From Streptomyces sp. NBC_01298 (GTDB taxonomy: Bacteria > Actinomycetota > Actinomycetes > Streptomycetales > Streptomycetaceae), in NCBI RefSeq assembly GCF_035978755.1, contig NZ_CP108415.1, forward strand, positions 1 through 64,000: a stretch of DNA of 64,000 nt. Reading direction: 5' to 3'. Both the position numbers and the translations under genes were made by a program. Shown piece by piece: positions 1-64,000 of this stretch. The notes under the pieces were generated by a model. It made no database searches. It saw only the letters and a list, made by a program, of their open reading frames with translations, and was not told the origin of the DNA. The stretch's first letter is position 1. The number at the start of each line of letters is the position of its first letter.

Positions 1-189
1 TGGGCGAGGGATGTAGGCCTCGTGCAGGCGCCCCTGCAGTTCCCGAAAGGCGATCAGCGAGCGGACTTTCCAGGTCTCGAGTACGGGCCCCACGAGTTCT
101 CGCGGAGGGACGGCCAGGATCAGCTTGCAGTACTTCCCGGGGACAACGGGTGGGCCCCAGCGAAAGTGCGACGCGACAGCTAGTCTTGG
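1..189 (-). CDS. Possible partial CDS, unidentified
   Basis: The minus strand is open from the repeat junction to the window edge. The frame containing WGPPVVPGK and later ETWKVRSLIAF has G/C-biased third positions and reads like a real globular protein, unlike the lower-GC3 alternative frame. No start or stop is inside the window, so it is an interior fragment, cut at 189/190 where the inverted repeat begins. I do not recognise the family. This is the only sequence in the first 15 kb that is not part of the repeat or its loop. Confidence 0.35.
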
Positions 190-1030
190 GCTGGCCGAGG
201 CCAGCCCGCGTGTCCTCTTCCAGGAGTTCACCTCAGCCGAGGAGGCGGCAGCCGGCGCGGACTGGATGTGGTGGTGGGTGGACCGGGACGGCACCTGCTT
301 CGGCCTCCTCGCCCAAGCGAAGATCCTCAAAGTGCGCGGCCGCCGGTGGACTGTCGACTTCGGGTACACGACAAAGGGGCACTCCCAAGCCCAGATCACC
401 AAGCTCATCGAGGCGGCCGAGCCGTACTCCGTGCCCGCGGCCTACGTCCTGTACTGCGGGGACCGGAAGTACAGGGCGACTATGGAGTGCGTCCGTACTC
501 ACCGCGGTGTGCCGTGCCGGGACCGTGAGCGGGCCGGGGTGTCAGTGGCGTGCGCCCTGGTGGCCCAGGAGGCCACGAAGTCTCACCAGAACGCTGCTGG
601 TGTGGAGGTCTTCCACGACGCGGTACCGCTGGAGGACATTGCGAACCCCGTCGAAGGGCTGGACGAGCCGGTCCACCCGTTGACACGCGAGCTGGACGAG
701 GAACTTGCACGGTTCCTCCGGCAGCCGCAGAGGGGGGCCCGCCGTGTGGCCAAGGAGCTACTGCGCCCACTGGAGCGGATCAGGCTCGGCCAGTTCACCA
801 GCGCAGCCACCCTGGAACGTTCGGCGTCGACCGCCGGCTCCCTCTTCCGGGACGTTCCCGCCGACCGCGGCCACTTCTCAGTGCCGTACCTCGACCACGT
901 ACTGCGCGGCCTGCGTACCGGTGTCCCCGACTACGTGCGCGACGTCATGGAGGGACGTACCTCTTCAGTCGGGATGGCCAACGCACTGGGGGGAATCGTG
1001 GTGATCACCGACGCGGATGCCCTCGGATAG
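190..1030 (+). pseudogene. 5'-truncated copy of DUF6615-like gene
   Basis: This is the left-arm copy of the gene at 14177-15151. Identity starts at LAEASPRV, about codon 48 of the intact protein. The upstream codons (a frame open from 125) come from foreign sequence, so the original N-terminus and ribosome binding site are missing. The E...D...QAK core (around ADWMWWW and LLAQAKIL) is kept, so a product started from a fortuitous codon could retain the domain. Most likely it is a dead remnant made by the repeat junction. Confidence 0.8.
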
Positions 1031-1134
1031 CGAGCGACGGATCGTACGGACGGTCCCGGCCGCACGATCCGTCGCCGATGTTGAACCCCCAGAGCCTGCC
1101 CGTCAGACGTCTCAGCCGGCCTGGTGGGCCGCGT

Positions 1135-1179
1135 CCCGCCCAGCGGGCCGCCGGACGATGTTGTTGCCCGCCCGGCGGG
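1135..1179. promoter_or_regulatory. Pair of CCCG-N5-CGGG palindromes
   Basis: Two copies of the 13-bp palindrome CCCG-N5-CGGG lie at 1135-1147 and 1167-1179, 32 bp apart, about 107 bp upstream of the gene starting at 1286. The same motif recurs singly or paired in other intergenic regions (23.4, 35.5, 53.8, 58.0 kb). The mirror copy lies at 14028-14072. A shared DNA-binding regulator is inferred, but short GC palindromes also arise by chance in this base composition. Confidence 0.4.
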
Positions 1180-1285
1180 AGAGCGCACGGCGAGGAGGCC
1201 AGATCGGGCAGCCCGGGGCTGGCACCGGCCTAGTCTCGGCTGGCTGCCCCGATGGACGGGCGCACCGGGAAAGGGAGCCGCCACC

Positions 1286-1984
1286 ATGACCGACCAGCCG
1301 GCTGAAGCGACCAGTACGGGCCCGGACCCCACCCGCCTGACGCTACGGGTCGAGCACACCGCCCCGCTCATCGACGTTCCTGGGCTGGACCTCTGGCAGG
1401 TACAGATACAGGCTGACGGGGACCCCGTAGGGAGCCTGCGAGCCGTCCGCGGACTGTACGCGGGCGCCCGGCGGGACGAGACCGACTATGAGTGGGGCGA
1501 GACCTGCTCCGTCATGGAGGGCATGCCCTCCATCGACCTGGCGGCAGCGTCCGAGCAGGACTGGCTCCCCGAGGAGGACAAGCAGCTGGCTGAGCTTCGC
1601 TCCCGGCTGTCCGCTTGGGGAGGGTCCTGTGCCGTGGTGGCCGAGCAGCTGCTGAGCGATGAAGTAGTGGGGCTGAGGGAATTCGGGTCCCTCAACGTGC
1701 TCGTCTTCGACCAGTTCTTCCTGTCGGCACCCTGGAATGATCCCGTCACCGCGGCTTGCGCGATCTCTGCGGTGGCCGGCCGGGCGGCCGGTGGTGACTT
1801 CCTGCTGGTCTTCCCCGCAGGGACGGCCACGGGAGGAGCCGATGCCGCCCTCCTGGAAGAGGCGGGACGCCTGCTGTGGGCGGAGCAGTACTCCGACGAC
1901 CTGTACTGCCTCGACCTCAAATTCGACCATGGAGAGGGCCTCGCAGAGGCCTGGGAACTACTCCTCTCCCGGGTCCCAAGCTGA
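1286..1984 (+). CDS. Hypothetical protein, 232 aa (left copy)
   Basis: The ATG at 1286 is chosen because AAGGGAG stands 10 bases upstream and the protein is acidic and well ordered from there. Upstream in-frame codons are Arg/Pro-rich and look non-coding. The product has no signal peptide or membrane segment, and the central part is rich in short hydrophobic stretches such as NVLVFDQFFL. I do not recognise a family. A TAGTCT-like -10 hexamer lies about 50 bp upstream. An identical copy is at 13223-13921. Confidence 0.75.
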   Translation: MTDQPAEATSTGPDPTRLTLRVEHTAPLIDVPGLDLWQVQIQADGDPVGSLRAVRGLYAGARRDETDYEWGETCSVMEGMPSIDLAAASEQDWLPEEDKQLAELRSRLSAWGGSCAVVAEQLLSDEVVGLREFGSLNVLVFDQFFLSAPWNDPVTAACAISAVAGRAAGGDFLLVFPAGTATGGADAALLEEAGRLLWAEQYSDDLYCLDLKFDHGEGLAEAWELLLSRVPS

Positions 1985-2143
1985 ATGCCGCGCTCGGCCG
2001 GAGCGGTCACCGCAGGACGTTGCCACCATCTGGCGCGCCCGGACAACGATCGCTCGATCGAGATGGTGCCCGCCCAGGCCCCACCTCGCCCCATGAACCC
2101 GCTCCAGACACCGCAGGGCTCGACGTAGCCACCCGAAGGGAAA

Positions 2144-2620
2144 ATGGCCTCTGTGACCGAATCCAGCTCCGATGACGCCAGTAGCTCGTCGCCGGCCAGG
2201 GGCGCGCACCCGATTCACTCATGGCAATCCGACGAGATCGATAGCCTCAACAGCCCTGTGGGCGTCGTGGGGACCCTGCTGTCAGCCTTCGTCTTCGCCT
2301 GCCTCTTCACGTACACCCTGGCGCACTACCGATCCTGGGACGGCATAGCAGCGTTTGTACTGTCCGTGCTTCTGGCGCTCCTGGGGGCCCTTGCCGTAGT
2401 CCCCTACAGCCTGACGAACAGCGCAGGGCGGGCGGGACTGGGACAACGCATCTTCATGTGGGGAGGTGGCGCGGTTCTCGCAGGCCTCGAGCTGTCCGCT
2501 GCGGTACTCGGTGATGCGACCTTCTCCATGGCGGCGCTGATCGGGATGGTCGCTGCCCTTGTGATCCCCAGCTTCGGGGAAATCCTGGCTATCGGGGCGG
2601 CTGCCGAAGAGTCCTACTAG
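2144..2620 (+). CDS. Small integral membrane protein, 158 aa (left copy)
   Basis: A hydrophilic Ser/Asp-rich N-terminus of about 40 residues precedes four hydrophobic stretches: VGTLLSAFVFACLF, IAAFVLSVLLALLGAL, the segment around GGGAVLAGLEL, and MAALIGMVAALVI. A four-helix membrane protein is expected, with both ends probably cytoplasmic. A GAAGGGAAA ribosome binding site precedes the ATG. It lies between two unknown soluble-protein genes in the same direction. No family is recognised; an identical copy is at 12587-13063. Confidence 0.75.
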   Translation: MASVTESSSDDASSSSPARGAHPIHSWQSDEIDSLNSPVGVVGTLLSAFVFACLFTYTLAHYRSWDGIAAFVLSVLLALLGALAVVPYSLTNSAGRAGLGQRIFMWGGGAVLAGLELSAAVLGDATFSMAALIGMVAALVIPSFGEILAIGAAAEESY

Positions 2621-2675
2621 AGATTGTCCGGCCGAACACGGGGGTGGGGCCCGGTCGGTCGGGCATCATGCGGCG

Positions 2676-3110
2676 GTGAGCATCATCGTGAAGTTCTTCG
2701 TGGCACCGGACGATGCGGCCGCTGCCCGCGTTGTTGGGGGCGGACCGGGGCTCGCATTCGAGTCTGTCTCGTTTGGCAACTTCGATTCCGAAGGTGCTGC
2801 GGTGGAGTGGGAGTGCCTCTTCTTCGGAGACGACTTCGAGGAGCTCCTGGAAGGCGGCGAGCCGCGTATTGTCGCTGGTGAGGACGATGACGGATGCATC
2901 GTCTTCGCGCTCTCCGCTCGTCTGGTGGATGCTCTGGCCGAGGCGGAACCGTTCCGGCTGCTTGAGGTCGCCGCGGAGTGGACCAGACAGCGGGCCGAAG
3001 ACGGCGAAGAGATCAACCCTGATGTGGCCGCCGAGGTGCTGGGAAGCCTGGGCACTCTGGCCCGTGGGGTAGGAGCACATGGCCACGGCGTGTACTGCTG
3101 GGTCGCGTAG
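2676..3110 (+). CDS. Hypothetical acidic protein, 144 aa (left copy)
   Basis: This is an acidic soluble protein starting MSIIVKFFVAPDDAAA, with a Glu/Asp-rich middle and an alpha-helical C-terminal half. The GTG start has no good ribosome binding site, but CATCAT lies 6 bases upstream at 2664-2669, as in leaderless Streptomyces transcripts. The layout (short beta start, then a DDFEELLEGG segment) recalls small DUF1877-like plasmid proteins, but I cannot assign it. An identical copy is at 12097-12531. Confidence 0.65.
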   Translation: MSIIVKFFVAPDDAAAARVVGGGPGLAFESVSFGNFDSEGAAVEWECLFFGDDFEELLEGGEPRIVAGEDDDGCIVFALSARLVDALAEAEPFRLLEVAAEWTRQRAEDGEEINPDVAAEVLGSLGTLARGVGAHGHGVYCWVA

Positions 3111-3207
3111 GGGTCAGGTTCGGAGCCCAGCCGGACAGTCTCCAGGCCGAACGAGGCGGTCTCCAGCATCATCAGTGACTCCAACGGCCAGAAACCAGCG
3201 CCCAGTT

Positions 3208-3243
3208 ATTGCGATCATCGCAATCTGTTGCGATGATCGCAAC
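3208..3243 (+). promoter_or_regulatory. Leaderless promoter under twin 17-bp palindromic operators
   Basis: Two perfect 17-bp palindromes, ATTGCGATCATCGCAAT (3208-3224) and GTTGCGATGATCGCAAC (3227-3243), are 19 bp apart. Within them TTGCGA (3209-3214) and GATGAT (3232-3237) are separated by 17 bp as -35 and -10 hexamers. The expected start point falls on the ATG at 3244, so the transcript would be leaderless. A protein bound here would cover the promoter, so autorepression by the downstream HTH protein or GntR regulator is likely. Mirror copy at 11964-11999. Confidence 0.8.
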
Positions 3244-3654
3244 ATGCATCCGATCGTTGAACTCGCCGCCCTAATCCACCCGATGCCCGAACCGGGCACC
3301 CCCGACCCGGACGACATCCTCGCCGACGTGCGCGAGGACGTGCACCGCCTGCGCAGGGAGTACGCCGACGACCTCGAAGCCACCGCCTTCGGCAGCGACA
3401 CCGACCCGCTGATCGCGGCCCTGCAGAAGGAGCAGGGGGCCAAGGAGGCGGCGGACCGGCGCATCCGCACCCTCCTGGCCTACGCCCGCGAGTTCCACCC
3501 CCCGCGCCGTTACTCGCTCCACGAGCTCGGCGAAGCCTCCGGCTACACCTTCTCCGGCGTACGCACCGCCTACGGCGACCCCGAAATCACCCTCGTTCAG
3601 GGCCAGATCGGCCGCACCCCGCGGCGCGCCGCCGAGGAGCAGGAGTCGCCGTGA
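3244..3654 (+). CDS. HTH DNA-binding protein, 136 aa (left copy)
   Basis: The N-terminal half is acidic and alpha-helical (DDILADVREDVHRLRREYADDL). Residues about 90-118 (YSLHELGEASGYTFSGVRTAY) look like a helix-turn-helix of the kind found in small actinobacterial plasmid regulators. The start is the ATG immediately after the second palindromic operator, so translation is probably leaderless. Its TGA overlaps the GTG of the downstream GntR gene by 4 bp, which implies translational coupling. It is the best candidate to bind the TTGCGATNATCGCAA sites. An identical copy is at 11553-11963. Confidence 0.75.
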   Translation: MHPIVELAALIHPMPEPGTPDPDDILADVREDVHRLRREYADDLEATAFGSDTDPLIAALQKEQGAKEAADRRIRTLLAYAREFHPPRRYSLHELGEASGYTFSGVRTAYGDPEITLVQGQIGRTPRRAAEEQESP

Positions 3655-4082
3655 CCGTCCAGCCGGCGCGCAACGCCCCGCCGCAGGCCCCGACAGCGCA
3701 TCACCTCGCGCGCCATCCCTCTCTGCCCCCCTACCTGGAGACGGCCGCCGACCTCCGCCAGCAGATCCACTCCGGCCACCTCCCGCCCGGCCACCTGCTG
3801 CCTCCCCTCCGCGTCATGGCCGAGCACTACAAGATCGCCATCGCGACCACGCGGTCCGCCCTGCGGGTCCTCCAAGACGAAGGCCTGGTATACACCAGGC
3901 AGGGCCGCGGATCGTTCGTCGCAGAGCCCCCGTACTCCGTGACGCCTACCGGAATCCCGCCCACCTGCGAATGCGCGCGGCTGGAGCGACGCCTCGACGA
4001 ACTCACCGCCGCTCTCCGAGACCTGCTGCAGCCGCCGCCTCAGAGCCGGCTCGGCCGAATGACAGCAGCTCAGAGCGGGTGA
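3651..4082 (+). CDS. GntR-family transcriptional regulator, 143 aa (left copy)
   Basis: Residues about 28-85 form a GntR-type winged helix: LETAADLRQQIHSGHLPPG, then a recognition-helix region (TTRSALRVLQDEGLVYTRQG) and the wing (RGSFVAEPP). There is no large effector domain; a short tail with CEC and a leucine-rich helix follows, so this is a minimal GntR protein of the size common on Streptomyces plasmids. The GTG start overlaps the preceding stop, so it is the second gene of a two-regulator operon behind twin operators. An identical copy is at 11125-11556. Confidence 0.85.
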   Translation: MTVQPARNAPPQAPTAHHLARHPSLPPYLETAADLRQQIHSGHLPPGHLLPPLRVMAEHYKIAIATTRSALRVLQDEGLVYTRQGRGSFVAEPPYSVTPTGIPPTCECARLERRLDELTAALRDLLQPPPQSRLGRMTAAQSG

Positions 4083-4219
4083 CCGTCAACAACGGCGTGC
4101 GCGCACCTCCACCGGAACCGACGCTCTGCGCGAGCCGGACAGACCCGGCCTGCCGCACGCACTGCCGGACCACGCGGCATGACCACTACGCTCCGAACCG
4201 CAAGGGAGGGACACCACCG

Positions 4220-4690
4220 ATGCTCAAGGCACTCCGCGACGTCACCGTCCGTATGTCCGGCCGAATCCCCGAACAGGACATCGACCTGCGCACCCTGTAC
4301 CGCCTGCGCATGCCCAACGGCAACTACAACCCCGGCCGGATCCTGGAAACCCACCGCCTCTGGGAACGCCGCTGGAACGACGCCACCCCCTTCGTCTCCG
4401 CCGAGACCAAGCCCTCCCGCACCGAACACCGCGTCGTCGGCCTCCTCGCGGTGGCCGACCACACCGTCGGCGCAGGCAGCCCCGAACACCTCGAAGCCCT
4501 GCGCCAGGTACCCCTGCTCGTCCTCGTCGACGACCCGGACCAGGCGCGCCAGGCCTTGATGTCCTTCCAAGAGGAGATGTCCCGCCTCGGCCCGGAAGAG
4601 CGGGTCGGCGGCCTCGTCTTACAGTCCCGCACCTTCATGCGGAACATCACCGTCGCCGACCCCCACCGCATCCGCCCGCTCACCGTCTGA
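4220..4690 (+). CDS. Hypothetical protein, 156 aa (left copy)
   Basis: The ATG at 4220 has AAGGGAGGG 9 bases upstream; in-frame upstream codons overlap the GntR gene and are rejected. The protein begins with a basic helix (MLKALRDVTVRMSGRI) followed by RTLYRLRMPNGNYNPGRIL and a C-terminal alpha/beta part with PLLVLVDDPDQARQAL. It is soluble. It is followed 26 bp later by another unknown gene and probably shares its transcript. I do not recognise a family. An identical copy is at 10517-10987. Confidence 0.75.
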   Translation: MLKALRDVTVRMSGRIPEQDIDLRTLYRLRMPNGNYNPGRILETHRLWERRWNDATPFVSAETKPSRTEHRVVGLLAVADHTVGAGSPEHLEALRQVPLLVLVDDPDQARQALMSFQEEMSRLGPEERVGGLVLQSRTFMRNITVADPHRIRPLTV

Positions 4691-4716
4691 CGAGCCGGTA
4701 GAAAGGACCGTCCTCC

Positions 4717-5277
4717 ATGACCTCCACCAGGGATGACCACAAGGCCGCGATCGAGGCCGCCAAACAGCGGATCCCGTCGCTGGAGCAGCTGTTCCTGGGC
4801 TGGCCGACGACCCGCCCCCAGATGCCCAACGCGGCCCACGCCGAAGCCGAACTGTACGAGACCAGCGGCTTCGACGACCCCAGGCTGGTGCTCTACACCG
4901 GGATCAGCCGCCTACCCCACCTGACCGTGGGCTGGGCGCTGTTCGGGTCCACCCGCAACGTCCACCCCGGCCACCCCTCCCTCCCGCACGCACTCCGGGA
5001 GGCACTGACGGATCCCGACGCCGCGCGCGCCCTGCAGTTCATGGCCGCGGACCACCAGGAGACCGACGAGGCCGCCACTGAGACACTCTCCGACCCCCGG
5101 ACCGTCCGTACACTCGCCGGCCTCGCCTCGACCGCACACCTGGACCACCAGGGGCAGCCACTACGAGTCGACGTCGGCACGCAGATCTACGCGTACCACC
5201 CAGGCCCCCTCCGCCTGGGCTCCACCACCACCGACCTCGTGTGCATCGGCAGCCCGATCTGGATCGCCGGAGCCTGA
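4717..5277 (+). CDS. Hypothetical protein, 186 aa (left copy)
   Basis: The start ATG is preceded by AGAAAGGA. The product is a soluble mixed alpha/beta protein with two conserved-looking blocks, LVLYTGISRLPHLTVGWALFG and VGTQIYAYHPGPLRLG. No catalytic motif stands out. It lies 26 bp downstream of the previous gene in the same direction and converges with the gene ending at 5374. The function is unknown. An identical copy is at 9930-10490. Confidence 0.75.
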   Translation: MTSTRDDHKAAIEAAKQRIPSLEQLFLGWPTTRPQMPNAAHAEAELYETSGFDDPRLVLYTGISRLPHLTVGWALFGSTRNVHPGHPSLPHALREALTDPDAARALQFMAADHQETDEAATETLSDPRTVRTLAGLASTAHLDHQGQPLRVDVGTQIYAYHPGPLRLGSTTTDLVCIGSPIWIAGA

Positions 5278-5373
5278 CAGCAAAGACGGCCGAGCGCCGA
5301 ACCGGTCCACCCAGTTCCGACAAGGGGCACCAGGCGCGCCGCGTGCGGTAGCGGCCTACGCCCACGGGGCCCG

Positions 5374-6039
5374 TCAGCGACGGGACTCCGCAGCAGCCTT
5401 GCGCCTGGCCTCGACCTCGGGCGGAAGCGGGAGAACCGGCACGTCGGCCGGGTTGCTCGGACCCTCGTCATGAACACCATCGGGTCCGGCGACTGCCGAC
5501 CAACGACTGACCTCGCGGGCCTGGTGCGCGGAGACTTCCCACAGGGAGTGGCCCACTCCCATCGTGTCCGCAGCGCCCATGTCGAACCAGTTGATCCGCA
5601 TGTACCCGCCGTACAGGGCCAGCGCCGTCGCCATCCACTCCACCGCCCGCGGGTCGACGTCGGCGGCCCACCCGTCGCAGTGGGGGTGCGTCTTGTACTC
5701 GAAGTAGCCGAAGCCCTCCTGCCGGGCGAAGGCCGGGAGAGGGCCGGACGCTGGCAGCCGGCCGCGGCCGTCGCTCGACAGATACATCTCGCGCGCCGCG
5801 CACCCGGGATCGTCGCAGGACACCTCGGTGTCGGACAGCCGCAGCCACAGTGCCACGGTCACGTCCTGTCCATTCTCGGTGGGTGCCGACCACAGCCGCT
5901 GACGGCACTGCGACGCCTCGTGATCGCGCAACCGCCACTGCTCGGGGTGGTCATGCGACAGGCGGTGGAGGTAGTGGCCGACCAGGCGCCACGCCTCCTC
6001 GGCCGACGGAGTGATCGCGTGGGCGGTCTCGGCGCTCAT
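5374..6039 (-). CDS. Hypothetical protein, 221 aa (left copy)
   Basis: This soluble protein carries CRQRLWSAP, CDDPGCAAREMYL and a CDGWAADVD segment, which could form a small metal site. The rest is alpha/beta. The ATG has no ribosome binding site, but TACACT ends 7 bases upstream, so the mRNA is probably leaderless. Two TTGC/GCAA palindromes lie 87-126 bp upstream. The antisense frame of this region is long and open but has poor codon bias and is rejected. An identical copy is at 9168-9833. Confidence 0.75.
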   Translation of the reverse strand: MSAETAHAITPSAEEAWRLVGHYLHRLSHDHPEQWRLRDHEASQCRQRLWSAPTENGQDVTVALWLRLSDTEVSCDDPGCAAREMYLSSDGRGRLPASGPLPAFARQEGFGYFEYKTHPHCDGWAADVDPRAVEWMATALALYGGYMRINWFDMGAADTMGVGHSLWEVSAHQAREVSRWSAVAGPDGVHDEGPSNPADVPVLPLPPEVEARRKAAAESRR

Positions 6040-6125
6040 GCGCCGGAGTGTAGAGCCGGGGGAGAGACCTCAGTTACGCGAACGCCGAGATTCAACCCGA
6101 GGAGTGGATCAGCCGAGCCGGAGAC

Positions 6126-6165
6126 TTGCGCTGAGCACAACGGGCAGGACCTGCACTCAGCGCAA
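6126..6165 (-). promoter_or_regulatory. Two TTGCRCT-type palindromic operators
   Basis: TTGCGCTGAGCACAA (6126-6140) and CTGCACTCAGCGCAA (6151-6165) are near-palindromes of the form TTGCRCT-N-AGYGCAA, 25 bp apart. They stand upstream of the gene starting at 6039 and are mirrored at 9042-9081. They match the TTGC-N7-GCAA pattern of the operators at 3208-3243 and 6862-6937. A repressor or activator site is inferred from symmetry and position only. Confidence 0.6.
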
Positions 6166-6218
6166 CCCACTCACAGGCCTTGTTCGAGTACGCCGGCAGA
6201 CGCACTTCCACACACGCA

Positions 6219-6249
6219 CCCCGGGGCCGGTAGAGGGCCGGGCCCGGGG
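6219..6249 (-). terminator. GC-rich hairpin after the 88-aa gene
   Basis: CCCCGGGGCCGG pairs with CCGGGCCCGGGG (11 of 12 bp) across a 7-base loop, about 30 bp beyond the stop of the gene 6280-6546. It has no U-tract, as is usual for actinobacterial terminators. The mirror copy is at 8958-8988. Confidence 0.5.
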
Positions 6250-6279
6250 AGCGCGGCGGCCCATGGGGATAGGCGCTGG

Positions 6280-6546
6280 CTACGGAATCTCGTTCAGCAC
6301 CCGAGCCGCCAGCTCAGCCTCGCCCTCGGCCAGGACAAGGCTTCCGTCCTCGTCTTCGGTCCATTCCCAGCCGTCGCCGAGGTCGGAGAGGTCCCCGGAC
6401 CAGACGAGTTCGTACTCGCCTTCCTGGAGGAACACATCGTGAACGATGGCGAGGCTTCCGTCCGGCTCGCGGGCCAGGACGAAGCGGCCTCCCTGCTCCA
6501 GAACGGCGCTGACGTGGGCGGTGGTGACAGTCTCATGGGTCGTCAT
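6280..6546 (-). CDS. Hypothetical acidic protein, 88 aa (left copy)
   Basis: The start is set at the ATG preceded by GGAGGACAT, a strong ribosome binding site; upstream in-frame codons are not protein-like. The protein is very acidic (GDGWEWTEDEDGSLVLAEGE) and probably a small beta-sandwich with tandem LxxGxxxxVW-like strands. The 396-bp region upstream contains three palindromic operators but no gene. The function is unknown. An identical copy is at 8661-8927. Confidence 0.7.
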   Translation of the reverse strand: MTTHETVTTAHVSAVLEQGGRFVLAREPDGSLAIVHDVFLQEGEYELVWSGDLSDLGDGWEWTEDEDGSLVLAEGEAELAARVLNEIP

Positions 6547-6942
6547 ATGTCCTCCAGTGACAGAACAGGGCCTACCAAGGCAGGCGGTATCGACGTGGCT
6601 GCGATGGCAGCAGACATCCCCGGGCGGGGGCACGCGATTCCCGTACGTGCGGGAGGACGGAGGGCATGGGCGCGATCAAGTCCGGACCGCGTGCCCTCCT
6701 GCACGACGAGCGTATGACTCCGCAAGTGTGGGCCTGCGAAGCCACGCCGGAACGCGCCGCGAGCCCCTGCACGGATCGAACTCAGGTCGGCGCTCAAGCC
6801 CTGGCACAGTCCAAGTAGCGGGCGCCCGCCCTACGAGGAGCGACGAAGAATCCGGGCCGCCTTGCACTGAGCGCAAACCCATCCGGATTGCACGAGGTGC
6901 AATCCGGCGCAGTACAGCCGACTTGCATCTCGTGCAACACCT
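6547..6942. promoter_or_regulatory. Intergenic region with three TTGC-N7-GCAA palindromes
   Basis: No convincing gene is present. Three 15-bp palindromes are clustered: TTGCACTGAGCGCAA (6862-6876), TTGCACGAGGTGCAA (6888-6902) and TTGCATCTCGTGCAA (6923-6937). They start 26 and 35 bp apart and lie just past the stop of the helicase-associated fragment. An array for a DNA-binding protein is likely (operator cluster or partition-like site). It is mirrored at 8265-8660, so the 1.5 kb around the repeat centre carries six sites. Confidence 0.6.
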
Positions 6943-7584
6943 TCACCCGGTGGCGTCCCCGCGCTGCGCCAGCTCATCGACCGCCCAGCCGAGCCCCCAC
7001 CCCGCGTAAGCCTCAAGCGCCTCCTGCTCCAGTCCAGCTCGCCGTTCACGTGCCTTGTTCAAGCGCGCCAGGAGCCGTACCTCCACGCCGTCGACGGTGA
7101 CGGTCCAGTCGGCCCGCACCGCATGCCGTCCACGCGCATCGACGAGAGGACCCACCTCCCCGACGTACTGTCGCGCAGCCTCTACAACGGCCTGCGCCCT
7201 TTCCCCCCGCGGCCGCCTCACCACAGCTGCCCCCGAGGGCTTCGCGGGCACCACGACTCCGCGTTTGGCCAGCGCAAGCACCTGCTGCTCATCCAACTGC
7301 CCCCCGCGCCGCAGCTGGCTATCCAGCCACGCCCCGAGGTCCTCACCGCCGTACGCGCGACTACCCGCCATCAGTTCCTCGACCGACCCGCCGTCGGCGA
7401 CATACAGGTCCAGCAGCACCAGGTGCCGCTGCCACGCGGCATCCCACGGCCCCTGAACCCGCCACGGCACCCCCAGCCCATCGAGCTCGGCCTCAAGGCG
7501 CGCGCCGGGCCGCCGCGCCTCGGTCATCAGCCGGCCGACAGCCACCTCCTGCCCGTCGACCTCGAACGTCTCGGCCTGCCGGGG
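6943..7584 (-). pseudogene. Helicase-associated (HA) domain gene fragment, left copy
   Basis: About 214 codons of repeated HA-like units (for example LGAWLDSQLRRGGQLDEQQ and VRLLARLNKARERRAGLEQE) run to a stop at 6943. Such repeats form the C-terminal part of large helicases encoded near ends of Streptomyces linear replicons (TtrA-like proteins are one example). The 5' part is lost at the loop; a GTG at 7608 inside the loop opens a short fortuitous leader. The helicase core is absent, so this copy is a broken remnant. Confidence 0.75.
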
Positions 7585-7622
7585 AGCTGGTCGCCTACGC
7601 GCACGCACGCAGGCACCTACTC
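7585..7622. repeat. 38-bp loop at the centre of the giant inverted repeat
   Basis: These 38 bases are not repeated and separate the two arms. Read on the plus strand they continue the right-arm HA frame as LVAYAHARRHLLPRQ, which looks like native protein, so the loop probably belongs to the right arm. Inside it GGT-C-GCCT (from 7589) and AGGCACC (7611-7617) can pair, giving a small hairpin that could have primed fold-back synthesis. Confidence 0.85.
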
Positions 7623-8264
7623 CCCCGGCAGGCCGAGACGTTCGAGGTCGACGGGCAGGAGGTGGCTGTCGGCCGGCTGATGACCGAGGCGCGGCGGCCC
7701 GGCGCGCGCCTTGAGGCCGAGCTCGATGGGCTGGGGGTGCCGTGGCGGGTTCAGGGGCCGTGGGATGCCGCGTGGCAGCGGCACCTGGTGCTGCTGGACC
7801 TGTATGTCGCCGACGGCGGGTCGGTCGAGGAACTGATGGCGGGTAGTCGCGCGTACGGCGGTGAGGACCTCGGGGCGTGGCTGGATAGCCAGCTGCGGCG
7901 CGGGGGGCAGTTGGATGAGCAGCAGGTGCTTGCGCTGGCCAAACGCGGAGTCGTGGTGCCCGCGAAGCCCTCGGGGGCAGCTGTGGTGAGGCGGCCGCGG
8001 GGGGAAAGGGCGCAGGCCGTTGTAGAGGCTGCGCGACAGTACGTCGGGGAGGTGGGTCCTCTCGTCGATGCGCGTGGACGGCATGCGGTGCGGGCCGACT
8101 GGACCGTCACCGTCGACGGCGTGGAGGTACGGCTCCTGGCGCGCTTGAACAAGGCACGTGAACGGCGAGCTGGACTGGAGCAGGAGGCGCTTGAGGCTTA
8201 CGCGGGGTGGGGGCTCGGCTGGGCGGTCGATGAGCTGGCGCAGCGCGGGGACGCCACCGGGTGA
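7590..8264 (+). pseudogene. Helicase-associated (HA) domain gene fragment, right copy
   Basis: This is the mirror copy of 6943-7584, extended by the loop codons, which fit the protein better than those on the left. The first plausible internal start is the GTG at 7662, giving 200 residues of HA-type repeats only. Upstream of the loop the sequence becomes the reverse complement of itself, so the true N-terminal part is gone from both sides. It is interpreted as the original, right-hand fragment. Confidence 0.75.
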
Positions 8265-8269
8265 AGGTG

Positions 8270-8345
8270 TTGCACGAGATGCAAGTCGGCTGTACTGCGC
8301 CGGATTGCACCTCGTGCAATCCGGATGGGTTTGCGCTCAGTGCAA
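8270..8345. promoter_or_regulatory. Right-arm cluster of three TTGC-N7-GCAA palindromes
   Basis: Mirror of the left cluster: TTGCACGAGATGCAA (8270-8284), TTGCACCTCGTGCAA (8305-8319) and TTGCGCTCAGTGCAA (8331-8345). They lie in the 396-bp gap between the HA fragment stop and the 88-aa gene at 8661; I see no gene in that gap. Confidence 0.6.
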
Positions 8346-8660
8346 GGCGGCCCGGATTCTTCGTCGCTCCTCGTAGGGCGGGCGCCCGCTACTTGGACTG
8401 TGCCAGGGCTTGAGCGCCGACCTGAGTTCGATCCGTGCAGGGGCTCGCGGCGCGTTCCGGCGTGGCTTCGCAGGCCCACACTTGCGGAGTCATACGCTCG
8501 TCGTGCAGGAGGGCACGCGGTCCGGACTTGATCGCGCCCATGCCCTCCGTCCTCCCGCACGTACGGGAATCGCGTGCCCCCGCCCGGGGATGTCTGCTGC
8601 CATCGCAGCCACGTCGATACCGCCTGCCTTGGTAGGCCCTGTTCTGTCACTGGAGGACAT

Positions 8661-8927
8661 ATGACGACCCATGAGACTGTCACCACCGCCCACGTCAGCG
8701 CCGTTCTGGAGCAGGGAGGCCGCTTCGTCCTGGCCCGCGAGCCGGACGGAAGCCTCGCCATCGTTCACGATGTGTTCCTCCAGGAAGGCGAGTACGAACT
8801 CGTCTGGTCCGGGGACCTCTCCGACCTCGGCGACGGCTGGGAATGGACCGAAGACGAGGACGGAAGCCTTGTCCTGGCCGAGGGCGAGGCTGAGCTGGCG
8901 GCTCGGGTGCTGAACGAGATTCCGTAG
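8661..8927 (+). CDS. Hypothetical acidic protein, 88 aa (right copy)
   Basis: Identical to 6280-6546. The GGAGGACAT ribosome binding site is visible at 8652-8660 directly before the ATG. Confidence 0.7.
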   Translation: MTTHETVTTAHVSAVLEQGGRFVLAREPDGSLAIVHDVFLQEGEYELVWSGDLSDLGDGWEWTEDEDGSLVLAEGEAELAARVLNEIP

Positions 8928-8957
8928 CCAGCGCCTATCCCCATGGGCCGCCGCGCT

Positions 8958-8988
8958 CCCCGGGCCCGGCCCTCTACCGGCCCCGGGG
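8958..8988 (+). terminator. GC-rich hairpin (right copy)
   Basis: Mirror of the hairpin at 6219-6249, about 30 bp after the 88-aa gene. Confidence 0.5.
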
Positions 8989-9041
8989 TGCGTGTGTGGA
9001 AGTGCGTCTGCCGGCGTACTCGAACAAGGCCTGTGAGTGGG

Positions 9042-9081
9042 TTGCGCTGAGTGCAGGTCCTGCCCGTTGTGCTCAGCGCAA
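9042..9081 (+). promoter_or_regulatory. Two TTGCRCT-type palindromes (right copy)
   Basis: Mirror of 6126-6165, upstream of the gene starting at 9168. The leaderless -10 TACACT is at 9155-9160, 7 bases before that ATG. Confidence 0.6.
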
Positions 9082-9167
9082 GTCTCCGGCTCGGCTGATC
9101 CACTCCTCGGGTTGAATCTCGGCGTTCGCGTAACTGAGGTCTCTCCCCCGGCTCTACACTCCGGCGC

Positions 9168-9833
9168 ATGAGCGCCGAGACCGCCCACGCGATCACTCCG
9201 TCGGCCGAGGAGGCGTGGCGCCTGGTCGGCCACTACCTCCACCGCCTGTCGCATGACCACCCCGAGCAGTGGCGGTTGCGCGATCACGAGGCGTCGCAGT
9301 GCCGTCAGCGGCTGTGGTCGGCACCCACCGAGAATGGACAGGACGTGACCGTGGCACTGTGGCTGCGGCTGTCCGACACCGAGGTGTCCTGCGACGATCC
9401 CGGGTGCGCGGCGCGCGAGATGTATCTGTCGAGCGACGGCCGCGGCCGGCTGCCAGCGTCCGGCCCTCTCCCGGCCTTCGCCCGGCAGGAGGGCTTCGGC
9501 TACTTCGAGTACAAGACGCACCCCCACTGCGACGGGTGGGCCGCCGACGTCGACCCGCGGGCGGTGGAGTGGATGGCGACGGCGCTGGCCCTGTACGGCG
9601 GGTACATGCGGATCAACTGGTTCGACATGGGCGCTGCGGACACGATGGGAGTGGGCCACTCCCTGTGGGAAGTCTCCGCGCACCAGGCCCGCGAGGTCAG
9701 TCGTTGGTCGGCAGTCGCCGGACCCGATGGTGTTCATGACGAGGGTCCGAGCAACCCGGCCGACGTGCCGGTTCTCCCGCTTCCGCCCGAGGTCGAGGCC
9801 AGGCGCAAGGCTGCTGCGGAGTCCCGTCGCTGA
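9168..9833 (+). CDS. Hypothetical protein, 221 aa (right copy)
   Basis: Identical to 5374-6039. It converges with the 186-aa gene ending at 9930. Confidence 0.75.
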   Translation: MSAETAHAITPSAEEAWRLVGHYLHRLSHDHPEQWRLRDHEASQCRQRLWSAPTENGQDVTVALWLRLSDTEVSCDDPGCAAREMYLSSDGRGRLPASGPLPAFARQEGFGYFEYKTHPHCDGWAADVDPRAVEWMATALALYGGYMRINWFDMGAADTMGVGHSLWEVSAHQAREVSRWSAVAGPDGVHDEGPSNPADVPVLPLPPEVEARRKAAAESRR

Positions 9834-9929
9834 CGGGCCCCGTGGGCGTAGGCCGCTACCGCACGCGGCGCGCCTGGTGCCCCTTGTCGGAACTGGGTGG
9901 ACCGGTTCGGCGCTCGGCCGTCTTTGCTG

Positions 9930-10490
9930 TCAGGCTCCGGCGATCCAGATCGGGCTGCCGATGCACACGAGGTCGGTGGTGGTGGAGCCCAGGCGGAGGG
10001 GGCCTGGGTGGTACGCGTAGATCTGCGTGCCGACGTCGACTCGTAGTGGCTGCCCCTGGTGGTCCAGGTGTGCGGTCGAGGCGAGGCCGGCGAGTGTACG
10101 GACGGTCCGGGGGTCGGAGAGTGTCTCAGTGGCGGCCTCGTCGGTCTCCTGGTGGTCCGCGGCCATGAACTGCAGGGCGCGCGCGGCGTCGGGATCCGTC
10201 AGTGCCTCCCGGAGTGCGTGCGGGAGGGAGGGGTGGCCGGGGTGGACGTTGCGGGTGGACCCGAACAGCGCCCAGCCCACGGTCAGGTGGGGTAGGCGGC
10301 TGATCCCGGTGTAGAGCACCAGCCTGGGGTCGTCGAAGCCGCTGGTCTCGTACAGTTCGGCTTCGGCGTGGGCCGCGTTGGGCATCTGGGGGCGGGTCGT
10401 CGGCCAGCCCAGGAACAGCTGCTCCAGCGACGGGATCCGCTGTTTGGCGGCCTCGATCGCGGCCTTGTGGTCATCCCTGGTGGAGGTCAT
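9930..10490 (-). CDS. Hypothetical protein, 186 aa (right copy)
   Basis: Identical to 4717-5277. It is the last gene of the presumed two-gene unit starting at 10987. Confidence 0.75.
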   Translation of the reverse strand: MTSTRDDHKAAIEAAKQRIPSLEQLFLGWPTTRPQMPNAAHAEAELYETSGFDDPRLVLYTGISRLPHLTVGWALFGSTRNVHPGHPSLPHALREALTDPDAARALQFMAADHQETDEAATETLSDPRTVRTLAGLASTAHLDHQGQPLRVDVGTQIYAYHPGPLRLGSTTTDLVCIGSPIWIAGA

Positions 10491-10516
10491 GGAGGACGGT
10501 CCTTTCTACCGGCTCG

Positions 10517-10987
10517 TCAGACGGTGAGCGGGCGGATGCGGTGGGGGTCGGCGACGGTGATGTTCCGCATGAAGGTGCGGGACTGTAAGACGAGGCCGCC
10601 GACCCGCTCTTCCGGGCCGAGGCGGGACATCTCCTCTTGGAAGGACATCAAGGCCTGGCGCGCCTGGTCCGGGTCGTCGACGAGGACGAGCAGGGGTACC
10701 TGGCGCAGGGCTTCGAGGTGTTCGGGGCTGCCTGCGCCGACGGTGTGGTCGGCCACCGCGAGGAGGCCGACGACGCGGTGTTCGGTGCGGGAGGGCTTGG
10801 TCTCGGCGGAGACGAAGGGGGTGGCGTCGTTCCAGCGGCGTTCCCAGAGGCGGTGGGTTTCCAGGATCCGGCCGGGGTTGTAGTTGCCGTTGGGCATGCG
10901 CAGGCGGTACAGGGTGCGCAGGTCGATGTCCTGTTCGGGGATTCGGCCGGACATACGGACGGTGACGTCGCGGAGTGCCTTGAGCAT
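10517..10987 (-). CDS. Hypothetical protein, 156 aa (right copy)
   Basis: Identical to 4220-4690, with the same AAGGGAGGG ribosome binding site upstream. Confidence 0.75.
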   Translation of the reverse strand: MLKALRDVTVRMSGRIPEQDIDLRTLYRLRMPNGNYNPGRILETHRLWERRWNDATPFVSAETKPSRTEHRVVGLLAVADHTVGAGSPEHLEALRQVPLLVLVDDPDQARQALMSFQEEMSRLGPEERVGGLVLQSRTFMRNITVADPHRIRPLTV

Positions 10988-11124
10988 CGGTGGTGTCCCT
11001 CCCTTGCGGTTCGGAGCGTAGTGGTCATGCCGCGTGGTCCGGCAGTGCGTGCGGCAGGCCGGGTCTGTCCGGCTCGCGCAGAGCGTCGGTTCCGGTGGAG
11101 GTGCGCGCACGCCGTTGTTGACGG

Positions 11125-11556
11125 TCACCCGCTCTGAGCTGCTGTCATTCGGCCGAGCCGGCTCTGAGGCGGCGGCTGCAGCAGGTCTCGGAGAGCGGCG
11201 GTGAGTTCGTCGAGGCGTCGCTCCAGCCGCGCGCATTCGCAGGTGGGCGGGATTCCGGTAGGCGTCACGGAGTACGGGGGCTCTGCGACGAACGATCCGC
11301 GGCCCTGCCTGGTGTATACCAGGCCTTCGTCTTGGAGGACCCGCAGGGCGGACCGCGTGGTCGCGATGGCGATCTTGTAGTGCTCGGCCATGACGCGGAG
11401 GGGAGGCAGCAGGTGGCCGGGCGGGAGGTGGCCGGAGTGGATCTGCTGGCGGAGGTCGGCGGCCGTCTCCAGGTAGGGGGGCAGAGAGGGATGGCGCGCG
11501 AGGTGATGCGCTGTCGGGGCCTGCGGCGGGGCGTTGCGCGCCGGCTGGACGGTCAC
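11125..11556 (-). CDS. GntR-family transcriptional regulator, 143 aa (right copy)
   Basis: Identical to 3651-4082. Its GTG overlaps the stop of the HTH gene by 4 bp. Confidence 0.85.
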   Translation of the reverse strand: MTVQPARNAPPQAPTAHHLARHPSLPPYLETAADLRQQIHSGHLPPGHLLPPLRVMAEHYKIAIATTRSALRVLQDEGLVYTRQGRGSFVAEPPYSVTPTGIPPTCECARLERRLDELTAALRDLLQPPPQSRLGRMTAAQSG

Positions 11557-11963
11557 GGCGACTCCTGCTCCTCGGCGGCGCGCCGCGGGGTGCGGCCGAT
11601 CTGGCCCTGAACGAGGGTGATTTCGGGGTCGCCGTAGGCGGTGCGTACGCCGGAGAAGGTGTAGCCGGAGGCTTCGCCGAGCTCGTGGAGCGAGTAACGG
11701 CGCGGGGGGTGGAACTCGCGGGCGTAGGCCAGGAGGGTGCGGATGCGCCGGTCCGCCGCCTCCTTGGCCCCCTGCTCCTTCTGCAGGGCCGCGATCAGCG
11801 GGTCGGTGTCGCTGCCGAAGGCGGTGGCTTCGAGGTCGTCGGCGTACTCCCTGCGCAGGCGGTGCACGTCCTCGCGCACGTCGGCGAGGATGTCGTCCGG
11901 GTCGGGGGTGCCCGGTTCGGGCATCGGGTGGATTAGGGCGGCGAGTTCAACGATCGGATGCAT
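11553..11963 (-). CDS. HTH DNA-binding protein, 136 aa (right copy)
   Basis: Identical to 3244-3654, leaderless, directly after the palindromic operator pair. Confidence 0.75.
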   Translation of the reverse strand: MHPIVELAALIHPMPEPGTPDPDDILADVREDVHRLRREYADDLEATAFGSDTDPLIAALQKEQGAKEAADRRIRTLLAYAREFHPPRRYSLHELGEASGYTFSGVRTAYGDPEITLVQGQIGRTPRRAAEEQESP

Positions 11964-11999
11964 GTTGCGATCATCGCAACAGATTGCGATGATCGCAAT
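11964..11999 (-). promoter_or_regulatory. Leaderless promoter with twin palindromes (right copy)
   Basis: Mirror of 3208-3243, with the same -35 TTGCGA, 17-bp spacer and -10 GATGAT on the minus strand. Confidence 0.8.
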
Positions 12000-12096
12000 A
12001 ACTGGGCGCTGGTTTCTGGCCGTTGGAGTCACTGATGATGCTGGAGACCGCCTCGTTCGGCCTGGAGACTGTCCGGCTGGGCTCCGAACCTGACCC

Positions 12097-12531
12097 CTAC
12101 GCGACCCAGCAGTACACGCCGTGGCCATGTGCTCCTACCCCACGGGCCAGAGTGCCCAGGCTTCCCAGCACCTCGGCGGCCACATCAGGGTTGATCTCTT
12201 CGCCGTCTTCGGCCCGCTGTCTGGTCCACTCCGCGGCGACCTCAAGCAGCCGGAACGGTTCCGCCTCGGCCAGAGCATCCACCAGACGAGCGGAGAGCGC
12301 GAAGACGATGCATCCGTCATCGTCCTCACCAGCGACAATACGCGGCTCGCCGCCTTCCAGGAGCTCCTCGAAGTCGTCTCCGAAGAAGAGGCACTCCCAC
12401 TCCACCGCAGCACCTTCGGAATCGAAGTTGCCAAACGAGACAGACTCGAATGCGAGCCCCGGTCCGCCCCCAACAACGCGGGCAGCGGCCGCATCGTCCG
12501 GTGCCACGAAGAACTTCACGATGATGCTCAC
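12097..12531 (-). CDS. Hypothetical acidic protein, 144 aa (right copy)
   Basis: Identical to 2676-3110. Confidence 0.65.
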   Translation of the reverse strand: MSIIVKFFVAPDDAAAARVVGGGPGLAFESVSFGNFDSEGAAVEWECLFFGDDFEELLEGGEPRIVAGEDDDGCIVFALSARLVDALAEAEPFRLLEVAAEWTRQRAEDGEEINPDVAAEVLGSLGTLARGVGAHGHGVYCWVA

Positions 12532-12586
12532 CGCCGCATGATGCCCGACCGACCGGGCCCCACCCCCGTGTTCGGCCGGACAATCT

Positions 12587-13063
12587 CTAGTAGGACTCTT
12601 CGGCAGCCGCCCCGATAGCCAGGATTTCCCCGAAGCTGGGGATCACAAGGGCAGCGACCATCCCGATCAGCGCCGCCATGGAGAAGGTCGCATCACCGAG
12701 TACCGCAGCGGACAGCTCGAGGCCTGCGAGAACCGCGCCACCTCCCCACATGAAGATGCGTTGTCCCAGTCCCGCCCGCCCTGCGCTGTTCGTCAGGCTG
12801 TAGGGGACTACGGCAAGGGCCCCCAGGAGCGCCAGAAGCACGGACAGTACAAACGCTGCTATGCCGTCCCAGGATCGGTAGTGCGCCAGGGTGTACGTGA
12901 AGAGGCAGGCGAAGACGAAGGCTGACAGCAGGGTCCCCACGACGCCCACAGGGCTGTTGAGGCTATCGATCTCGTCGGATTGCCATGAGTGAATCGGGTG
13001 CGCGCCCCTGGCCGGCGACGAGCTACTGGCGTCATCGGAGCTGGATTCGGTCACAGAGGCCAT
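12587..13063 (-). CDS. Small integral membrane protein, 158 aa (right copy)
   Basis: Identical to 2144-2620, with four predicted membrane helices. Confidence 0.75.
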   Translation of the reverse strand: MASVTESSSDDASSSSPARGAHPIHSWQSDEIDSLNSPVGVVGTLLSAFVFACLFTYTLAHYRSWDGIAAFVLSVLLALLGALAVVPYSLTNSAGRAGLGQRIFMWGGGAVLAGLELSAAVLGDATFSMAALIGMVAALVIPSFGEILAIGAAAEESY

Positions 13064-13222
13064 TTTCCCTTCGGGTGGCTACGTCGAGCCCTGCGGTGTC
13101 TGGAGCGGGTTCATGGGGCGAGGTGGGGCCTGGGCGGGCACCATCTCGATCGAGCGATCGTTGTCCGGGCGCGCCAGATGGTGGCAACGTCCTGCGGTGA
13201 CCGCTCCGGCCGAGCGCGGCAT

Positions 13223-13921
13223 TCAGCTTGGGACCCGGGAGAGGAGTAGTTCCCAGGCCTCTGCGAGGCCCTCTCCATGGTCGAATTTGAGGTCGAGGCA
13301 GTACAGGTCGTCGGAGTACTGCTCCGCCCACAGCAGGCGTCCCGCCTCTTCCAGGAGGGCGGCATCGGCTCCTCCCGTGGCCGTCCCTGCGGGGAAGACC
13401 AGCAGGAAGTCACCACCGGCCGCCCGGCCGGCCACCGCAGAGATCGCGCAAGCCGCGGTGACGGGATCATTCCAGGGTGCCGACAGGAAGAACTGGTCGA
13501 AGACGAGCACGTTGAGGGACCCGAATTCCCTCAGCCCCACTACTTCATCGCTCAGCAGCTGCTCGGCCACCACGGCACAGGACCCTCCCCAAGCGGACAG
13601 CCGGGAGCGAAGCTCAGCCAGCTGCTTGTCCTCCTCGGGGAGCCAGTCCTGCTCGGACGCTGCCGCCAGGTCGATGGAGGGCATGCCCTCCATGACGGAG
13701 CAGGTCTCGCCCCACTCATAGTCGGTCTCGTCCCGCCGGGCGCCCGCGTACAGTCCGCGGACGGCTCGCAGGCTCCCTACGGGGTCCCCGTCAGCCTGTA
13801 TCTGTACCTGCCAGAGGTCCAGCCCAGGAACGTCGATGAGCGGGGCGGTGTGCTCGACCCGTAGCGTCAGGCGGGTGGGGTCCGGGCCCGTACTGGTCGC
13901 TTCAGCCGGCTGGTCGGTCAT
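13223..13921 (-). CDS. Hypothetical protein, 232 aa (right copy)
   Basis: Identical to 1286-1984. Here it follows the intact 325-aa gene (14177-15151) in the same direction, which is probably the native arrangement. Confidence 0.75.
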   Translation of the reverse strand: MTDQPAEATSTGPDPTRLTLRVEHTAPLIDVPGLDLWQVQIQADGDPVGSLRAVRGLYAGARRDETDYEWGETCSVMEGMPSIDLAAASEQDWLPEEDKQLAELRSRLSAWGGSCAVVAEQLLSDEVVGLREFGSLNVLVFDQFFLSAPWNDPVTAACAISAVAGRAAGGDFLLVFPAGTATGGADAALLEEAGRLLWAEQYSDDLYCLDLKFDHGEGLAEAWELLLSRVPS

Positions 13922-14176
13922 GGTGGCGGCTCCCTTTCCCGGTGCGCCCGTCCATCGGGGCAGCCAGCCGAGACTAGGCCGGTGCCAGCCCCGGGCTGCC
14001 CGATCTGGCCTCCTCGCCGTGCGCTCTCCCGCCGGGCGGGCAACAACATCGTCCGGCGGCCCGCTGGGCGGGACGCGGCCCACCAGGCCGGCTGAGACGT
14101 CTGACGGGCAGGCTCTGGGGGTTCAACATCGGCGACGGATCGTGCGGCCGGGACCGTCCGTACGATCCGTCGCTCG

Positions 14177-15151
14177 CTATCCGAGGGCATCCGCGTCGGT
14201 GATCACCACGATTCCCCCCAGTGCGTTGGCCATCCCGACTGAAGAGGTACGTCCCTCCATGACGTCGCGCACGTAGTCGGGGACACCGGTACGCAGGCCG
14301 CGCAGTACGTGGTCGAGGTACGGCACTGAGAAGTGGCCGCGGTCGGCGGGAACGTCCCGGAAGAGGGAGCCGGCGGTCGACGCCGAACGTTCCAGGGTGG
14401 CTGCGCTGGTGAACTGGCCGAGCCTGATCCGCTCCAGTGGGCGCAGTAGCTCCTTGGCCACACGGCGGGCCCCCCTCTGCGGCTGCCGGAGGAACCGTGC
14501 AAGTTCCTCGTCCAGCTCGCGTGTCAACGGGTGGACCGGCTCGTCCAGCCCTTCGACGGGGTTCGCAATGTCCTCCAGCGGTACCGCGTCGTGGAAGACC
14601 TCCACACCAGCAGCGTTCTGGTGAGACTTCGTGGCCTCCTGGGCCACCAGGGCGCACGCCACTGACACCCCGGCCCGCTCACGGTCCCGGCACGGCACAC
14701 CGCGGTGAGTACGGACGCACTCCATAGTCGCCCTGTACTTCCGGTCCCCGCAGTACAGGACGTAGGCCGCGGGCACGGAGTACGGCTCGGCCGCCTCGAT
14801 GAGCTTGGTGATCTGGGCTTGGGAGTGCCCCTTTGTCGTGTACCCGAAGTCGACAGTCCACCGGCGGCCGCGCACTTTGAGGATCTTCGCTTGGGCGAGG
14901 AGGCCGAAGCAGGTGCCGTCCCGGTCCACCCACCACCACATCCAGTCCGCGCCGGCTGCCGCCTCCTCGGCTGAGGTGAACTCCTGGAAGAGGACACGCG
15001 GGCTGGCCTCGGCCAGCAAGACCTGTGTCGCGGTCACTTCGCGCAAGGTCCCACCGTTGTCCCCCAGGAGTGCGGACAAACGGTCCACGGCCGTCCGGCC
15101 CCTCCGCAGAGCCTCGTAGGGGCCCGTACCAAGGTCAGAGAATCCGCTCAT
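14177..15151 (-). CDS. DUF6615-like, possible PD-(D/E)XK nuclease-fold protein
   Basis: This is the intact copy. ADWMWWWVDRDG followed by GLLAQAKIL resembles the E/D...QAK core of DUF6615-type proteins, which I read as a restriction-endonuclease-like fold (acidic residues in EEAAAGADW, then QAK). A conserved-looking KYRATMECVRTHRGVPC segment and a helical C-terminal half follow. The ATG at 15151 has GAAAGG just upstream; a GTG two codons earlier is possible. It may lead a unit with the 232-aa gene. The family name is from memory of the motif and unchecked; nuclease activity is inference. Confidence 0.65.
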   Translation of the reverse strand: MSGFSDLGTGPYEALRRGRTAVDRLSALLGDNGGTLREVTATQVLLAEASPRVLFQEFTSAEEAAAGADWMWWWVDRDGTCFGLLAQAKILKVRGRRWTVDFGYTTKGHSQAQITKLIEAAEPYSVPAAYVLYCGDRKYRATMECVRTHRGVPCRDRERAGVSVACALVAQEATKSHQNAAGVEVFHDAVPLEDIANPVEGLDEPVHPLTRELDEELARFLRQPQRGARRVAKELLRPLERIRLGQFTSAATLERSASTAGSLFRDVPADRGHFSVPYLDHVLRGLRTGVPDYVRDVMEGRTSSVGMANALGGIVVITDADALG

Positions 15152-15442
15152 GATCACCTTTCGGGGCAGCTGCGGGGCCTGCGAGGCCCCATCCTCATCC
15201 TTACCGGCAGCAGGGGCCCTCTGGCGGCCACCCAGCCCACCGTGGGGTGATCACGGTCAGACAGGCACGTAGTCTGCCGCCGCTGTTCCTCATCCCCCGC
15301 TCTCGCCGGGCTCGGCAACGAGCTGGTCATCGCCGAGCCCCGCCCAGGAGAAGACCAGCAGCCGAGACGTCCAGCTGCGCCGTCGAGATCCAAATAGCCG
15401 CAAAAACCCTCGGGTTGACGGTACGCGGCCTACGATCGCGTC
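15152..15442 (+). promoter_or_regulatory. Divergent intergenic region with leaderless promoter
   Basis: No convincing gene or RiPP precursor was found here on either strand. TACGAT (15431-15436) ends 6 bases before the ATG at 15443, the spacing of a leaderless actinobacterial promoter. A TTGACG at 15415-15420 is only 10 bp upstream of it, too close for a standard -35 element. The minus-strand gene at 15151 starts at the other end. Confidence 0.45.
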
Positions 15443-16324
15443 ATGACGATCGCGCTGGAGGCCCCGCCCACTTCCATCACCCTGCGGTTCCTGGCGCTGG
15501 AGATCACCGGCCGCTGCCAACTCACCTGCCCTGCTCTCTGCTACGCGGGCTCGGGGCCGACCCGGGACCACGGCAGCATGACCGAGGAGGACTGGAACCG
15601 GACCATCGACGAAGCCGTCGCCCTCGGCGTCAAGGACCTCCAGCTCATCGGGGGCGAGCCGACCCTCCATCCGGCGTTCGCCCGGATGCTGCAGCGGGCC
15701 GTCGACGCAGGTCTTCGCGTCCGGGTCTACAGCAACCTGCTCCAGATCCGCGGTGAACACTGGCGGCTCTTCGAGCACCCCAGCGTGCGCCTGGCCACGA
15801 CCTATCACAGCAGCCTCGCGGCCGAGCACGACGCGGTCACCGGCCGGACCGGTTCGCACAAGGCGACGCGCGCCAACATCGCCGAGGCCGTCAGGCGCGG
15901 CATCCGGCTGAAGGTCGCCATCCTCGACAGGGGTGACCTGGAACGCGCTGAGCGGGCCCGCGCCGAGATGCAGGCCCTCGGCGTCCACGAGGTACAGGTC
16001 AGCCAGGTGCGGGCTGTCGGCAACGCCGCGGGCACCACGATCCCCTCCACCGCGTCGCTGTGCGGGCGGTGCGGGGACCAGAAGGCGGCCGTCCTCCCGA
16101 ACGGCAGCGTGTCGGTGTGCGAGATGGGCCGGTTCCTGACCGCGGGCAGCGTCAAGAACACGAGCCTGGCGTCGGTGCTGGCCAGCGACCGGTGGGCCGA
16201 GGTGACCGCGAGCATCCCGCGCCGCGCCGGGGCGGCCCTGTGCCCTCCTGACTGCGCGCCGAATGACGACAGCGCGTGCGGACCGGACAACTCCGGGCCG
16301 TGTGGCCCGGCCGACGATTCCTGA
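15443..16324 (+). CDS. Radical SAM protein with SPASM-like C-terminus
   Basis: The enzyme should bind a [4Fe-4S] cluster and S-adenosylmethionine. Cys25, Cys29 and Cys33 lie in GRCQLTCPALCYAG, a CX3CX3C spacing instead of the canonical CX3CX2C. LIGGEPTLHP (residues 69-77) is the GGE SAM-binding motif. A cysteine-rich C-terminus begins at LCGRC (about 206) with NGSVSVCEMGRF, then CPPDC, AC and GPC, which resembles a SPASM or twitch auxiliary-cluster domain. At 293 aa it is short for a SPASM protein. It overlaps the downstream methyltransferase frame, suggesting a coupled pair. Radical SAM/SPASM enzymes often modify peptides, but no precursor was found, so the substrate is unknown. Confidence 0.9.
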   Translation: MTIALEAPPTSITLRFLALEITGRCQLTCPALCYAGSGPTRDHGSMTEEDWNRTIDEAVALGVKDLQLIGGEPTLHPAFARMLQRAVDAGLRVRVYSNLLQIRGEHWRLFEHPSVRLATTYHSSLAAEHDAVTGRTGSHKATRANIAEAVRRGIRLKVAILDRGDLERAERARAEMQALGVHEVQVSQVRAVGNAAGTTIPSTASLCGRCGDQKAAVLPNGSVSVCEMGRFLTAGSVKNTSLASVLASDRWAEVTASIPRRAGAALCPPDCAPNDDSACGPDNSGPCGPADDS

Positions 16325-17504
16325 CCTTCGACCGAGCGGACACGGAAGGACGCGCAGGGACTTGGACCTGGACTGGGAGAGCCACGCACGCCGTCTTGCC
16401 GACGGGCACCTTCGGCCGGAGTCGCCGTGGTGGAAGCCGGTCGCCTGCACTCCCCGGCACCTGTTCGTGCCGAACTGGTGGGAGCGCGGCACAGGAGGCC
16501 GGGTGGTCCGCAACGGGCCAGACGACCCCGAAGCCTGGTTCAAGGCCGCCTACCGCAACCAGACCCTAGTCACCCGGATCGGTACCGATCACGCCGACCA
16601 GGTCGAACCGGGCACGATGGTGCCGTACGGCAGGTGGCCGACCTCGTCCTCGACGCTGCCCAGCCTGATGGCCACCATGTACCGGCACGCGATGCTCGCG
16701 GACGGCTCCCGCACCCTGGTGACCACCGGTACCGGATACGGCACCGCCCTCGCCTGCAGCCGCCTGGGCGACCACCTCGTCACCAGCGTGGACGTCGACC
16801 CCTACCTCGTGGAGGTCGCGACCGACCGGCTGGCCGGCATCGGCCTGCACCCGCGCACCGCCGTCTGCGACATCACCCAGACGCTGCCCGCCGACGTCGA
16901 CCGCATCGTGTCCACCGTCTCCGTCCGGCCCGTGCCCGCTTCGTGGCTGACCGCGCTGCGCCCCGGGGGCCGGCTGGTCACCACCATCACCGGCACCGCG
17001 ATGATCCTCGTCGCCGACAAGACGCCGGACGGCGGCGCCCGCGGCTTCATCTCCTCCGACCAGGCCACCTTCATGCGCACCCGCCACGGCGACGACTACG
17101 ACGACGCCGTGGCGGCCGCCGAGGTATGGAAGGCCGCGGACGAGGACGGGGAGAGATCCGTCAGCCGCTACCCGCTCACCTACGTCCCGGACTCCTGGGC
17201 CGTGCAGGCCACCCTGGAACTGGAAGCGCCCGGCATCGAGCACCGCACCGAGCAGCACGAAGACGGCGGCCGCACCGTGTGGATGGCCCACCCCGACGGC
17301 TCCTGGGCCCGCGCCAGGACCACGAAAGCCCGCGACCTGCCAACGGTCCACCAAGGCGGCTCCCGCCGCCTGTGGGACCTGCTGACCGGCATCCTCGACC
17401 GCCTCATCATCGGCGGGGAGCTGCCGGTGACCGGGGCACGGGTCACGATCACCCCCGACGGACAGACCACGCTGTCCCGCGGCCGGTGGTCAACCACCCT
17501 GTAG
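16263..17504 (+). CDS. PIMT-like SAM-dependent methyltransferase
   Basis: The layout matches protein-L-isoaspartate methyltransferase relatives: PRHLFVPNWW near the N-terminus, a set of strands around VTTGTGYGTALACSRLG (the SAM-binding glycine motif, about residues 150-166), the acidic VDVDP, then VRPVPASWLTALRPGGRLV. The C-terminal 150 residues are extra relative to housekeeping PIMT (about 210-250 aa), as in RiPP-associated PIMT homologues. Starts are uncertain: ATG 16263 overlaps the radical SAM gene by 62 bp, while GTG 16302 and TTG 16362 (with GGAAGGA upstream) would remove or reduce the overlap. With the radical SAM gene it looks like a peptide- or protein-modifying pair. Confidence 0.85.
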   Translation: MTTARADRTTPGRVARPTIPDLRPSGHGRTRRDLDLDWESHARRLADGHLRPESPWWKPVACTPRHLFVPNWWERGTGGRVVRNGPDDPEAWFKAAYRNQTLVTRIGTDHADQVEPGTMVPYGRWPTSSSTLPSLMATMYRHAMLADGSRTLVTTGTGYGTALACSRLGDHLVTSVDVDPYLVEVATDRLAGIGLHPRTAVCDITQTLPADVDRIVSTVSVRPVPASWLTALRPGGRLVTTITGTAMILVADKTPDGGARGFISSDQATFMRTRHGDDYDDAVAAAEVWKAADEDGERSVSRYPLTYVPDSWAVQATLELEAPGIEHRTEQHEDGGRTVWMAHPDGSWARARTTKARDLPTVHQGGSRRLWDLLTGILDRLIIGGELPVTGARVTITPDGQTTLSRGRWSTTL

Positions 17505-17705
17505 ATGCCACTGGCCGGTTGTCTGCCCGTGCCCGAGGTACCGCTCTGCCCGTTCCCAGCACGGCAGTTGACCGTCGCCAAGCGCCGGATACCAGCTCGC
17601 ATAGGCTTCCGGCCACACCATTCACTCGTTCGGACGTAATCGCCGTAGGGGCGCGGGGGAGCCGGCCGGTGCTGCCAGGCTGGGAAAGAGCCCTGGTGAC
17701 GCAAC

Positions 17706-20546
17706 ATGGGGGAAGGGAAAGGGTCGTTGGGTCAGTATCAGCTCACGGACTACCCGGCGATGTTCGTACCTGCGGATCCGCCGCGCGCTGGCCGCTTCGT
17801 GTTCTGGCGTCCGGCCGCGGCGATGGGCCCGGCCGACCAGCTCGCCGTGCCGCCCCAGGCACGGCTCAGTGAGCGCGGCACCACCGTTGTGCGCTGGTCC
17901 GGCGGCAAGGCCAAGACCGGGAGCGTCCCGTACTACACCCTCGGGCTGGAGGATGCCTGGCCGCTGCTGGTGCACTGCCGCACCCATGACCATGGGCACG
18001 AGGCGTGCCGGTTCTGGGGTGCCGCAGCCCTGATGGCGCTGCATCTGGTGGCTGACGGCCGACTGGCGCCGACGCTCACCGCGCGCGGGTACGACGCGTG
18101 GAAGACCACCGATCCCGGGCCGTGGCAGAACCAGCTCGACGCACTGCTCGCGGCCATGCCGCCGGAAGCACACGCAAGCGCGCTCTCGCACTCTTCCCCG
18201 GGCCATGGGCCGACCATGGGCGACCCCGGTCATCTGCTGTCCGCGTATCTCGACGCAATGGCCGACTTCCTGCCCCGCTCCCCCGGCGCCGCGGTGGTCA
18301 CCGGCCAGGCCGCGTTCGCCGACCGTCCCGCCCTGCACGTACCGCACCTGCGCCTGGCCGGCCCCCGCATGGCCGGCCAGGCCGCGCTGGGCGTACGGCT
18401 GTCGTTGCGGCTGGAGCTCGACGCCGACGACAGTGAGACCGGGGTCCGCGCGGTCGTCCAGGTCCACGACAGCGCTGGCGGGCACCGGGTCGAGGACGCC
18501 GAATCCCTGTGGCGTGCCGTGCCTGCGCCCGGAACACCGGACGCCACCCGGCAGATGGAGTCCCTGCTCGCCCTGCGCCGCGCCGCCCGCACCTGGCCGC
18601 CGCTCGCCCGCCTCCTCGACGACCCGGGACGGGGTGGGGCTCTGGAACTGGACGAGACCGAGATCGACGAGCTGCTCGGCGATGCGGTCGCGCGCCTGGC
18701 CCGGGCGGACTGCGCCGTCCACTGGCCCCGCGACCTGGTCCGCGCCCTGACCGGGCGCACCGTCATCGCCCCGCGCCCCGAGGCTGTCGCGCCCAACCGT
18801 CTCTTCGGCGCGGAGCAGCTGCTGGAGTTCCAGTGGCGCGCCGCCGTGGACGACGACGATCTGACGGACGCCGAGATGGACGTCCTCGCGGAGGCTCGCA
18901 GGCCGTTCGTACGGCTACGGGACCGCTGGGTGCGAGTCGATGCAGCCCTGCTGCGGCGTGTCCGAGAACGCCGCCTTGGGCAGGTCAGCGCTGGCGAGGC
19001 CCTTGTCTGTGCGTTGACAGGCGCCGGGCAGATCGGCGAGGAGCGCGTCGAGGTCCATCCCACCGGCTGGCTGGCCGACCTGCGCACCGCCCTGACCGGC
19101 GCCGCGGACACCGAGGTGGCATCACCGGCCGGGCTCAAGGCGGAGCTGCGCCACTACCAGCGCCGCGGGCTCGCCTGGCTCCACCATCTGACCACCGGGC
19201 CGGTTGGTGGCGGAATCCTGGCGGATGACATGGGCCTGGGCAAGACGCTCATGCTGATCGCTCTGCACCTGCTGAACCAGGAGAGTGCGGCCACCGCCGG
19301 GCCGACGCTGGTGGTGTGTCCGGCCACCATGCTCGGTGCGTGGGAGCGGGAGATCGCGCGCTTCGCCCCCACCGTGCCGGTCCGCCGGTTCCACGGTCCC
19401 GCCCGCAGCCTCGAGCTCCTGCCCGCAGACGCGATCGTCCTGACCACCTACGCCACCTTGCGCCGCTCCACCGACCGCCTCACCTACACCCCATGGTCGC
19501 TCCTGGCAGCGGATGAGGCCCAGGCGGTCAAGAACGCCCTGTCCGGCGCCGCCGGGGCGCTGCGGGAGATCGACAGTCGCAGCCGGGTCGCACTGACCGG
19601 CACCCCCATGGAGAACTCCCTCGCGGACCTGTGGGCGCTGCTGGACTGGGCGACCAGCGGCCTGCTCGGCACATGGCCCGCGTTCCGCGAGCGCTTCGCC
19701 CGCCCGATCGAGGCCGGCCGCGACACAGCGGCCGCCGCCCGCCTCGCCGCGCTCATCTCCCCGCTGGTCCTGCGCCGCAGGAAGACCGACCCCGGCATCG
19801 CCCCCGAACTGCCGCCCAAGACCGACACGGACGCCTTCGTGCCGCTCAGCCGCGAGCAGGCAGCCCTGTACGAGGCTGTCACGCGCGAGGCCCTGCAGCA
19901 GATCCGGGCGGCCGACGGCATCAACAGGCGCGGCCTGGTGCTGAAGCTGCTCACCTCCCTGCGGCAGATCTGCAACCACCCGGCCCAGTACCTCAAGGAA
20001 CCGGATCCGGTCATCGCGGGGCGCTCCGGAAAGATCGACCTCCTGGACACCCTCCTCGATCAGATCCTCGCCGAGGGGCAGTCCGTGCTGGTGTTCAGCC
20101 AGTACACGCAGGTACTCGACTTGCTGGCCACCCACCTCAAGCGGCGCGGCATCCCTCACCAGGGACTGACCGGGAAGACTCCCACCGGACAGCGTGATCA
20201 GCTCGTCCAGCGGTTCCAGGACGGCGAGTTCCCCGTCTTCCTGCTCTCGCTGCGTGCGGCTGGCAGCGGCCTGACACTGACCCGCGCGGAACACGTCCTG
20301 CAGATCGACCAGTGGTGGAACCCGGCTGTGATGGACCAGGCCGCCGACCGCGCCTACCGCATCGGACAGACCCGGCCGGTCCAGATCCACCGCTTCGTCG
20401 CCGAAGGCACCGTGGAGGAGAAAGTCCTCCAGCTCCTGGCCGCCAAACGGGAAACCGCCGACATGGTCCTGGGCGCCGAACAGCTGGGCCTGACCGAGCT
20501 GGGCGATGACCAGCTCGCCGACCTTGTCGCGCTTCGGAGGCACTGA
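17706..20546 (+). CDS. SNF2-family DEAD/DEAH helicase
   Basis: This 946-aa ATPase has a long N-terminal region (about 450 residues) of the kind found in bacterial SNF2 proteins, followed by two RecA-like lobes. Seen: motif I DDMGLGKT (about 506-513), motif II DEAQ (about 602), motif III LTGTPMENSLADLW, and in the second lobe LVFSQYTQVLDLL (about 794) and QAADRAYRIGQTRPVQIHRF (about 877). It should be an ATP-dependent DNA translocase remodelling protein-DNA complexes. All motifs are intact. It stands 4 bp before a SWIM-domain gene, a common partner in Streptomyces. The role could be DNA repair, transcription recycling or defence. Confidence 0.93.
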   Translation: MGEGKGSLGQYQLTDYPAMFVPADPPRAGRFVFWRPAAAMGPADQLAVPPQARLSERGTTVVRWSGGKAKTGSVPYYTLGLEDAWPLLVHCRTHDHGHEACRFWGAAALMALHLVADGRLAPTLTARGYDAWKTTDPGPWQNQLDALLAAMPPEAHASALSHSSPGHGPTMGDPGHLLSAYLDAMADFLPRSPGAAVVTGQAAFADRPALHVPHLRLAGPRMAGQAALGVRLSLRLELDADDSETGVRAVVQVHDSAGGHRVEDAESLWRAVPAPGTPDATRQMESLLALRRAARTWPPLARLLDDPGRGGALELDETEIDELLGDAVARLARADCAVHWPRDLVRALTGRTVIAPRPEAVAPNRLFGAEQLLEFQWRAAVDDDDLTDAEMDVLAEARRPFVRLRDRWVRVDAALLRRVRERRLGQVSAGEALVCALTGAGQIGEERVEVHPTGWLADLRTALTGAADTEVASPAGLKAELRHYQRRGLAWLHHLTTGPVGGGILADDMGLGKTLMLIALHLLNQESAATAGPTLVVCPATMLGAWEREIARFAPTVPVRRFHGPARSLELLPADAIVLTTYATLRRSTDRLTYTPWSLLAADEAQAVKNALSGAAGALREIDSRSRVALTGTPMENSLADLWALLDWATSGLLGTWPAFRERFARPIEAGRDTAAAARLAALISPLVLRRRKTDPGIAPELPPKTDTDAFVPLSREQAALYEAVTREALQQIRAADGINRRGLVLKLLTSLRQICNHPAQYLKEPDPVIAGRSGKIDLLDTLLDQILAEGQSVLVFSQYTQVLDLLATHLKRRGIPHQGLTGKTPTGQRDQLVQRFQDGEFPVFLLSLRAAGSGLTLTRAEHVLQIDQWWNPAVMDQAADRAYRIGQTRPVQIHRFVAEGTVEEKVLQLLAAKRETADMVLGAEQLGLTELGDDQLADLVALRRH

Positions 20547-20550
20547 ACCG

Positions 20551-21504
20551 ATGGTCCTCTTCCACACCTACGAGGAGCTCCACGGCACCGTCTACGTGCA
20601 CCGCCCGACCACCGCCACCGCCGGGGACGATCACCGTGTCCGCGAGGCCTGGTACGGGGAGCTGATGCAGCAGCGCCGCGACGAGCAGCGCATGAACGCC
20701 GGGATGCCGTTCGTCGAGACGATCACCGACCTGACCGTGTGGCCTGGCCGGCTCGACGGCCTCATTCCCGTCGAGGATGTGCAACCCGCCCATCCCGGCG
20801 CCGGCTACGCCCACTCGCGCACACTCGACGTGTTCTGGCCCCGCCTGCCGGGCGAGAAGTGGCTCCTGCTCGCCGCCGCCACCCGCCCCCACGCCCACCA
20901 CCTCGCCGCCTCCACCAGCCACGACGCGATGCTCCACATCATCGACCTCGCCTTCAGCCTTGGCGTGAGCCTGCTCCCCACACTCAGCGAGATCAGCAAC
21001 TCCGACTGCCCCTGTCGCAGCCGCAAGAGGGTCTGCGACCACATCGCCGCCCTCATCGAGTACTACGCCCGGACCCTGGACCACGAGCCCCTCACCCTGC
21101 TGCTGCTGGGCGGATACGCCCCCACCGACTTCTTCGCCCTGGTAGACGACCCCGAGCACCTCAGCGCACAGCCTTACTACCGGCCCGAGAGCCTCCCGAC
21201 TCCCGCAGCGGACGCCCGCGATCTCTATTACCGGCGCCAATGGCACGCCGCTCCGCCCCTCCCGGCCCTGCCCAGGCCGTCGCCCGAGCCAAGGGGCTCC
21301 GCGTCACTGCCCGACCTCGGTGATCCCGGCTACCAAGTCCTGGCCCGTGGTGCTGCCACCCGTGCGGCTGATCTGCTGAGCCAGGCCCTGCGCCGCCGCC
21401 GCAACCCGCTCGTCGACCCAGTTGGACAGCTGACGCCTGAGCAGGACGCGACCAGGCTGGAGGCCTTCGGGAACCCCGGCAAAGCAGCGGCGCCTCGCGG
21501 CTGA
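20551..21504 (+). CDS. SWIM zinc-finger protein
   Basis: The SWIM motif CxC...CxH is clear in CPCRSRKRVCDHIAAL (about residues 153-168), a zinc-binding element that mediates DNA or protein contacts. The 317-aa protein has an alpha/beta N-terminal region and a proline-rich C-terminus with no further motif. The ATG at 20551 has GGAGG about 10 bases upstream and follows the SNF2 stop by 4 bp, so the two genes are translated from one mRNA and the proteins probably work together. Confidence 0.85.
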   Translation: MVLFHTYEELHGTVYVHRPTTATAGDDHRVREAWYGELMQQRRDEQRMNAGMPFVETITDLTVWPGRLDGLIPVEDVQPAHPGAGYAHSRTLDVFWPRLPGEKWLLLAAATRPHAHHLAASTSHDAMLHIIDLAFSLGVSLLPTLSEISNSDCPCRSRKRVCDHIAALIEYYARTLDHEPLTLLLLGGYAPTDFFALVDDPEHLSAQPYYRPESLPTPAADARDLYYRRQWHAAPPLPALPRPSPEPRGSASLPDLGDPGYQVLARGAATRAADLLSQALRRRRNPLVDPVGQLTPEQDATRLEAFGNPGKAAAPRG

Positions 21505-21718
21505 TCGTCCTTGCCGCATGGTGATAGGGGTTGCTGAGCAGCCGTCGGACGGACGGGAGCGGGCCGGATGCCCTCCTCATCCTTCCAGACGGACAGCGCC
21601 CGCACCGACACTGATTCCGGTGCGAGTTCCCATCGTCACGATCGGCGAGGCCAAAGCGGCTCGGGCCGGTTCCACGATTCGCCCGCGGCCGCCGTGCGGC
21701 CCCGCCTACATTCGTGCC

Positions 21719-22090
21719 GTGGTCGTCTACCAACCTGAAACCCTGGGGCAGTGCTGCTCGCTCGGCGCCGTCTTACAGGGGTCGTTCGAGCGGGCCCGTG
21801 AGCGGTTCGCGGCCGTGTCCGGAGACGCGGAGGATCCGGAGCAGCCCGGCGTCACTGCGGCGATGACGCTCGTGGCCCTGGTCAATCTGTGCGACCACCG
21901 GATCGACGTACACGAAGCGGATCCCGGTCCTGTCCGCGGGTGTGCCGTCTGCACGCGCTTCGAGCTTTCAGTCCCGGCCGACCCCCGAGCCGGCGGCCCT
22001 CGGCTGAATCCGACCGCATGGACATACGAGCGCAGGGTCCATCACGTCGCACATGTAGTGGCACCCCACGTCGTACGGATGGTCTCGTAG
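21719..22090 (+). CDS. Hypothetical protein, 123 aa
   Basis: GTG 21719 is taken as the start because the preceding in-frame codons (from 21518) are Pro/Arg-rich and unlike protein. From there VVYQPETLGQCCSLGAVLQG and a GCAVCTRFEL pair of cysteines suggest a small folded protein, possibly with a metal site. It has no neighbours in the same unit: the SWIM gene ends 214 bp upstream and a convergent regulator ends at 22201. No family is recognised. Confidence 0.45.
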   Translation: MVVYQPETLGQCCSLGAVLQGSFERARERFAAVSGDAEDPEQPGVTAAMTLVALVNLCDHRIDVHEADPGPVRGCAVCTRFELSVPADPRAGGPRLNPTAWTYERRVHHVAHVVAPHVVRMVS

Positions 22091-22200
22091 GAACGTGGTA
22101 CTCGATGCCGCCAGGCGGCTGCGACAGCGGCCTTCGGGCATCTTGAAAGCGCGAGGCAGCGAGCGTCGCCGCTCTGCGACGGTTCACCCTCGTGTGCCGT

Positions 22201-23208
22201 CTACGAGAGCAGTCGTTCCGGTGACGTCGCCCACCAGTGGGCCAGCTGGGGCAGCGTTTTGAAGCCGAGAGCGGTCCTGAGGTTCGAGAGGTGCACGCTC
22301 ACTGTCCGCTCGCTCACCCCGAGATCCTTACCAATCTGGTCGTAGCCGCGGCCGGCGACGACACTGCGCAAGATTGTCCGCTGGAGCTTCGTGGTCTTGT
22401 GCTCCGCCCCGGTGCTGCCGGCGGGCTCGTCCTTCGCATCGGGCAGCCACGGGTCTGCCCGCTCCCATCCCGTATAGAAATACAAGGCCAGTACCTCGCA
22501 GACTGCCCGGTCCTGGCTGTACCAGGCGGTCTTGGGGATCAGGACGCCGTCTTCGTCGAAGGCTTCGAAGAAGGCGTGCGCCCGGTCGACGAGGATCAGC
22601 CGGGGGAAGCTCTCGCCCAGGGTCCGGACCTCCGCGCCGGCAGCCGTCACCTCGGCAACCCACTGGCTCTGGTTCGCGTTGCTGCGCTCACTGGCCCTGT
22701 AAATCGTACGGACCGTCACACCGCGCCGTGCGGGCTCCATGTGCCGGTTCAGAGCCCCTTTGAGGACTTTCGTCGACCGGAATCCGGGCTGGGCGGTGAG
22801 GATCTCGCGGCTGGCACCCATCGTGGTGCGGATCGTCTCAGCGTTCACCGCGTCCACGCTGCGCAGGTGGACGGATGCGGCCGGGCTGAAGGGCTGGCCG
22901 TGCCTCTGCTGTTCCGCTTCGAGCTCGCGCACGAAGGCGGGGATCTGGGCGAACTCCTCGACTGCGGCGCTCAGTGTCCTGAGCACGCTCGCGTGGAGCT
23001 GGGTCTCCAGGTAGTGCGGGGGCGTCGGTACGTAGATCCCGTGGTGGAAGGGGTTGGCGACCAGGACCCCCCTGGCCAGAAGATTCCTGAGGCCGGGCTC
23101 GTCTTCCTCGAGGAGCTCGCCTCGAAGCGCCCGTCGGTAGGTCTCCACCTCGATGTCGCACATGTGGGTCAAGGTCGTTCCAGGCAAGGGTATTTCCTGG
23201 TCTGTCAC
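22201..23208 (-). CDS. LuxR-type transcriptional regulator with TrmB-like sensor
   Basis: The C-terminal 60 residues form a LuxR/NarL helix-turn-helix: ILRSVVAGRGYDQIGKDLG then SERTVSVHLSNLRTALG. The N-terminal 250 residues, with helical segments and AHAFFEAFDEDGVLIPKTAW, resemble the TrmB/phospholipase-D-like sensor region seen in many Streptomyces LuxR orphans. No response-regulator receiver or ATPase domain is present. The start is the GTG at 23208, preceded by GAGGGAG; an earlier GTG at 23223 lacks spacing for a binding site. It is divergent from the lipoprotein at 23567 and may control it. Confidence 0.85.
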   Translation of the reverse strand: MTDQEIPLPGTTLTHMCDIEVETYRRALRGELLEEDEPGLRNLLARGVLVANPFHHGIYVPTPPHYLETQLHASVLRTLSAAVEEFAQIPAFVRELEAEQQRHGQPFSPAASVHLRSVDAVNAETIRTTMGASREILTAQPGFRSTKVLKGALNRHMEPARRGVTVRTIYRASERSNANQSQWVAEVTAAGAEVRTLGESFPRLILVDRAHAFFEAFDEDGVLIPKTAWYSQDRAVCEVLALYFYTGWERADPWLPDAKDEPAGSTGAEHKTTKLQRTILRSVVAGRGYDQIGKDLGVSERTVSVHLSNLRTALGFKTLPQLAHWWATSPERLLS

Positions 23209-23566
23209 GAATGGCTCCCTCACCTTCCTGAAGTACAGATGAACTCAGTATCAGGAAGGTTGGCCGCATTCAGCAATCAGGTTGATCTCAGCGCGCGCCT
23301 CCCGCCACCGGCGGCGCGCGAAATGTCAGGTGTTCCCATTTCCGCTGGATATGGCAGCCCACTTGATGACGCCTACGCTCCTGGCGGGCAGCGGGGACTG
23401 TTCGTCCGGGCGCAAAGGGCACCCGCGCGCGGGCCGATCCCGCCGGGAGGACCCGGGGAGCAGACGCCGTCCCGCCTGCCGGGCAGACCGAGTGCCGGGC
23501 CGGTTCGGGGGGCCCACCCTGCATCAGGTTGGACAGCACCGGCCTTTCGACAGGAATGAGCTCTCC
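23209..23566 (+). promoter_or_regulatory. Divergent intergenic region with CCCG palindromes
   Basis: There is no gene here. It is AT-richer near 23225-23280, where promoter elements for the divergent genes could lie. A degenerate (23439-23451, CCCGCCGGGAGGA) and an exact (23471-23483, CCCGCCTGCCGGG) copy of the CCCG-N5-CGGG palindrome are spaced 32 bp apart, 84 bp before the lipoprotein start. Confidence 0.4.
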
Positions 23567-24577
23567 ATGACCCACACTTACCTGCGCCGCTACGGCGCAT
23601 CGCGAGGCGCGGCTGTCGGCGCCGCGGTCGCAGCCTGCCTGACGCTGGCCTCCGCCTGCAGCGGGCCGTCGGGCAGAGCGCAGCCGACTCCGGCTCCTCC
23701 CAGCTCCAGCGCCCCGGCCGCTCCTGTCGGCGTGGTGACCGAGGCCGAGGCCAACGCCATCCTCGACAATTACCAGGACGTCAACAACCGGGCGAACGCA
23801 GCTCAGGACGCGGAGCTGGTCTCCAGCGTGGAGGCCGGCCAGCTGTACGCACGGAGCAAGGCGCAGTACGAGCAGTACGGGACGCTGAGCGAGAAGGAAA
23901 AGCAGGAGTACAAGAAGCCCTTCTATTTCACAGAGCGGAATTTCTACATACCCGAAGGGGGAAACTGGTTCGCAGCCGAGGCCACCACCGAAGGAACCTC
24001 GCGCCAGCTGCTGGTCTTCGAGAAGTCCGCCGACACGGCGAACACATGGAAGAAGGTCGCCGCGAACTTCCCGGAGAAGTCCATGCCGCCCATTGAGACC
24101 AAGCAGGGGCTCGCCCTCACGGCCGACGCGGGCACGGCGGTCGGACCGTTGGCGCCGCGCACGGCGGGCGCGGCGGTCGAGGACCTCTTCGCAACGGGCG
24201 GGACGAAGGAAGGAGCGCAGCTCTCCCACGAGAACGAGAGCGCGAAGAGCATCCTCAAGAAGTACGCCGAGCGCGGCTCCAACCTGGGCCCGCAGGCACG
24301 GGTTTCCTTCCAGCCTGTTCCCCCGGGCAGCGGCAAGATCTACGCGCTGCGGACCGGGAGTGGTGTGATCGCTATCGTGCCCCTGGCGCACACCCAGGAG
24401 AGCCGCGTGACCGATCCCAGCCTCTTGATCACCCCCGGCACTGATGAGCGGGTGTACAACGCGACGTCCCGCTCTGTGGTTGTCAGTACGTTCCAGGGCA
24501 CGGGTGTGGTGCTCCTGAGCAGTACTGGGCCCGCGACGCTCCTCGACTACCGGTACGAGCTGACCGGGTCCCGCTGA
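23567..24577 (+). CDS. Lipoprotein, 336 aa
   Basis: The ATG at 23567 starts a Sec-type lipoprotein signal (basic MTHTYLRRYG, hydrophobic GAAVGAAVAACLTLAS, lipobox LASAC with Cys at about 30). A Pro/Ser-rich linker leads to a soluble extracytoplasmic domain with a conserved-looking NFYIPEGGNWFAAEA and an LDYRYELTG C-terminus. The architecture (alpha-rich then beta) is common in large Streptomyces lipoproteins of unknown function. It should be anchored on the outer face of the membrane. The upstream regulator and palindrome pair suggest controlled expression. Confidence 0.85.
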   Translation: MTHTYLRRYGASRGAAVGAAVAACLTLASACSGPSGRAQPTPAPPSSSAPAAPVGVVTEAEANAILDNYQDVNNRANAAQDAELVSSVEAGQLYARSKAQYEQYGTLSEKEKQEYKKPFYFTERNFYIPEGGNWFAAEATTEGTSRQLLVFEKSADTANTWKKVAANFPEKSMPPIETKQGLALTADAGTAVGPLAPRTAGAAVEDLFATGGTKEGAQLSHENESAKSILKKYAERGSNLGPQARVSFQPVPPGSGKIYALRTGSGVIAIVPLAHTQESRVTDPSLLITPGTDERVYNATSRSVVVSTFQGTGVVLLSSTGPATLLDYRYELTGSR

Positions 24578-24722
24578 CCGCTGCCACCGCACGGCTGCGT
24601 CGACAGGTCATCGTGATGAGCCGTGTCAGTGATTCTCCGGGCCGTCTGCGTCCATGTCGCTTCCACGGGCTGGCAGGCTCGTTGAGATCAGGAGCCGGGT
24701 GCGAGTCGCTGGAGGAGCCGAC

Positions 24723-25196
24723 ATGGGCAAACATCAGAAGGGCCGCAGGCACCGCCGTGTGAACCGTACCCCTCGGCCGGTGAGCAGGACCGGTAGGGAC
24801 CGGGCCGCCCAGGGGGCGCCTTCAGTCGCGGCCGCGCCGGCCCCGGCGTCGGTTGGGGACAGTCTGGTGTTGCCCTCGCAGGGGAGGCCCGCCGCAGTGC
24901 CGGTGCCCGAGCCGGGCGGGTCGGCTTTCGCGAGCAAGGCTGACGGGGGTCTCGGCCATCCTGCGCGGCGCACGTGGAGCGCGCTACGGGCGGCAGGAAC
25001 GCGGGAGAGCGGCGTGGGGGAGCTCTGCGAGGCGGTCGGGTTCACCGAGCGCACCGTCCTCAAGCACTTGGAGGGCCTGGCAGCGCATGGGCTCGCCGTT
25101 CAGGGGGTGGGTGGCGGCTGGGTGGCCGCTGACGCGGTTCAGGGGCTGCCGGAGCCACGGCCCGGGAATGCCGCTCTGGCCAGGACTGTCCTGTAG
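24723..25196 (+). CDS. Small winged-helix DNA-binding protein
   Basis: The start ATG at 24723 is preceded by GGAGGAGCC. A basic N-terminus (MGKHQKGRRHRRVNR) and an Ala/Pro linker of about 60 residues lead to a C-terminal helix-turn-helix, GVGELCEAVGFTERTVLKHL plus EGLAAHGLAVQGVGGGW, typical of a MarR/IclR-like winged helix. The basic tail could bind DNA non-specifically. At 157 aa there is no effector domain. It is a single gene, convergent with the next one. Confidence 0.7.
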   Translation: MGKHQKGRRHRRVNRTPRPVSRTGRDRAAQGAPSVAAAPAPASVGDSLVLPSQGRPAAVPVPEPGGSAFASKADGGLGHPARRTWSALRAAGTRESGVGELCEAVGFTERTVLKHLEGLAAHGLAVQGVGGGWVAADAVQGLPEPRPGNAALARTVL

Positions 25197-25206
25197 GGCC
25201 GGGAGT

Positions 25207-25527
25207 TCAGACCGCGTGGCGGGCAGCCGACTGCTGCGACTTCTCGTACGCGCAGGACGAGCAGGCGCATGCGTCGGACTCGACGTGTTCCGCCAGGACC
25301 TGGCACTGCAGGCAACCGCAGTAGGCGGACCCTCCCGGGGCCTGTGCGTGCCCCGGGCCCGGGGGCCGTGGAGCGGGCCATGCACCGGGGATGTGGGACG
25401 GGTCGCGGAAGTCGGTGGGCAAGGGGGCGGGCTCGGTGGGGGCGGGGCTGATCAGGACTCGCATGTACGCTCCCAGATCGCGTTCTTCGCGCATGGCCGT
25501 GATGTCTTCGACCTCGGCCGAGAGCAT
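25207..25527 (-). CDS. Cysteine-rich small protein, 106 aa
   Basis: The ATG at 25527 is selected because upstream in-frame codons are Pro/Arg-rich and unlike protein. The N-terminal half starts MLSAEVEDITAMREERDLGA, and after a Pro-rich linker the C-terminus carries CGCLQC and CACSSC, probably a zinc ribbon. It has no signal peptide. It converges with the winged-helix gene at 25196. No family is recognised; the weak ribosome binding site makes the exact start uncertain. Confidence 0.5.
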   Translation of the reverse strand: MLSAEVEDITAMREERDLGAYMRVLISPAPTEPAPLPTDFRDPSHIPGAWPAPRPPGPGHAQAPGGSAYCGCLQCQVLAEHVESDACACSSCAYEKSQQSAARHAV

Positions 25528-26000
25528 GAGCTGCGTCCCGTGGATGCCGCCCGGGCTGGGACTGTCGCTCTTCCTGCGGGCTGGTGACACCGGCGCCCCT
25601 CCCCTGCGGCCGCGTTCCTGTACGCCACGAGAGTGCGTCGGTGGTGTCGGCCGTGGGCAAGGGAGAGGGGAGCTGTCCCGCCGGACGGGAGCAGGGCCGG
25701 CCCGGGGTGGTCTGCCGGTCCGCCCCGCGGGACATGGTGCGCGGCGGCCTGCCGCCCAGCCCCCTGTGGGAGATGACCGGGTGTGCGGTCCTTTCCCGTC
25801 TGCCGGAACGCGCGGCACGGTTGGGATGCCTGGGCCTGGCATCCGGTGGCCGGTCTCTCACCGCCTGGCCCGAAAGCGCGGCAGGCTCACCTCGGAGCGG
25901 CCACGGCACCCTGCGAGACTGACTGCGGGGGCGCAGGTCGGCGCCCCTTTTGGGTAACCCGGCCCGAAGGGGGCGGGGTTGGACGATCCCAGGAGCAGTG
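25528..26000. other. Intergenic region, no gene seen
   Basis: Open frames here are Arg/Pro-rich and lack start signals. One CCCG-N5-CGG element (25795-25807, CCCGTCTGCCGGA) is present. A ribosome binding site (AGGAGC) for the gene at 26001 is at the right edge. Confidence 0.5.
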
Positions 26001-26405
26001 ATGAGTGACATGCCCCCGCCCGGTCCGGCGTTCACCGAGGTGAAGCTGACCGGCCCCGCCGATGAGGTGGCCCGGCTGATGCAGCTGCTCAGTGGCGTGG
26101 CTGAGGTGATCTTCGGTCCCTGCACGCAGCCCCACCGTGCGGGAGAGGTCTCGTGCACCGCTCAGCTGGTCGCCCATCCCTCCGCCGGGGCTGTGTCTGA
26201 CGGGCAGAGTGCGTTGCTGACCGTGCAGGTCGGGCTTGAGGTCGAGCCGGGCGCGATTGAGGGTCTGCCGGGTGCGGCAGCTTCGGAGCAGGTGGAGAAG
26301 GCGGTGGCCGCCGCGGTGGCCGCCGCGGTGTCGGCGCTGCCGGGCGTCCGGGTCGCCAGCGGCCGCCTCGTCGCCGCGGTGGGGCTGCCCACAGCGCGGG
26401 AGTAG
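26001..26405 (+). CDS. Hypothetical protein, 134 aa
   Basis: The ATG at 26001 follows AGGAGCAGTG. The product begins MSDMPPPGPAFTEVKLTGPAD and contains a strand-helix unit with EVARLMQLLSGVAEVIFGP, resembling small single-domain plasmid proteins. A long Ala/Val-rich helix (EKAVAAAVAAAVSALPG) is near the C-terminus. It ends 6 bp before the GNAT-like gene, so the two are probably cotranscribed. Function unknown. Confidence 0.6.
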   Translation: MSDMPPPGPAFTEVKLTGPADEVARLMQLLSGVAEVIFGPCTQPHRAGEVSCTAQLVAHPSAGAVSDGQSALLTVQVGLEVEPGAIEGLPGAAASEQVEKAVAAAVAAAVSALPGVRVASGRLVAAVGLPTARE

Positions 26406-26411
26406 GCCGGT

Positions 26412-27644
26412 ATGGCGGGGGCCGAGGCGCAGCTCGACAACGCGGGGACCGCCCTGTGGCTGACCGACGTTCAGACCGACGCCGACCCGGGGTGGACGCC
26501 CCGGCGCGTGCTGGCGCTGGTGGGCGGCGTGCCGGCGGGGCGGCTGGACTTCCTGGTCCACCCGGACGGACAGGCTCTGTCGGTGTGGATGCTGGAGGTG
26601 GAGCCGGAGTATCAGGGTCGCAACCTGGCCTCCGTGATGATGGACGCGCTGTACGAGGCGCACCCGACGGCATGGATCGACCACGGCGGCCGGACCCAGG
26701 ACGGGGCGCGCTGGTGGAACCGGTATGCCGAACCGGCCCCGGAGCGCAACATCCACAACCGGCCGCCGGAGGAGTGGGCCCGCTACTTCGATGCCGTCGT
26801 GGTGATGGCGCAACGGGCCCGCAACGCCTACCAGAACCGGATGAACGGTCTGGACGGGCATGGCGCGGCCGAGTACCGGTACGGGGAGCGGCTGGAGGTG
26901 GTGGCGGCCCAGTGGGCGTCGGCGTACCGGCAAGCCCGGGCGCAGGGGCCGGACCCGGCGGCCCTGGAGCTGCACGGTGGGCTGCGGCTGGTGCTGCCGG
27001 ACGAGCTGCGCCGGGTGATGAACGACGAGCGGCGGGATGCGGGCGAGCGGGCCGAGCGGCTGCTGGACCACATCGGGTACGGCAGCCTCCCGTACGCCGC
27101 CGGCTGGCACACCACCCGCAGGGCCGCGTTCGAGGACATGGCCCACGAGCAGGTCTTCGATCCGGCGCCCGCGGAAGACGTCACCCATGTCGCGTTCCGG
27201 GTGCGGCTGGCGCCCGGCCAGGAGATCCCGCGGCACGAGCTGCGGACGACCTGGGTCTCCTACACCGACTCGCCGGGGATCGAGGTGGAGCTGACGGGCA
27301 TGTCCTGGCGGTCTCCGCAGACACCCTGGGCCACGCGCACCGCCGAGTTCGACCAGCCGATCGACGCGGCCATCGCGCCCGAGTACTGGGGCGAGGCCAG
27401 TGCGCAGTACACAGCGCGGTTCGACGAGATCGGCGAACTGCGGCCAGGTCAGAGACCGCGCCGGGCCGGGGCCGGTGATCCGCTCGCGGGTCGGGAGGCG
27501 GACATCGCGGCCATGGCCGCCAAGCTCCAGGAGGCAAGTCGCCAGCGTGTCGCCGCCTCCCTGCCTGCGCCGGCTCGGGAAGTGTTCGAGAGCCTGCGGG
27601 CGCCCCAGCAGACCCCGTCACCCCAGTCGCCTCGCCTGCGGTAG
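26412..27644 (+). CDS. GNAT-fold N-terminal domain protein, 410 aa
   Basis: Residues about 25-110 have the order of an N-acetyltransferase: LDFLVHPDGQALSVWMLEVEPEYQGRNLAS, where VEPEYQGRNLAS is the acetyl-CoA loop, then a WWNRYAEP segment. The remaining 300 residues are an unrelated alpha/beta extension containing RARNAYQNRMNG, GYGSLPYAAGWHTTRRAAFE and a SYTDSPGIEVELTGMSW block. Such GNAT fusions are frequent on actinobacterial plasmids and phages; the substrate is unknown. No ribosome binding site precedes the ATG, consistent with coupling to the gene ending at 26405. Confidence 0.65.
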   Translation: MAGAEAQLDNAGTALWLTDVQTDADPGWTPRRVLALVGGVPAGRLDFLVHPDGQALSVWMLEVEPEYQGRNLASVMMDALYEAHPTAWIDHGGRTQDGARWWNRYAEPAPERNIHNRPPEEWARYFDAVVVMAQRARNAYQNRMNGLDGHGAAEYRYGERLEVVAAQWASAYRQARAQGPDPAALELHGGLRLVLPDELRRVMNDERRDAGERAERLLDHIGYGSLPYAAGWHTTRRAAFEDMAHEQVFDPAPAEDVTHVAFRVRLAPGQEIPRHELRTTWVSYTDSPGIEVELTGMSWRSPQTPWATRTAEFDQPIDAAIAPEYWGEASAQYTARFDEIGELRPGQRPRRAGAGDPLAGREADIAAMAAKLQEASRQRVAASLPAPAREVFESLRAPQQTPSPQSPRLR

Positions 27645-27762
27645 GGCGGCATCGGGCTCAGGCTGCGCGCTGCCCTGGGGTGAGGGCTATGTCGACGGCC
27701 GGCCCCGCTGCGGGGCGACTCCGAGACGGCGGCCCAGCTTCGGCTCGGGCAGGCTGTCGCGT

Positions 27763-28635
27763 CTATGCGGTCTCGCTGCTGAGCCGGTGCAGCAGGGCGG
27801 CCGCCAGGGCGTTGAGGGCGACGGCGTCGGCGCGGGTCCATGCGGCCGAGGCGATGGCGCCGTCGTTGTGCTGGGGCCCGCTGGCCTGGCTGAAGGCCGC
27901 CTGGATGATGTCGGCGTAGCCGTCGGCCTGCGCGGCGATCCGGTCCTGGAGGATCCCGTACCGGTCGGCCTGGTCCTGGTCGTCCCGCTTCTTGGTGCCG
28001 CCCGTGGGCCAGACGCCCAGGGTCCGCATCAGTGTCAGGGCGAGGCGGGTCTCGCGGATCGCGTCCGTGTACTCGCCTGCCGTGATCTGCCGGTCCGCGG
28101 TGCGCAGGTGCTCGGCGGCCTGCCGGATCGGGCCATGTGCCATCGGCAGCGGGATGGTGATGGTGAACGAGGCGGTCAGGCCGACGCTCGCGAGTTGCTG
28201 CTCCCAGGTGCTCGCGGCGACCTGCCGGGTCTCCTGCAGGTGGGCGACTGGGTGTGCGGTGCTCTGCGGAAGGGTTCCCTGCAGATCCACCAGGACGCTG
28301 AAGTCGCGGCCGCCGCGGTGCTCTTCCAGGGCCAAGAGCTGCGCGGAGGTGACCGGGACGACGAGCTCCGCGGACACGCTGGTGGCCTTGGTGCGCAGCG
28401 GTACGAGGGTGGGCAGGAAGGAGCCGATCCAGCCGATGCCTTCGGCCGCGCGGAGTTCGCCGGCGAGCGTGAAGTGGTTGACGCCGTCGGCGACGTTGAG
28501 GGGTTCGACGTCGATGCGTACGGCCAGGCGGTGCGCGCCCAGCCCAGGAAGCAGTCCCACGGCCGGGACGCCGTGCTGCTCCGGCGCCCGCAGTCTGATG
28601 TGGGTGCCGTCCTCGAACTTCAACTCCGCAACCAT
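27763..28635 (-). CDS. Hypothetical protein, 290 aa
   Basis: The ATG at 28635 is preceded by AGGAGG; the longer in-frame extension to 28797 is rejected. The N-terminal 170 residues are beta-rich (MVAELKFEDGTHIRLRAPE, RLAVRIDVEPLNVADGVNHF), and the C-terminal part is a helical bundle including RTADRQITAGEYTDAIRETR. It has no signal or transmembrane segment. It looks like a two-domain protein of a family I cannot name, and converges with the GNAT-like gene. Confidence 0.7.
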   Translation of the reverse strand: MVAELKFEDGTHIRLRAPEQHGVPAVGLLPGLGAHRLAVRIDVEPLNVADGVNHFTLAGELRAAEGIGWIGSFLPTLVPLRTKATSVSAELVVPVTSAQLLALEEHRGGRDFSVLVDLQGTLPQSTAHPVAHLQETRQVAASTWEQQLASVGLTASFTITIPLPMAHGPIRQAAEHLRTADRQITAGEYTDAIRETRLALTLMRTLGVWPTGGTKKRDDQDQADRYGILQDRIAAQADGYADIIQAAFSQASGPQHNDGAIASAAWTRADAVALNALAAALLHRLSSETA

Positions 28636-28814
28636 CCGGCCGCCTCCTGTCTTTCCGGGTGATTGTCCGCTGCGGAGCTGCTCGCGCGCCGGTGAATTCC
28701 AGGACGGGTGCGGTGGCGCCGGCATCGTGCAACAGCCTGCGGCCCGAACAGCCATGTCAGTACCCGATGGCATGGTTGGCCCCGATATGAACCACACTCG
28801 GCTTGGAGGCCACG

Positions 28815-29099
28815 ATGCAGGATGAGGGAAAGCTGATCCTCGCGTACGCGATGGAGGGCAGCGACGACGCGGCGTGGGTGCTGCACCGCGTCGGCGACAG
28901 CGATCACACGGCCGTGATGGACGACAGGCTGGATGCCGACGCTGTGAACGGCGCCAAGGAATGGGCGTCCGAGCTGCTGAAGAGCTGGGGCCACGACGTG
29001 GACGGCCTTGCGTGGACGCCGCACCGCCCTGATCCGTCGGCAGCGGTGGACTACTGGAACGTGCGCTTCCCCGGCGACGACGGGACGGACGGCCAGTAG
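28815..29099 (+). CDS. Hypothetical protein, 94 aa
   Basis: The ATG at 28815 has GGAGG six bases before it. The small acidic protein has AAWVLHRVGDSDHTAVMDDR and a tryptophan-rich end (DYWNVRFPGDDG). It is divergent from the 290-aa gene and separated from the next gene by 241 bp. No family recognised. Confidence 0.65.
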   Translation: MQDEGKLILAYAMEGSDDAAWVLHRVGDSDHTAVMDDRLDADAVNGAKEWASELLKSWGHDVDGLAWTPHRPDPSAAVDYWNVRFPGDDGTDGQ

Positions 29100-29340
29100 A
29101 CCGGACCCGACCGCCCGCGGCGCAGGCGACCAGTCGGGCAGCCCGTAGCAGTCTGGAGACGACTGTGGGGCCCGGATCTCACTCGGCGGGCCCCACGGGA
29201 CCAGAAACCCTGGCCATCGGCTCCCCCAGCGTACGGTCTGGCCGCGGCGGGCGCCGAGGCGACCCGGCTTCGCAGTTGATGAGCTGTTCTCACCGGCGCG
29301 GCGCGGCGTGAGCGGGCAGTGCGCGCCCTAGCCTCTGGCC

Positions 29341-29604
29341 ATGGCTGAGATGTTCGATCACGTGCCGCAGGTGTGGACGGCAGGGCAGCTGCGGAACGCG
29401 CTCACCGCAGTTCCCGATGAGACCCCGATCCATGTCGGGGTGGCAGACGGGCCGGGTGACTTCGTCGGCGGGTACGACGAGTTCGTACTGGTCAACGCTG
29501 AGCCCGTGGAGCTGGCAGACGGCAGCAAAACGGTCCCGCCTCAGGTCCGGTTCACGCTCTTCGCCGATGCCGCGGCGGGTGCGTACTACCTCGACGTGGA
29601 GTGA
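29341..29604 (+). CDS. DUF6225-like protein, 87 aa
   Basis: The core PQVWTAGQLRNALTAVPDET followed by PIHVGVADGPGDFVGGYDE resembles DUF6225-type proteins, single-domain actinobacterial proteins of unknown function. TAGCCT lies 6 bases before the ATG (29329-29334), so the mRNA is probably leaderless. A paralogue with the same AWTVGQLRAALAGLPDDT core lies at 62887-63174. Confidence 0.65.
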   Translation: MAEMFDHVPQVWTAGQLRNALTAVPDETPIHVGVADGPGDFVGGYDEFVLVNAEPVELADGSKTVPPQVRFTLFADAAAGAYYLDVE

Positions 29605-29616
29605 TCCCGGAGAGTG

Positions 29617-30519
29617 CTACCGGCCGGGCGCCCGCCCGTCGGAGGCTTGGTGCTGGTGGGCGGTGGCCTGTCGCTGGTCCTGCTGAGCCGGTGCACGGGG
29701 CAGGTGAGGGTCCGTCCCGCCCGCCTGGGTGACACGCTGGATCCGGTCGCGTGCCCGCGCCTCAAGACGTTCAACGAACGCCGCGATCCGCTCCTGCTCC
29801 TCGGCGGCGAGCCGGTCGAGGTCGGCGTGCGTGACTGCCTCGATGTCGGCAAGGTCGATGTACTCGACACCGTCCGCAGCCGGCCCGTCAGTGGTCTGCT
29901 GGTTCAGCTGGGCGATCAAGCGCTGCTTGCGCTCGAAGTACTCGGTGAAGTCGTCTCTGTCCCCTACGGCTGCCTCTTGGCGTGTCAGGCGTCCGTCGCG
30001 CTGCTCGATCGGCGGCGGGACGTAGGTGGGGGCGAACGTCTGGGCCCAACGGGCGGAGGCCTTGTTCGCGGCGGCAATGAAGGACGGTCGATCGAGTCGG
30101 TGGGCAGTACCGGCGAGGCTGTCGAGGCTGGGGTCGCTGTAGTCGTGGCGGGCCACCAGGAGGTGGTCGGCAGCTCGCGCCAGTTCGAGCAGAGACTCAC
30201 GGGCGATCGGGTCTCTGAGCAGATCGGCGTGGACGGCCAGGACGCTGCCGGATGCGGGCTGCGGCTGGAGTGCGGCGTCGCGGGCGGAGATGACCGTGCA
30301 CTGCACGCCGGGCTGGAGCGCGGCGACCGTCGCGCGGGTTTCCTCGTGCAGGACCACTGACTCCACGATGGTCAGCGGGGATCCATTGCGGGCTGCGAGA
30401 GCGGCTGCCGCGGCGACGAGTGTCTCCCGTCCGCCCATGCCCTGCTCGTAGGTGATGAGTCCGCCGCCGTCCGCGACGAGTGCCTCGACGGTCTGCGCGA
30501 TCAGGGGGGTGCGCAGCAT
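29617..30519 (-). CDS. Degenerate P-loop protein, 300 aa
   Basis: The ATG at 30519 is preferred; the frame is open much further upstream but changes to Arg/Pro-rich non-coding composition and runs across a plus-strand gene. Near the N-terminus LITYEQGMGGRETLVAAAAA resembles a helicase or NTPase P-loop region in which the Walker lysine is replaced (GMGGRET). A LTIVESVVLHEE strand, a VLAVHADLLRD strand and a HLLVARHDYSD strand suggest a helicase-like first lobe without the second. The C-terminus is helical, then Gln/His-rich. It may be an inactive ATPase; GGAGGAC lies 15 bases upstream. Confidence 0.6.
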   Translation of the reverse strand: MLRTPLIAQTVEALVADGGGLITYEQGMGGRETLVAAAAALAARNGSPLTIVESVVLHEETRATVAALQPGVQCTVISARDAALQPQPASGSVLAVHADLLRDPIARESLLELARAADHLLVARHDYSDPSLDSLAGTAHRLDRPSFIAAANKASARWAQTFAPTYVPPPIEQRDGRLTRQEAAVGDRDDFTEYFERKQRLIAQLNQQTTDGPAADGVEYIDLADIEAVTHADLDRLAAEEQERIAAFVERLEARARDRIQRVTQAGGTDPHLPRAPAQQDQRQATAHQHQASDGRAPGR

Positions 30520-30864
30520 GCTGGTGTCCAAGAGTCCTCCCGCTGCCAGTGGTTGAGGTGCCGGGCCCTCGAGGCAGCCTAGGGCCGGCGGTGGGCTCCG
30601 GCGCGGTCCGGCAGCGGCGCCTCCCGTGGGGTGGGACGCGGGCTCGCTGGGCGTTGCGTGGTGCGGGAAGTCTGCTCGCGGCCGCGGGGGTGGTGGCGGC
30701 GCCGTGCGGCGGGGGCGGGCCCGTGAGGCGGGACACGGGGAGAGCCACTGGATGCTTCGTGCCCGCGAGGCGGGAGGAGTACTGGCGGGCGCGGGCTGGG
30801 CTGGGCCGCGGTGCCCACGATGGCCGCGACCCAGTGGTTCTCCGTGTTCGGATGACAGGAAGCG
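30520..30864. other. Intergenic region, no gene seen
   Basis: This 345-bp divergent region has only shadow frames. It contains the promoters of the genes at 30519 (minus) and 30865 (plus), but I could not assign -35 or -10 elements. AGGAAGCG precedes the plus-strand ATG. Confidence 0.4.
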
Positions 30865-31479
30865 ATGACGATGCAGCGCAGTGTTCGGTCCCGGCGGTAC
30901 CGCCCCCTGGTGGCGGCGGCTCTCCTTGGCGGTCTGGCTCTGACGGTGGGGTGCGGCCCCACTGCGGGCGGCTCGCCGGGCGGGGCCGCGAAGAGTGCCC
31001 GGCCCGGCGGCGCGGCAGGGGCGCAGGAGCTCGTGCTCGGCCAGCCCAGCCAGGAGGAGCAGGAGATCACTCGGTGGGACACGACAGGCAAGTTCCTGAT
31101 CACCCCGCAGAAGGTCGTCGAGGGCAAGCCGGAGGATCTGCAGGGGCTGGGCGAGGACGGCAAGTTCGCGGGTCAGAAGGTGGCGTGGGTGTACGTGGAT
31201 GCCCGGCATGTGGGCGGGGAGCCGGTCAAGGGCCCGATGGTCATGACGAACGTCGGCGCGAAGACGACCGACGGCGCCAAGGCGACCCGGCTGCTGCTCT
31301 TCGGGGACCTGAGCAGCCGACCGACGGACTGCACGAGTGAGGACCTGGAGTCGGTCTTCAAGGAGGGCGAGAGCCGCAGCATGTGCGCGCCGTACCTGAT
31401 CCCCGCGGGCGCGAAGGTGGGGAAGGTGACCTACTCCCAGGGCTACTACAAGGATCCGCTGGCGTGGAAGGTGCCGTAG
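30865..31479 (+). CDS. Lipoprotein, 204 aa
   Basis: A lipoprotein signal is evident: MTMQRSVRSRRYRP, hydrophobic LVAAALLGGLALTV, lipobox LTVGC at about residue 30. A Gly-rich linker leads to a domain with WVYVDARHVGGEPVKGPMVM and two later cysteines (DCTSEDL and MCAPY) that could form a disulphide outside the membrane. It ends at a bidirectional hairpin. Function unknown; it is a neighbour of other surface lipoproteins here. Confidence 0.8.
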   Translation: MTMQRSVRSRRYRPLVAAALLGGLALTVGCGPTAGGSPGGAAKSARPGGAAGAQELVLGQPSQEEQEITRWDTTGKFLITPQKVVEGKPEDLQGLGEDGKFAGQKVAWVYVDARHVGGEPVKGPMVMTNVGAKTTDGAKATRLLLFGDLSSRPTDCTSEDLESVFKEGESRSMCAPYLIPAGAKVGKVTYSQGYYKDPLAWKVP

Positions 31480-31540
31480 CTGCCGCGGTCCGGTCCGGCG
31501 GCGTGGTCCTGCCGAGGCCGGGGCGCGGCACTTGGTGACG

Positions 31541-31567
31541 CGGCAGGCGCGGCCTGGGCGCCTGCCG
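31541..31567. terminator. Bidirectional terminator hairpin
   Basis: CGGCAGGCGC (31541-31550) pairs perfectly with GCGCCTGCCG (31558-31567) across a 7-base loop. It sits between convergent genes ending at 31479 and 31575. Confidence 0.7.
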
Positions 31568-31574
31568 TGACAGG

Positions 31575-32372
31575 TCAGGCGGCGGGATGAGGGGCGACGA
31601 GATCGAGCAGTGCCGGGGTGTCGGCGGAGATCCTGCGGTACGACACCAGGGCCCGGCCGGCTCGGCGCCGGTAGGCGGCGGACTGCGCCGGGTCCGGGAT
31701 GGTCTCCGGCAGGTGCACGGCCTTGTCGAGGACGGCCAGCGTGGCCAGGAGCGTGGCCGTGGTGCCCGAGAGGCTCTGTGCGATGGGGTCGAGGATCTCG
31801 GGGAGGAGGCCAGGCCGCTGAGGATCCTCCGGGGTGGCCATCGCGACGTGCGGGAGGTCGCTGCCGGCCTCGGGACGGTAGCGGCCGTTGTGGTCCAGGG
31901 CGAAGTGGAAGGCGGCAAGGGGCGAGAAGAGCTTGCCCCTGCCCCATTCGGTCGAGAAGTAGGCCTCCATGGCGTACCCGTCCTCGGCCGGGCGGCTGGT
32001 GACGAGCCAGCCGATGGCTGTCACCGGCCCCAGGGAGTTGAGCTTTTGCGCTTCGATGAACGTGAGCTGGTGCCGGGGAAGAACGGATTGGTGGCGCAGG
32101 CGTGCGAACAGCTCCGGTGCCGGGGTACGGGAGACCTTGTCGTGGACCGCTTCGGCGGCGACGACGCGGGCACCGTGGAGTTCGCGTACGGACAAGCCGG
32201 TGCCGCCGGGCCGGACCTGGCGGGCCAGACGCGCCGCTTCCGGGGAGGCCAGCAGCCTGCGGACTCTCATCGCTCGGGGGCTGTCGTCGCCAGTTGCCTG
32301 CACGGTCTGCAGGAAGTCGTAAAGCGAGGGCGGCTGGGGCTGGGCGAGTTGCCGGTCGAACAGACGCGTCAT
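31575..32372 (-). CDS. Hypothetical protein, 265 aa
   Basis: The ATG at 32372 begins MTRLFDRQLAQPQPPSLYDFL. A long helical N-terminal half (RAMRVRRLLASPEAARLARQ) is followed by LTFIEAQKLNSLGPVTAIGW and a FHFALDHNGRYRPEAGSDLPH segment. It has no signal or membrane helices. It lies downstream of the lipoprotein 32476-33582 but is separated from it by a strong hairpin. No family recognised. Confidence 0.65.
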   Translation of the reverse strand: MTRLFDRQLAQPQPPSLYDFLQTVQATGDDSPRAMRVRRLLASPEAARLARQVRPGGTGLSVRELHGARVVAAEAVHDKVSRTPAPELFARLRHQSVLPRHQLTFIEAQKLNSLGPVTAIGWLVTSRPAEDGYAMEAYFSTEWGRGKLFSPLAAFHFALDHNGRYRPEAGSDLPHVAMATPEDPQRPGLLPEILDPIAQSLSGTTATLLATLAVLDKAVHLPETIPDPAQSAAYRRRAGRALVSYRRISADTPALLDLVAPHPAA

Positions 32373-32430
32373 GGGGGCCTCTTTGTGGTCAGGCACGGCT
32401 GGGGTCAGGACCGTGCTGCGCGTGCGGGGC

Positions 32431-32459
32431 CGCCGGGTGCGGGGGTGCCGCACCCGGCG
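32431..32459 (-). terminator. Terminator hairpin
   Basis: CGCCGGGTGCGG (32431-32442) pairs with CCGCACCCGGCG (32448-32459) over a 5-base loop, immediately after the stop of the lipoprotein ending at 32476. Confidence 0.75.
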
Positions 32460-32475
32460 CGGCGGTTGGGCTGGA

Positions 32476-33582
32476 TCAGACGGATCCGGCGCCGGTGATG
32501 TGCTGGGGGGCGAGGCCGCCCAGCAGCTGCTGAGACAGGGCGCCCGGGTCGATCTGGGCGGCTTGGTCGGGAGCGGTGGCCTGTTCGCCCTTGCCGACGC
32601 GCAGCACCAGGGCGAACTTGTTGCTCTTGGCCGTGTCCGCGAGCGGGGCGAGGTCCACCGATACCGTGCTCAGGGCACCGTTCTTGATGGCGAAGTCGGC
32701 GGTGACGGGCTTGTCCGGGGCGCCTTTGAGGTCCTGGCTGGTCGGCAGGTTGGCGCCCGGCGGAAGGTCGCCCGCCAGCGGGCGGAGTTCGTCGACCAGG
32801 CCGGTGAGGAGGGTCTTGAAGGAGGCGGTGGCGGTGATGTGGTCGGCGCCGTTCTTGGTTCCGGTGTCCTTGAGCTGGACCTCGCGGGTGATCAGGTCCT
32901 GCAGGCCCTTGATGGCCTTCTTCTTCCGGGCGTCGGCGGCGGGGTCGCTGGAGGGGCCGGTGTCCTTGCCCGGGGCGTTCTTGGTGAGGCTGTCGGCGGG
33001 CATCTTCACCCAGCCGCCGCCGAGGATCTCCTTGAGCGCGGTGGCGTCCGGGGGCAGCTGGCCGGGAGCGGGGAGCTTGCTGCCGGCGGCCTTCTCGAGC
33101 GCCTTCACCCCGGCGCGCAGGTAGGCCCAGTCGCCGACCTGGCGGTACTCCAGCAGGTCGCCGTCCGGGCCGGAGACCTTCACCGCCATGCCGGTGATGT
33201 CGGTGTCGGAGGAGTCCTGGAGCGGCTTCTTCGACTGCACGGAGACCGACACGCGGGCGCCGGCCAGGAGCTGGGCAACCTGGTCGGGCATCTCCTTGCC
33301 GGGGGCGGAGCCGGAGTCCAGTTTCTTGAGGGTGGCGGCGTCGGTGTCGAGGCCGAGTTCGAGGGAGATGGCCTTCTGCCGGCCGAGCTTGTCGACGGAC
33401 TGGTCGAGTTTCTGCGCGGCGGTGAGGTTCTCGGCGGTGCCGCAGGCGGCGGTGCCCGCGAGGACGGCGGCGGCGACAGCGGTGGCGGCGAGGGTTTTGC
33501 GTATGGCGGGAATGTCGGTCTCCGGAAGGTGGGTGGGTGCGGCAGTCGCTGGCCGCTGGACGTTGCGCATGACACCCGGCAT
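32476..33582 (-). CDS. Lipoprotein (LppX/LprG-like), 368 aa
   Basis: The start is the ATG at 33582 with AAGGA nine bases upstream. About 35 residues later a lipoprotein signal appears (IRKTLAATAVAAAVLAGTAAC). After the lipobox, LTAAQKLDQSVDKLGRQKAI and the alternating beta pattern DADSTDITGMAVKV-like resemble Streptomyces LppX/LprG-type lipid-binding lipoproteins, which form a half-barrel cavity. The C-terminus ends GGLAPQHITG. Function is inferred from fold resemblance only. It is in the same orientation as the beta-propeller gene upstream. Confidence 0.75.
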   Translation of the reverse strand: MPGVMRNVQRPATAAPTHLPETDIPAIRKTLAATAVAAAVLAGTAACGTAENLTAAQKLDQSVDKLGRQKAISLELGLDTDAATLKKLDSGSAPGKEMPDQVAQLLAGARVSVSVQSKKPLQDSSDTDITGMAVKVSGPDGDLLEYRQVGDWAYLRAGVKALEKAAGSKLPAPGQLPPDATALKEILGGGWVKMPADSLTKNAPGKDTGPSSDPAADARKKKAIKGLQDLITREVQLKDTGTKNGADHITATASFKTLLTGLVDELRPLAGDLPPGANLPTSQDLKGAPDKPVTADFAIKNGALSTVSVDLAPLADTAKSNKFALVLRVGKGEQATAPDQAAQIDPGALSQQLLGGLAPQHITGAGSV

Positions 33583-33725
33583 GGCCCAAGGTCCTTGTGG
33601 GTGCGCGCTGTTGAAGGCATCCCGCCGAGCGGGCGGGGGTGTTGCGGTGGCCCCCAGCGGAAACACCGCGGGGCGCAGGAGGCTGCAGGTGCCCGCGGAC
33701 CCGTGGTGCGGCCCGGGGCTGGGGG

Positions 33726-35192
33726 TCAGCTGGAGGGGGCGCGGAACATGAAGACGCCGGGTCCGGGACTTGAGCCGGTGGTGATCGTGGCCAGGCTGCC
33801 GGAGGCGTAGTCGATGATCGCGGAGTTCAGCATGAAGAGGCTGTCGGGGGCCTTGACGGTGCTGATCTTGGTGCGGTCGCCGGTCTTGGCCGAGTACGCG
33901 TAGAACTCCATGTCGGAGATGCTCTTGCCGCCGAGGACGTAGACGGTGTCGTCGTCCGCGCCGACGAAGCGGGGCTGGGCGGCCGCGCCGACGGGGCGGG
34001 TCCAGCGGTGGGCTCCGGTGGCCAGGTCGAAGGCGGCGACCTGGGTGGGGGCGCCCTCCATACTCAGGCTGTCGCCAGCGGCGACGTAGACGGTGGTGTC
34101 GGTGAGCTGGACGTTGTACTTCTCGGCCCGGCCCAGCAGGTTGAACTGGCCGATGGTCGCGGGCCCGGCCTGCGTTGCCAGCTTGATGCGCCGGGCGACG
34201 GCGCCCTCGCGGGTGAGGGTCACCAGCTCGGGCGGTGTGGTGTGGTCGAAGGAGTCCGGGCGGACCAGCGCGGTCATGGGCGCGGCCGAGACCAGGTCGA
34301 TGCTTCCGTCCTTGGGCGTGGGCATCGGTTCGGGGGTGGCGGAGAGCTGCTTGCCGTTCGCGTCGAGGGTGGCGATCTCGTAGGTCCAGGTGGCACCGTG
34401 CTCGGTGCCGAGCAGGACGACGATGCGGTCGGGGCCGATGGCCATGTCCCAGTTCAGGACGTAGGTGTCGGTCCGGACGCCGGGGTTCTTCCAGGTCCAG
34501 GCGGTGGACTTGTCGGTGCGCAGGCCCACGACGGTGTTGCCGGTCATGACGGCGAGGACGTCACCGGTGAAGCCGAGGCGGGTGGTGTCGTCGGTCAGCG
34601 GCTTGCCCCCCAGGAGTTCGGCGCTGACGGTGGTCGTCCACCGGGCGGTGTTGCCTTTGCGGGTGTCGATGAGGGTGATGTGGTCGCAGGTGGCCTTGGG
34701 ACTGTCGGGGTCGCCCTTGAGCCAGGCGAGCGCGCCCAGGCCGTCCTTGCTCAGGCCGTCGCTCATGCCGCAGGGGCTCATGCCGGGCTCGGGCGGCTCG
34801 ATGGTGCCCAGCTGCTTTCCGGTGACCGGGTCGAGGACGGTGATGCCGGTGCCTCGGCCGACGTAGAGCGCGGTGTCGGTGCGCCAGCTGCCCAGCAGCT
34901 TGGTGCGCAGGAGGTCGCCGGTGACCGGGGCGCTCTTCCAGGCCTGTTCGAGGCGCGGGGGCGCGAACGGGCCCTTCGGGGCTTTCGTCTTCGTGCTCGG
35001 TGTCGCGGTGGGCTTCTTCTTGCTGCCGGGGCCGGGGGCGGCGTTGTTCGCGCAGGCCGTGAGCGCGGCGGCGAGGACGACCGCGCCCAGGCCTGCGGCG
35101 AGGACCCGGCGCCCGCCGCGTCGTCGTGCGGTCCTCCGGGCCTGGCCGCTACCGGGGGCCTGCTGGAGGTTGTCGTGGGAGGGGGTGGTCAT
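33726..35192 (-). CDS. PQQ-like beta-propeller lipoprotein, 488 aa
   Basis: The ATG at 35192 starts a long basic N-region, a hydrophobic segment and the lipobox LTAC. After a Lys/Thr/Pro linker there are at least six blade-like repeats: ALYVGRGTGITVLDPVTGKQLG, ITLIDTRKGNTARW, VVGLRTDKSTAWTW, VAAFDLATGAHRW and VYVLGGKSISDMEFYAYSA. The aspartate-rich turns (TVLDPVTGK, AFDLATG) are typical of PQQ-type propellers, as in BamB or enzyme subunits. It is extracytoplasmic and membrane-anchored. The upstream gene overlaps it by 4 bp, so the two are coupled. Confidence 0.85.
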   Translation of the reverse strand: MTTPSHDNLQQAPGSGQARRTARRRGGRRVLAAGLGAVVLAAALTACANNAAPGPGSKKKPTATPSTKTKAPKGPFAPPRLEQAWKSAPVTGDLLRTKLLGSWRTDTALYVGRGTGITVLDPVTGKQLGTIEPPEPGMSPCGMSDGLSKDGLGALAWLKGDPDSPKATCDHITLIDTRKGNTARWTTTVSAELLGGKPLTDDTTRLGFTGDVLAVMTGNTVVGLRTDKSTAWTWKNPGVRTDTYVLNWDMAIGPDRIVVLLGTEHGATWTYEIATLDANGKQLSATPEPMPTPKDGSIDLVSAAPMTALVRPDSFDHTTPPELVTLTREGAVARRIKLATQAGPATIGQFNLLGRAEKYNVQLTDTTVYVAAGDSLSMEGAPTQVAAFDLATGAHRWTRPVGAAAQPRFVGADDDTVYVLGGKSISDMEFYAYSAKTGDRTKISTVKAPDSLFMLNSAIIDYASGSLATITTGSSPGPGVFMFRAPSS

Positions 35193-35422
35193 CGGGGCGC
35201 GCCTTCCTGCTGCTTGATGCTGTCGTGGACGCGAAGGCCCTCGGCCGCGGCCCGGCGCAGGGTCCGCACTGCGCGACGCATCCAGCCGGGACGGGCGGCG
35301 CGGCGGGCACGGCGCTGGCGGCGGCGCTCCGCGGCCGCGGCCGCGACGAGGCGCTGATGGCCGGCGACGCGCAGCCGCTCCTGCATCTCGGCCTGGATGG
35401 CTTCGGGGGTGTGGTGAATCAA
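35189..35422 (-). CDS. Small basic Arg-rich protein, 77 aa
   Basis: The frame MIHHTPEAIQAEMQERLRVAG is helical and continues with a very Arg/Ala-rich stretch (ERRRQRRARRAARPG) and a helix ending HDSIKQQEGAPR. The TTG start at 35422 has GGAAAG seven bases upstream. Its TGA overlaps the ATG of the beta-propeller gene, which supports translation of both. A cytoplasmic nucleic-acid-binding or membrane-associated role is possible but unassigned. Confidence 0.6.
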   Translation of the reverse strand: MIHHTPEAIQAEMQERLRVAGHQRLVAAAAAERRRQRRARRAARPGWMRRAVRTLRRAAAEGLRVHDSIKQQEGAPR

Positions 35423-35963
35423 GAGGAGGCTTTCCGTTCGGGTCCAAGGCGCCTTTGGTCCTGTCCTTCACGGCGAGTGTGCTCAGAGGTGGGCCGACCG
35501 GGAGCCCGGCGGCAGCCTCGTCCCGTCGGGCGGGACGAGGGGGCGGGTTGATGTGCTTCCGGTTGCGCAGGGCGGGAACGGGGCCGGACCGGGCACCGGT
35601 TGGGGCAGGCCGGATCTTGCTCTCGGTGGGCGCGGGTTCCGTCGGTGTCTCTGGCCGGGCAGTGGCATTTGATCTTGATTGCCCGGGTGACGGTCATCCA
35701 CTGGCCGGCTGACGGCAACCGGCCTTCCAGGGAAGCCCATCGGCATCCTGTTGCCGCTTTTCCTGCGGATTGAAGTATTTTGACCTGCCGGTTCTTCATG
35801 CCCGCAGGACTTGTGTGCTCATCTACCGCGTGTTGTTTGACCAGACATGCGTTTCTGGAGTTAAGTGACGCGCAGCTTCAGGTGGCAGAGGGTCACTCAC
35901 TCTGGGGCCTGTTCGTTTCACGGTCGGCCGGTGGCGGCCGCTCGCAGATCAAGGGCTTTTGTG
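35423..35963. promoter_or_regulatory. 541-bp AT-richer divergent region upstream of replication genes
   Basis: No gene is supported. It contains a 10-bp stem hairpin at 35516-35540 that includes a CCCG-N5-CGGG core (35522-35534), and a noticeably AT-richer part from about 35680 to 35960 (for example GAAGTATTTTGACC and GTGTTGTTTGACC). It separates the minus-strand lipoprotein unit from the plus-strand primase unit and probably carries both promoters. An origin-related role cannot be excluded. Confidence 0.5.
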
Positions 35964-36455
35964 ATGTTGGACTTGGCTGAGTTGATGCGGCCGCGGTCGC
36001 AGCGGTGGGTCGCTGCGCGCGCCGGGGTGGGAACGCAGACTCTGCGCAACCTGCATCGGATCGGGCTGATGCCCGCCGCCGAGGAACTGCAGGCCGTTGA
36101 CGCCGTCCTGGCGCTCTGTGCGACCACCCTGAGTGCCAACCGCTCCACGAACCGCAGGACGAAGGCCGGCGCGCGGACCGAGGAGGCTCTCGCGCGCGAC
36201 CACCAGGTGATGGCGCTGGCGCGGCAGATGCTGGAGGCCGGCTCCGTCGAGGCGCGGACGACCCTGGTGGTCGACGGCAACCGGGTGGAGGCGCAGCACG
36301 CCCTGGAGGCTGTCGCGGACTGGATGCATCAGGACGTGGAGGCGCCCGAGCCCCTGGTCCTGATCCCTCTCGGCCGGTGGGCCACCTCGATGCTGAAGGT
36401 CGTGGCGGAGGAAGGGGATGGTGACCTTGCGAGCGTTCCCGCTCTGGTCGGCTGA
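35964..36455 (+). CDS. HTH-type regulator upstream of primase, 163 aa
   Basis: The ATG at 35964 (or GTG 35961) starts MLDLAELMRPRSQRWVAARAG followed by VGTQTLRNLHRIGLMPAAEEL, a helix-turn-helix region. The rest is helical with no recognised ligand domain. It is 98 bp upstream of the Prim-Pol gene on the same strand, a position typical of replication-control proteins. No exact homologue is recalled, so the regulatory role is inferred from the HTH and location. Confidence 0.6.
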   Translation: MLDLAELMRPRSQRWVAARAGVGTQTLRNLHRIGLMPAAEELQAVDAVLALCATTLSANRSTNRRTKAGARTEEALARDHQVMALARQMLEAGSVEARTTLVVDGNRVEAQHALEAVADWMHQDVEAPEPLVLIPLGRWATSMLKVVAEEGDGDLASVPALVG

Positions 36456-36553
36456 CCCCTCTTCGTTCGCGACGGCGGCCGGTTGGCCCGAAGGCGCTCC
36501 CGGCGCCGGAGCCGGCCGCGGCGGCGCGCTGCCGTACGGGGAGGCGGGCGGCC

Positions 36554-37624
36554 GTGGAGAGTAGGGCGGGCGAAGTCGCCGCCTGGTGCGCCCGGCGGGG
36601 GTGGCCGGTCTTCCCTCTGCGCGCTGGCCACAAGACGCCCCGGCCCGGCTGCGGCCGGTGCCGGCTGTCGAGCACCCAGTACGAGCCGCACGCACCGGCC
36701 GGGTGCCCTTGCATCGAACAGGGGCGCTGGTGCCACGGCTTCTATGCCGCCACGGTCGAGCCCGAGCGGATCGCCCGGTGGTGGAGCGAGCAGCCGGTCC
36801 CCGGCGTGGGCGTCTCCACGGGGGCGGCCGGTCTCGTGGTGGTCGACGTGGACTGCCATGTCGACGGCCCGGTGGAGGCAGAGCGTGTGCTGCCCGGCTT
36901 CGAGGTCTCGGCGGAGGACGCGCGCCAGGTGCGCACCGGGCTGGACACCCTCATGCTTCTGGCACGCCTGGCCGGAGGGCCGGAGGCGGTGGAGGACATG
37001 GGGACGCTGACGGTGCAGACGCCGTCCGGCGGCCTTCACCTCTGGTTCGCCGCTCCCCGCAACACCCGCTGGGCCAGCTCCGCGGGCGGCGACCACGACG
37101 GACGGGCACTGGGCTGGCAGTTGGACGTGCGTGCTCAGGGCGGCTACATCGTGGCGCCGGGGACCCGTACCGACGCCGGGGTCTACCGGGCGCTCGGCGA
37201 CGTCCGCGTTCCCGCCCTGCTGCCGAGCTGGCTGGCCGGTGCCCTCCAGCGCACCGGCCACCTGCTTGGCGCCGCTCCCCGGCCGCGCGTAGCCCGGGTT
37301 CCGAACCTGGCTCGGCGGATCGCGGCTCCGCAGTCGGAGTCCGCGTGGGCGAGCGCGGTGGTGACCACGGCGCTCGCGCAGGTGGCCGAGTGCGAGCGGC
37401 TGTCGGAGGGCAGCGGCTGGAGCAGCAAGCTCAACAAGGCCGCCTTCACCATGGGGGGGCTGGTCGCGGCCGGCTTGGTGCCGAGCGATGCGGAGGCCCG
37501 GAACGCCCTCATCGAGGCGGCTGTGCAGGCCCGCCCGCACCGTGAACGAGAAGCGCACCGGATCATCCAGTCCGGGCTGATCGCTGGGCAGCGACGCCCC
37601 CTGAACCCGACGAAAGACCGCTGA
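36554..37624 (+). CDS. Bifunctional DNA primase/polymerase (Prim-Pol)
   Basis: Archaeo-eukaryotic primase fold: motif I LVVVDVDCH (DxD, residues about 93-101), motif II SGGLHLWF (about 157-164) and GGYIVAPGT (about 195-203). Cysteines at 33, 36, 51, 53 and 60 precede the core and may bind zinc, as in several actinobacterial plasmid Prim-Pols. The GTG start follows a GGAGG-like sequence. It should synthesise primers for plasmid replication together with the P4-type helicase whose ATG lies 4 bp downstream. Confidence 0.92.
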   Translation: MESRAGEVAAWCARRGWPVFPLRAGHKTPRPGCGRCRLSSTQYEPHAPAGCPCIEQGRWCHGFYAATVEPERIARWWSEQPVPGVGVSTGAAGLVVVDVDCHVDGPVEAERVLPGFEVSAEDARQVRTGLDTLMLLARLAGGPEAVEDMGTLTVQTPSGGLHLWFAAPRNTRWASSAGGDHDGRALGWQLDVRAQGGYIVAPGTRTDAGVYRALGDVRVPALLPSWLAGALQRTGHLLGAAPRPRVARVPNLARRIAAPQSESAWASAVVTTALAQVAECERLSEGSGWSSKLNKAAFTMGGLVAAGLVPSDAEARNALIEAAVQARPHREREAHRIIQSGLIAGQRRPLNPTKDR

Positions 37625-37627
37625 GTC

Positions 37628-39145
37628 ATGAGCTACACAAGCGCCAGCTCGGCCGTACCAACGAGCCGGGTCCCGGGCGACGCGTCCTACCAGCCGGGCC
37701 GCGCCGCCCACCAGCTGACGGCTGGGACTGCCCTTGCGCAGCCCCAGCTCCTGCTTCCCGAGAGCCTCACCGACTGGGGCATGGCCCATCTGTTCCTGTC
37801 CGTGTACGGCGACTACTACCGGTACGTGCGCGACATGGGCTGGTACCGGTGGGCGGACTACCGATGGCTCCCGGACAGCAACACCACCGGCATCCGGTAC
37901 TCCGCCATGCAGCTGGCGAACAGCATGCCCCGCAGGGATCCCCGGACCGATGAGAACGTGCGCTACCCGGACGGCGAGATGGCTCGCTACCGCAAGCGCG
38001 CCCTCAGCGCAGCGGGGGCGGCCGCCTTGGTGAAGATGGCCGAGACCCTGCCCGAGCTCACCCTGGAGCCCGAGGAGCTGGATTCCGATCCGTACGCCCT
38101 GTGCACCCCTGGCGGGGTGGTGGACCTGCGCACGGGCGGGATGGTGCCGGCCTCCCCATCGCAGAGCCACACCCACGCGACCGCCGTCACGCCGCGGGTC
38201 ATGCCCACACCCATGTGGAACCGCTTCCTGACCGACACCTTCGGCGACGACGAGGCCGGAGAGGAGATGAAGACCTACCTGCAGAGCCTGTGCGGGTACT
38301 CGATCTCCGGCGATCAGGCCGCGCAGATCCTGGCCTTCCTCTACGGCCTGGGGCAGAACGGCAAGTCCGTGCTGGTCGACGTCCTTTTGTCCCTGCTCGG
38401 CGAGTACGCCGACTCCGCACCGCCCAACTTCCTCATGGCCTCCCCCTATGCCGACCACCCGACCGAGCTGGCCGACCTCCAGGGGCGGCGGCTGGTGGTG
38501 TGCTCGGAGATCAATCAGGGATCCAGGTTCGACGAGGCGAAGTTCAAGCTGCTCACCGGCGGCGACCGCATCAAGGCACGCCGCATGTACGAAAACTTCT
38601 ACAGCTTCGCGCCCACGCACAAGCTGTGGCTCGTGGGCAACCACAGGCCTGTCGTGCAGGCCGGCGGATTCGGCTTCTGGCGGCGGATGCGCATCATCGA
38701 GTTCAACCGCATCGTCCCCAGCGAACTGGTCGTCGACAACCTCGGCCACCGGCTGGTGGAGAGCGAGGGGCCCGGCATCCTGCAGTGGCTGGTCGACGGG
38801 GCCAAGCAGTACTTCAACGGCAAGGATCTCCAGCTCAACGGCCCTCAGCGGGTGAGGCTGGCCACGCAGGACTACGAAGAGTCGGAGGACTCCGTCGGCC
38901 GGTTCCTCAAGGACTGCTGCGTGATCGGCAGCGAATACCGCGTGCTCCAGCCGCATCTGGGGAAGGCCTACCGGGCGTGGTGCCAGTCGGAGGGCCTGAC
39001 GCCCGTGTCCCCTCGGGACCTCGGTGGCGCCGTCCGGCAGAAGCTGAACATTCCTTCCGGAGAGCTGCCCAAGACCAACGGGCAGCGCTACTTCCCCGGC
39101 CTCGGGCTGCTGGCCCCGGGCGCGGACGAGAGGACTGGAGCATGA
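37628..39145 (+). CDS. P4-family phage/plasmid primase, SF3 helicase
   Basis: This is an SF3 ATPase: Walker A GLGQNGKSVL (about residues 239-248), Walker B region LVVCSEINQG (about 287-296), sensor LWLVGNHRP (about 333-341) and the arginine-rich FWRRMRIIEF. The N-terminal D5-type region precedes it. The protein should unwind DNA as a hexamer at the replication origin. It is 4 bp downstream of Prim-Pol, so the two are a primase/helicase pair, and its stop overlaps a small ORF that runs into the repeat region. Confidence 0.93.
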   Translation: MSYTSASSAVPTSRVPGDASYQPGRAAHQLTAGTALAQPQLLLPESLTDWGMAHLFLSVYGDYYRYVRDMGWYRWADYRWLPDSNTTGIRYSAMQLANSMPRRDPRTDENVRYPDGEMARYRKRALSAAGAAALVKMAETLPELTLEPEELDSDPYALCTPGGVVDLRTGGMVPASPSQSHTHATAVTPRVMPTPMWNRFLTDTFGDDEAGEEMKTYLQSLCGYSISGDQAAQILAFLYGLGQNGKSVLVDVLLSLLGEYADSAPPNFLMASPYADHPTELADLQGRRLVVCSEINQGSRFDEAKFKLLTGGDRIKARRMYENFYSFAPTHKLWLVGNHRPVVQAGGFGFWRRMRIIEFNRIVPSELVVDNLGHRLVESEGPGILQWLVDGAKQYFNGKDLQLNGPQRVRLATQDYEESEDSVGRFLKDCCVIGSEYRVLQPHLGKAYRAWCQSEGLTPVSPRDLGGAVRQKLNIPSGELPKTNGQRYFPGLGLLAPGADERTGA

Positions 39146-39360
39146 GGCAGGGGCTCATCCAGGGGCCGATGCAGGGGCTGTCCGCACACCCCGTCCCGCC
39201 CTCAGGAAACCGCAGGTCAGAGCCCTTCCCGACCCTCCCACAGGGGCTGAAAGGGGCCGACTTTGGGGAATCTCCTCCAATCACTAGTCCCACCTTTGCA
39301 GCTCAACAATCTAAGAAGTCAGCCCCTTTCAGCCCCTGCGAGCTTTCCAATGACGCCTGA
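39142..39360 (+). CDS. Small ORF coupled to primase, reading across repeats, 72 aa
   Basis: ATGA overlaps the primase stop (39143-39145). The frame spans the first CAGGGGCT repeats, giving MRQGLIQGPMQGLSAHP, and ends in a Ser/Pro-rich tail. No domain is recognised. Either it is a short coupled protein or the frame is open only because the repeat has no stop; codon bias is weaker than in neighbours. Confidence 0.35.
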   Translation: MRQGLIQGPMQGLSAHPVPPSGNRRSEPFPTLPQGLKGADFGESPPITSPTFAAQQSKKSAPFSPCELSNDA

Positions 39361-40060
39361 GAACCTCTCTGACCTGCTGTTTTCCTCACAAGAGGGTGGC
39401 AGGGGCGCAGGGCGCGAGTCAGCCCCTTTCACGGCCCCTGTGCCGGCCCCCCGCCACGAACTGACGTATCCGGGAGTGACACCGATGTCCGACGCAGGGG
39501 CGACGAGCCTCTCCCAGGAGGTGAAGATCGTCTGGGTCGAGGGCTGGGCGACCGTCGACGCCAAGTACGACTACGTCCGCTGGATGTTCGAGAAGACACG
39601 GAACCGGACGGGGAAGCCGCGTGGAGCGATGAGGGCAGGCCGCATCGTGGGGTACGCCGAGCTCGAGGAGACCGCGGAGCCCACGGAGCCGTCACGGCGC
39701 TACCGCCGGCGCGTCTTCTACGTCAAGGACAACGACCGAAGCGAACCCGGTGGCCAGTATCAGGACGCGACCCCGCACGAGGCCGTGGACCCCCGAACAC
39801 TGCAGCCCGGGGCCAAGGGCAAACTCACCGACCGCGCCCGGGGCCGTCGCGTGGGCAAGCCCGATTCCAGCAGCGCGGAGTCCGGTCCTTCCGACGGCAT
39901 GCTGTTCTGACCGCACTTTTGGCGGAACCCGGCCCCTTCAGCCACTGCCCCCGCTGACACCACGACCGGTGAGGATTGCATGCCCTCGGCCCCTTCAGCC
40001 CCTTCCCGGAGAGCCGCAACGCTCTGACCAGCACTTACGTGGAGGGGCCGACCGTGGCTG
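39148..40060. repeat. Iteron-like CAGGGGCT repeats, candidate replication origin
   Basis: CAGGGGCT/C starts three times exactly 12 bp apart (39148, 39160, 39172). CAGGGGCTGAAAGGGGCCGA at 39241-39260 is matched (19 of 20) by the reverse complement at 39319-39338, around a 58-bp AT-richer spacer. Further related copies on either strand occur near 39400, 39419-39440, 39491, 39931, 39988 and 40042. Repeats next to the plasmid helicase are typical of iteron origins. No DnaA box was found. Confidence 0.6.
39485..39910 (+). CDS. Hypothetical protein, 141 aa
   Basis: The ATG at 39485 follows GGGAGTG. The frame contains VKIVWVEGWATVDAKYDYVRWMF and KTRNRTGKPRGAMRAGRIVGY, then KDNDRSEPGGQ and a charged tail. 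Codon bias is good and unlike the surrounding repeats. It is the gene after the P4-type helicase and repeats; a replication-accessory role is plausible. No family recognised. Confidence 0.6.
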   Translation: MSDAGATSLSQEVKIVWVEGWATVDAKYDYVRWMFEKTRNRTGKPRGAMRAGRIVGYAELEETAEPTEPSRRYRRRVFYVKDNDRSEPGGQYQDATPHEAVDPRTLQPGAKGKLTDRARGRRVGKPDSSSAESGPSDGMLF

Positions 40061-40090
40061 AGGCTCCACCCCACGGGCCTTGTGAGCCCC

Positions 40091-40408
40091 TCAGCTCGCC
40101 TGTGGATGCCCCTGCTCATCGCGGGCGCCTTCAAGGACCTTGCGCCAGGAAGTGACGTCGGGCCTGCGGCGCAGCAGTGCCCGGCGTTCGCGTTCCGTCA
40201 TACCGCCCCAGATGCCGAACTCGATGCGGTTGTCGAGGGCTTCGGCCAGGCATTCTGTGCGGACCGTGCATCCGGTGCAGACGCTCTTCGCGCGCTTCTG
40301 CTGCGTGCTCTCCACGAACATCTCGTCGGTGTTTGTGTTCCGGCAGGCCGCGTCCTCGTCCCAGTGCGCTCCCGTGCTCGGCACCTCTGCCCTCCCCCGT
40401 CGAACCAT
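40091..40408 (-). CDS. WhiB-family iron-sulphur regulator
   Basis: Cysteines at 22, 44, 47 and 53 (C-x21-C-x2-C-x5-C) and the GIWGG turn (residues 65-69) with TERERRALLRRR are diagnostic of WhiB-like proteins, which bind a [4Fe-4S] cluster and act with sigma factor. The ATG at 40408 gives 105 residues, the normal length. Upstream in-frame codons to 40546 are rejected. It is divergent from nothing nearby and overlaps no gene. Plasmid-borne WhiB paralogues are common. Confidence 0.92.
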   Translation of the reverse strand: MVRRGRAEVPSTGAHWDEDAACRNTNTDEMFVESTQQKRAKSVCTGCTVRTECLAEALDNRIEFGIWGGMTERERRALLRRRPDVTSWRKVLEGARDEQGHPQAS

Positions 40409-40515
40409 GATCCCCACAGCGAGCCTATGCCGTTCCGGCGCCATCTGTTGATGAGCGAACCAGCGGGGTCGCGCGGGACTGCCCATGGTGGTCCCGCCAC
40501 GATGTGTGCGCCTGG

Positions 40516-41793
40516 TCATTTCCGGCGCCGCCGCCTCGGAAGCCACCAGCCCCTGGGCCGGTCCGGTGCTGGGGCGGGGGTGGGGGCGGGGGTGAGCTGC
40601 AACGGATAGTCCTCCGTCAGCGGCGTCTGCAGCCGGGCCTGGACTGCGGCCAGCTCCTCTTCACGGAGGCGCTGGTCCTCGCGGGCGCGCAGGTCCGCCT
40701 GCCGTATCTCCTCCTCCAGCTCGGCGGCATACTGCGCGGCTCTCTCCCGTCTCCGCTGCTGCTCCTGCTGGCGGCGGCGTTCGGTGTCCTGGCTCTGCCG
40801 CTCCTGCAGCGCGTCCAGGCGTTCTTGGGCGGCTTCCTGATCGGCGAGAAGCCGGATGCGCTCCTGGCGGTGCCGTGCGCGTGCCGAGGTGAGGAGCTCG
40901 CCGGCAGACAGGTCGATACGGCACTCCTCCAGTGGATCAGCCGCGATGTAGCAGGCGCGGAAGTTGTGTTCCGGGGGCAGGGCGTAGAGGGCAGGGTTGC
41001 GGACGAGCCGGCTGGTCCGGCTTCGGGGCGGTGCGGCGGGGGCGAAGAGCGCGGTGGCGGTACCTATGGTGCGGGCCGTGGGGTCGAGCCACAGCGGGAC
41101 CACCTCGTCCTGGAGCATCGCCTGGTGCAGGCCGCTGAGGCCGACGGCAGCCGTCCAGCCGGGATCGCGGTGGGCGAGCTCCTCCCGGCGGGCTGGGCCG
41201 GAGGCTGCCCGGCTGCGCCACTGGGGCCCGTGATGGGCGAAGACCCAGATGTCGACCACACCGGCCCGGGCGTAGAAGCCGTGCCGTGCGCGCCACTCTT
41301 CCCCGGTCAGTGTCGAGTACTGGACCTCCAGCGCCACTCGGGCGGAGCCGTCCGGAGAGACCGCCAGCACGTCGGGGCGCCGCCAGCCCTCGGGCATGGA
41401 GATAGGGGTGTCGTCGATATGCAGCCGCCAACCGTGCAGGCTCGGCTCTGCGGCGGCCCACCGGGCCAGCAGTTCCTTCGCGCTCAGGTGCCACAGGGTC
41501 TCCGGGCCGGTGCCGCTGGCGTGGTCAGCACCAGCCCGGTGGGCGAAGTGGTGCCGCCTCGACGGGCTCGCGACGACGCGGGCGAACGGCCCGCAGCCGG
41601 GCATCGGGCACAGCAGCATGCCGCCCCGGATGTAGGCGCGCCAGGTCACTCCCGGGCGGATCTCGCCGTCGGCTTGGCCGTCGGGCAGGTACACCAGCGC
41701 CTTGGTATCCCCGTCACGCGCCCACACCTGCCGCTTCTCCTGCTGAAATGCCCGAGGGAAGTCAGCGTGACCGCTCTGCCCCTGCGTACTCAT
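40516..41793 (-). CDS. CoiA-like nuclease-fold protein, 425 aa
   Basis: The ATG at 41793 is used. Features in order: a CPMPGC zinc pair (62-67), HHFAHRAG (81-88), and a PD-(D/E)XK-like core with RRPDVLAV (139-146) and ALEVQYS (154-160; E-x-Q). This matches the CoiA competence-protein order (zinc ribbon, HFAH, then nuclease domain). From about residue 310 a long coiled coil rich in Glu/Arg/Gln follows, which CoiA lacks. It may be a DNA-processing nuclease of the plasmid. It is divergent from the ParA-like gene. Confidence 0.75.
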   Translation of the reverse strand: MSTQGQSGHADFPRAFQQEKRQVWARDGDTKALVYLPDGQADGEIRPGVTWRAYIRGGMLLCPMPGCGPFARVVASPSRRHHFAHRAGADHASGTGPETLWHLSAKELLARWAAAEPSLHGWRLHIDDTPISMPEGWRRPDVLAVSPDGSARVALEVQYSTLTGEEWRARHGFYARAGVVDIWVFAHHGPQWRSRAASGPARREELAHRDPGWTAAVGLSGLHQAMLQDEVVPLWLDPTARTIGTATALFAPAAPPRSRTSRLVRNPALYALPPEHNFRACYIAADPLEECRIDLSAGELLTSARARHRQERIRLLADQEAAQERLDALQERQSQDTERRRQQEQQRRRERAAQYAAELEEEIRQADLRAREDQRLREEELAAVQARLQTPLTEDYPLQLTPAPTPAPAPDRPRGWWLPRRRRRK

Positions 41794-42192
41794 GCGCCCA
41801 TCCCGCCTGCCGTGCCCACCCGTTCCCCTCCATGGCCAGCCGTCGTTGCCCGCAGTCTCCGCAGAACAAGAGGCTGTGGGGCAGGTCGTGAACTGTCGTC
41901 CCGTACGACGGGAGGTCCGGCGGAGCCGACACCTGGGGACGTAGCGCTCCACGGAATCCACGCCGGGCGGCTGCCCGCGGGCACGTCCTGGCACGGTGAC
42001 GGATGCCAAGCTGCTACCGTGCCGGTTCAGGCCGCTGCTGAGCGGCCCGACCGCTTGCGCCAACGCCCAACCCCGGCTACCTGGCGCTTCTTCGGGCGGC
42101 GAACCGTGCCACGGGCTCGGGCCTCACCTCACACCCACAGGACGTCTCCTTGAGCCTGCGGTGCCGGGACGCAGGCTGGCCAGGAGTTCGCC
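41794..42192. promoter_or_regulatory. 399-bp divergent region
   Basis: No gene is supported on either strand. It includes an exact CCCG-N5-CGGG palindrome (41900-41912, CCCGTACGACGGG) and a degenerate one (41802-41814), and must contain the promoters of the CoiA-like and ParA-like genes. GGAGTTCGCC gives the ribosome binding site of the latter. Confidence 0.4.
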
Positions 42193-43920
42193 ATGTCCAC
42201 CAACACCAGCCGCCGCGCCCGCCTGCGAAGCGCGTACACCGGCGAGCCGCACCAGACCGCCTTCCACCAGGTGCGCAGCCACCGCGGCCTCGTTCCTCAA
42301 GCCGCCAGTGATGCCCAGCGCGCTCTTGAAGCCCGCACGCTGTCCGCCCTCGTCGCAGAGTTCGGCGCCCATCACCCCGGCGCCCTCGGCGGTCCCTTCG
42401 CGCTGTCGTGGGTGGGCCCCCGAGAGGACTCACTCCTCCTCTCAATCGCCGAGCCCCACCGCGAGCGAGTACTGCGCCGCCTGCTCAGCCACCTGCCCAC
42501 CAACCCGGCCGGCGGGCAGTATCCCGAGCCTCAGGGCGGACGAAGCACCGTGCTCGAGCTGACAGTAGGCGGGGGCGCGCTCCTCTTCCCGGCGGACCAT
42601 CGCGAGGCCCTTGCCGCCGCGAAGGCAGCTGTACCGGCACCGTCAGCGCCGGCGTATCCAGCCTGGATGAACCGGCCTGACGGCCAGGGGGCAGCCAGTA
42701 CCGTCCTGCGCCGCATCCGCCTGTTCGCCGAATCCGGCCTGCTGGACTTCAGCGAACACCTGCCGGCGCCCGGCATCCTGGACGGGCCGCACCCCGAACA
42801 GCTGCACGCTGCCGCCCGCCCGCGGATCATCTCGGTCTGCAACGCCAGTGGCGGCCACGGCTGTACCTCCCTCGCGGCCGGTCTGGCCGAGGCGCTCTCG
42901 CAGCAGGGGCACCGTGTCCTCCTCCTACGGACCGCCGTCGCCAGGACGGGGCAACGGTCGTGGGATGGCGATCACCAGAGCCACGGTCCCGATGCCCCGT
43001 CCCCACTTGGGGTGATGATCGAGGACCCAGCCGCCCATCTCCACCAGCCCCCTGGTTCTTCCCACACCTTCGCGAGCGTGTCGGTAGACCGAGACGGCGA
43101 GGAACAAGCACGCCAGCTCGCGCTCCTGCTGCGCCACCCTGACCTCGACGCCCGGTTCAGCCATGTCGTCATCGACGCCTCCCCCACCGGACTTCCGGCG
43201 GCCGCAGCATCCGGCGCGGACCTCGTTCTCGTGCCCTGGCGAAACGCGCCCACGAAGGCGCCCGGCTCCACGGTCACCGAGCGCCAGCTGACCGAACGCG
43301 GCGAGATCTGGACGTGGCTGTCAGACACTTACCAGCGCTGGTCACCGGGATCTCTGTCCGGCAAGGACGAGGAGCCCTCCGACCTCGACGAGGACGACAA
43401 CCCCTTTGGCGCTGGAGACACCTACTCCCCCAGCGACCAGCACCTCGACGATCTCGAAGCCCGGATCCAAAAGCAGTTCCTGGACGAGGTGGAACCGTTC
43501 GCCGCCGACCGCTGGGGTGCGAGGTGGGCAGACGCACTAGCCGGATGGGCCGCTCACCTGCAGCGGGTGGAGAGCAGCCCCAGGGGGTGGGACACGGAGG
43601 CCGGCGCGGACGTCACCCGCGAACTATCCGCTGAGGAGCAGACCGCCGCTGCCGAAGCGAGGGTCGCGCAATCCGCCGGATGGTGTCTGGACGGCCTTCC
43701 CCCACTCCGCGGCCGGCACCGGTATGTGCTGGTGCCCACGACGGACAGGGCCGCGCAGCCCAGCCCGGAAATCCGCGCCGCCTGCGACACCCTGGGCCAC
43801 GCCGTTGCTTCCACCGCCCTGCCGCTGATGAGCAACTACCCGACCAGCGGATCACAGGAGCGGTACCAGAGGGCGGTCGCGGGGCTCGCCGAGGAAGCCG
43901 TGGCACTGCTCCCCCGCTGA
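42193..43920 (+). CDS. ParA-like P-loop protein with degenerate Walker A
   Basis: The C-terminal part from residue 210 has the ParA/MinD order: RIISVCNASGGHGCTSLAAG is the deviant Walker A, but the invariant lysines of KGGxGKT are missing (GGHGCTS). VVIDASPTG (about 325-333) and DLVLVPWRNAP (about 343-353) match the Walker B and switch region. The first 200 residues are an extra domain. Loss of the lysine predicts poor ATP hydrolysis, so it may be an inactive or atypical partition protein. It precedes the H1-like gene. Confidence 0.7.
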   Translation: MSTNTSRRARLRSAYTGEPHQTAFHQVRSHRGLVPQAASDAQRALEARTLSALVAEFGAHHPGALGGPFALSWVGPREDSLLLSIAEPHRERVLRRLLSHLPTNPAGGQYPEPQGGRSTVLELTVGGGALLFPADHREALAAAKAAVPAPSAPAYPAWMNRPDGQGAASTVLRRIRLFAESGLLDFSEHLPAPGILDGPHPEQLHAAARPRIISVCNASGGHGCTSLAAGLAEALSQQGHRVLLLRTAVARTGQRSWDGDHQSHGPDAPSPLGVMIEDPAAHLHQPPGSSHTFASVSVDRDGEEQARQLALLLRHPDLDARFSHVVIDASPTGLPAAAASGADLVLVPWRNAPTKAPGSTVTERQLTERGEIWTWLSDTYQRWSPGSLSGKDEEPSDLDEDDNPFGAGDTYSPSDQHLDDLEARIQKQFLDEVEPFAADRWGARWADALAGWAAHLQRVESSPRGWDTEAGADVTRELSAEEQTAAAEARVAQSAGWCLDGLPPLRGRHRYVLVPTTDRAAQPSPEIRAACDTLGHAVASTALPLMSNYPTSGSQERYQRAVAGLAEEAVALLPR

Positions 43921-44109
43921 GTACCCGCCCACTCCGTCGGCCCGACGCGCGGCAACCCGCTGCGTGTGGTGTGCGCAGTCCCCCGCCGGAAGTACGCGAC
44001 CGTCGGGGGATTGGGCAGAGGACGGTATGAGTGATACGCCAACCGGCTGTGGCCTGCAACGAGTAGCATCCGGCACCAACGCACATCCCCTTGAGGAGCG
44101 AGGACTGCC

Positions 44110-44820
44110 GTGGCCAGTGAACCGGTCAACACCCCGATCCAGAGCAAGTATGCGGAGCAGCTGGCCGCCGACCTCGCATCGAACCAGGCCGAGCAGGCGA
44201 CGCTGACCGCCCGCCTGTCCCAGCTCCATGCCGAGGAGAAGTGGCTCACCGCGGCGATGGAGTCCATGCCGCCCGTGGGTGATGCCCCGGCACCCACGGG
44301 CGCCGATCTGGTGGCCGCCGCTCCGGTGGCCGTCGGCGTAGCGGAGGCTGCCGTGCCGAAGCCCCGGGCGAACAAGAAAGCCGACGGCGCGGGTCCGGCG
44401 AAGAAGACCGCGGCCAAGAAGACCGCCGAGGCCCCGGCCAAGAAGACGGCGGCCGCCAAGAAGGCCCCGGCGAAGAAGACCGCGGCCGCCAAGAATGCCG
44501 CGGCCACGGTTCCTGCAGTTGAGGAGGCCGTGAAGCCGTCGGAGCCCACCCTCGGGCAGCTCCTGTCGGACGTGCTCTCCCTGCAGCCTGGCGAGCCGAA
44601 GAAGGTGACCGAGATCCGCACCGAGCTGGAGGCCGCGCATCCCGAGCGCGCAAAGTCAGACCCCGTCGTCCGCGCCGCTCTGGAGAAGCTCGCGACGAAG
44701 GGCGTGCTCGAGAAGAGCAACCAGCAGGGCACCGTGTTCTACACGTGGCCGAAGGCCTCCGCTCCCGCGGCAGAGGTACCGGCGCAGGAGAACGCCGAGG
44801 CGGTCCCGGCCGGCGCCTGA
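44110..44820 (+). CDS. Histone-H1-like protein with winged-helix C-terminus
   Basis: GTG start with GAGGAGCGAGGAC upstream and TAGCAT at 44064-44069 as a possible -10. Residues about 10-55 form a coiled coil, then a Lys/Ala-rich linker with AKKTAAKKT and AAKKAPAKKTAAAK repeats (about 95-135) resembles H1-like nucleoid proteins. A compact C-terminal domain KVTEIRTELEAAHP...VVRAALEKLATKGVL...VFYTW is a winged helix. The order fits an architectural DNA-binding protein, perhaps one that condenses the plasmid. Confidence 0.8.
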   Translation: MASEPVNTPIQSKYAEQLAADLASNQAEQATLTARLSQLHAEEKWLTAAMESMPPVGDAPAPTGADLVAAAPVAVGVAEAAVPKPRANKKADGAGPAKKTAAKKTAEAPAKKTAAAKKAPAKKTAAAKNAAATVPAVEEAVKPSEPTLGQLLSDVLSLQPGEPKKVTEIRTELEAAHPERAKSDPVVRAALEKLATKGVLEKSNQQGTVFYTWPKASAPAAEVPAQENAEAVPAGA

Positions 44821-44857
44821 GCGCAGCAGCCGGATCCTGGCGGCCGGGTTTGGTGCT

Positions 44858-46747
44858 TCAGCGCATTCCAGGGCGCGGAGCGCTCTGCGGGACCTGGCCG
44901 TCGTGGATGTGCCCGGACGGCTGGGCCTTGCGTGAGAGGCCTCCGACGGGTTCGGCCTCGGAGGGTGTGTGCTGGGCTCGTTCGCGTGACTGGGCGGTGA
45001 TCTGCGCGATGCGGGCGGCTCGTCCCTCCGGGCCCGTCGGGGCGAGCCCCTTGATCCGGTCGAGTGCGTTGAGCGCTTCCAGCGTGCGGGGCTGGCTCAC
45101 CGAGAGGTCGTCGAAGTGCTGCTCGGCGGCGGCATGGCGGGCGGATGCTGCGGCGACCTGCTCAGCGGTGACCGGGGGCTGCCCGAACTCCGCTGTCCCG
45201 CTCGCCAGCCGGCTGCTGAGCTCTTCCAGGGCCCGGCCGGTGTCGCCGACGGCCTGGTAGGCCTGCTGGTAGGAGTCGGGACCGAGGCCTGCGCGGTCCA
45301 TGAGGCGTGTGCGCAGCTCGTACATGGCGGTCTGGGGGAAGTGCCGCTGCAGGGCGTTGCGGGCATGCTGGCGCTGCTCGGCCAGCACCTGGTCGATGCG
45401 TTGTTCGGCTGTGGTGACGTGCGCCATGAAGGCGTCGTGGTCGGCTTCGGTCTCGGCGACGGTCGTGCGGGGTGTGAGCGGCAGGGTGGCCTGCGCGGCG
45501 TCCACGACGGCCTGGTGCTTGGCCTGCACGGCGGCCGTCTCTGCCTCGGCCAGGACGGAGCCGTGCATGAGCACGCTGTGCCGGGCGTTGAGGTCCTTGA
45601 GTCTCTGCTCGAAGTAGTCGCGCGAGTCGACGGCTGCGGCTTCGGCGGGGTCGCGCGGCCGGGCGTTGAGCCATCCCACCCCCTGTGCCGCCGCATCTGC
45701 GGAGGCGGTGACCAGGCGGGTGTGCGCGCGGACCAGGTCGTCCATGTACATCTCGGCATCGCGGCGCGCGGCCGGCGAGCGGGCCCGCCAGGCGGCGGCC
45801 GCCTCGAGGTCGGTCAGCAGCCTGGGGTGGCCGGGCAGCGCCGTGGGCGGGCCGTCCGGGGCGGTCGGCTCAGTGCGGGCAGCCGATTCGGCGATGGCGG
45901 CGGTCAGCGCGTCGTGGGCCTCGCGTACGGAGGGGTTGTCCGGGTGGGGGCCGGGGCCCAGCCGTGCGAGCCGGTGCAGATAGGTCGCCGCGGCCTTGCG
46001 CACGGGGTGCTCGGGGTCGGGGTGGGTAGCGCTGACGTCGGCTGTCTCGGGCAGGCGGGTGGCGAGCTGGTTCAGGATGTTGTCCTGCGCGGGGAGCACG
46101 AGGGCGTGCAGCTGTCCGGCGGGGAAGGTGAGCAGTTCCAGGCGTTGGTAGGCCTGGAGGAGTTCGGGCACGTCGGTGCCCTGGGGTGACTGGGCGGTGG
46201 CGAGGGCGTCGAGGGTCTGGCGGGCTGCGGCGCGTGCCTGGTCGGGGCCTTCGGGCTGCGGGTCGGCGTACTGGGCCGTGAGGCGTTCGAGGACGGGGTC
46301 CGGGGGGACGGTGCCCAGGGCCAGGGCCCAGACCTCGCCGCCGCGTTGCCAGCCGAAGAGGGTCGGGGTGTCCGGCCGGTAGGGGGCGGGGTTGTCGGGT
46401 TCGACGAAGCGGATGCGGCGGTCGATCCACGCGGTGGCGTCCGCGTCGAGTTGCTCGCGCAGCGCGGCCGCGGCGTGCCGTACGGGTTCCTCCGGGCTCT
46501 GGGCGGCGGAATCGAGGTGCTGGAGGGTGTGCGCCCACAGTTCGCGTGGCGGCAGCACCTGCCATGTGGCGCCGTTGTCGGTGCTGATCCGGGCGGCGAC
46601 GGCGAGGTTCTCCTCCTGCTCGTTGTCGAGGTACCAGCGCGCGGCCATGACGGGGTCGTTGATGAGCAGGGAGGGGCCGGGCTCGGCCGGCCACCAGGGG
46701 TTGGTGTAGGTGCTGGTGAGCGCGTACAGGCGGCTGGTCTCGGGCAC
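44858..46747 (-). CDS. Large hypothetical protein, 629 aa
   Basis: The GTG start at 46747 has AAGGAC seven bases upstream. No signal or membrane segment is present. The N-terminal third has TNPWWPAEPGPSLLINDPVM and WQRGGEVWALALGTVPPD; the rest is almost entirely helical with long Ala/Gln/Glu-rich heptads (about residues 330-560). A structural or scaffolding role is suggested by the coiled coils, but I do not recognise it. It converges with the H1-like gene, separated by 37 bp. Confidence 0.7.
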   Translation of the reverse strand: MPETSRLYALTSTYTNPWWPAEPGPSLLINDPVMAARWYLDNEQEENLAVAARISTDNGATWQVLPPRELWAHTLQHLDSAAQSPEEPVRHAAAALREQLDADATAWIDRRIRFVEPDNPAPYRPDTPTLFGWQRGGEVWALALGTVPPDPVLERLTAQYADPQPEGPDQARAAARQTLDALATAQSPQGTDVPELLQAYQRLELLTFPAGQLHALVLPAQDNILNQLATRLPETADVSATHPDPEHPVRKAAATYLHRLARLGPGPHPDNPSVREAHDALTAAIAESAARTEPTAPDGPPTALPGHPRLLTDLEAAAAWRARSPAARRDAEMYMDDLVRAHTRLVTASADAAAQGVGWLNARPRDPAEAAAVDSRDYFEQRLKDLNARHSVLMHGSVLAEAETAAVQAKHQAVVDAAQATLPLTPRTTVAETEADHDAFMAHVTTAEQRIDQVLAEQRQHARNALQRHFPQTAMYELRTRLMDRAGLGPDSYQQAYQAVGDTGRALEELSSRLASGTAEFGQPPVTAEQVAAASARHAAAEQHFDDLSVSQPRTLEALNALDRIKGLAPTGPEGRAARIAQITAQSRERAQHTPSEAEPVGGLSRKAQPSGHIHDGQVPQSAPRPGMR

Positions 46748-46784
46748 GGTGCTGTCCTTCGGTCCGGGTGTCCGCTGTGGCCTT

Positions 46785-47999
46785 TCAGCGGGTGACGGTC
46801 GTGGCGGCGCGGCGCCGGGCGGCGGTGAGGACGGTCAGGGCGGTGGCGGCCCCGGCCAGGGGCAGCGTGGCGGCGGCGAGCGGGTGGGCGGCGAGGGCGC
46901 CTGCCAGGGCGGTTCCGGAGGCCGTTCCCACGCCGAGGGACAAGATCATCCAGGCGTACGTCTCGGTGATGTTCCCGGCGGGTGCGAGACGGTCCGCAGT
47001 CATGAAGGAGCTGGTGATCACGACGGGGAGGAAGAGGCCCGGGAGGAGGGCGAGGGCGATGGCCGGGTGGGGGCCGGGAAGGGTGAGCAGGGGCAGCCAG
47101 GCGGCGGCGAAGGCGGCGGTGCCGGCCAGGAGGTGGGAGACGGTGGATCCCGGCCAGGGCCGTCGGCCGTAGAGGAGGCCTCCGATCAGTGAGCCCGCGG
47201 CGTAGGCGCCGGGGATGAGGCCGGTGAGCATGTCCATCTGGTGGCGCTCGGCCATTCCCACGGCCCAGACGGTTACCGCGCCGTTGGCGACGCCGACGCC
47301 GGCCAGGGCGAACAGAAGCTGGAGCAGCGCGCGGTTGTGCAGGGCGCTGCGGGTGCCGTGGTGCTTGGCGGGGGAACTCCAGGCCCGGGAAGGCGCGGAG
47401 GTCAAGACGATGAGGGAGCCGGTGACTCCGGTGGCGGCGGTGGCGGCCAGGGCGGTCCCCGGGCCGTACTGGCTGGCGAGGAAAGCGGCCAGGAGGGGGC
47501 CGGTCACGAACAGCAGGCCCTGGCTGCCGGTGTCGGCGGCCAGTGCGGCCCGGCGCTGGCCCGGGTCGGGCAGCACGCTCGACCACAGCGCGCGCAGGCC
47601 TGCCTCCAGCGGGGGCGTGCAGGAGCCCGCGAGGGCGACGAGGGCGGTGGCGAGCACCGGCTGGGACTGGGCGCTGACCGTTGCGAGGGTGAGCAGGCTC
47701 AGGGCGTTGATGAAGGCGGCCGGGCCCGAGACCCGGGTCTGTCCGTAGCAGTCCAGCAGGCGGCCCTTGACCGGCTGGGAGAGGGCGGAGGCCAGGATGT
47801 AGAGGGCGCTGAGGATGCCGCCGAAGGCGACGGAGCCGCCGGAGTGCGTGATGAGGAGGACGAGTGCGGCGGGGGCCATGCTGTTGGGCAGGCGGCCCAG
47901 GAGCGTTCCGGCGAGGAGCCGGGCGACGTGCGGGGTGGCCATCACGTCTTTGAGGGCGGTGGGCGGGGCCGGGGCCGGGCGGCGGCCGGTGAGAGTCAT
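46785..47999 (-). CDS. MFS transporter, 404 aa
   Basis: Twelve hydrophobic stretches are visible from LLAGTLLGRLPNSMAPAALV to ALTVLTAARRR, with a short N-terminal tail. SQPVKGRLLDCYGQTRV between helices 2 and 3 matches the MFS loop (GxxxDxxGxR). CTPPLEAGLRALWSSVLPD is shared with the second MFS protein here, marking them as a paralogous pair. It should export a small molecule by proton exchange. It is followed on the same strand by a 629-aa gene. Confidence 0.88.
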   Translation of the reverse strand: MTLTGRRPAPAPPTALKDVMATPHVARLLAGTLLGRLPNSMAPAALVLLITHSGGSVAFGGILSALYILASALSQPVKGRLLDCYGQTRVSGPAAFINALSLLTLATVSAQSQPVLATALVALAGSCTPPLEAGLRALWSSVLPDPGQRRAALAADTGSQGLLFVTGPLLAAFLASQYGPGTALAATAATGVTGSLIVLTSAPSRAWSSPAKHHGTRSALHNRALLQLLFALAGVGVANGAVTVWAVGMAERHQMDMLTGLIPGAYAAGSLIGGLLYGRRPWPGSTVSHLLAGTAAFAAAWLPLLTLPGPHPAIALALLPGLFLPVVITSSFMTADRLAPAGNITETYAWMILSLGVGTASGTALAGALAAHPLAAATLPLAGAATALTVLTAARRRAATTVTR

Positions 48000-48095
48000 C
48001 TGGGACAACGGAGTGGCTCCGGTGGAGTGGTGAGCGGGGTCGCTGCGGGTCGGCGCAGTGGCGGGGAGGGGTGGCCTGCCCGTGCCCTGCGGGTG

Positions 48096-48130
48096 GCTTC
48101 GGGCTCCGACCGGGGTGCGGAGCCCGAAGC
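48096..48130 (-). terminator. Terminator hairpin after LAxTG gene
   Basis: GCTTCGGGCTCC (48096-48107) pairs with GGAGCCCGAAGC (48119-48130) across an 11-base loop, just after the stop of the surface-protein gene at 48143. Confidence 0.75.
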
Positions 48131-48142
48131 GCAAGGTCGGCG

Positions 48143-49849
48143 TCAGCCGCTGTGGGTGCGGGCGAGGCGGCGCCGGTTTCCGGCCCACACGGCCGTGCCT
48201 CCGGCCGCGAGGAGCACGCCGCCGGCCGCGATCAGCCAGGTGGTGCTGGAGGCGCCGGTGTGGGCGAGCTGTCCGGAAGGGGCCGGCGGCTGGGCGGCCG
48301 GGGGTTTGGCCGCGGGCGGCGGTGTGGTGGGGGGTGGGCTGATCGGGGTGGGGGACTTGGTGTCGGCGAGGGTGACGGTGACCTGGGCGCCGGGCTTGGC
48401 GGTGAACTGCTGGGCGGCGGCGTCCGCCTCGTACCCGGCGGGCGGCTTGGCTTCGGTGGCCCAGTAGGTGGTGCCGTTCTTGAGGGTCACGTCGAGCTTG
48501 AGCTTGGCCGTGCCGTCCTTGCCGGTGGTGAGCTGCGTGAGCTCCTTGCCCTTGGTGTGCTTGCCGGACGCGTCGACGGTGTCGGCGTTGATGGCGATGA
48601 CCGCTCCGGCCAGCGGCTTGCCGGTGGCCTTGTCGATCTTCTTGACCAGCAGCTCGCCCTGCTTGAACGGGTCGACGATCGTGATCGGGTTGGCGGCCGC
48701 GGTCTTGCCCTCGGTGATGGTGATGTCCTGGTCGGGCACCGTGGCGTGCAGGGGGCTGCCGCTGTCGGTCTCGCGCAGCCGGTAGGTGCCCGGGGCGAGG
48801 TTGTCGAAGACCAGCACGCCGTCGGCGCCGGTCTTGCCCTCGGCGACTGTCTTGCCGGTGGCCGGGTCGAGGAGCTGGAAGGAGGTTCCGGCCAGGGCCT
48901 CGCCGCCCGGGTCCTTCTTGCGGATGGTGACACCGCCCGGCGCGGCGGTGACCTTGATGGCCGTCTGGTCCTTGGCCGTGGTGGTGTCGCCCGCCAGGAG
49001 CATCCGCTGGGCGGTGTCGTCGCGGGGGGCCAGGACCTTGAGCTGGGAGCCGGGCAGCCCGTCGGCCTCGGCGCCCACGGTGGTGGTCCCCTTGGCGTCG
49101 GCGGTGAACTCCCAGGTGGCCGTCCCGTCCTGGCCGGTGGTGACCTGCCCCTTCTCGCCGTCCGTGCCGGACTCGGTGAGGCGGACCTTCACCCCGGGCA
49201 CCTTGGTCCCCGAGAGCGTGGCGGTGACGGTGGCCGTGACCGCGACCTTCTTGCCCGCCGGGGTCTCGGTGACCTTCGGCGTGAGGGTCAGGCGGTAGGG
49301 GCCCGCGTACTTCTTGGCTTCTTCCAGGTAGTCGGCGGCCAGGGTCCGGGCCGTGGACGACACGTTCGGGTAGCCGAGGCGCTGCTTGCCGCGGGCGCCG
49401 TCGATGCCATAGGCGCCGCCGGCCAGCCACTCGTAGACGACCGCGTCGACTGCGGCCGCCTGGGCGGCGTTCTGGGTCTGGCCGTACTTGCCGACGATGT
49501 AGGAGGCGTAGGCGAGGTGGGCGTCGGGGACCTGTTTGCCTGTGACGGAGGAGGTCCAGTGCTCGACGGTGGCCGGGCCGCTGTACCCGCCCGCGGCGTC
49601 GGGCCCCTTGCGCTCGGGGTCGGCGCAGTAGGTCTCCCACTGGCCGTAGACCGTCATGCCCGGGGGGCCGTAGGCACCGATGTGGGAAGTGGCGGCGTTG
49701 CCGTCGCTGTCGGGGATCGCGTAGCCGGGGCCGTACTTGTCCGACTGGGCGGGGGCGGCCGCCGCCGACCAGGACAGGGTGCCGGCTGCTGCGGCGGCGA
49801 TGGTGATGGCGGTCAGGCGCGTTGTCGCGCGGGCGAGAGGTGCGTGCAT
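48143..49849 (-). CDS. LAxTG-anchored SpaA-type surface protein, 568 aa
   Basis: The ATG at 49849 has AAGGAG about 10 bases upstream. A signal peptide ends near AAAAPAQS (about 33). The first domain contains TVYGQWETYCADPERKG (Cys75) and AAQAAAVDAVVYEWL, in the manner of thioester domains that crosslink to host or matrix. Then an Ig-like domain (around GVKVRLTESGTDG) and two SpaA/prealbumin-like domains (VTIRKKDPGGEALAG and LLVKKIDKATGKPLAG) follow. It ends in a Pro-rich stretch, LAHTG (528-532), a hydrophobic helix and a basic tail, so a class E sortase should anchor it to the wall. The thioester reading is tentative. Confidence 0.85.
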   Translation of the reverse strand: MHAPLARATTRLTAITIAAAAAGTLSWSAAAAPAQSDKYGPGYAIPDSDGNAATSHIGAYGPPGMTVYGQWETYCADPERKGPDAAGGYSGPATVEHWTSSVTGKQVPDAHLAYASYIVGKYGQTQNAAQAAAVDAVVYEWLAGGAYGIDGARGKQRLGYPNVSSTARTLAADYLEEAKKYAGPYRLTLTPKVTETPAGKKVAVTATVTATLSGTKVPGVKVRLTESGTDGEKGQVTTGQDGTATWEFTADAKGTTTVGAEADGLPGSQLKVLAPRDDTAQRMLLAGDTTTAKDQTAIKVTAAPGGVTIRKKDPGGEALAGTSFQLLDPATGKTVAEGKTGADGVLVFDNLAPGTYRLRETDSGSPLHATVPDQDITITEGKTAAANPITIVDPFKQGELLVKKIDKATGKPLAGAVIAINADTVDASGKHTKGKELTQLTTGKDGTAKLKLDVTLKNGTTYWATEAKPPAGYEADAAAQQFTAKPGAQVTVTLADTKSPTPISPPPTTPPPAAKPPAAQPPAPSGQLAHTGASSTTWLIAAGGVLLAAGGTAVWAGNRRRLARTHSG

Positions 49850-49903
49850 GGGGAGAGGGGGCTCCTTGTGCTGGTGGCGGGATGCGCAGGGTCCGGACGC
49901 GAG

Positions 49904-49947
49904 AGCGCCCGCCCGGACTGGCTGGACGGAGGGCCCGGGCGGGCGCT
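49904..49947 (-). terminator. Strong hairpin after the 27-aa peptide gene
   Basis: AGCGCCCGCCCGG (49904-49916) pairs perfectly with CCGGGCGGGCGCT (49935-49947) over an 18-base loop, 44 bp past the stop of the small peptide. It separates that gene from the downstream LAxTG gene. Confidence 0.7.
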
Positions 49948-49990
49948 GAGGGTGGGACGCGCCGTGGTCGCTACGGGCGTCTGCGGCCGG

Positions 49991-50074
49991 CTAGCAGGGG
50001 CGCGCGGAGAGCGTCTCGCCGAGGCCGGCGGTCACGGTCAGACACGGGCGGTACTTGAGCGGGCACTGGTTCAT
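49991..50074 (-). CDS. 27-residue cysteine-containing peptide
   Basis: ATG at 50074, stop TAG at 49991. AAGGAG precedes the ATG by 7 bases, an optimal binding site. The 27-residue product has Cys at 4, 11 and 27, an N-terminal half MNQCPLKYRPC and a C-terminal half with TVTAGLGETLSARP. It has no signal peptide. A strong hairpin follows, and AT-richer sequence around 50145-50185 lies upstream, so it behaves like a monocistronic gene. The terminal Cys and small size recall peptide precursors, but no maturation gene is adjacent; export could use a neighbouring MFS protein. Function unknown. Confidence 0.6.
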   Translation of the reverse strand: MNQCPLKYRPCLTVTAGLGETLSARPC

Positions 50075-50290
50075 CGTGGGGCTCCTTGAGAAGGGGCGAC
50101 GTGTGGTCGGACAGCAGTGATCTCAGCAGGGACGCCCCTGCTCCGCCAGGGACATTTAGGGGCATAGTCCGCTTATCCCTAGGGGTGGGAAAGGAGTTGG
50201 CCCCGCGGTCTCGGTGGCGGGAGAAACCCGGCGGCCGCCACTGGCGGCGGTCCGTCGTACGGACCGTGCGTGTTGGTCGGCAGATGGACA

Positions 50291-50322
50291 CGAGGCCCGC
50301 TCCGGACGGGGAGCGGGCCTCG
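50291..50322 (-). terminator. Terminator hairpin after SH3-like gene
   Basis: CGAGGCCCGCTCC (50291-50303) and GGAGCGGGCCTCG (50310-50322) form a perfect 13-bp stem with a 6-base loop, downstream of the stop at 50370. Confidence 0.8.
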
Positions 50323-50369
50323 CGTGCGCGGCTGCCTGCGAACGGTCGGCCGCTGGCGGGAAGTCACAG

Positions 50370-50708
50370 TCAGCAGGCGGGGTCCTCGGGGATGCACGTG
50401 TGGATGTCCTCCTCGGGGTGGTGCATCAGGTCGCTGCGGACCCATCCCGTCACGCCCGTCCGGTCGATGCGGAGCTTGTACCAGGACTGGCCGCCCACGT
50501 ACGCGGAGTCCCAGGTGGTACAGCCCCAGCCGCGGTAGGCGACGCCGTTGATGCGGGCGCCGGTCGACGGGCTGGAGCGGACGTTGGCGGCGGAGGCGGT
50601 GATGTAGCAGCCGCCGGCCGCGCTCGCGGAGGTCGCGGTGACCAGGCCGCCGGCGGTCAGCGCGAGGGCGACGGAGGCGGTCGCGGCCATGCGGGTGCGC
50701 ATCTTCAT
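50370..50708 (-). CDS. Secreted SH3-like domain protein, 112 aa
   Basis: The ATG at 50708 follows AGGAGACC. A Sec signal (MKMRTRMAATASVALALTAG...ATSASA) is cleaved near residue 30. The mature part ANVRSSPSTGARINGVAYRG...WYKLRIDRTGVTGWVRSDLM is a bacterial SH3-like fold (the NVRSSPS and GWVRSD strands are diagnostic), with four cysteines for disulphides. It probably binds cell wall or another surface protein. Another such protein is at 53383-53739. Confidence 0.88.
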   Translation of the reverse strand: MKMRTRMAATASVALALTAGGLVTATSASAAGGCYITASAANVRSSPSTGARINGVAYRGWGCTTWDSAYVGGQSWYKLRIDRTGVTGWVRSDLMHHPEEDIHTCIPEDPAC

Positions 50709-50870
50709 GGTGATGGTCTCCTGGGTGAGAGGGGTGTTGGGAGGCTGTTCATGGGGAGCCTGTGGGCCCGGAGTGCGGGCGAACGGCGCGAGGGCGGTGC
50801 GGTGTCAGGGCCCGGCACGGTCATCTGAGGGGTGGTCCCGGCGTGCGGGACCGGGCCGCGTCGGGGCCAC

Positions 50871-52289
50871 TCAGGCCGTGGCCGCGGCCGCCGAGGGGCG
50901 CAGGGACATGCGGGTGCTGAGCAGCAGCGTGCACAGGGCGGCGGCGAGCAGGGGTACGGCGAAGTGGCCGCCGAGGGGCCCTGCGAGGGCGGTGCCGGCT
51001 GCCAGGCCCAGGCGCATGGCGCTGGAGAGCCAGCCGACGGCCTCGGTGGAGGTGCCGGGAGGGGCCAGGGAGGTCAGGGTGAGGCTGGCCACCGTGAGCA
51101 GCGGCACGAACAGGGCGCCCGGGAGCATGGCCGCGGCCAGGAGCAGCGGGGCGGGCAGCGGGGCGAGCAGCGGGAGCCAGCAGGCCGCGTACAGGGCGGC
51201 GATGAGGGCCAGGTGGCGGGGGCGGGGGGCGGTTGAGGGCTGGAAGCGGGCGAAGAGGATGCCGCCGAGGATTCCGGCGGCGGAGAACGTCGCGGGCAGG
51301 GCGCCGGCCAGCCAGGCCGCGTTCTGCTGCTCGGCGGAGGCGATCCCGGCGACGTCGAGGGCGCCCACGGTGGCTCCGAGGAAGACCAGGGCGGCCAGCA
51401 GCGGGCGCATGGCGGGCGGGCGTAGCGCGCCGAGCCGGTCGGGGTTGCGGGATTCGGCGCGCCAGGTGCGGGCGGGGTGGGCGGTGGCGAAGGCGAGGGA
51501 TCCGGCGAGGGTCGCGGCGGCGGCCAGGGCGAGGGCGGCGGCCGGGGAGACCGCGCCGGCCAGGGCGATGGCGAGGGCGGGGCCGGTGACGTAGACGATT
51601 TCCTGGGTGGAGGAGTCCAGGGTGTAGGCAGTGCGTACGTGGGCGTCGTCGGGGAGCACGGTGGGCCACAGGGAGCGCAGTCCACCCTCCAGGGGCGGGC
51701 ATCCGGCGCCCGCCAGCAGGACGCACACGGCGGTCAGCGGGAGGTTGGCGGTGCCCGCGAGGGCGAGCACGCTCAGTGCCGCGGCGACCAGGCCCGCGCC
51801 GAGGTAGATGGGAAAGGGCAGGCCGCGGTGGTCGGCGATGCGGCCCAGCAGCGGCAGTCCCAGTGCGGGGGCAATGCCGTACAGCGCGGCCAGGACGCTC
51901 GCGGTGGCCAGGGAGTGGCCGTCGGCCTGCGCCGCGAGGATCAGTGCGACGGGTGCCATGCCCAGCGAGAGGCGGCCGGTGACGGAGGCGATGAGCAGGC
52001 GGCTGCAATATCGGTGGCGCAGTACGGCCCGGAAGGACGGCGGAGTGCCGGCTGGCGCAGGCGCGGGCGCGCGGGCAGGGGCAGGGGCAGGTGCGGGCGT
52101 GGGCGCGGGGTGGGTGAGGCGGCGGAAGTCGGACGCCTTCGGGAAGGGCCCCCGGGCCGGAGTCGTGTGCGCAACGGCGCGGGCCGGAGCGGGCATCGGG
52201 TGGGCCGGGCGGCGGAAGTCCGTCGCCTTCGGAAAGGGCCCGCGCGCCGAGGCGGTGCGGGGGACGTCGCGGACCTGCGCGTGGGCCAT
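50871..52289 (-). CDS. MFS transporter with duplicated N-terminal motif, 472 aa
   Basis: Same fold and signature as the MFS gene at 46785 (GCPPLEGGLRSLWPTVLPD), with 12 hydrophobic stretches from about residue 95. The unusual 90-residue N-terminal extension repeats ARGPFPKATDFRR at residues 15-27 and 45-57, exactly 30 residues (90 bp) apart, followed by a Pro/Ala-rich linker (PAPTPAPAPAPARAP). The extension is cytoplasmic and has no match I know. The ATG at 52289 is the natural start, because the upstream frame is not protein-like. Confidence 0.85.
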   Translation of the reverse strand: MAHAQVRDVPRTASARGPFPKATDFRRPAHPMPAPARAVAHTTPARGPFPKASDFRRLTHPAPTPAPAPAPARAPAPAPAGTPPSFRAVLRHRYCSRLLIASVTGRLSLGMAPVALILAAQADGHSLATASVLAALYGIAPALGLPLLGRIADHRGLPFPIYLGAGLVAAALSVLALAGTANLPLTAVCVLLAGAGCPPLEGGLRSLWPTVLPDDAHVRTAYTLDSSTQEIVYVTGPALAIALAGAVSPAAALALAAAATLAGSLAFATAHPARTWRAESRNPDRLGALRPPAMRPLLAALVFLGATVGALDVAGIASAEQQNAAWLAGALPATFSAAGILGGILFARFQPSTAPRPRHLALIAALYAACWLPLLAPLPAPLLLAAAMLPGALFVPLLTVASLTLTSLAPPGTSTEAVGWLSSAMRLGLAAGTALAGPLGGHFAVPLLAAALCTLLLSTRMSLRPSAAAATA

Positions 52290-52620
52290 CAGCTGCCTGC
52301 CTCGGTGCGGGGGTGGGCCTGTCGGTTGAGGCCGCCCGCACGCCGAGGCGCTCATGGCTGGCGCGCGGCGTGCGGGCGGCGGCAGCGGGGTCGGGGGGCT
52401 CATCCGCTGTGTCGGCAAGCCCAACAGGGCCGTGGCCGGGCTTCAACGCCGCTTCCCCGCCTGCGGGCGGCCGTGGTGGCTGCGTCCCAGCTTCTGGTGC
52501 TGCCACCGGCGCCGTCGGTCCGCCACGTGACACCGGGCCCGGGCCCGGCCGCCCCGGGGGCGGTTCGCTTCCCAGGGCCCGCAGAAGGCGTCGCGGCTGA
52601 GGGGGCCGGGGTGCGGGCGG
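52290..52620. other. Intergenic region, no gene seen
   Basis: Only shadow frames are present between the MFS start at 52289 and the metalloprotease stop at 52621. One near-match to the CCCG palindrome (52456-52467, CCCGCCTGCGGG, one base short in the loop) is present. Confidence 0.4.
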
Positions 52621-53355
52621 CTATCGGATGTGGCGGTGGCCAGGCTGCTGGCTGCCGAGGGACTCGGACTGGGCGTGTGGCAGCTGTGCGGTGGTGTCCG
52701 GGGTGTGGGAGGCGCGCCGCTGTGACTCTGCCGCGATCTGCCGGGCCCGGTCCATGAAGTGGCTGAAGGCGGCTACCGGTGGCGAGAGCGGCGTCTGTGC
52801 AGTTGCCGGGCTGGCGGTGGCCGGGGGTTGGTGGAGTAGTGCGCTGAGGGTCTCGCCGCTGACTCTGCCGTTCCTCTCCAGGAGCGCGCCGGCGGCGAGG
52901 ATGGCCGCCCAGTGGCGGTCACGCAGCGCCAGGGCGGTGGTCTGCGCCTGCCGGAGCTGTTCTGGAGCTGCCCCTGTTGCCGCGGCCGCCGCGTAGTCGT
53001 GGCTCGCCAGGGCCTCCACCGCGGAGTCTCTCAACGGACTCCACAGCTGCTGCTCGTGGAGCCACCGCTGCTGGGCGGCGGCCCCTCCGTACAGCAGGGT
53101 GAGGTGGGCATCGAGCGAGTCCCACCTGAGCTCCGTGTACGCGGAGGCCTCGTCCCCGGATGTGGTCTTGGTCGGGGCGATCACGCACTCGGAGACGGAG
53201 GCCTTGCCCGTGGCCAGGGCGACGATGGCGTGCCCGGCTTCGTGGAGAGCGGTGAAGCGGCGCCAGAGGGAATCGTCGAACTGCAGGGCCTGCTCTACCG
53301 TCATGCGCCCCCGTGCTTGGGGGGCCGCTTGGGCCGGATCCTTGTCCGCTGCCAT
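52621..53355 (-). CDS. M41-like zinc metalloprotease fold, 244 aa
   Basis: HEAGH (residues 38-42) in FTALHEAGHAIVALATGKAS is the zinc motif of FtsH/M41-type peptidases, without the AAA domain. The usual downstream GGxAAE helix is replaced by LLYGGAAAQQRW, so the conserved acidic residue there is missing. The C-terminus is Gln/Ser-rich. It may be a free-standing peptidase or a proteolytically weak relative. The ATG at 53355 lies 28 bp after the SH3-like gene, in the same direction. Confidence 0.75.
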   Translation of the reverse strand: MAADKDPAQAAPQARGRMTVEQALQFDDSLWRRFTALHEAGHAIVALATGKASVSECVIAPTKTTSGDEASAYTELRWDSLDAHLTLLYGGAAAQQRWLHEQQLWSPLRDSAVEALASHDYAAAAATGAAPEQLRQAQTTALALRDRHWAAILAAGALLERNGRVSGETLSALLHQPPATASPATAQTPLSPPVAAFSHFMDRARQIAAESQRRASHTPDTTAQLPHAQSESLGSQQPGHRHIR

Positions 53356-53382
53356 CGTCGGGTAGGGGCGGCGGCGGGTGGC

Positions 53383-53739
53383 TCAGCCGGCCAGGTTGAC
53401 CAGTCCGTCGTTGCGGACCCATCCCTTGGTCCCCTTGGGGATCCCGGACGTGGAGCGCTGCGAGAGCTGGCTGTAGTTCCAGTCGCCCCGGCTGCACAGG
53501 ACGGTGAGCTTGTCTCCTCGGTAGAGGTAGCCCTTGCTGGCGTAGCCGGTGCCCGGGCCGCTGCGGTAGTTCCAGGCGTTCTTGCTCACCGAGGCGCCGA
53601 AGTTGGGCCAGTTGACGGTGCACTGGCTGTTCTCTCCGACGGCGTGGGCGGCCGGGGCGGTGGTCACGGTCAGGGTGGCGGCCGCGGCCATGGCCAGGGC
53701 GGCGGGGACAACGGAGCGGATCGCGGTACGGCGGAGCAT
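53383..53739 (-). CDS. Secreted SH3-like domain protein, 118 aa
   Basis: The signal peptide runs through VVPAALAMAAAATLTV and TTAPAAHA (cleavage near 32). Mature part WNYRSGPGTGYASKGYLYRGDKL...SGIPKGTKGWVRNDGLVNLAG is a bacterial SH3-like domain; the two cysteines (CTVNW and VLCSRG) may form a disulphide. It is paralogous to 50370-50708. It is probably a secreted wall-binding protein. Confidence 0.85.
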   Translation of the reverse strand: MLRRTAIRSVVPAALAMAAAATLTVTTAPAAHAVGENSQCTVNWPNFGASVSKNAWNYRSGPGTGYASKGYLYRGDKLTVLCSRGDWNYSQLSQRSTSGIPKGTKGWVRNDGLVNLAG

Positions 53740-54085
53740 CGGCGGGGCCTTTCAACGGGGACGTCGCGGACGGGCGGGGCGCAGCCGATGCTGGGCGCGG
53801 TGCCCGGCCCGATCGCGGGTGTCCAGTGGCTTGTCCCGTCTGCCGGGTCGGCGACTTCGCCGGGTGTCCCGTCGTGCGGGCTCGGGCGGATGCCGGGGCC
53901 TGTGGCCGCCGCCGGACGCGGCCCGGCGCCCTCGGGACGGAGGTCCGCGGGGCGGGAGCCGGAAGGGGTTGGCGCACCGTGTTCTCCCGCCCTGCGGTGC
54001 CCACGGCCGCCATCACGCCCACGACGGCGCGGGCCGGGCGTAGATGGGATGCCCCCTTGCCGTCGACCTGCGTGGAGCCGCTGAC
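53740..54085. promoter_or_regulatory. Divergent region with paired CCCG-N5-CGGG palindromes
   Basis: CCCGTCTGCCGGG (53835-53847) and CCCGTCGTGCGGG (53868-53880) are 33 bp apart between the minus-strand SH3 gene and the plus-strand decarboxylase. No gene is present. The spacing matches the pair at 1135/1167. Confidence 0.5.
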
Positions 54086-55267
54086 GTGAGCGCACACCCT
54101 GCCCCGATCCCGCTGGATGCGGGTCTGGCCATCGAGGATCTGCCGTCGGACACAGCCGCGGACGTCGGCCGGCTCCACGCTCTGGCCTCTGTCATGCGCG
54201 ACGAGCGAGAACAGGTGCTCGGCTTTCCCGGGAACCTCGACTTCTCGCTGGAGGAGCTCGCGCCGCTGCTCGGCATGCTGTTCAACAACGTCGGAGACCC
54301 GGACTGCCGCGATGCCTCCGACATCGGCGCCAAGCTGTACGAGCTCGCCGTGCTGGAGTACGTCACCCGTCTCGCGGGCGCGCTGCCGTCCGACGTCTAC
54401 GGGTACGTCGCGTCCTCCTCCAGCGAGGCTCTCCTGCACGGGCTCGCCGCAGCCCGCCGCCGCATGCCCGACGCCCCGGTGTACGCCTCCGACCAGGCGC
54501 ACTACAGCATCGGCCGTGCGTGCGAGCTGCTGCGCATGGAGCTGGTGACCGTGGCGTCGCTGCCCGACGGATCGATGGACGCCGCCGATCTGCGCCTGCA
54601 GGTCCTGCTGCGGCGCGGCACGGCCGGCGGCGCGATCGTGGCGGCGACCTGCGGGACGACGATGCGCGGCGCGGTCGACGACATCGCCGCGCTGCGTGGT
54701 GCGGCCGCCGCGGCCGGCCCGGTCCATGTGCATGTCGACGCGGCCGCAGGCGGGTTGGTCGCCGCGCACACCAGCCCGCAGCCCAGCTGGTCATTCGCGC
54801 ACGGCGCCGACAGCCTGAACATCTCCGGCCACAAGATCCTCGGCCTGCCGGTGCCCGCCGGGATCTCCCTGACCCGGCGCGAGCTGATGCCGCAGGTCAT
54901 GGGCGGCGAGTACGTCGGGACGGCCGACCGCACCCTGGCCTGCTCGCGCTCAGGCCTGGCGTCGCTGCTGATGTGGGCACGGCTGCGATCGCTGGGGCGC
55001 AGCGGCATGGCCGCGCTGGTGATGCGCTGTCAGGACGTCGCCGCCTACGCGGTGGACCGGCTGGAGGAGGCCGGGGTCCGTCCGGAGCGGGTGCACGGTT
55101 CGCTGACGGTCACCTTCGACCGGCCGCCCGCGTGGGTCGTTCAGAAGTGGCATCTGGCGTGTGCCGGGCCGATCGCGCACCTCGTCGCGGTCGGTCACGT
55201 CACCCGCGCGGCCGTCGATGAGCTCGCCGCCGATCTGGCCGGGGCCCGCTGGGAGGCCGCCGCGTGA
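54086..55267 (+). CDS. PLP-dependent decarboxylase (histidine-decarboxylase-like)
   Basis: The GTG at 54086 (GGAG eight bases before) is preferred over ATG 54044. Fold-type I group II decarboxylase features: VYASDQAHYSIGRACELL, HVDAAAGG (about residue 215, the PLP-stacking Asp) and NISGHKILG (about 245-253, the Schiff-base lysine). This order is closest to histidine or glutamate decarboxylases of the pyridoxal type. It is about 393 aa. The next gene overlaps it by 4 bp, so it is cotranscribed with a NUDIX hydrolase. The amino-acid substrate cannot be told from sequence. Confidence 0.88.
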   Translation: MSAHPAPIPLDAGLAIEDLPSDTAADVGRLHALASVMRDEREQVLGFPGNLDFSLEELAPLLGMLFNNVGDPDCRDASDIGAKLYELAVLEYVTRLAGALPSDVYGYVASSSSEALLHGLAAARRRMPDAPVYASDQAHYSIGRACELLRMELVTVASLPDGSMDAADLRLQVLLRRGTAGGAIVAATCGTTMRGAVDDIAALRGAAAAAGPVHVHVDAAAGGLVAAHTSPQPSWSFAHGADSLNISGHKILGLPVPAGISLTRRELMPQVMGGEYVGTADRTLACSRSGLASLLMWARLRSLGRSGMAALVMRCQDVAAYAVDRLEEAGVRPERVHGSLTVTFDRPPAWVVQKWHLACAGPIAHLVAVGHVTRAAVDELAADLAGARWEAAA

Positions 55268-55959
55268 CGCCTGCCGTGCCGCTTCCCGCTTCCTTGCTCG
55301 CCCTGTCGGTCAAGGTCGGGGACATGATGGACCACACCCCGGAGTCCGCCTACGCGCACCTGCGCGACACCCGGCCGAGCTGGTTCCTCACCCCGCCCGG
55401 CGAGGGAGGCATCAGCATCGTGCACTGGCCGATGACCGAGGGGCAGGTCGTCTACCGCGACCAGTGGTGGATCCTGCTGCAGGACCCGGTCGTCTTCCCC
55501 GACGGAACGCCGGGCCGCTACCTGCGCATGCTTGCGCCCCATACCGACCCCGCAGTGGCCGTGCTGCCGGTGCTGGACGAGGGGAAGGTGGTGCTCATCG
55601 AGCACTTCCGGCATGCCACCCGGTCCTGGCACTGGGAGATCCCCCGCGGCGGCGGCAGTCCCGGCCTCGACGGCGAGGAGAACGCCGCCAAGGAGCTCCA
55701 GGAAGAAGTCGGCGCCTCGCCACGTGAGCTGATCAGCCTGGGAACCCTCCATCCCGACACCGGGATTCTCGCCAGCGAGGTCGAGCTGTACGCCGCGCGG
55801 ATCGACGCGGTCGGCGACCTGGAGAGCGGTGAAGGGGTCCGTCGCGCGCGGACCGTCTCCTTCGCGGAGGCCGAACAGATGGCAGAAAGCGGCCGGATCA
55901 CGGACGCCTTCACCATCGCCGCGCTTTTCAGGGCCCGCCGCGCGGGACTTGCCGCTTGA
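55264..55959 (+). CDS. NUDIX hydrolase (ADP-ribose pyrophosphatase type)
   Basis: The Nudix box GGGSPGLDGEENAAKELQEEVGA (about residues 127-150) has the G-x5-E-x7-(R/K)E-x2-EE-x-G pattern with Lys for the usual Arg, so divalent-metal binding is intact. The flanking IEHFRHATRSWHWEIP resembles ADP-ribose pyrophosphatases. The first 60 residues are an extension. GTGA overlap with the decarboxylase implies translational coupling, which is unusual for a NUDIX enzyme and suggests that the pair handles a nucleoside-diphosphate product or damaged cofactor. Confidence 0.85.
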   Translation: MTPAVPLPASLLALSVKVGDMMDHTPESAYAHLRDTRPSWFLTPPGEGGISIVHWPMTEGQVVYRDQWWILLQDPVVFPDGTPGRYLRMLAPHTDPAVAVLPVLDEGKVVLIEHFRHATRSWHWEIPRGGGSPGLDGEENAAKELQEEVGASPRELISLGTLHPDTGILASEVELYAARIDAVGDLESGEGVRRARTVSFAEAEQMAESGRITDAFTIAALFRARRAGLAA

Positions 55960-56308
55960 CCGGCTGAGCAGGTACCAGGCGGCGGGGCCCGGTCCGGTGC
56001 CGGGCCGCGAGATCGAAGCAGGCGGCGCACGGGGTGAGCACGGCGAACACGGCCAGTCCCGCCTTCCCTGCCATGGCCAGCAGCGCGGCCGCCACGGTGG
56101 CCACGGTCAGCAGCCCGAGAAGAACGGCCGCCGTACCGCCGTTGCCTGTGTCGGGCCGTACGGCCACCAGGCCCCGGCCTGCCGCCACCACGGCTGCCGA
56201 GGCCGACAGCGCGGCCGCGGACCCCGCCAGTGCCATGACGGCCAGGGCAAGGCGGGGCAGACCGCGCCGGACCAACGGCGCCACCAGCAGGGTGAGGACG
56301 CGGGTCAC
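55928..56308 (-). CDS. Small membrane protein, 126 aa
   Basis: At least three hydrophobic segments, LALAVMALAGSAAALSASAAVV, TAAVLLGLLTVATVAAALLAMA and LAVFAVLTPCAACFDLA, indicate an integral membrane protein with short cytoplasmic ends. The C-terminus overlaps the 3' end of the NUDIX gene on the opposite strand. Its ATG overlaps the stop of the 522-aa gene (4 bp), so it is translated after it. No family recognised. Confidence 0.65.
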   Translation of the reverse strand: MTRVLTLLVAPLVRRGLPRLALAVMALAGSAAALSASAAVVAAGRGLVAVRPDTGNGGTAAVLLGLLTVATVAAALLAMAGKAGLAVFAVLTPCAACFDLAARHRTGPRRLVPAQPVKRQVPRGGP

Positions 56309-57873
56309 GGCTGCATACCGAGCGGGCCGGACTGCTGCAGATTCAGGCCGTGGTCGTGGAGGACAGACGGCAGCAGCACCTGCCCTGTGGCCGGTGCCGC
56401 AGTGGCGGCCATGATCTGCTCCACCCGCCGCCGGATCGCGTCCTCGTCCAGCCCGGCCTTGAGACTCTCCCCCACGGGCAGATGAGGGACGACGGTGTCC
56501 CGCACTGCTGTCAGGAGGGCAAGCTCGCCGGGGGTCGCCTTCCGCCGGTGCGCCGGGATGGGCTCCTGCTGCAGATAGCTGATCTGCCCGTCCAGAGCCG
56601 TCAGCGCCCGCTCGTGGGTTCCGAAAGCATCGGCCAGACGCCGCGCGGGCACCTGGAGCGCGATCTCACGCAGGTCTCCTGGCACCTCGTGGGGAACGGA
56701 TAGGGGGGCGGCCAGGCGGCCCAATGCATCGTGGACCATGTCGATCCGGCCCTGCCACGCGGTCAGGTAGACGGACTCGGCATGCAGCCGCTCCGGGTCG
56801 GCGAAGTACGCCGTGTCGTCCTCGGCCGTCGCCGCGGCGCGGCGCGTCGAGACCGCTTCCAGGGCGTGACGGGCGGTGAGCGAGACCTGCCGCCATGCCT
56901 GTGCCGGTGCGCTGGCCTCCAGCGAACGGGCGGGCGCGGGAAACACGTTGCGCAGCAGATCCGCTTCCTCGGTGCGTCCGGAGTAGAAGGCGGCGGTGTA
57001 GGAGCGGACGGTCTGACGGGCCTGCGCCAGCTGGGCGGTGCGGGCCGCGTCGAGAGCCGGGCCGGGAGCGTGGAGGGGGCCGCCGGCTATCCGGAGGTCG
57101 CGAAGGTGATCGCTGATGTCGGGCTCGAGGACGGCGCGCAGCTGCTGCGCGGGGGCGTCGCGCAGCGCGATCTGGTCGAGCAGCCAGTCCGCTCCCGCCC
57201 TCAAAGCGGGGACGGCCGCAGCCAGGGGCTGGATGGTCCTCCAGTCCGCGACCAGGTCGGCGCGGGTGCGGTGCGGTGCGTGCATCCGGTCGATCAGGTC
57301 CGCGAGCTTCAGGCTGGTGCGCACGATGAGCTCGTCCGTGGCCGGGCCGTCGTCGCCCGCGAGCTCGCGGGCGGCGGAGAGCACAGCGGTCAGGGGGACA
57401 TCGGCCAGCGCGCGCATGTGGCAGGTCCAGGCGGCGGCCGCGGCCGCCCATCCCGCCTCCATGCTCTGCGGCCCCGGGGCGAAGCGGCGCGAGAACCAGC
57501 GGCTGATCGCCTGAAGGAGCTCGGCGTCGCCGGACGCGGAATCCCGCAGCAGGCGGGCCGCCAACTCGCCGGGCGTGTGCTCGGCCGGGGCCTGCCCGGT
57601 GGTGACCAGGGCCAGTTGCCCCTCTCCGTCGTCCAGCTCCAGCCACCTCAGCAGAGCCTCGCGCCGCCCCTGGCAGACCTGCAGAACGGATACGCCCTCC
57701 CCCGTCGACCGCGTACGGAGCAGGCCGGTCTCCCCCACCACGGGTGCCGGTGCTTCCTCCCAGGTGACCAGGTCGAGACCGGTGTCGGTCTCGACCAGAG
57801 CGACGGCATCGGGTCCGGCGGCGGCCAGGAGAGAGGACAGGTCCTCGGGCAGGGGGGAGGTGGGCTCGCTCAT
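56305..57873 (-). CDS. Hypothetical helical protein, 522 aa
   Basis: The protein is soluble, with no signal. The first 110 residues (ALVETDTGLDLVTWEE, GVSVLQVCQGRREALLRWLEL) are alpha/beta, and the rest is a helical bundle including WSRRFAPGPQSMEAGW-like and RRRVEQIMAATAAPATG segments. It ends LNLQQSGPLGMQP. It is followed by the small membrane-protein gene with a 4-bp overlap, so the two form a unit. It is divergent from the gene starting at 58170. Not recognised. Confidence 0.7.
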   Translation of the reverse strand: MSEPTSPLPEDLSSLLAAAGPDAVALVETDTGLDLVTWEEAPAPVVGETGLLRTRSTGEGVSVLQVCQGRREALLRWLELDDGEGQLALVTTGQAPAEHTPGELAARLLRDSASGDAELLQAISRWFSRRFAPGPQSMEAGWAAAAAAWTCHMRALADVPLTAVLSAARELAGDDGPATDELIVRTSLKLADLIDRMHAPHRTRADLVADWRTIQPLAAAVPALRAGADWLLDQIALRDAPAQQLRAVLEPDISDHLRDLRIAGGPLHAPGPALDAARTAQLAQARQTVRSYTAAFYSGRTEEADLLRNVFPAPARSLEASAPAQAWRQVSLTARHALEAVSTRRAAATAEDDTAYFADPERLHAESVYLTAWQGRIDMVHDALGRLAAPLSVPHEVPGDLREIALQVPARRLADAFGTHERALTALDGQISYLQQEPIPAHRRKATPGELALLTAVRDTVVPHLPVGESLKAGLDEDAIRRRVEQIMAATAAPATGQVLLPSVLHDHGLNLQQSGPLGMQP

Positions 57874-58169
57874 CGAGGGACTTTCTGCTCGGCGGTGGGG
57901 GCGCCGCGCGGGTCCGGGAACGGGCGGCTGGCCGCAGCATGCCCGCGATCATCAACGCCCTGCGCACTCCAGCCGGGTTCTCCCGTCCGGCGGGAGCACC
58001 CGACGCGGTATTGGCGGATCCGTCCCGCCGGGCGGGACGCACCCGCCGTGGCCCCACACTGACGAAGGCCTGCTCGCCCAGCCGGTTGCCCGGTAACCGC
58101 GAGGGCGCCGCCCCGGTGAACATGGGCAGAACTGCGACAGGCAGGGGCCGTACCCGCGATAGTGCTGAG
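57874..58169. promoter_or_regulatory. Divergent promoter region with paired CCCG palindromes
   Basis: CCCGTCCGGCGGG (57982-57994) and CCCGCCGGGCGGG (58024-58036) are 42 bp apart. TAGTGC (58161-58166) lies just before the GTG at 58170 as a possible leaderless -10. No gene is supported here. Confidence 0.5.
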
Positions 58170-58862
58170 GTGACTGCACCCCACCCGCTCGAGACACCCG
58201 CGCGCCGCCGACGGCACGCGCGACTGATCGCCACCCTCGCCGAACTGATCGGCGACTGCGCCAACGCCGCCGGCACGGTGTACAGGCCCATCGCCAACGC
58301 CGCACCGGAGCAGGGCGACGTGCCTTTCAACCTGCTGCCGATCGTCGTGCTCGGCGCGGCCGCCGGCCCCCGGCTGGATGCCGCCAGGCAGGAAGATGCC
58401 GCGCGCTGGCCGGACGCCGTGGCCCGGGAGGAGACGGAGGGGCAGCGCACCTTCGAGGCCCGGTGCGCGGCCGCCGAAGCCGATCAGGTCCTCGTCGATG
58501 CGGTACTCGGCCCGGTCGAAGACGACCTTCCCGGACCGGGCGCGATCGCGCTTCCGACCGCCTCGCAGTCAGCCGCCATGGCGCTCCCCGCGATCAGCGC
58601 GGACTTCCTCGCCTCGTTCTTGGACGATCCCGAAGCCGCGATCGGTCTGGTGAAGGCAGCGACTTCCACGGGTGAGTTCACGGTGGGGCAGATCCTCGAC
58701 GATGCGGTCGATACCGCTGTCCTGGCCGGGCTGATGATCCTGCGCGGGCTGCAGAATCCGACCGATCCGAGCGCGGCGGCGGAAACCTGCTTGATGGCCA
58801 CCCGGCAGTTCACCCAGGCGGTCATCGTGGCGTCCGCCGACCTGGCCGACGTCGCCGTCTGA
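58170..58862 (+). CDS. Hypothetical protein, 230 aa
   Basis: GTG 58170 is preferred because the -10-like TAGTGC is immediately upstream and there is no ribosome binding site for the ATG at 58122. The product is mostly helical, with RHARLIATLAELIGDCANAAG and a TCLMATRQFTQAVIVAS-like C-terminal helix. It has no signal or membrane segment and no recognised domain. It is the plus-strand gene of the divergent pair with the 522-aa gene. Confidence 0.55.
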   Translation: MTAPHPLETPARRRRHARLIATLAELIGDCANAAGTVYRPIANAAPEQGDVPFNLLPIVVLGAAAGPRLDAARQEDAARWPDAVAREETEGQRTFEARCAAAEADQVLVDAVLGPVEDDLPGPGAIALPTASQSAAMALPAISADFLASFLDDPEAAIGLVKAATSTGEFTVGQILDDAVDTAVLAGLMILRGLQNPTDPSAAAETCLMATRQFTQAVIVASADLADVAV

Positions 58863-58875
58863 CACCTGCCCGCGT

Positions 58876-59448
58876 TCAGCGGCCCTGGCGGGGACTGCGG
58901 CGGGGACTACCCGCGCCGCTTCGGGACGGCCGCACTGCATCGCGGCCGGAGTCGGCGACGGCACCGGCAGAGGAGAACAGGCCCATCACGTCCGGCCGGC
59001 CCGCAGCGGGGACCTGCGCGGCGGGCTTGACCGTTGCGGGCCGGGCGGGAGCGGTGGCGCGGGCAAGGATGCGGGCGTGCGGGATCAGCGGTGCGCAGCT
59101 CTCGCAGACTTCCTCGACGATCCAGACCTGCCCGACACTGGGGTCGTGGCGCAGGACCATCACGACGGAGCCGGCGCAGTGCACCTTGTGTGCGGCGTGC
59201 GCGTCGCAGCGCTGGGAGCGGCAGTGACAGGAGGCGTTCGGACGGACAGTGGCCGCCTTGGCGTGAGCGGCCGCGTGCTGGGCGGCGAAGCGGCGCAGGG
59301 TCGCCAGGTCGCGAGAGCGGGCCGGCATCCGGCAGGTCGCGGTGCAGGTCACGGTTGCCGAGCGGTCGGTATGGCCGGTGAGCCGGACCGTCCATCCCCG
59401 CCCGGGGATGCGCACGGTGGTGGAGGATTCGCTGTTGGCGGTCGTCAC
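58876..59448 (-). CDS. Cysteine/histidine-rich protein, 190 aa
   Basis: From the GTG at 59448, the first 60 residues contain VRLTGHTDRSATVTC and CTATCRMP, then a long Ala-rich helix, CHCRSQRCDAHAAHKVHC and VCESCAPLIPH. The cysteine and histidine spacing suggests one or two zinc sites. The C-terminus is Arg/Pro-rich and disordered. No family recognised; such Cys-rich proteins recur on Streptomyces plasmids. Confidence 0.6.
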   Translation of the reverse strand: MTTANSESSTTVRIPGRGWTVRLTGHTDRSATVTCTATCRMPARSRDLATLRRFAAQHAAAHAKAATVRPNASCHCRSQRCDAHAAHKVHCAGSVVMVLRHDPSVGQVWIVEEVCESCAPLIPHARILARATAPARPATVKPAAQVPAAGRPDVMGLFSSAGAVADSGRDAVRPSRSGAGSPRRSPRQGR

Positions 59449-59836
59449 GCGGCTGTCCGTTCTCGCTGCTCGATGGTGAGTTCGAGGACCACTATGTGCC
59501 ACCTGCATGCCGTTGAGGCCACAGGTTTTCTCCCCGTGGGGGTGTGTTCCCAAGCGGTGAGTCAGCTCTTTCAGGGTGCGTCCCACCAGGCGGCAAGGAC
59601 CCGGTGCACGACGGGCAAGAGGACGCACCGCTCGCACAAACAGCACGTGCCGCACGGGCTGACCGCGAGGCCGTCGGCTCCGGGCGGGGCAGGCGAACGG
59701 CCCTCGGCCGAGGAGCGCCGGGGGCCTTCGCCTGTGCCTGGGCGCAGTTCACGCACACGCCGGGCAGACGCTGTTCATGAAGGACCGGGCCAGGTTCTTC
59801 TGTACGGTCCGCGCGGGTCTGCTGCTCGCGCGGGGA
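59449..59836. other. Mostly non-coding region with direct repeat
   Basis: GGGTGYGTYCCCA occurs twice 33 bp apart (59538-59551 and 59571-59584), resembling the element near 58040 read on the minus strand. A 61-aa minus-strand frame with a cysteine cluster is listed separately. Otherwise I see nothing in this stretch. Confidence 0.4.
59571..59756 (-). CDS. Possible small Cys-cluster protein, 61 aa
   Basis: The GTG at 59756 opens a frame with good third-position GC in its second half and the cluster CGTCCLCERC near residue 36. Upstream there is no clear ribosome binding site, and an overlapping frame (59492-59758) also has cysteines. Its 3' end overlaps the direct repeats. A short zinc-binding protein is possible, but this could be a chance frame. 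Confidence 0.3.
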   Translation of the reverse strand: MRELRPGTGEGPRRSSAEGRSPAPPGADGLAVSPCGTCCLCERCVLLPVVHRVLAAWWDAP

Positions 59837-60274
59837 TTACGGCTGGTTCTCCACGACCGGAAGGCTGACGTGGGGGTGCTCGACTTCCACGCAGATGTCG
59901 TCCTCGGCACGCAGGTATTCGGCAACCTGTTCGGCGATCGCCACGGAGCGGTGCCTGCCACCCCTGCAGGCGACCGTCACTTTCACCAGACGGCGGCGTG
60001 GCTCGGCGTAGCCGTATAAGACGGCCCTGGTGGTGTCCATGATCTCGTTGATCACCCGGTTCGCGCCGGGCGTCGTCAGGACGTGACTGCGGACTTCGGG
60101 CTCCAGGCCGGTCCGGTAGCGCATCGCCGGGTCGTGGTGCGGGTTGCGCAGGCGGCCGCCGATGTCGAAGAAGAGGCCGTCGCCGATGAGTTCGACTGTG
60201 CCGGGGTGGAGCGTGCCCGCGGACTGCAGGACGACCTGGACAAGGCCGTTGTTCTCGGTGTGGTTTCGGGTCAT
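59837..60274 (-). CDS. Free-standing RapZ C-terminal domain protein
   Basis: The 145-aa protein matches the RapZ/YvcJ C-terminal domain: FFDIGGRLRNPHHDPAMRY, TGLEPEVRSHVL, GANRVINEIM, and CRGGRHRSVAIAE (residues 103-115), the region used for signalling-molecule and RNA binding. The N-terminal P-loop kinase domain of RapZ is absent. In full RapZ the C-terminal domain senses cell-wall precursor status and delivers small RNAs; a free-standing version may act as an RNA-binding adapter or sensor. It is a single gene on the minus strand. Confidence 0.85.
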   Translation of the reverse strand: MTRNHTENNGLVQVVLQSAGTLHPGTVELIGDGLFFDIGGRLRNPHHDPAMRYRTGLEPEVRSHVLTTPGANRVINEIMDTTRAVLYGYAEPRRRLVKVTVACRGGRHRSVAIAEQVAEYLRAEDDICVEVEHPHVSLPVVENQP

Positions 60275-60506
60275 GCCTCCATCGTTGGCCCGGGCCGGAC
60301 CGGGCGGAAGGAGTTGCCTGTTGCCTCTTCCTCATGTGCGCGGCAAGTCCAGCTCGTGAGCCGCCCGTGGGGGCGCCGTGAGTACGATTGGTGCTGCGGT
60401 GCTCGACGCACCGCGTCCCCCGCGCGGTAGGCGGGGTGGCACGCCCACGGCTTCGGTGGGCCCAGGGCCCGGCACGGCTGCCGGGGTGAGGATCGCAGCC
60501 CAGCAG

Positions 60507-60531
60507 GGCCCTCTGCCGCGAGCAGAGGGCC
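60507..60531 (+). other. Hairpin in the leader of the 215-aa gene
   Basis: GGCCCTCTGC (60507-60516) pairs perfectly with GCAGAGGGCC (60522-60531) around the 5-base loop CGCGA. It lies 40 bp upstream of the ATG at 60572 and downstream of no gene on this strand, so it could be an attenuator or RNA-stability element. Confidence 0.45.
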
Positions 60532-60571
60532 GGATCGCTGACATCGTCACCCACCCTGCGCGGAGACCCCC

Positions 60572-61219
60572 ATGGACACCACGTTCAGCAAGCCGCTCGA
60601 CGCCGGCCGTACCGCATACGTCACTCCCCTAATCACCGTCTTCGGGGCGGTCAGCTACGAGGCCGTCGACGGTGACGGCCAGCGGATCGCCAGTGGCTGG
60701 CTGGAGGACGCCGCTCAGCGCGGCGTTGCGGAAGAAGACATGCCCGCCGGGTGCACACATCTCATTCCCGCGTTCCCGAAGCCGCTGTGGTTCACGCCCG
60801 AGGAGGCCGCGCGGCTGACCGCCCTGGGAGAGACGGCCAAGGCCGCCTTCGACGCCTCGGCCGAAGGGCAACAGCTCGACGAATGGCGTCGGGACCAAGC
60901 GGAGCGGACAAGGGAGCACGCCGCCCGCACGGCCGTCCTGCACTCCCCGCAGGGCAAGACCCTGATGGCGCGGCGCGCCCGGCTCGTGAGCGCGGCGGCC
61001 GCCGCGCTCGACACTGACTCGGAGCAGCGGGCTCGCGCCCACGACGACGAGGGCGGCGACCCGGGGGCCTACTACCGCGAGCAGCAGCCCGGGAACGAGG
61101 CGGCCTACGAACAGGCTTGTGACGCGCTCGCTGCGTTCGACGCCGATCACCCGCAGATCATCGCGGCCCTGAAAGAGCAGGAGGCCGCCGACGTACGCCG
61201 CCGTCTGGAGTTCGACTGA
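60572..61219 (+). CDS. Hypothetical protein, 215 aa
   Basis: The ATG at 60572 follows GGAGACCCCC. The N-terminus is MDTTFSKPLDAGRTAYVTPL and the middle HLIPAFPKPLWFTPEEAARL. The second half is a Gln/Glu/Ala-rich coiled coil (DEWRRDQAERTREHAART), ending at RRRLEFD. It has no signal or membrane helix. Cytoplasmic; not recognised. It converges with the 115-aa gene. Confidence 0.65.
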   Translation: MDTTFSKPLDAGRTAYVTPLITVFGAVSYEAVDGDGQRIASGWLEDAAQRGVAEEDMPAGCTHLIPAFPKPLWFTPEEAARLTALGETAKAAFDASAEGQQLDEWRRDQAERTREHAARTAVLHSPQGKTLMARRARLVSAAAAALDTDSEQRARAHDDEGGDPGAYYREQQPGNEAAYEQACDALAAFDADHPQIIAALKEQEAADVRRRLEFD

Positions 61220-61282
61220 CCTCGTGCGTCCCCCCGCCAGCGGTAGGGATTCACATCGAGATTGGTCGCCTCCTTCTCCAGG

Positions 61283-61630
61283 TCAGGAACGGTGGCGGAG
61301 GCGGTCCAGATCGGCGTCGAGAACGGCGAGGTCGGGGTGATCCCGTAGCTGCTGCTCGCGCGCCCAGTGGCCGAGGTCGGCCTTGTGAGCACTGCCCACG
61401 TCGTCGATGGTGGTACCGGTAAGCATCGCGAGGGTGTCCAGGTCGGCGCTGTCGAGCCCGATGTAGCGGTTGGCAGGGGCGTAGCTGGCTGCGATGTCCG
61501 CCGCGCACGCGGTGCCGGCCGCGGTGAGGTGCTCGCGGAGCCACCTCCGAAACGGGGTTTCCTGGTGCCGCCAGTCGGGGTCGTAGTTGTCGTACTCGGG
61601 GTCGTTGTAGCCGGGGCCGATGGCGGGCAT
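61283..61630 (-). CDS. Hypothetical protein, 115 aa
   Basis: The ATG at 61630 starts MPAIGPGYNDPEYDNYDPDWR, which is Tyr/Asp-rich, then a helical region with WLREHLTAAGTACAADIA and LDSADLDTLAMLTGTTIDDVG. It has no membrane segment. Upstream in-frame codons to 61738 are rejected. GGAGAG lies near the start. Not recognised. Confidence 0.55.
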   Translation of the reverse strand: MPAIGPGYNDPEYDNYDPDWRHQETPFRRWLREHLTAAGTACAADIAASYAPANRYIGLDSADLDTLAMLTGTTIDDVGSAHKADLGHWAREQQLRDHPDLAVLDADLDRLRHRS

Positions 61631-61834
61631 GGCCAGTCCTCTCCAGGGGTCAGTGGTACAGGGGCTTCGTGGTGGCGCCGGTCCGGGCAGACCGGCATCC
61701 CGGACAAGCGGGCGGGATGCCGGTGTGCGCAACTCCACCTCTTGTTGCGTGTAGTTGGCCTCCTTCCCGTTCTCCTACGCCTGGCCTTCTGCTCGCCTAC
61801 ACTCGCTACCCGGTCCGTCGTGAAAGGGAGTGCC

Positions 61835-61999
61835 GTGCATCAGTACGACCCGGCGCGCTGGGCATCCGGCGACACTCCGATCTACGCGTCCCTCATCCGG
61901 GAGCGAGGGGACGTGCCCGCGGAGGCCAAGCGGGTCGCGGCGCAGCTGCTCGCCGAGACCGGCCGGGCCATTGACTTCCGGTCGGTGCGCACCCTCTGA
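61835..61999 (+). CDS. Small protein, 54 aa
   Basis: The GTG at 61835 has AAAGGGAG five bases upstream, an excellent binding site. The product is MHQYDPARWASGDTPIYASLIRE-like at the start and helical afterwards, ending FRSVRTL. It is followed within 8 bp by a strong hairpin. Function unknown, but the site and terminator support it as a real gene. Confidence 0.65.
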   Translation: MHQYDPARWASGDTPIYASLIRERGDVPAEAKRVAAQLLAETGRAIDFRSVRTL

Positions 62000-62006
62000 G
62001 CAGAAG

Positions 62007-62033
62007 GGACCGGCCGCCCGGAGCGGCCGGTCC
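62007..62033. terminator. Bidirectional terminator hairpin
   Basis: GGACCGGCCGC (62007-62017) and GCGGCCGGTCC (62023-62033) form an 11-bp stem with a 5-base loop between the convergent 54-aa gene and the PP2C gene ending at 62042. Confidence 0.75.
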
Positions 62034-62041
62034 GGACGGCG

Positions 62042-62761
62042 TCAGGCGGTGCGGTGGCGCATCGCGATCACGGTGCAGTCGTCTCGGTAGCCGTCGGCGT
62101 CCTGTGCGGCGGCCGCGACCAGGGCGCTGGCCAGGGCCTGCGGATCGGCGGCGTGCGTACGGCACAGCTCCGTCATCTCCGCCGCGTCCACGTGGTCGGG
62201 GATGCCGTCCGAGACGAGCAGGACCAGGTGGTCTTCCGGGATCTCCGCGACGCTGCAGGTTCCCCAGCCGGCCTGTGCGAGGCCCAGCCGGGAGCAGTCG
62301 TCGTAGACCGCGGTGAGGTCGGGGGCGAAGCCGCGCCGGGTCCTCAGGTAGTTGGCCATGGTCATGTCGGTGGTCACCAGGGTGACCGTGCCGTCGTTGA
62401 CGGAGTAGACGCGCGCGTCGCCGATCCAGTACACGGCGGTGGTCCGGTCCGGCTCCATGCTCACGTACACGGCGCTGGTGTGCGGCACCGTGTCGTGGGC
62501 CTGCGCCATCATCCCAGCGGTGGTCAGCCCGGCCAGGCCGCCTTGGACCATGCCCATCTGCGTGATGACCGCGGGCACGGTCGCGGCGTAGCGCACGGCC
62601 TCCTTGCCGTGGCCTGCGCTGTCGACGACGGCGGCCGTCACACGATCGCCTCGCCGCTGGTAGTCCGCACCGTCCGCATACGGCGGCTCGGTGCCCGGCC
62701 GCCGCGCCACTCCCACAAGCACGGCCCCGGTGGGCGCCGTCGGGTTGGTCGTCTTCGTCAC
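62042..62761 (-). CDS. PP2C-like protein phosphatase, 239 aa
   Basis: GTG 62761 is chosen; upstream codons are not protein-like. PPM motifs are present: AAVVDSAGHGKEA (about residues 43-55, metal-binding Asp), YWIGDARVYSV, LLVSDGIPDHV (about 189-199) and YRDDCTVIAMR (the terminal Asp). It should be a Mg/Mn-dependent Ser/Thr phosphatase. No kinase is linked. It is the only gene of its unit. Confidence 0.88.
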   Translation of the reverse strand: MTKTTNPTAPTGAVLVGVARRPGTEPPYADGADYQRRGDRVTAAVVDSAGHGKEAVRYAATVPAVITQMGMVQGGLAGLTTAGMMAQAHDTVPHTSAVYVSMEPDRTTAVYWIGDARVYSVNDGTVTLVTTDMTMANYLRTRRGFAPDLTAVYDDCSRLGLAQAGWGTCSVAEIPEDHLVLLVSDGIPDHVDAAEMTELCRTHAADPQALASALVAAAAQDADGYRDDCTVIAMRHRTA

Positions 62762-62886
62762 CGCTGTGTCTCCTTCGCCTCCACGGGGCCCGGAGTGGCC
62801 CCGCTGTGAGTACGGGTGGGAGCACTGGAGAGGCAAAGAACGTGCTACTTCACGAAACTGGGGCTGGTGGGACGTGTGAGGCGGCG

Positions 62887-63174
62887 CTACTCACCCTCTT
62901 CCTCCCGGTGGATGAAGACGTAGCGGCCCGTGGGCCGGTCAAGGACCAGGACGAGCGGTTCGGAGGCCGACGGCGCCTCTTCCAGATCCGTGACGACCCA
63001 GTCGGAGTCTTCGGCTCCCGCCGGGTCGTTGGGGCGCGGTCCCAGGCTGTGCGGAATCGACGCGGCCACGAGCGTGTCATCCGGGAGGCCGGCCAACGCC
63101 GCCCGCAGCTGCCCGACCGTCCATGCCGCGACCCTGTGGTGGTAGCCCTCCGAGTCGATGCGACGCGTGCTCAT
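62887..63174 (-). CDS. DUF6225-like protein, 95 aa
   Basis: The ATG at 63174 begins MSTRRIDSEGYHHRVAAWTV, then GQLRAALAGLPDDT, the core shared with the 87-aa protein at 29341. It ends RPTGRYVFIHREEEGE. It lies upstream of the phosphatase on the same strand, 125 bp away. Function unknown. Confidence 0.65.
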   Translation of the reverse strand: MSTRRIDSEGYHHRVAAWTVGQLRAALAGLPDDTLVAASIPHSLGPRPNDPAGAEDSDWVVTDLEEAPSASEPLVLVLDRPTGRYVFIHREEEGE

Positions 63175-63267
63175 CTGCCCCTCTTCCTCTTCCCCATCGC
63201 GCCGAAGCGCCTGTGCCACTGACCCCAACGAACCGCTCCTGAAATGGACGCCGCAAGCAGGAACCGG

Positions 63268-63978
63268 TCAGCTCGCCGCGCCAGGACGGGCCGTCGGGTG
63301 CGGGGGCCGGATGAGGACACGCGGGTTGAGAGGCCCGGGGGTGAAGCCTCGGCGGAGGTAGGCGCGGTGGGTGGCCGGGCTGCTGGCCACGACGACCAGC
63401 CCTGCCTGGTGGGCGTCGGCCAGGTGCAGCGCCTGGTGGACGAGGCGGCCGGCTGAGACGGGGTCGTTGTCGTGGCCGGCGAGGTTCCCGGCTTCCCACC
63501 AGGTGCCTTCGGTGTGTGCTCGCAGGTGCCGGCGGGTGGCGGTGAGGGAGGTGAGCGCGCGGGTGTGCTGGAGCAGGTTGCCGGTCTCCACGAGCAGGGA
63601 GAGCGTGATGCCGAAGCCGAGCACGGCGATGGTGAGCGGCCAGGTGTGGCTCTTCAGGGCCCAGGCGGCGGCCTCCAGGGGAAGCCAGATCCACGCGAGG
63701 TGGGCCGCGAGGCCTGCGGTGAGGACGGCCGTGCAGGCGGCCCGGCGGGTCCAGGGGACGCGGGGGCCGGTAACCGAGACGGTGGCGGTGCCGTGGGCGA
63801 GGAGGCGTCCGGCGGCGTGCTGGGTGGCGAGGGTGAGTAGCCACAGCCAGCAGGCGGCGGGCCGGGTCAGCGGGTGCAGGGGCGGGGGTCCGAGGCGGCG
63901 CTGGAGGAGGGCGGCGAGGCGGGGCAGGTCGCGCCAGCGTGGCCTCAGATGGCCGGGCAGGTGCAGCTGGAGGGTCAT
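63268..63978 (-). CDS. Membrane protein with C-terminal GNAT-like domain, 236 aa
   Basis: Two or three hydrophobic stretches (WLWLLTLATQHAAG, LTAGLAAHLAWIWLPLE, ITLSLLVETGNLL) anchor the first 130 residues. The C-terminus SAGRLVHQALHLADAHQAGL-VVVASSP-AYLRRGFTPG resembles the acetyl-CoA-binding half of a GNAT domain, with the terminal GFxPG motif. The pairing of membrane helices with a GNAT half-domain is unusual. It starts at an ATG near the window edge; 22 bp upstream remain in the window. Confidence 0.6.
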   Translation of the reverse strand: MTLQLHLPGHLRPRWRDLPRLAALLQRRLGPPPLHPLTRPAACWLWLLTLATQHAAGRLLAHGTATVSVTGPRVPWTRRAACTAVLTAGLAAHLAWIWLPLEAAAWALKSHTWPLTIAVLGFGITLSLLVETGNLLQHTRALTSLTATRRHLRAHTEGTWWEAGNLAGHDNDPVSAGRLVHQALHLADAHQAGLVVVASSPATHRAYLRRGFTPGPLNPRVLIRPPHPTARPGAAS

Positions 63979-64000
63979 CGGTGGTCCGTTTCAGCGGGTC

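Follow-up and report, generated by a model that had tools for sequence, protein, structure and literature searches.

In a 2004 study of circularised Streptomyces griseus mutants, the deletions at the two chromosome ends were reportedly slightly unequal in size. The giant linear plasmids of Streptomyces, SCP1 among them, resemble the plasmid contig described here (C2) in overall size and in their long terminal repeats, although no telomere was seen on C2. SCP1 lacks TtrA (PMC8743542). According to the passages of PMC5345009 that concern them, circularised S. griseus chromosomes carry head-to-head repeats. C2 would resemble these palindromic circular chromosomes as a formerly linear Streptomyces replicon without telomeres in which long repeats lie practically head to head, but C2 is a plasmid, without a parent strain, and its closure is known from the assembly alone. 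In S. ambofaciens, as described in part of PMC5869714, double-strand breaks were followed by an arm replacement that removed tap/tpg and then by circularisation between two arm copies. This case is similar to C2 in that an arm is duplicated and closure lies between its two copies, in connection with tap/tpg loss, but the S. ambofaciens events were induced and chromosomal, whereas in the genome of C2 the tap/tpg genes of C3 and C4 could act in trans. It has been proposed that, in Lactobacillus delbrueckii subsp. bulgaricus, large inverted repeats arose through fold-back priming where a short inverted repeat lay close to a break (PMC5345009, in the section on these repeats). The proposed origin of C2 is alike in that a large repeat would arise by fold-back priming, whereas the Lactobacillus repeats, according to the same section, lie at the terminus of a chromosome that was circular from the outset and have spacers of 1-8.8 kb.

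The window analysed here comprised positions 1-64,000 of contig C2 (NZ_CP108415.1; 358,856 bp in total) of Streptomyces sp. NBC_01298. A sequence-only reading had described a 15-kb inverted repeat with a 38-bp loop near its start, and both the exact arms (7395 bp, 0 mismatches, no indels) and the loop were found as described (Table 1). A repeat finder gave 7413-nt arms placed 2 nt apart, bridging part of the 38-bp spacer, and no other exact direct or inverted 40-mer repeat was detected in the window. The outer borders at 190 and 15017 were, by contrast, false, and the arm length of 7395 bp was too short. In a gapped alignment, the reverse complement of bases 1-189 was identical to the stretch from 15018 at 145 of 189 bases, with many indels; the score was 105, against a maximum of -9 over 200 shuffles, and a second scoring against 15018-15203 gave 148 matches, 18 mismatches, 23 insertions and 20 deletions. 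A foreign flank at 1-189, through which open frames run, was ruled out by this alignment. Moreover, 15204-75206 was aligned in inverted orientation with the far end of C2 over 60,004 columns, with one gap in a G run and 0 mismatches. Base 1 mirrors about 15203 in the gapped alignment and base 358856 mirrors 15204, and these two positions adjoin; thus the contig ends abut and C2 closes as a circle, in which the left palindrome part runs on via base 1 into 358856-298853. As assembled, the repeat exceeds the first description about ninefold in length, and the 15-kb mirror image forms the core of a much larger one with 67.6-kb arms. Closed C2 consists of a unique middle of 223,646 bp, two such arms and the 38-bp spacer, so that its terminal repeats are long and stand head to head with a short spacer between them.

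Table 1. Features of the palindrome and its surroundings; positions are those of the window unless prefixed with C2.
Feature	Position	Strand	Remarks
Left palindrome part	190-7584		Reverse complement of 7623-15017; 7395 pairs, 0 mismatches
Right palindrome part	7623-15017		Mirror of 190-7584
Spacer	7585-7622		38 bp; GGGGAG (7581-7586) and CTCCCC (7620-7625) at its flanks
Arm continuation	15204-64000, onward to C2:75206 past the window		Mirror at C2:298853-358856
Contig start	1-189		Error-rich reverse-complement copy of 15018 to about 15203
Truncated TtrA-type telomere-linked helicase, C-terminal part only	7587-8264	+	Start inside the spacer; reads inward from the tip
Mirror helicase fragment	6943-7608	-	Homology to relative ends at 7584
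Outer gene, 326 codons	14177-15157	-	Frame open across the supposed border 15017

The inner gene was said to be cut by the repeat border, and the cut was indeed located, at the spacer. The helicase fragment scored 23.3 bits against the HA domain profile, under the cut-off of 28.4, and was 45% identical to a full-length helicase over 224 columns. From the right arm, the helicase homology enters the spacer for ten codons, as far as 7593, and on the left arm it stops at 7584; the spacer continues the helicase gene on the right arm only. As the spacer is native to the right arm only, the tips are native and unequal and were cut 38 bp apart, with unequal deletion ends inside the repeats. Among the 40 helicase matches listed (43 further records stand outside the list), 29 of the 40 plasmid relatives lay within 10 kb of a record end, and all 40 were transcribed inward from the nearer end. 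The N-terminal helicase part was not found beside the C2 fragment. No close match to the missing helicase part and telomere was found in the five contigs of the assembly, in which the other matches, on C1 and C4, were more distantly related helicases. When 84,980 species genomes were scanned with the helicase piece, 331 pattern matches and no confirmed relative were obtained.

No match to Tap or Tpg was found on C2, and matches above the cut-offs were found on C3 and C4 only. C1 is likewise without a Tap or Tpg match over the cut-off, and the absence on C2 is therefore no proof of circularity. When the terminal folds were compared with shuffles, an excess was seen at the right end of C1 (z -3.7) and at the left and right ends of C3 (z -5.3 and -6.0), and the signal at the left end of C1 was weak (z -1.46). 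No palindrome-rich telomere was found at the C2 tip (z -1.05) or at the contig-end mirror (z -0.30). The left end of C4 stops inside a helicase gene without fold excess (z 0.0); given that this end also lacks a telomere fold, C2 is not alone in its lack of telomere DNA. Telomeres are absent from the C2 contig, though the assembler may have dropped them. In the 38-bp spacer, with GGGGAG and CTCCCC at its flanks, folding showed no excess over shuffles (z -0.83) and gave no unusual hairpin, and a scan of 7400-7800 for promoters and terminators found none.

Given that the repeat runs through both contig ends and that the contig closes, the palindrome would be a tip-to-tip junction of long terminal repeats; a separate local 15-kb fold-back was ruled out, as the repeat extends across both contig ends. 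The two origins named in the sequence-only reading, a lost end and a fold-back artefact, both still lead, although in its local 15-kb form the fold-back was wrong, since the contig closes as a circle. We lean, with little better than even confidence, towards a giant plasmid, formerly linear with long terminal inverted repeats, that lost its telomeres and closed as a ring. The arm structure, the abutting contig ends, the unequal tips in the helicase gene and the lack of a Tap/Tpg match on C2 are shown by the sequence, and from them we infer a junction in the cell, an order of events and a fold-back step. The linear plasmid would have lost, together with its telomeres, the outer portion of its terminal helicase gene; either one broken end would have folded back, or two deleted ends would have joined, at points in this gene that lie within 38 bp of one another. 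Without telomeres, the molecule would have closed into a ring made up of a unique middle of 223.6 kb, the two 67.6-kb arms and the 38-bp spacer. A sizeable but smaller probability is given to an assembly artefact, in which a linear plasmid with intact telomeres and terminal repeats of at least 67.6 kb was falsely closed: because of a fold-back read, or a few of them, close to one end, the assembler would have turned back, dropped the last few kb, found the left extension to equal the right end, and closed the contig. Fold-back reads make up about 0.55-0.6% of nanopore genomic reads, as given in part of PMC12870357, and the artefacts treated there share with C2 a palindrome near the contig end and uncorrected distal bases. 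The palindrome centre lies 7.6 kb, a typical read length, from the contig start, and a random cut of a ring this near the centre has a probability of 0.042. This start near the centre, the uncorrected bases 1-189, the spacer without fold excess and the structural faults of the assembly count against the ring. Such faults are indicated by C5, an exact dimer, and by the right end of C4, which looks like a fold-back assembly error. The outer copy there is noisy: relative to 3561 bases, it has 556 deletions and 67 insertions, and this excess of deletions matches the loss of bases that PMC7229812 reports for nanopore reads of inverted duplicates; in other plasmids, the best listed identities were 66-67% for the outer copy (20 records) and 83-85% for the inner copy (111 records). 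As a control, however, C4 is uneven: close to the centre the outer copy is free of noise, the last 1.2 kb is 96% identical with balanced errors, and the noisy stretch holds an open frame of 420, longer than the 350 of the inner copy. The ring is supported by the folded arm of C2, which is clean across 7395 bp, unlike most of the C4 outer copy 4.5-9.5 kb from its centre. Raw-read-type errors were seen in the outermost 189 bases of C2, and that these are not deletion-dominated counts against the artefact. Identical arms can, however, correct each other in polishing, so that a clean arm is no proof of many junction reads. The artefact is also opposed by the position of the palindrome centre, which lies inside a gene, and by the lack of a close match to the missing helicase part and telomere. 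The clean arm, the exact closure and a centre a few kb short of the expected end, not at a telomere, further set C2 apart from the fold-back artefacts covered in PMC12870357, where virtually no fold-back reads are given for PacBio HiFi.

Two further explanations were considered. A linear plasmid whose two ends, both without telomeres, are covalently sealed as fold-back hairpins would assemble in the same way as a ring, from which it is indistinguishable by sequence alone, and hairpin-ended plasmids are known in the Rhizobiaceae, as mentioned in part of PMC13293297. However, no match to the catalytic family of telomere resolvases, PF16684 (the one family tested), was found in the genome, the C2 tip is an imperfect palindrome with a 38-bp spacer, and hairpin replication would be expected to yield circles. 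It is thus very improbable that C2 has this structure, and equally so that it exists as a linear molecule whose telomere-less ends are closed by fold-back hairpins, each with a loop of 38 nt, and which has neither a terminal protein nor a telomere resolvase of its own, or that it alternates between such a form and a ring bearing a 135-kb palindrome. Missed adapters are a usual cause of mirror contigs. A missed sequencing adapter (as in hairpin reads of the PacBio type), or some other palindrome that arose purely in the library and has nothing to do with the plasmid ends, is nevertheless the least probable explanation of all: the spacer is native coding sequence, the longest strings that it has in common with two adapters are 3 and 4 bases, and a missed adapter would not bring the contig ends together. 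The missed adapter was accordingly disfavoured.

If real, the telomere-less ring would be a plasmid counterpart of the palindromic rings in mutant Streptomyces chromosomes, whose junction, within a telomere-linked gene, can be read with single-base precision; the stability of a 135-kb palindrome with a 38-bp spacer would then become a question. If C2 is an artefact, it illustrates the way in which a false ring without telomeres can be made out of a linear plasmid that has long terminal repeats. In both cases, the earlier warning against counting the duplicated genes twice holds, but for a different extent: the repeated genes span 67.6 kb and do not form a local 7.4-kb duplication.

Little synteny was seen between C2 and the last 15.6 kb of the YIM 121038 plasmid: beyond the helicase piece, which occurs there a second time at 12.4 kb, there was a single other match, itself weak. 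Owing to this second copy, a native end could lie at either of two distances from the C2 tip, about 2.9 kb or about 12 kb. The outer gene, also said to be cut by the repeat border, is not cut, its copy at the contig start being spoiled by sequence errors, and it showed a weak match to DUF6615, under the family cut-off.

Exact base comparison of position i with position 15207-i gave 7395 pairs with 0 mismatches from 190 to 7584, separated from their mirror by a spacer of 38 bp (7585-7622), and the inverted repeat with a 38-bp loop described by the sequence-only reading was thus confirmed; a mismatch-tolerant repeat finder returned arms of 7413 nt. The borders which that reading set at 190 and 15017 did not hold, given that the mirror goes on, with 1-189 pairing with the sequence beyond 15017. 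When reverse-complemented, 1-189 matched this sequence at 145/189 positions, with frequent indels (score 105; best score of 200 shuffles, -9), and a second scoring gave 148 matches, 18 mismatches, 23 insertions and 20 deletions. Judged by its sequence, 1-189 looks like an uncorrected contig end. The window opens contig C2, whose terminal 60,004 bases, when reverse-complemented, reproduce the 60,003 bases from 15204 with a single difference, one G within a run of G. Because the mirror of base 1 (∼15203, with a few bases' doubt from the gapped alignment) adjoins that of base 358,856 at 15204, the contig closes on itself. Taken as a circle, C2 consists of the 38-bp spacer, two arms (67,584 and 67,588 bp) and, between their inner ends, 223,646 bp of unique DNA (75207-298852). 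All of the window from 7623 onwards belongs to a repeat arm, and at the inner repeat border (75206/298853) the DNA is GC-rich and contains short repeats. The first 25 kb matched 27 plasmid records (25 Streptomyces and 2 Streptantibioticus). The genome comprises 9,695,021 bp in five contigs, C2 (358,856 bp) and four others of 9,032,271, 161,412, 107,522 and 34,960 bp.

Coordinates of features on C2, on the chromosome (C1), on contigs C3 to C5 and on a reference plasmid
Feature	Location	Remark
Short repeated motifs such as CCGCAGGCATGG	C2:75150-75330 and C2:298700-298910	Inner border of the 67.6-kb repeat
Repeat-arm gene	Window 2696-3118	83% identical relative at C1:71165-71585, ∼71 kb from the chromosome left end
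Helicase matches	C1:692711-695224	39% and 33%
Tap-Tpg gene pair	C3:155781-158624	Over cut-off
Tap-Tpg gene pair and second Tpg gene	C4:83062-85797 and 92209-92748	Over cut-off
Another TtrA-type helicase gene	C4:1-1990	Contig starts within the gene, outermost bases missing
Right-end fold-back	C4:87523-107522	Centre near position 10336 of this stretch
Exact head-to-tail dimer	C5:1-34960	17,480-bp unit
Second partial helicase-tail copy	pSSP121038 (NZ_CP030772.1):12415-13065	12.4 kb from plasmid end

The junction gene is a truncated TtrA-type telomere-linked helicase, and its right-arm frame starts at 7587, runs through 12 spacer codons and ends at 8264. The helicase of the linear plasmid pSSP121038 (CDS 833-3655; 101/224 identities in the pairwise alignment) was used as the reference. 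The alignment of the right copy begins at residue 688, with ten codons within the spacer, whereas that of the left copy begins only at residue 698 (position 7584). Since homology enters the spacer from the right copy alone, the spacer is, judging by this alignment, native sequence of one arm, with the tips (the arm ends at the spacer) cut 38 bp apart. The Pfam HA match was under the cut-off, so the TtrA family name rests on wider alignments. A tblastn search with the helicase piece hit 83 of 72,556 plasmid records; among the 40 matches listed, 29 lay <10 kb and 23 <5 kb from the record end, the orientation was inward from the nearer end in 40/40, and the topology was linear in both records looked up. 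A genus search found helicase matches in 118/199 genomes, own genome counted. PMC8743542 places ttrA near replicon ends, pointing inward.

When a full-length relative was used as the query, only the C-terminal helicase part was found on C2; other matches in the genome were on the chromosome and at the C4 left end (31% and 29%). A second helicase query gave similar matches, but none on C2. In the profile search of the five contigs, Tap and Tpg were over the cut-off on C3 and C4 only, with none on C2 or C1, and two matches to CbiA/ParA-type ATPases in the unique middle of C2 also passed theirs. Folding of terminal 150-nt stretches was compared with shuffles. An excess was observed for C1 right (z -3.66), C3 left (-5.29) and C3 right (-5.99), and was weak for C1 left (-1.46); the other four stretches showed none, with z of -1.05 at the C2 tip, -0.30 at the mirror of the C2 contig end, 0.01 at C4 left and -0.81 close to the fold-back centre of C4. 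Judged by fold alone, the well-folding ends are at most telomere-like.

The right-end fold-back of C4 surrounds telomere-like DNA, and short stems with 3-nt loops at its centre were not significant in the shuffle test. Its two copies are almost identical out to 4.5 kb from the centre, drop to 59-82% agreement between 4.5 and 9.5 kb, and match completely over the following 500 columns. Across this noisy part, 556 deletions stood against 67 insertions and 137 mismatches in the outer copy (relative to 3,561 bases); the best listed identities to other plasmids were 66-67% (20 records) for the outer copy and 83-85% (111 records) for the inner copy. Much of the outer copy is rich in deletions and resembles uncorrected reads, and its deletions and poorer plasmid identity fit the missed-base pattern of nanopore inverted duplicates reported in PMC7229812. 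Counting against a simple artefact story, the longest open frame of the noisy stretch was 420 codons in the outer copy versus 350 in the inner, and the last 1.2 kb of the outer copy was 96% identical with balanced errors. Fold-back reads make up ∼0.55-0.6% of nanopore genomic reads in PMC12870357, although the NBC_01298 platform may differ.

On balance, we lean slightly towards C2 being a ring in the cell, that is, a plasmid without telomeres closed tip to tip. Unlike C4, C2 is clean over 7395 bp of its folded arm, deletions do not dominate its short noisy part, and its palindrome centre falls within a gene, which favours a junction carried by many molecules. The clean arm and the centre in a gene also speak against a fold-back assembly error on a linear plasmid, which nevertheless keeps a considerable, if smaller, probability: the palindrome centre is 7.6 kb away from the contig start (for a random cut to lie so near, the probability is 0.042), the initial 189 bases are raw sequence, the telomere is missing from C4 left as well, and identical arms are able to correct each other. 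That hairpins cap the plasmid ends is very improbable, and that an adapter was missed is a shade less probable still.

A circularised chromosome of S. griseus was reportedly described by Uchida et al. in 2004. For the ring, one end would have folded back and the arms would then have recombined, which would account for the short distance of 38 bp between the tips; two independent deletions would have to end this close together by chance. GGGGAG and CTCCCC on either side of the spacer might suit fold-back priming, but the spacer fold was ordinary, with no excess over shuffles. PMC5345009 describes such priming on inverted repeats down to 4 bases, 10 to 30 bp apart, and cites the circularised S. 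griseus chromosome with repeats practically head-to-head. According to PMC2920896, when a Streptomyces end is lost, a copy of the opposite arm can take its place, producing long terminal repeats, as in an S. avermitilis mutant with new 88-kb terminal repeats, and circularisation follows loss of tap/tpg according to PMC5869714 and PMC8743545. Palindromic rings are a known kind among Streptomyces replicons, to which a plasmid case would add a new member; no such plasmid was seen among the papers listed in searches of open-licence literature, which does not prove absence. The dimeric C5 is probably a circular plasmid assembled twice.
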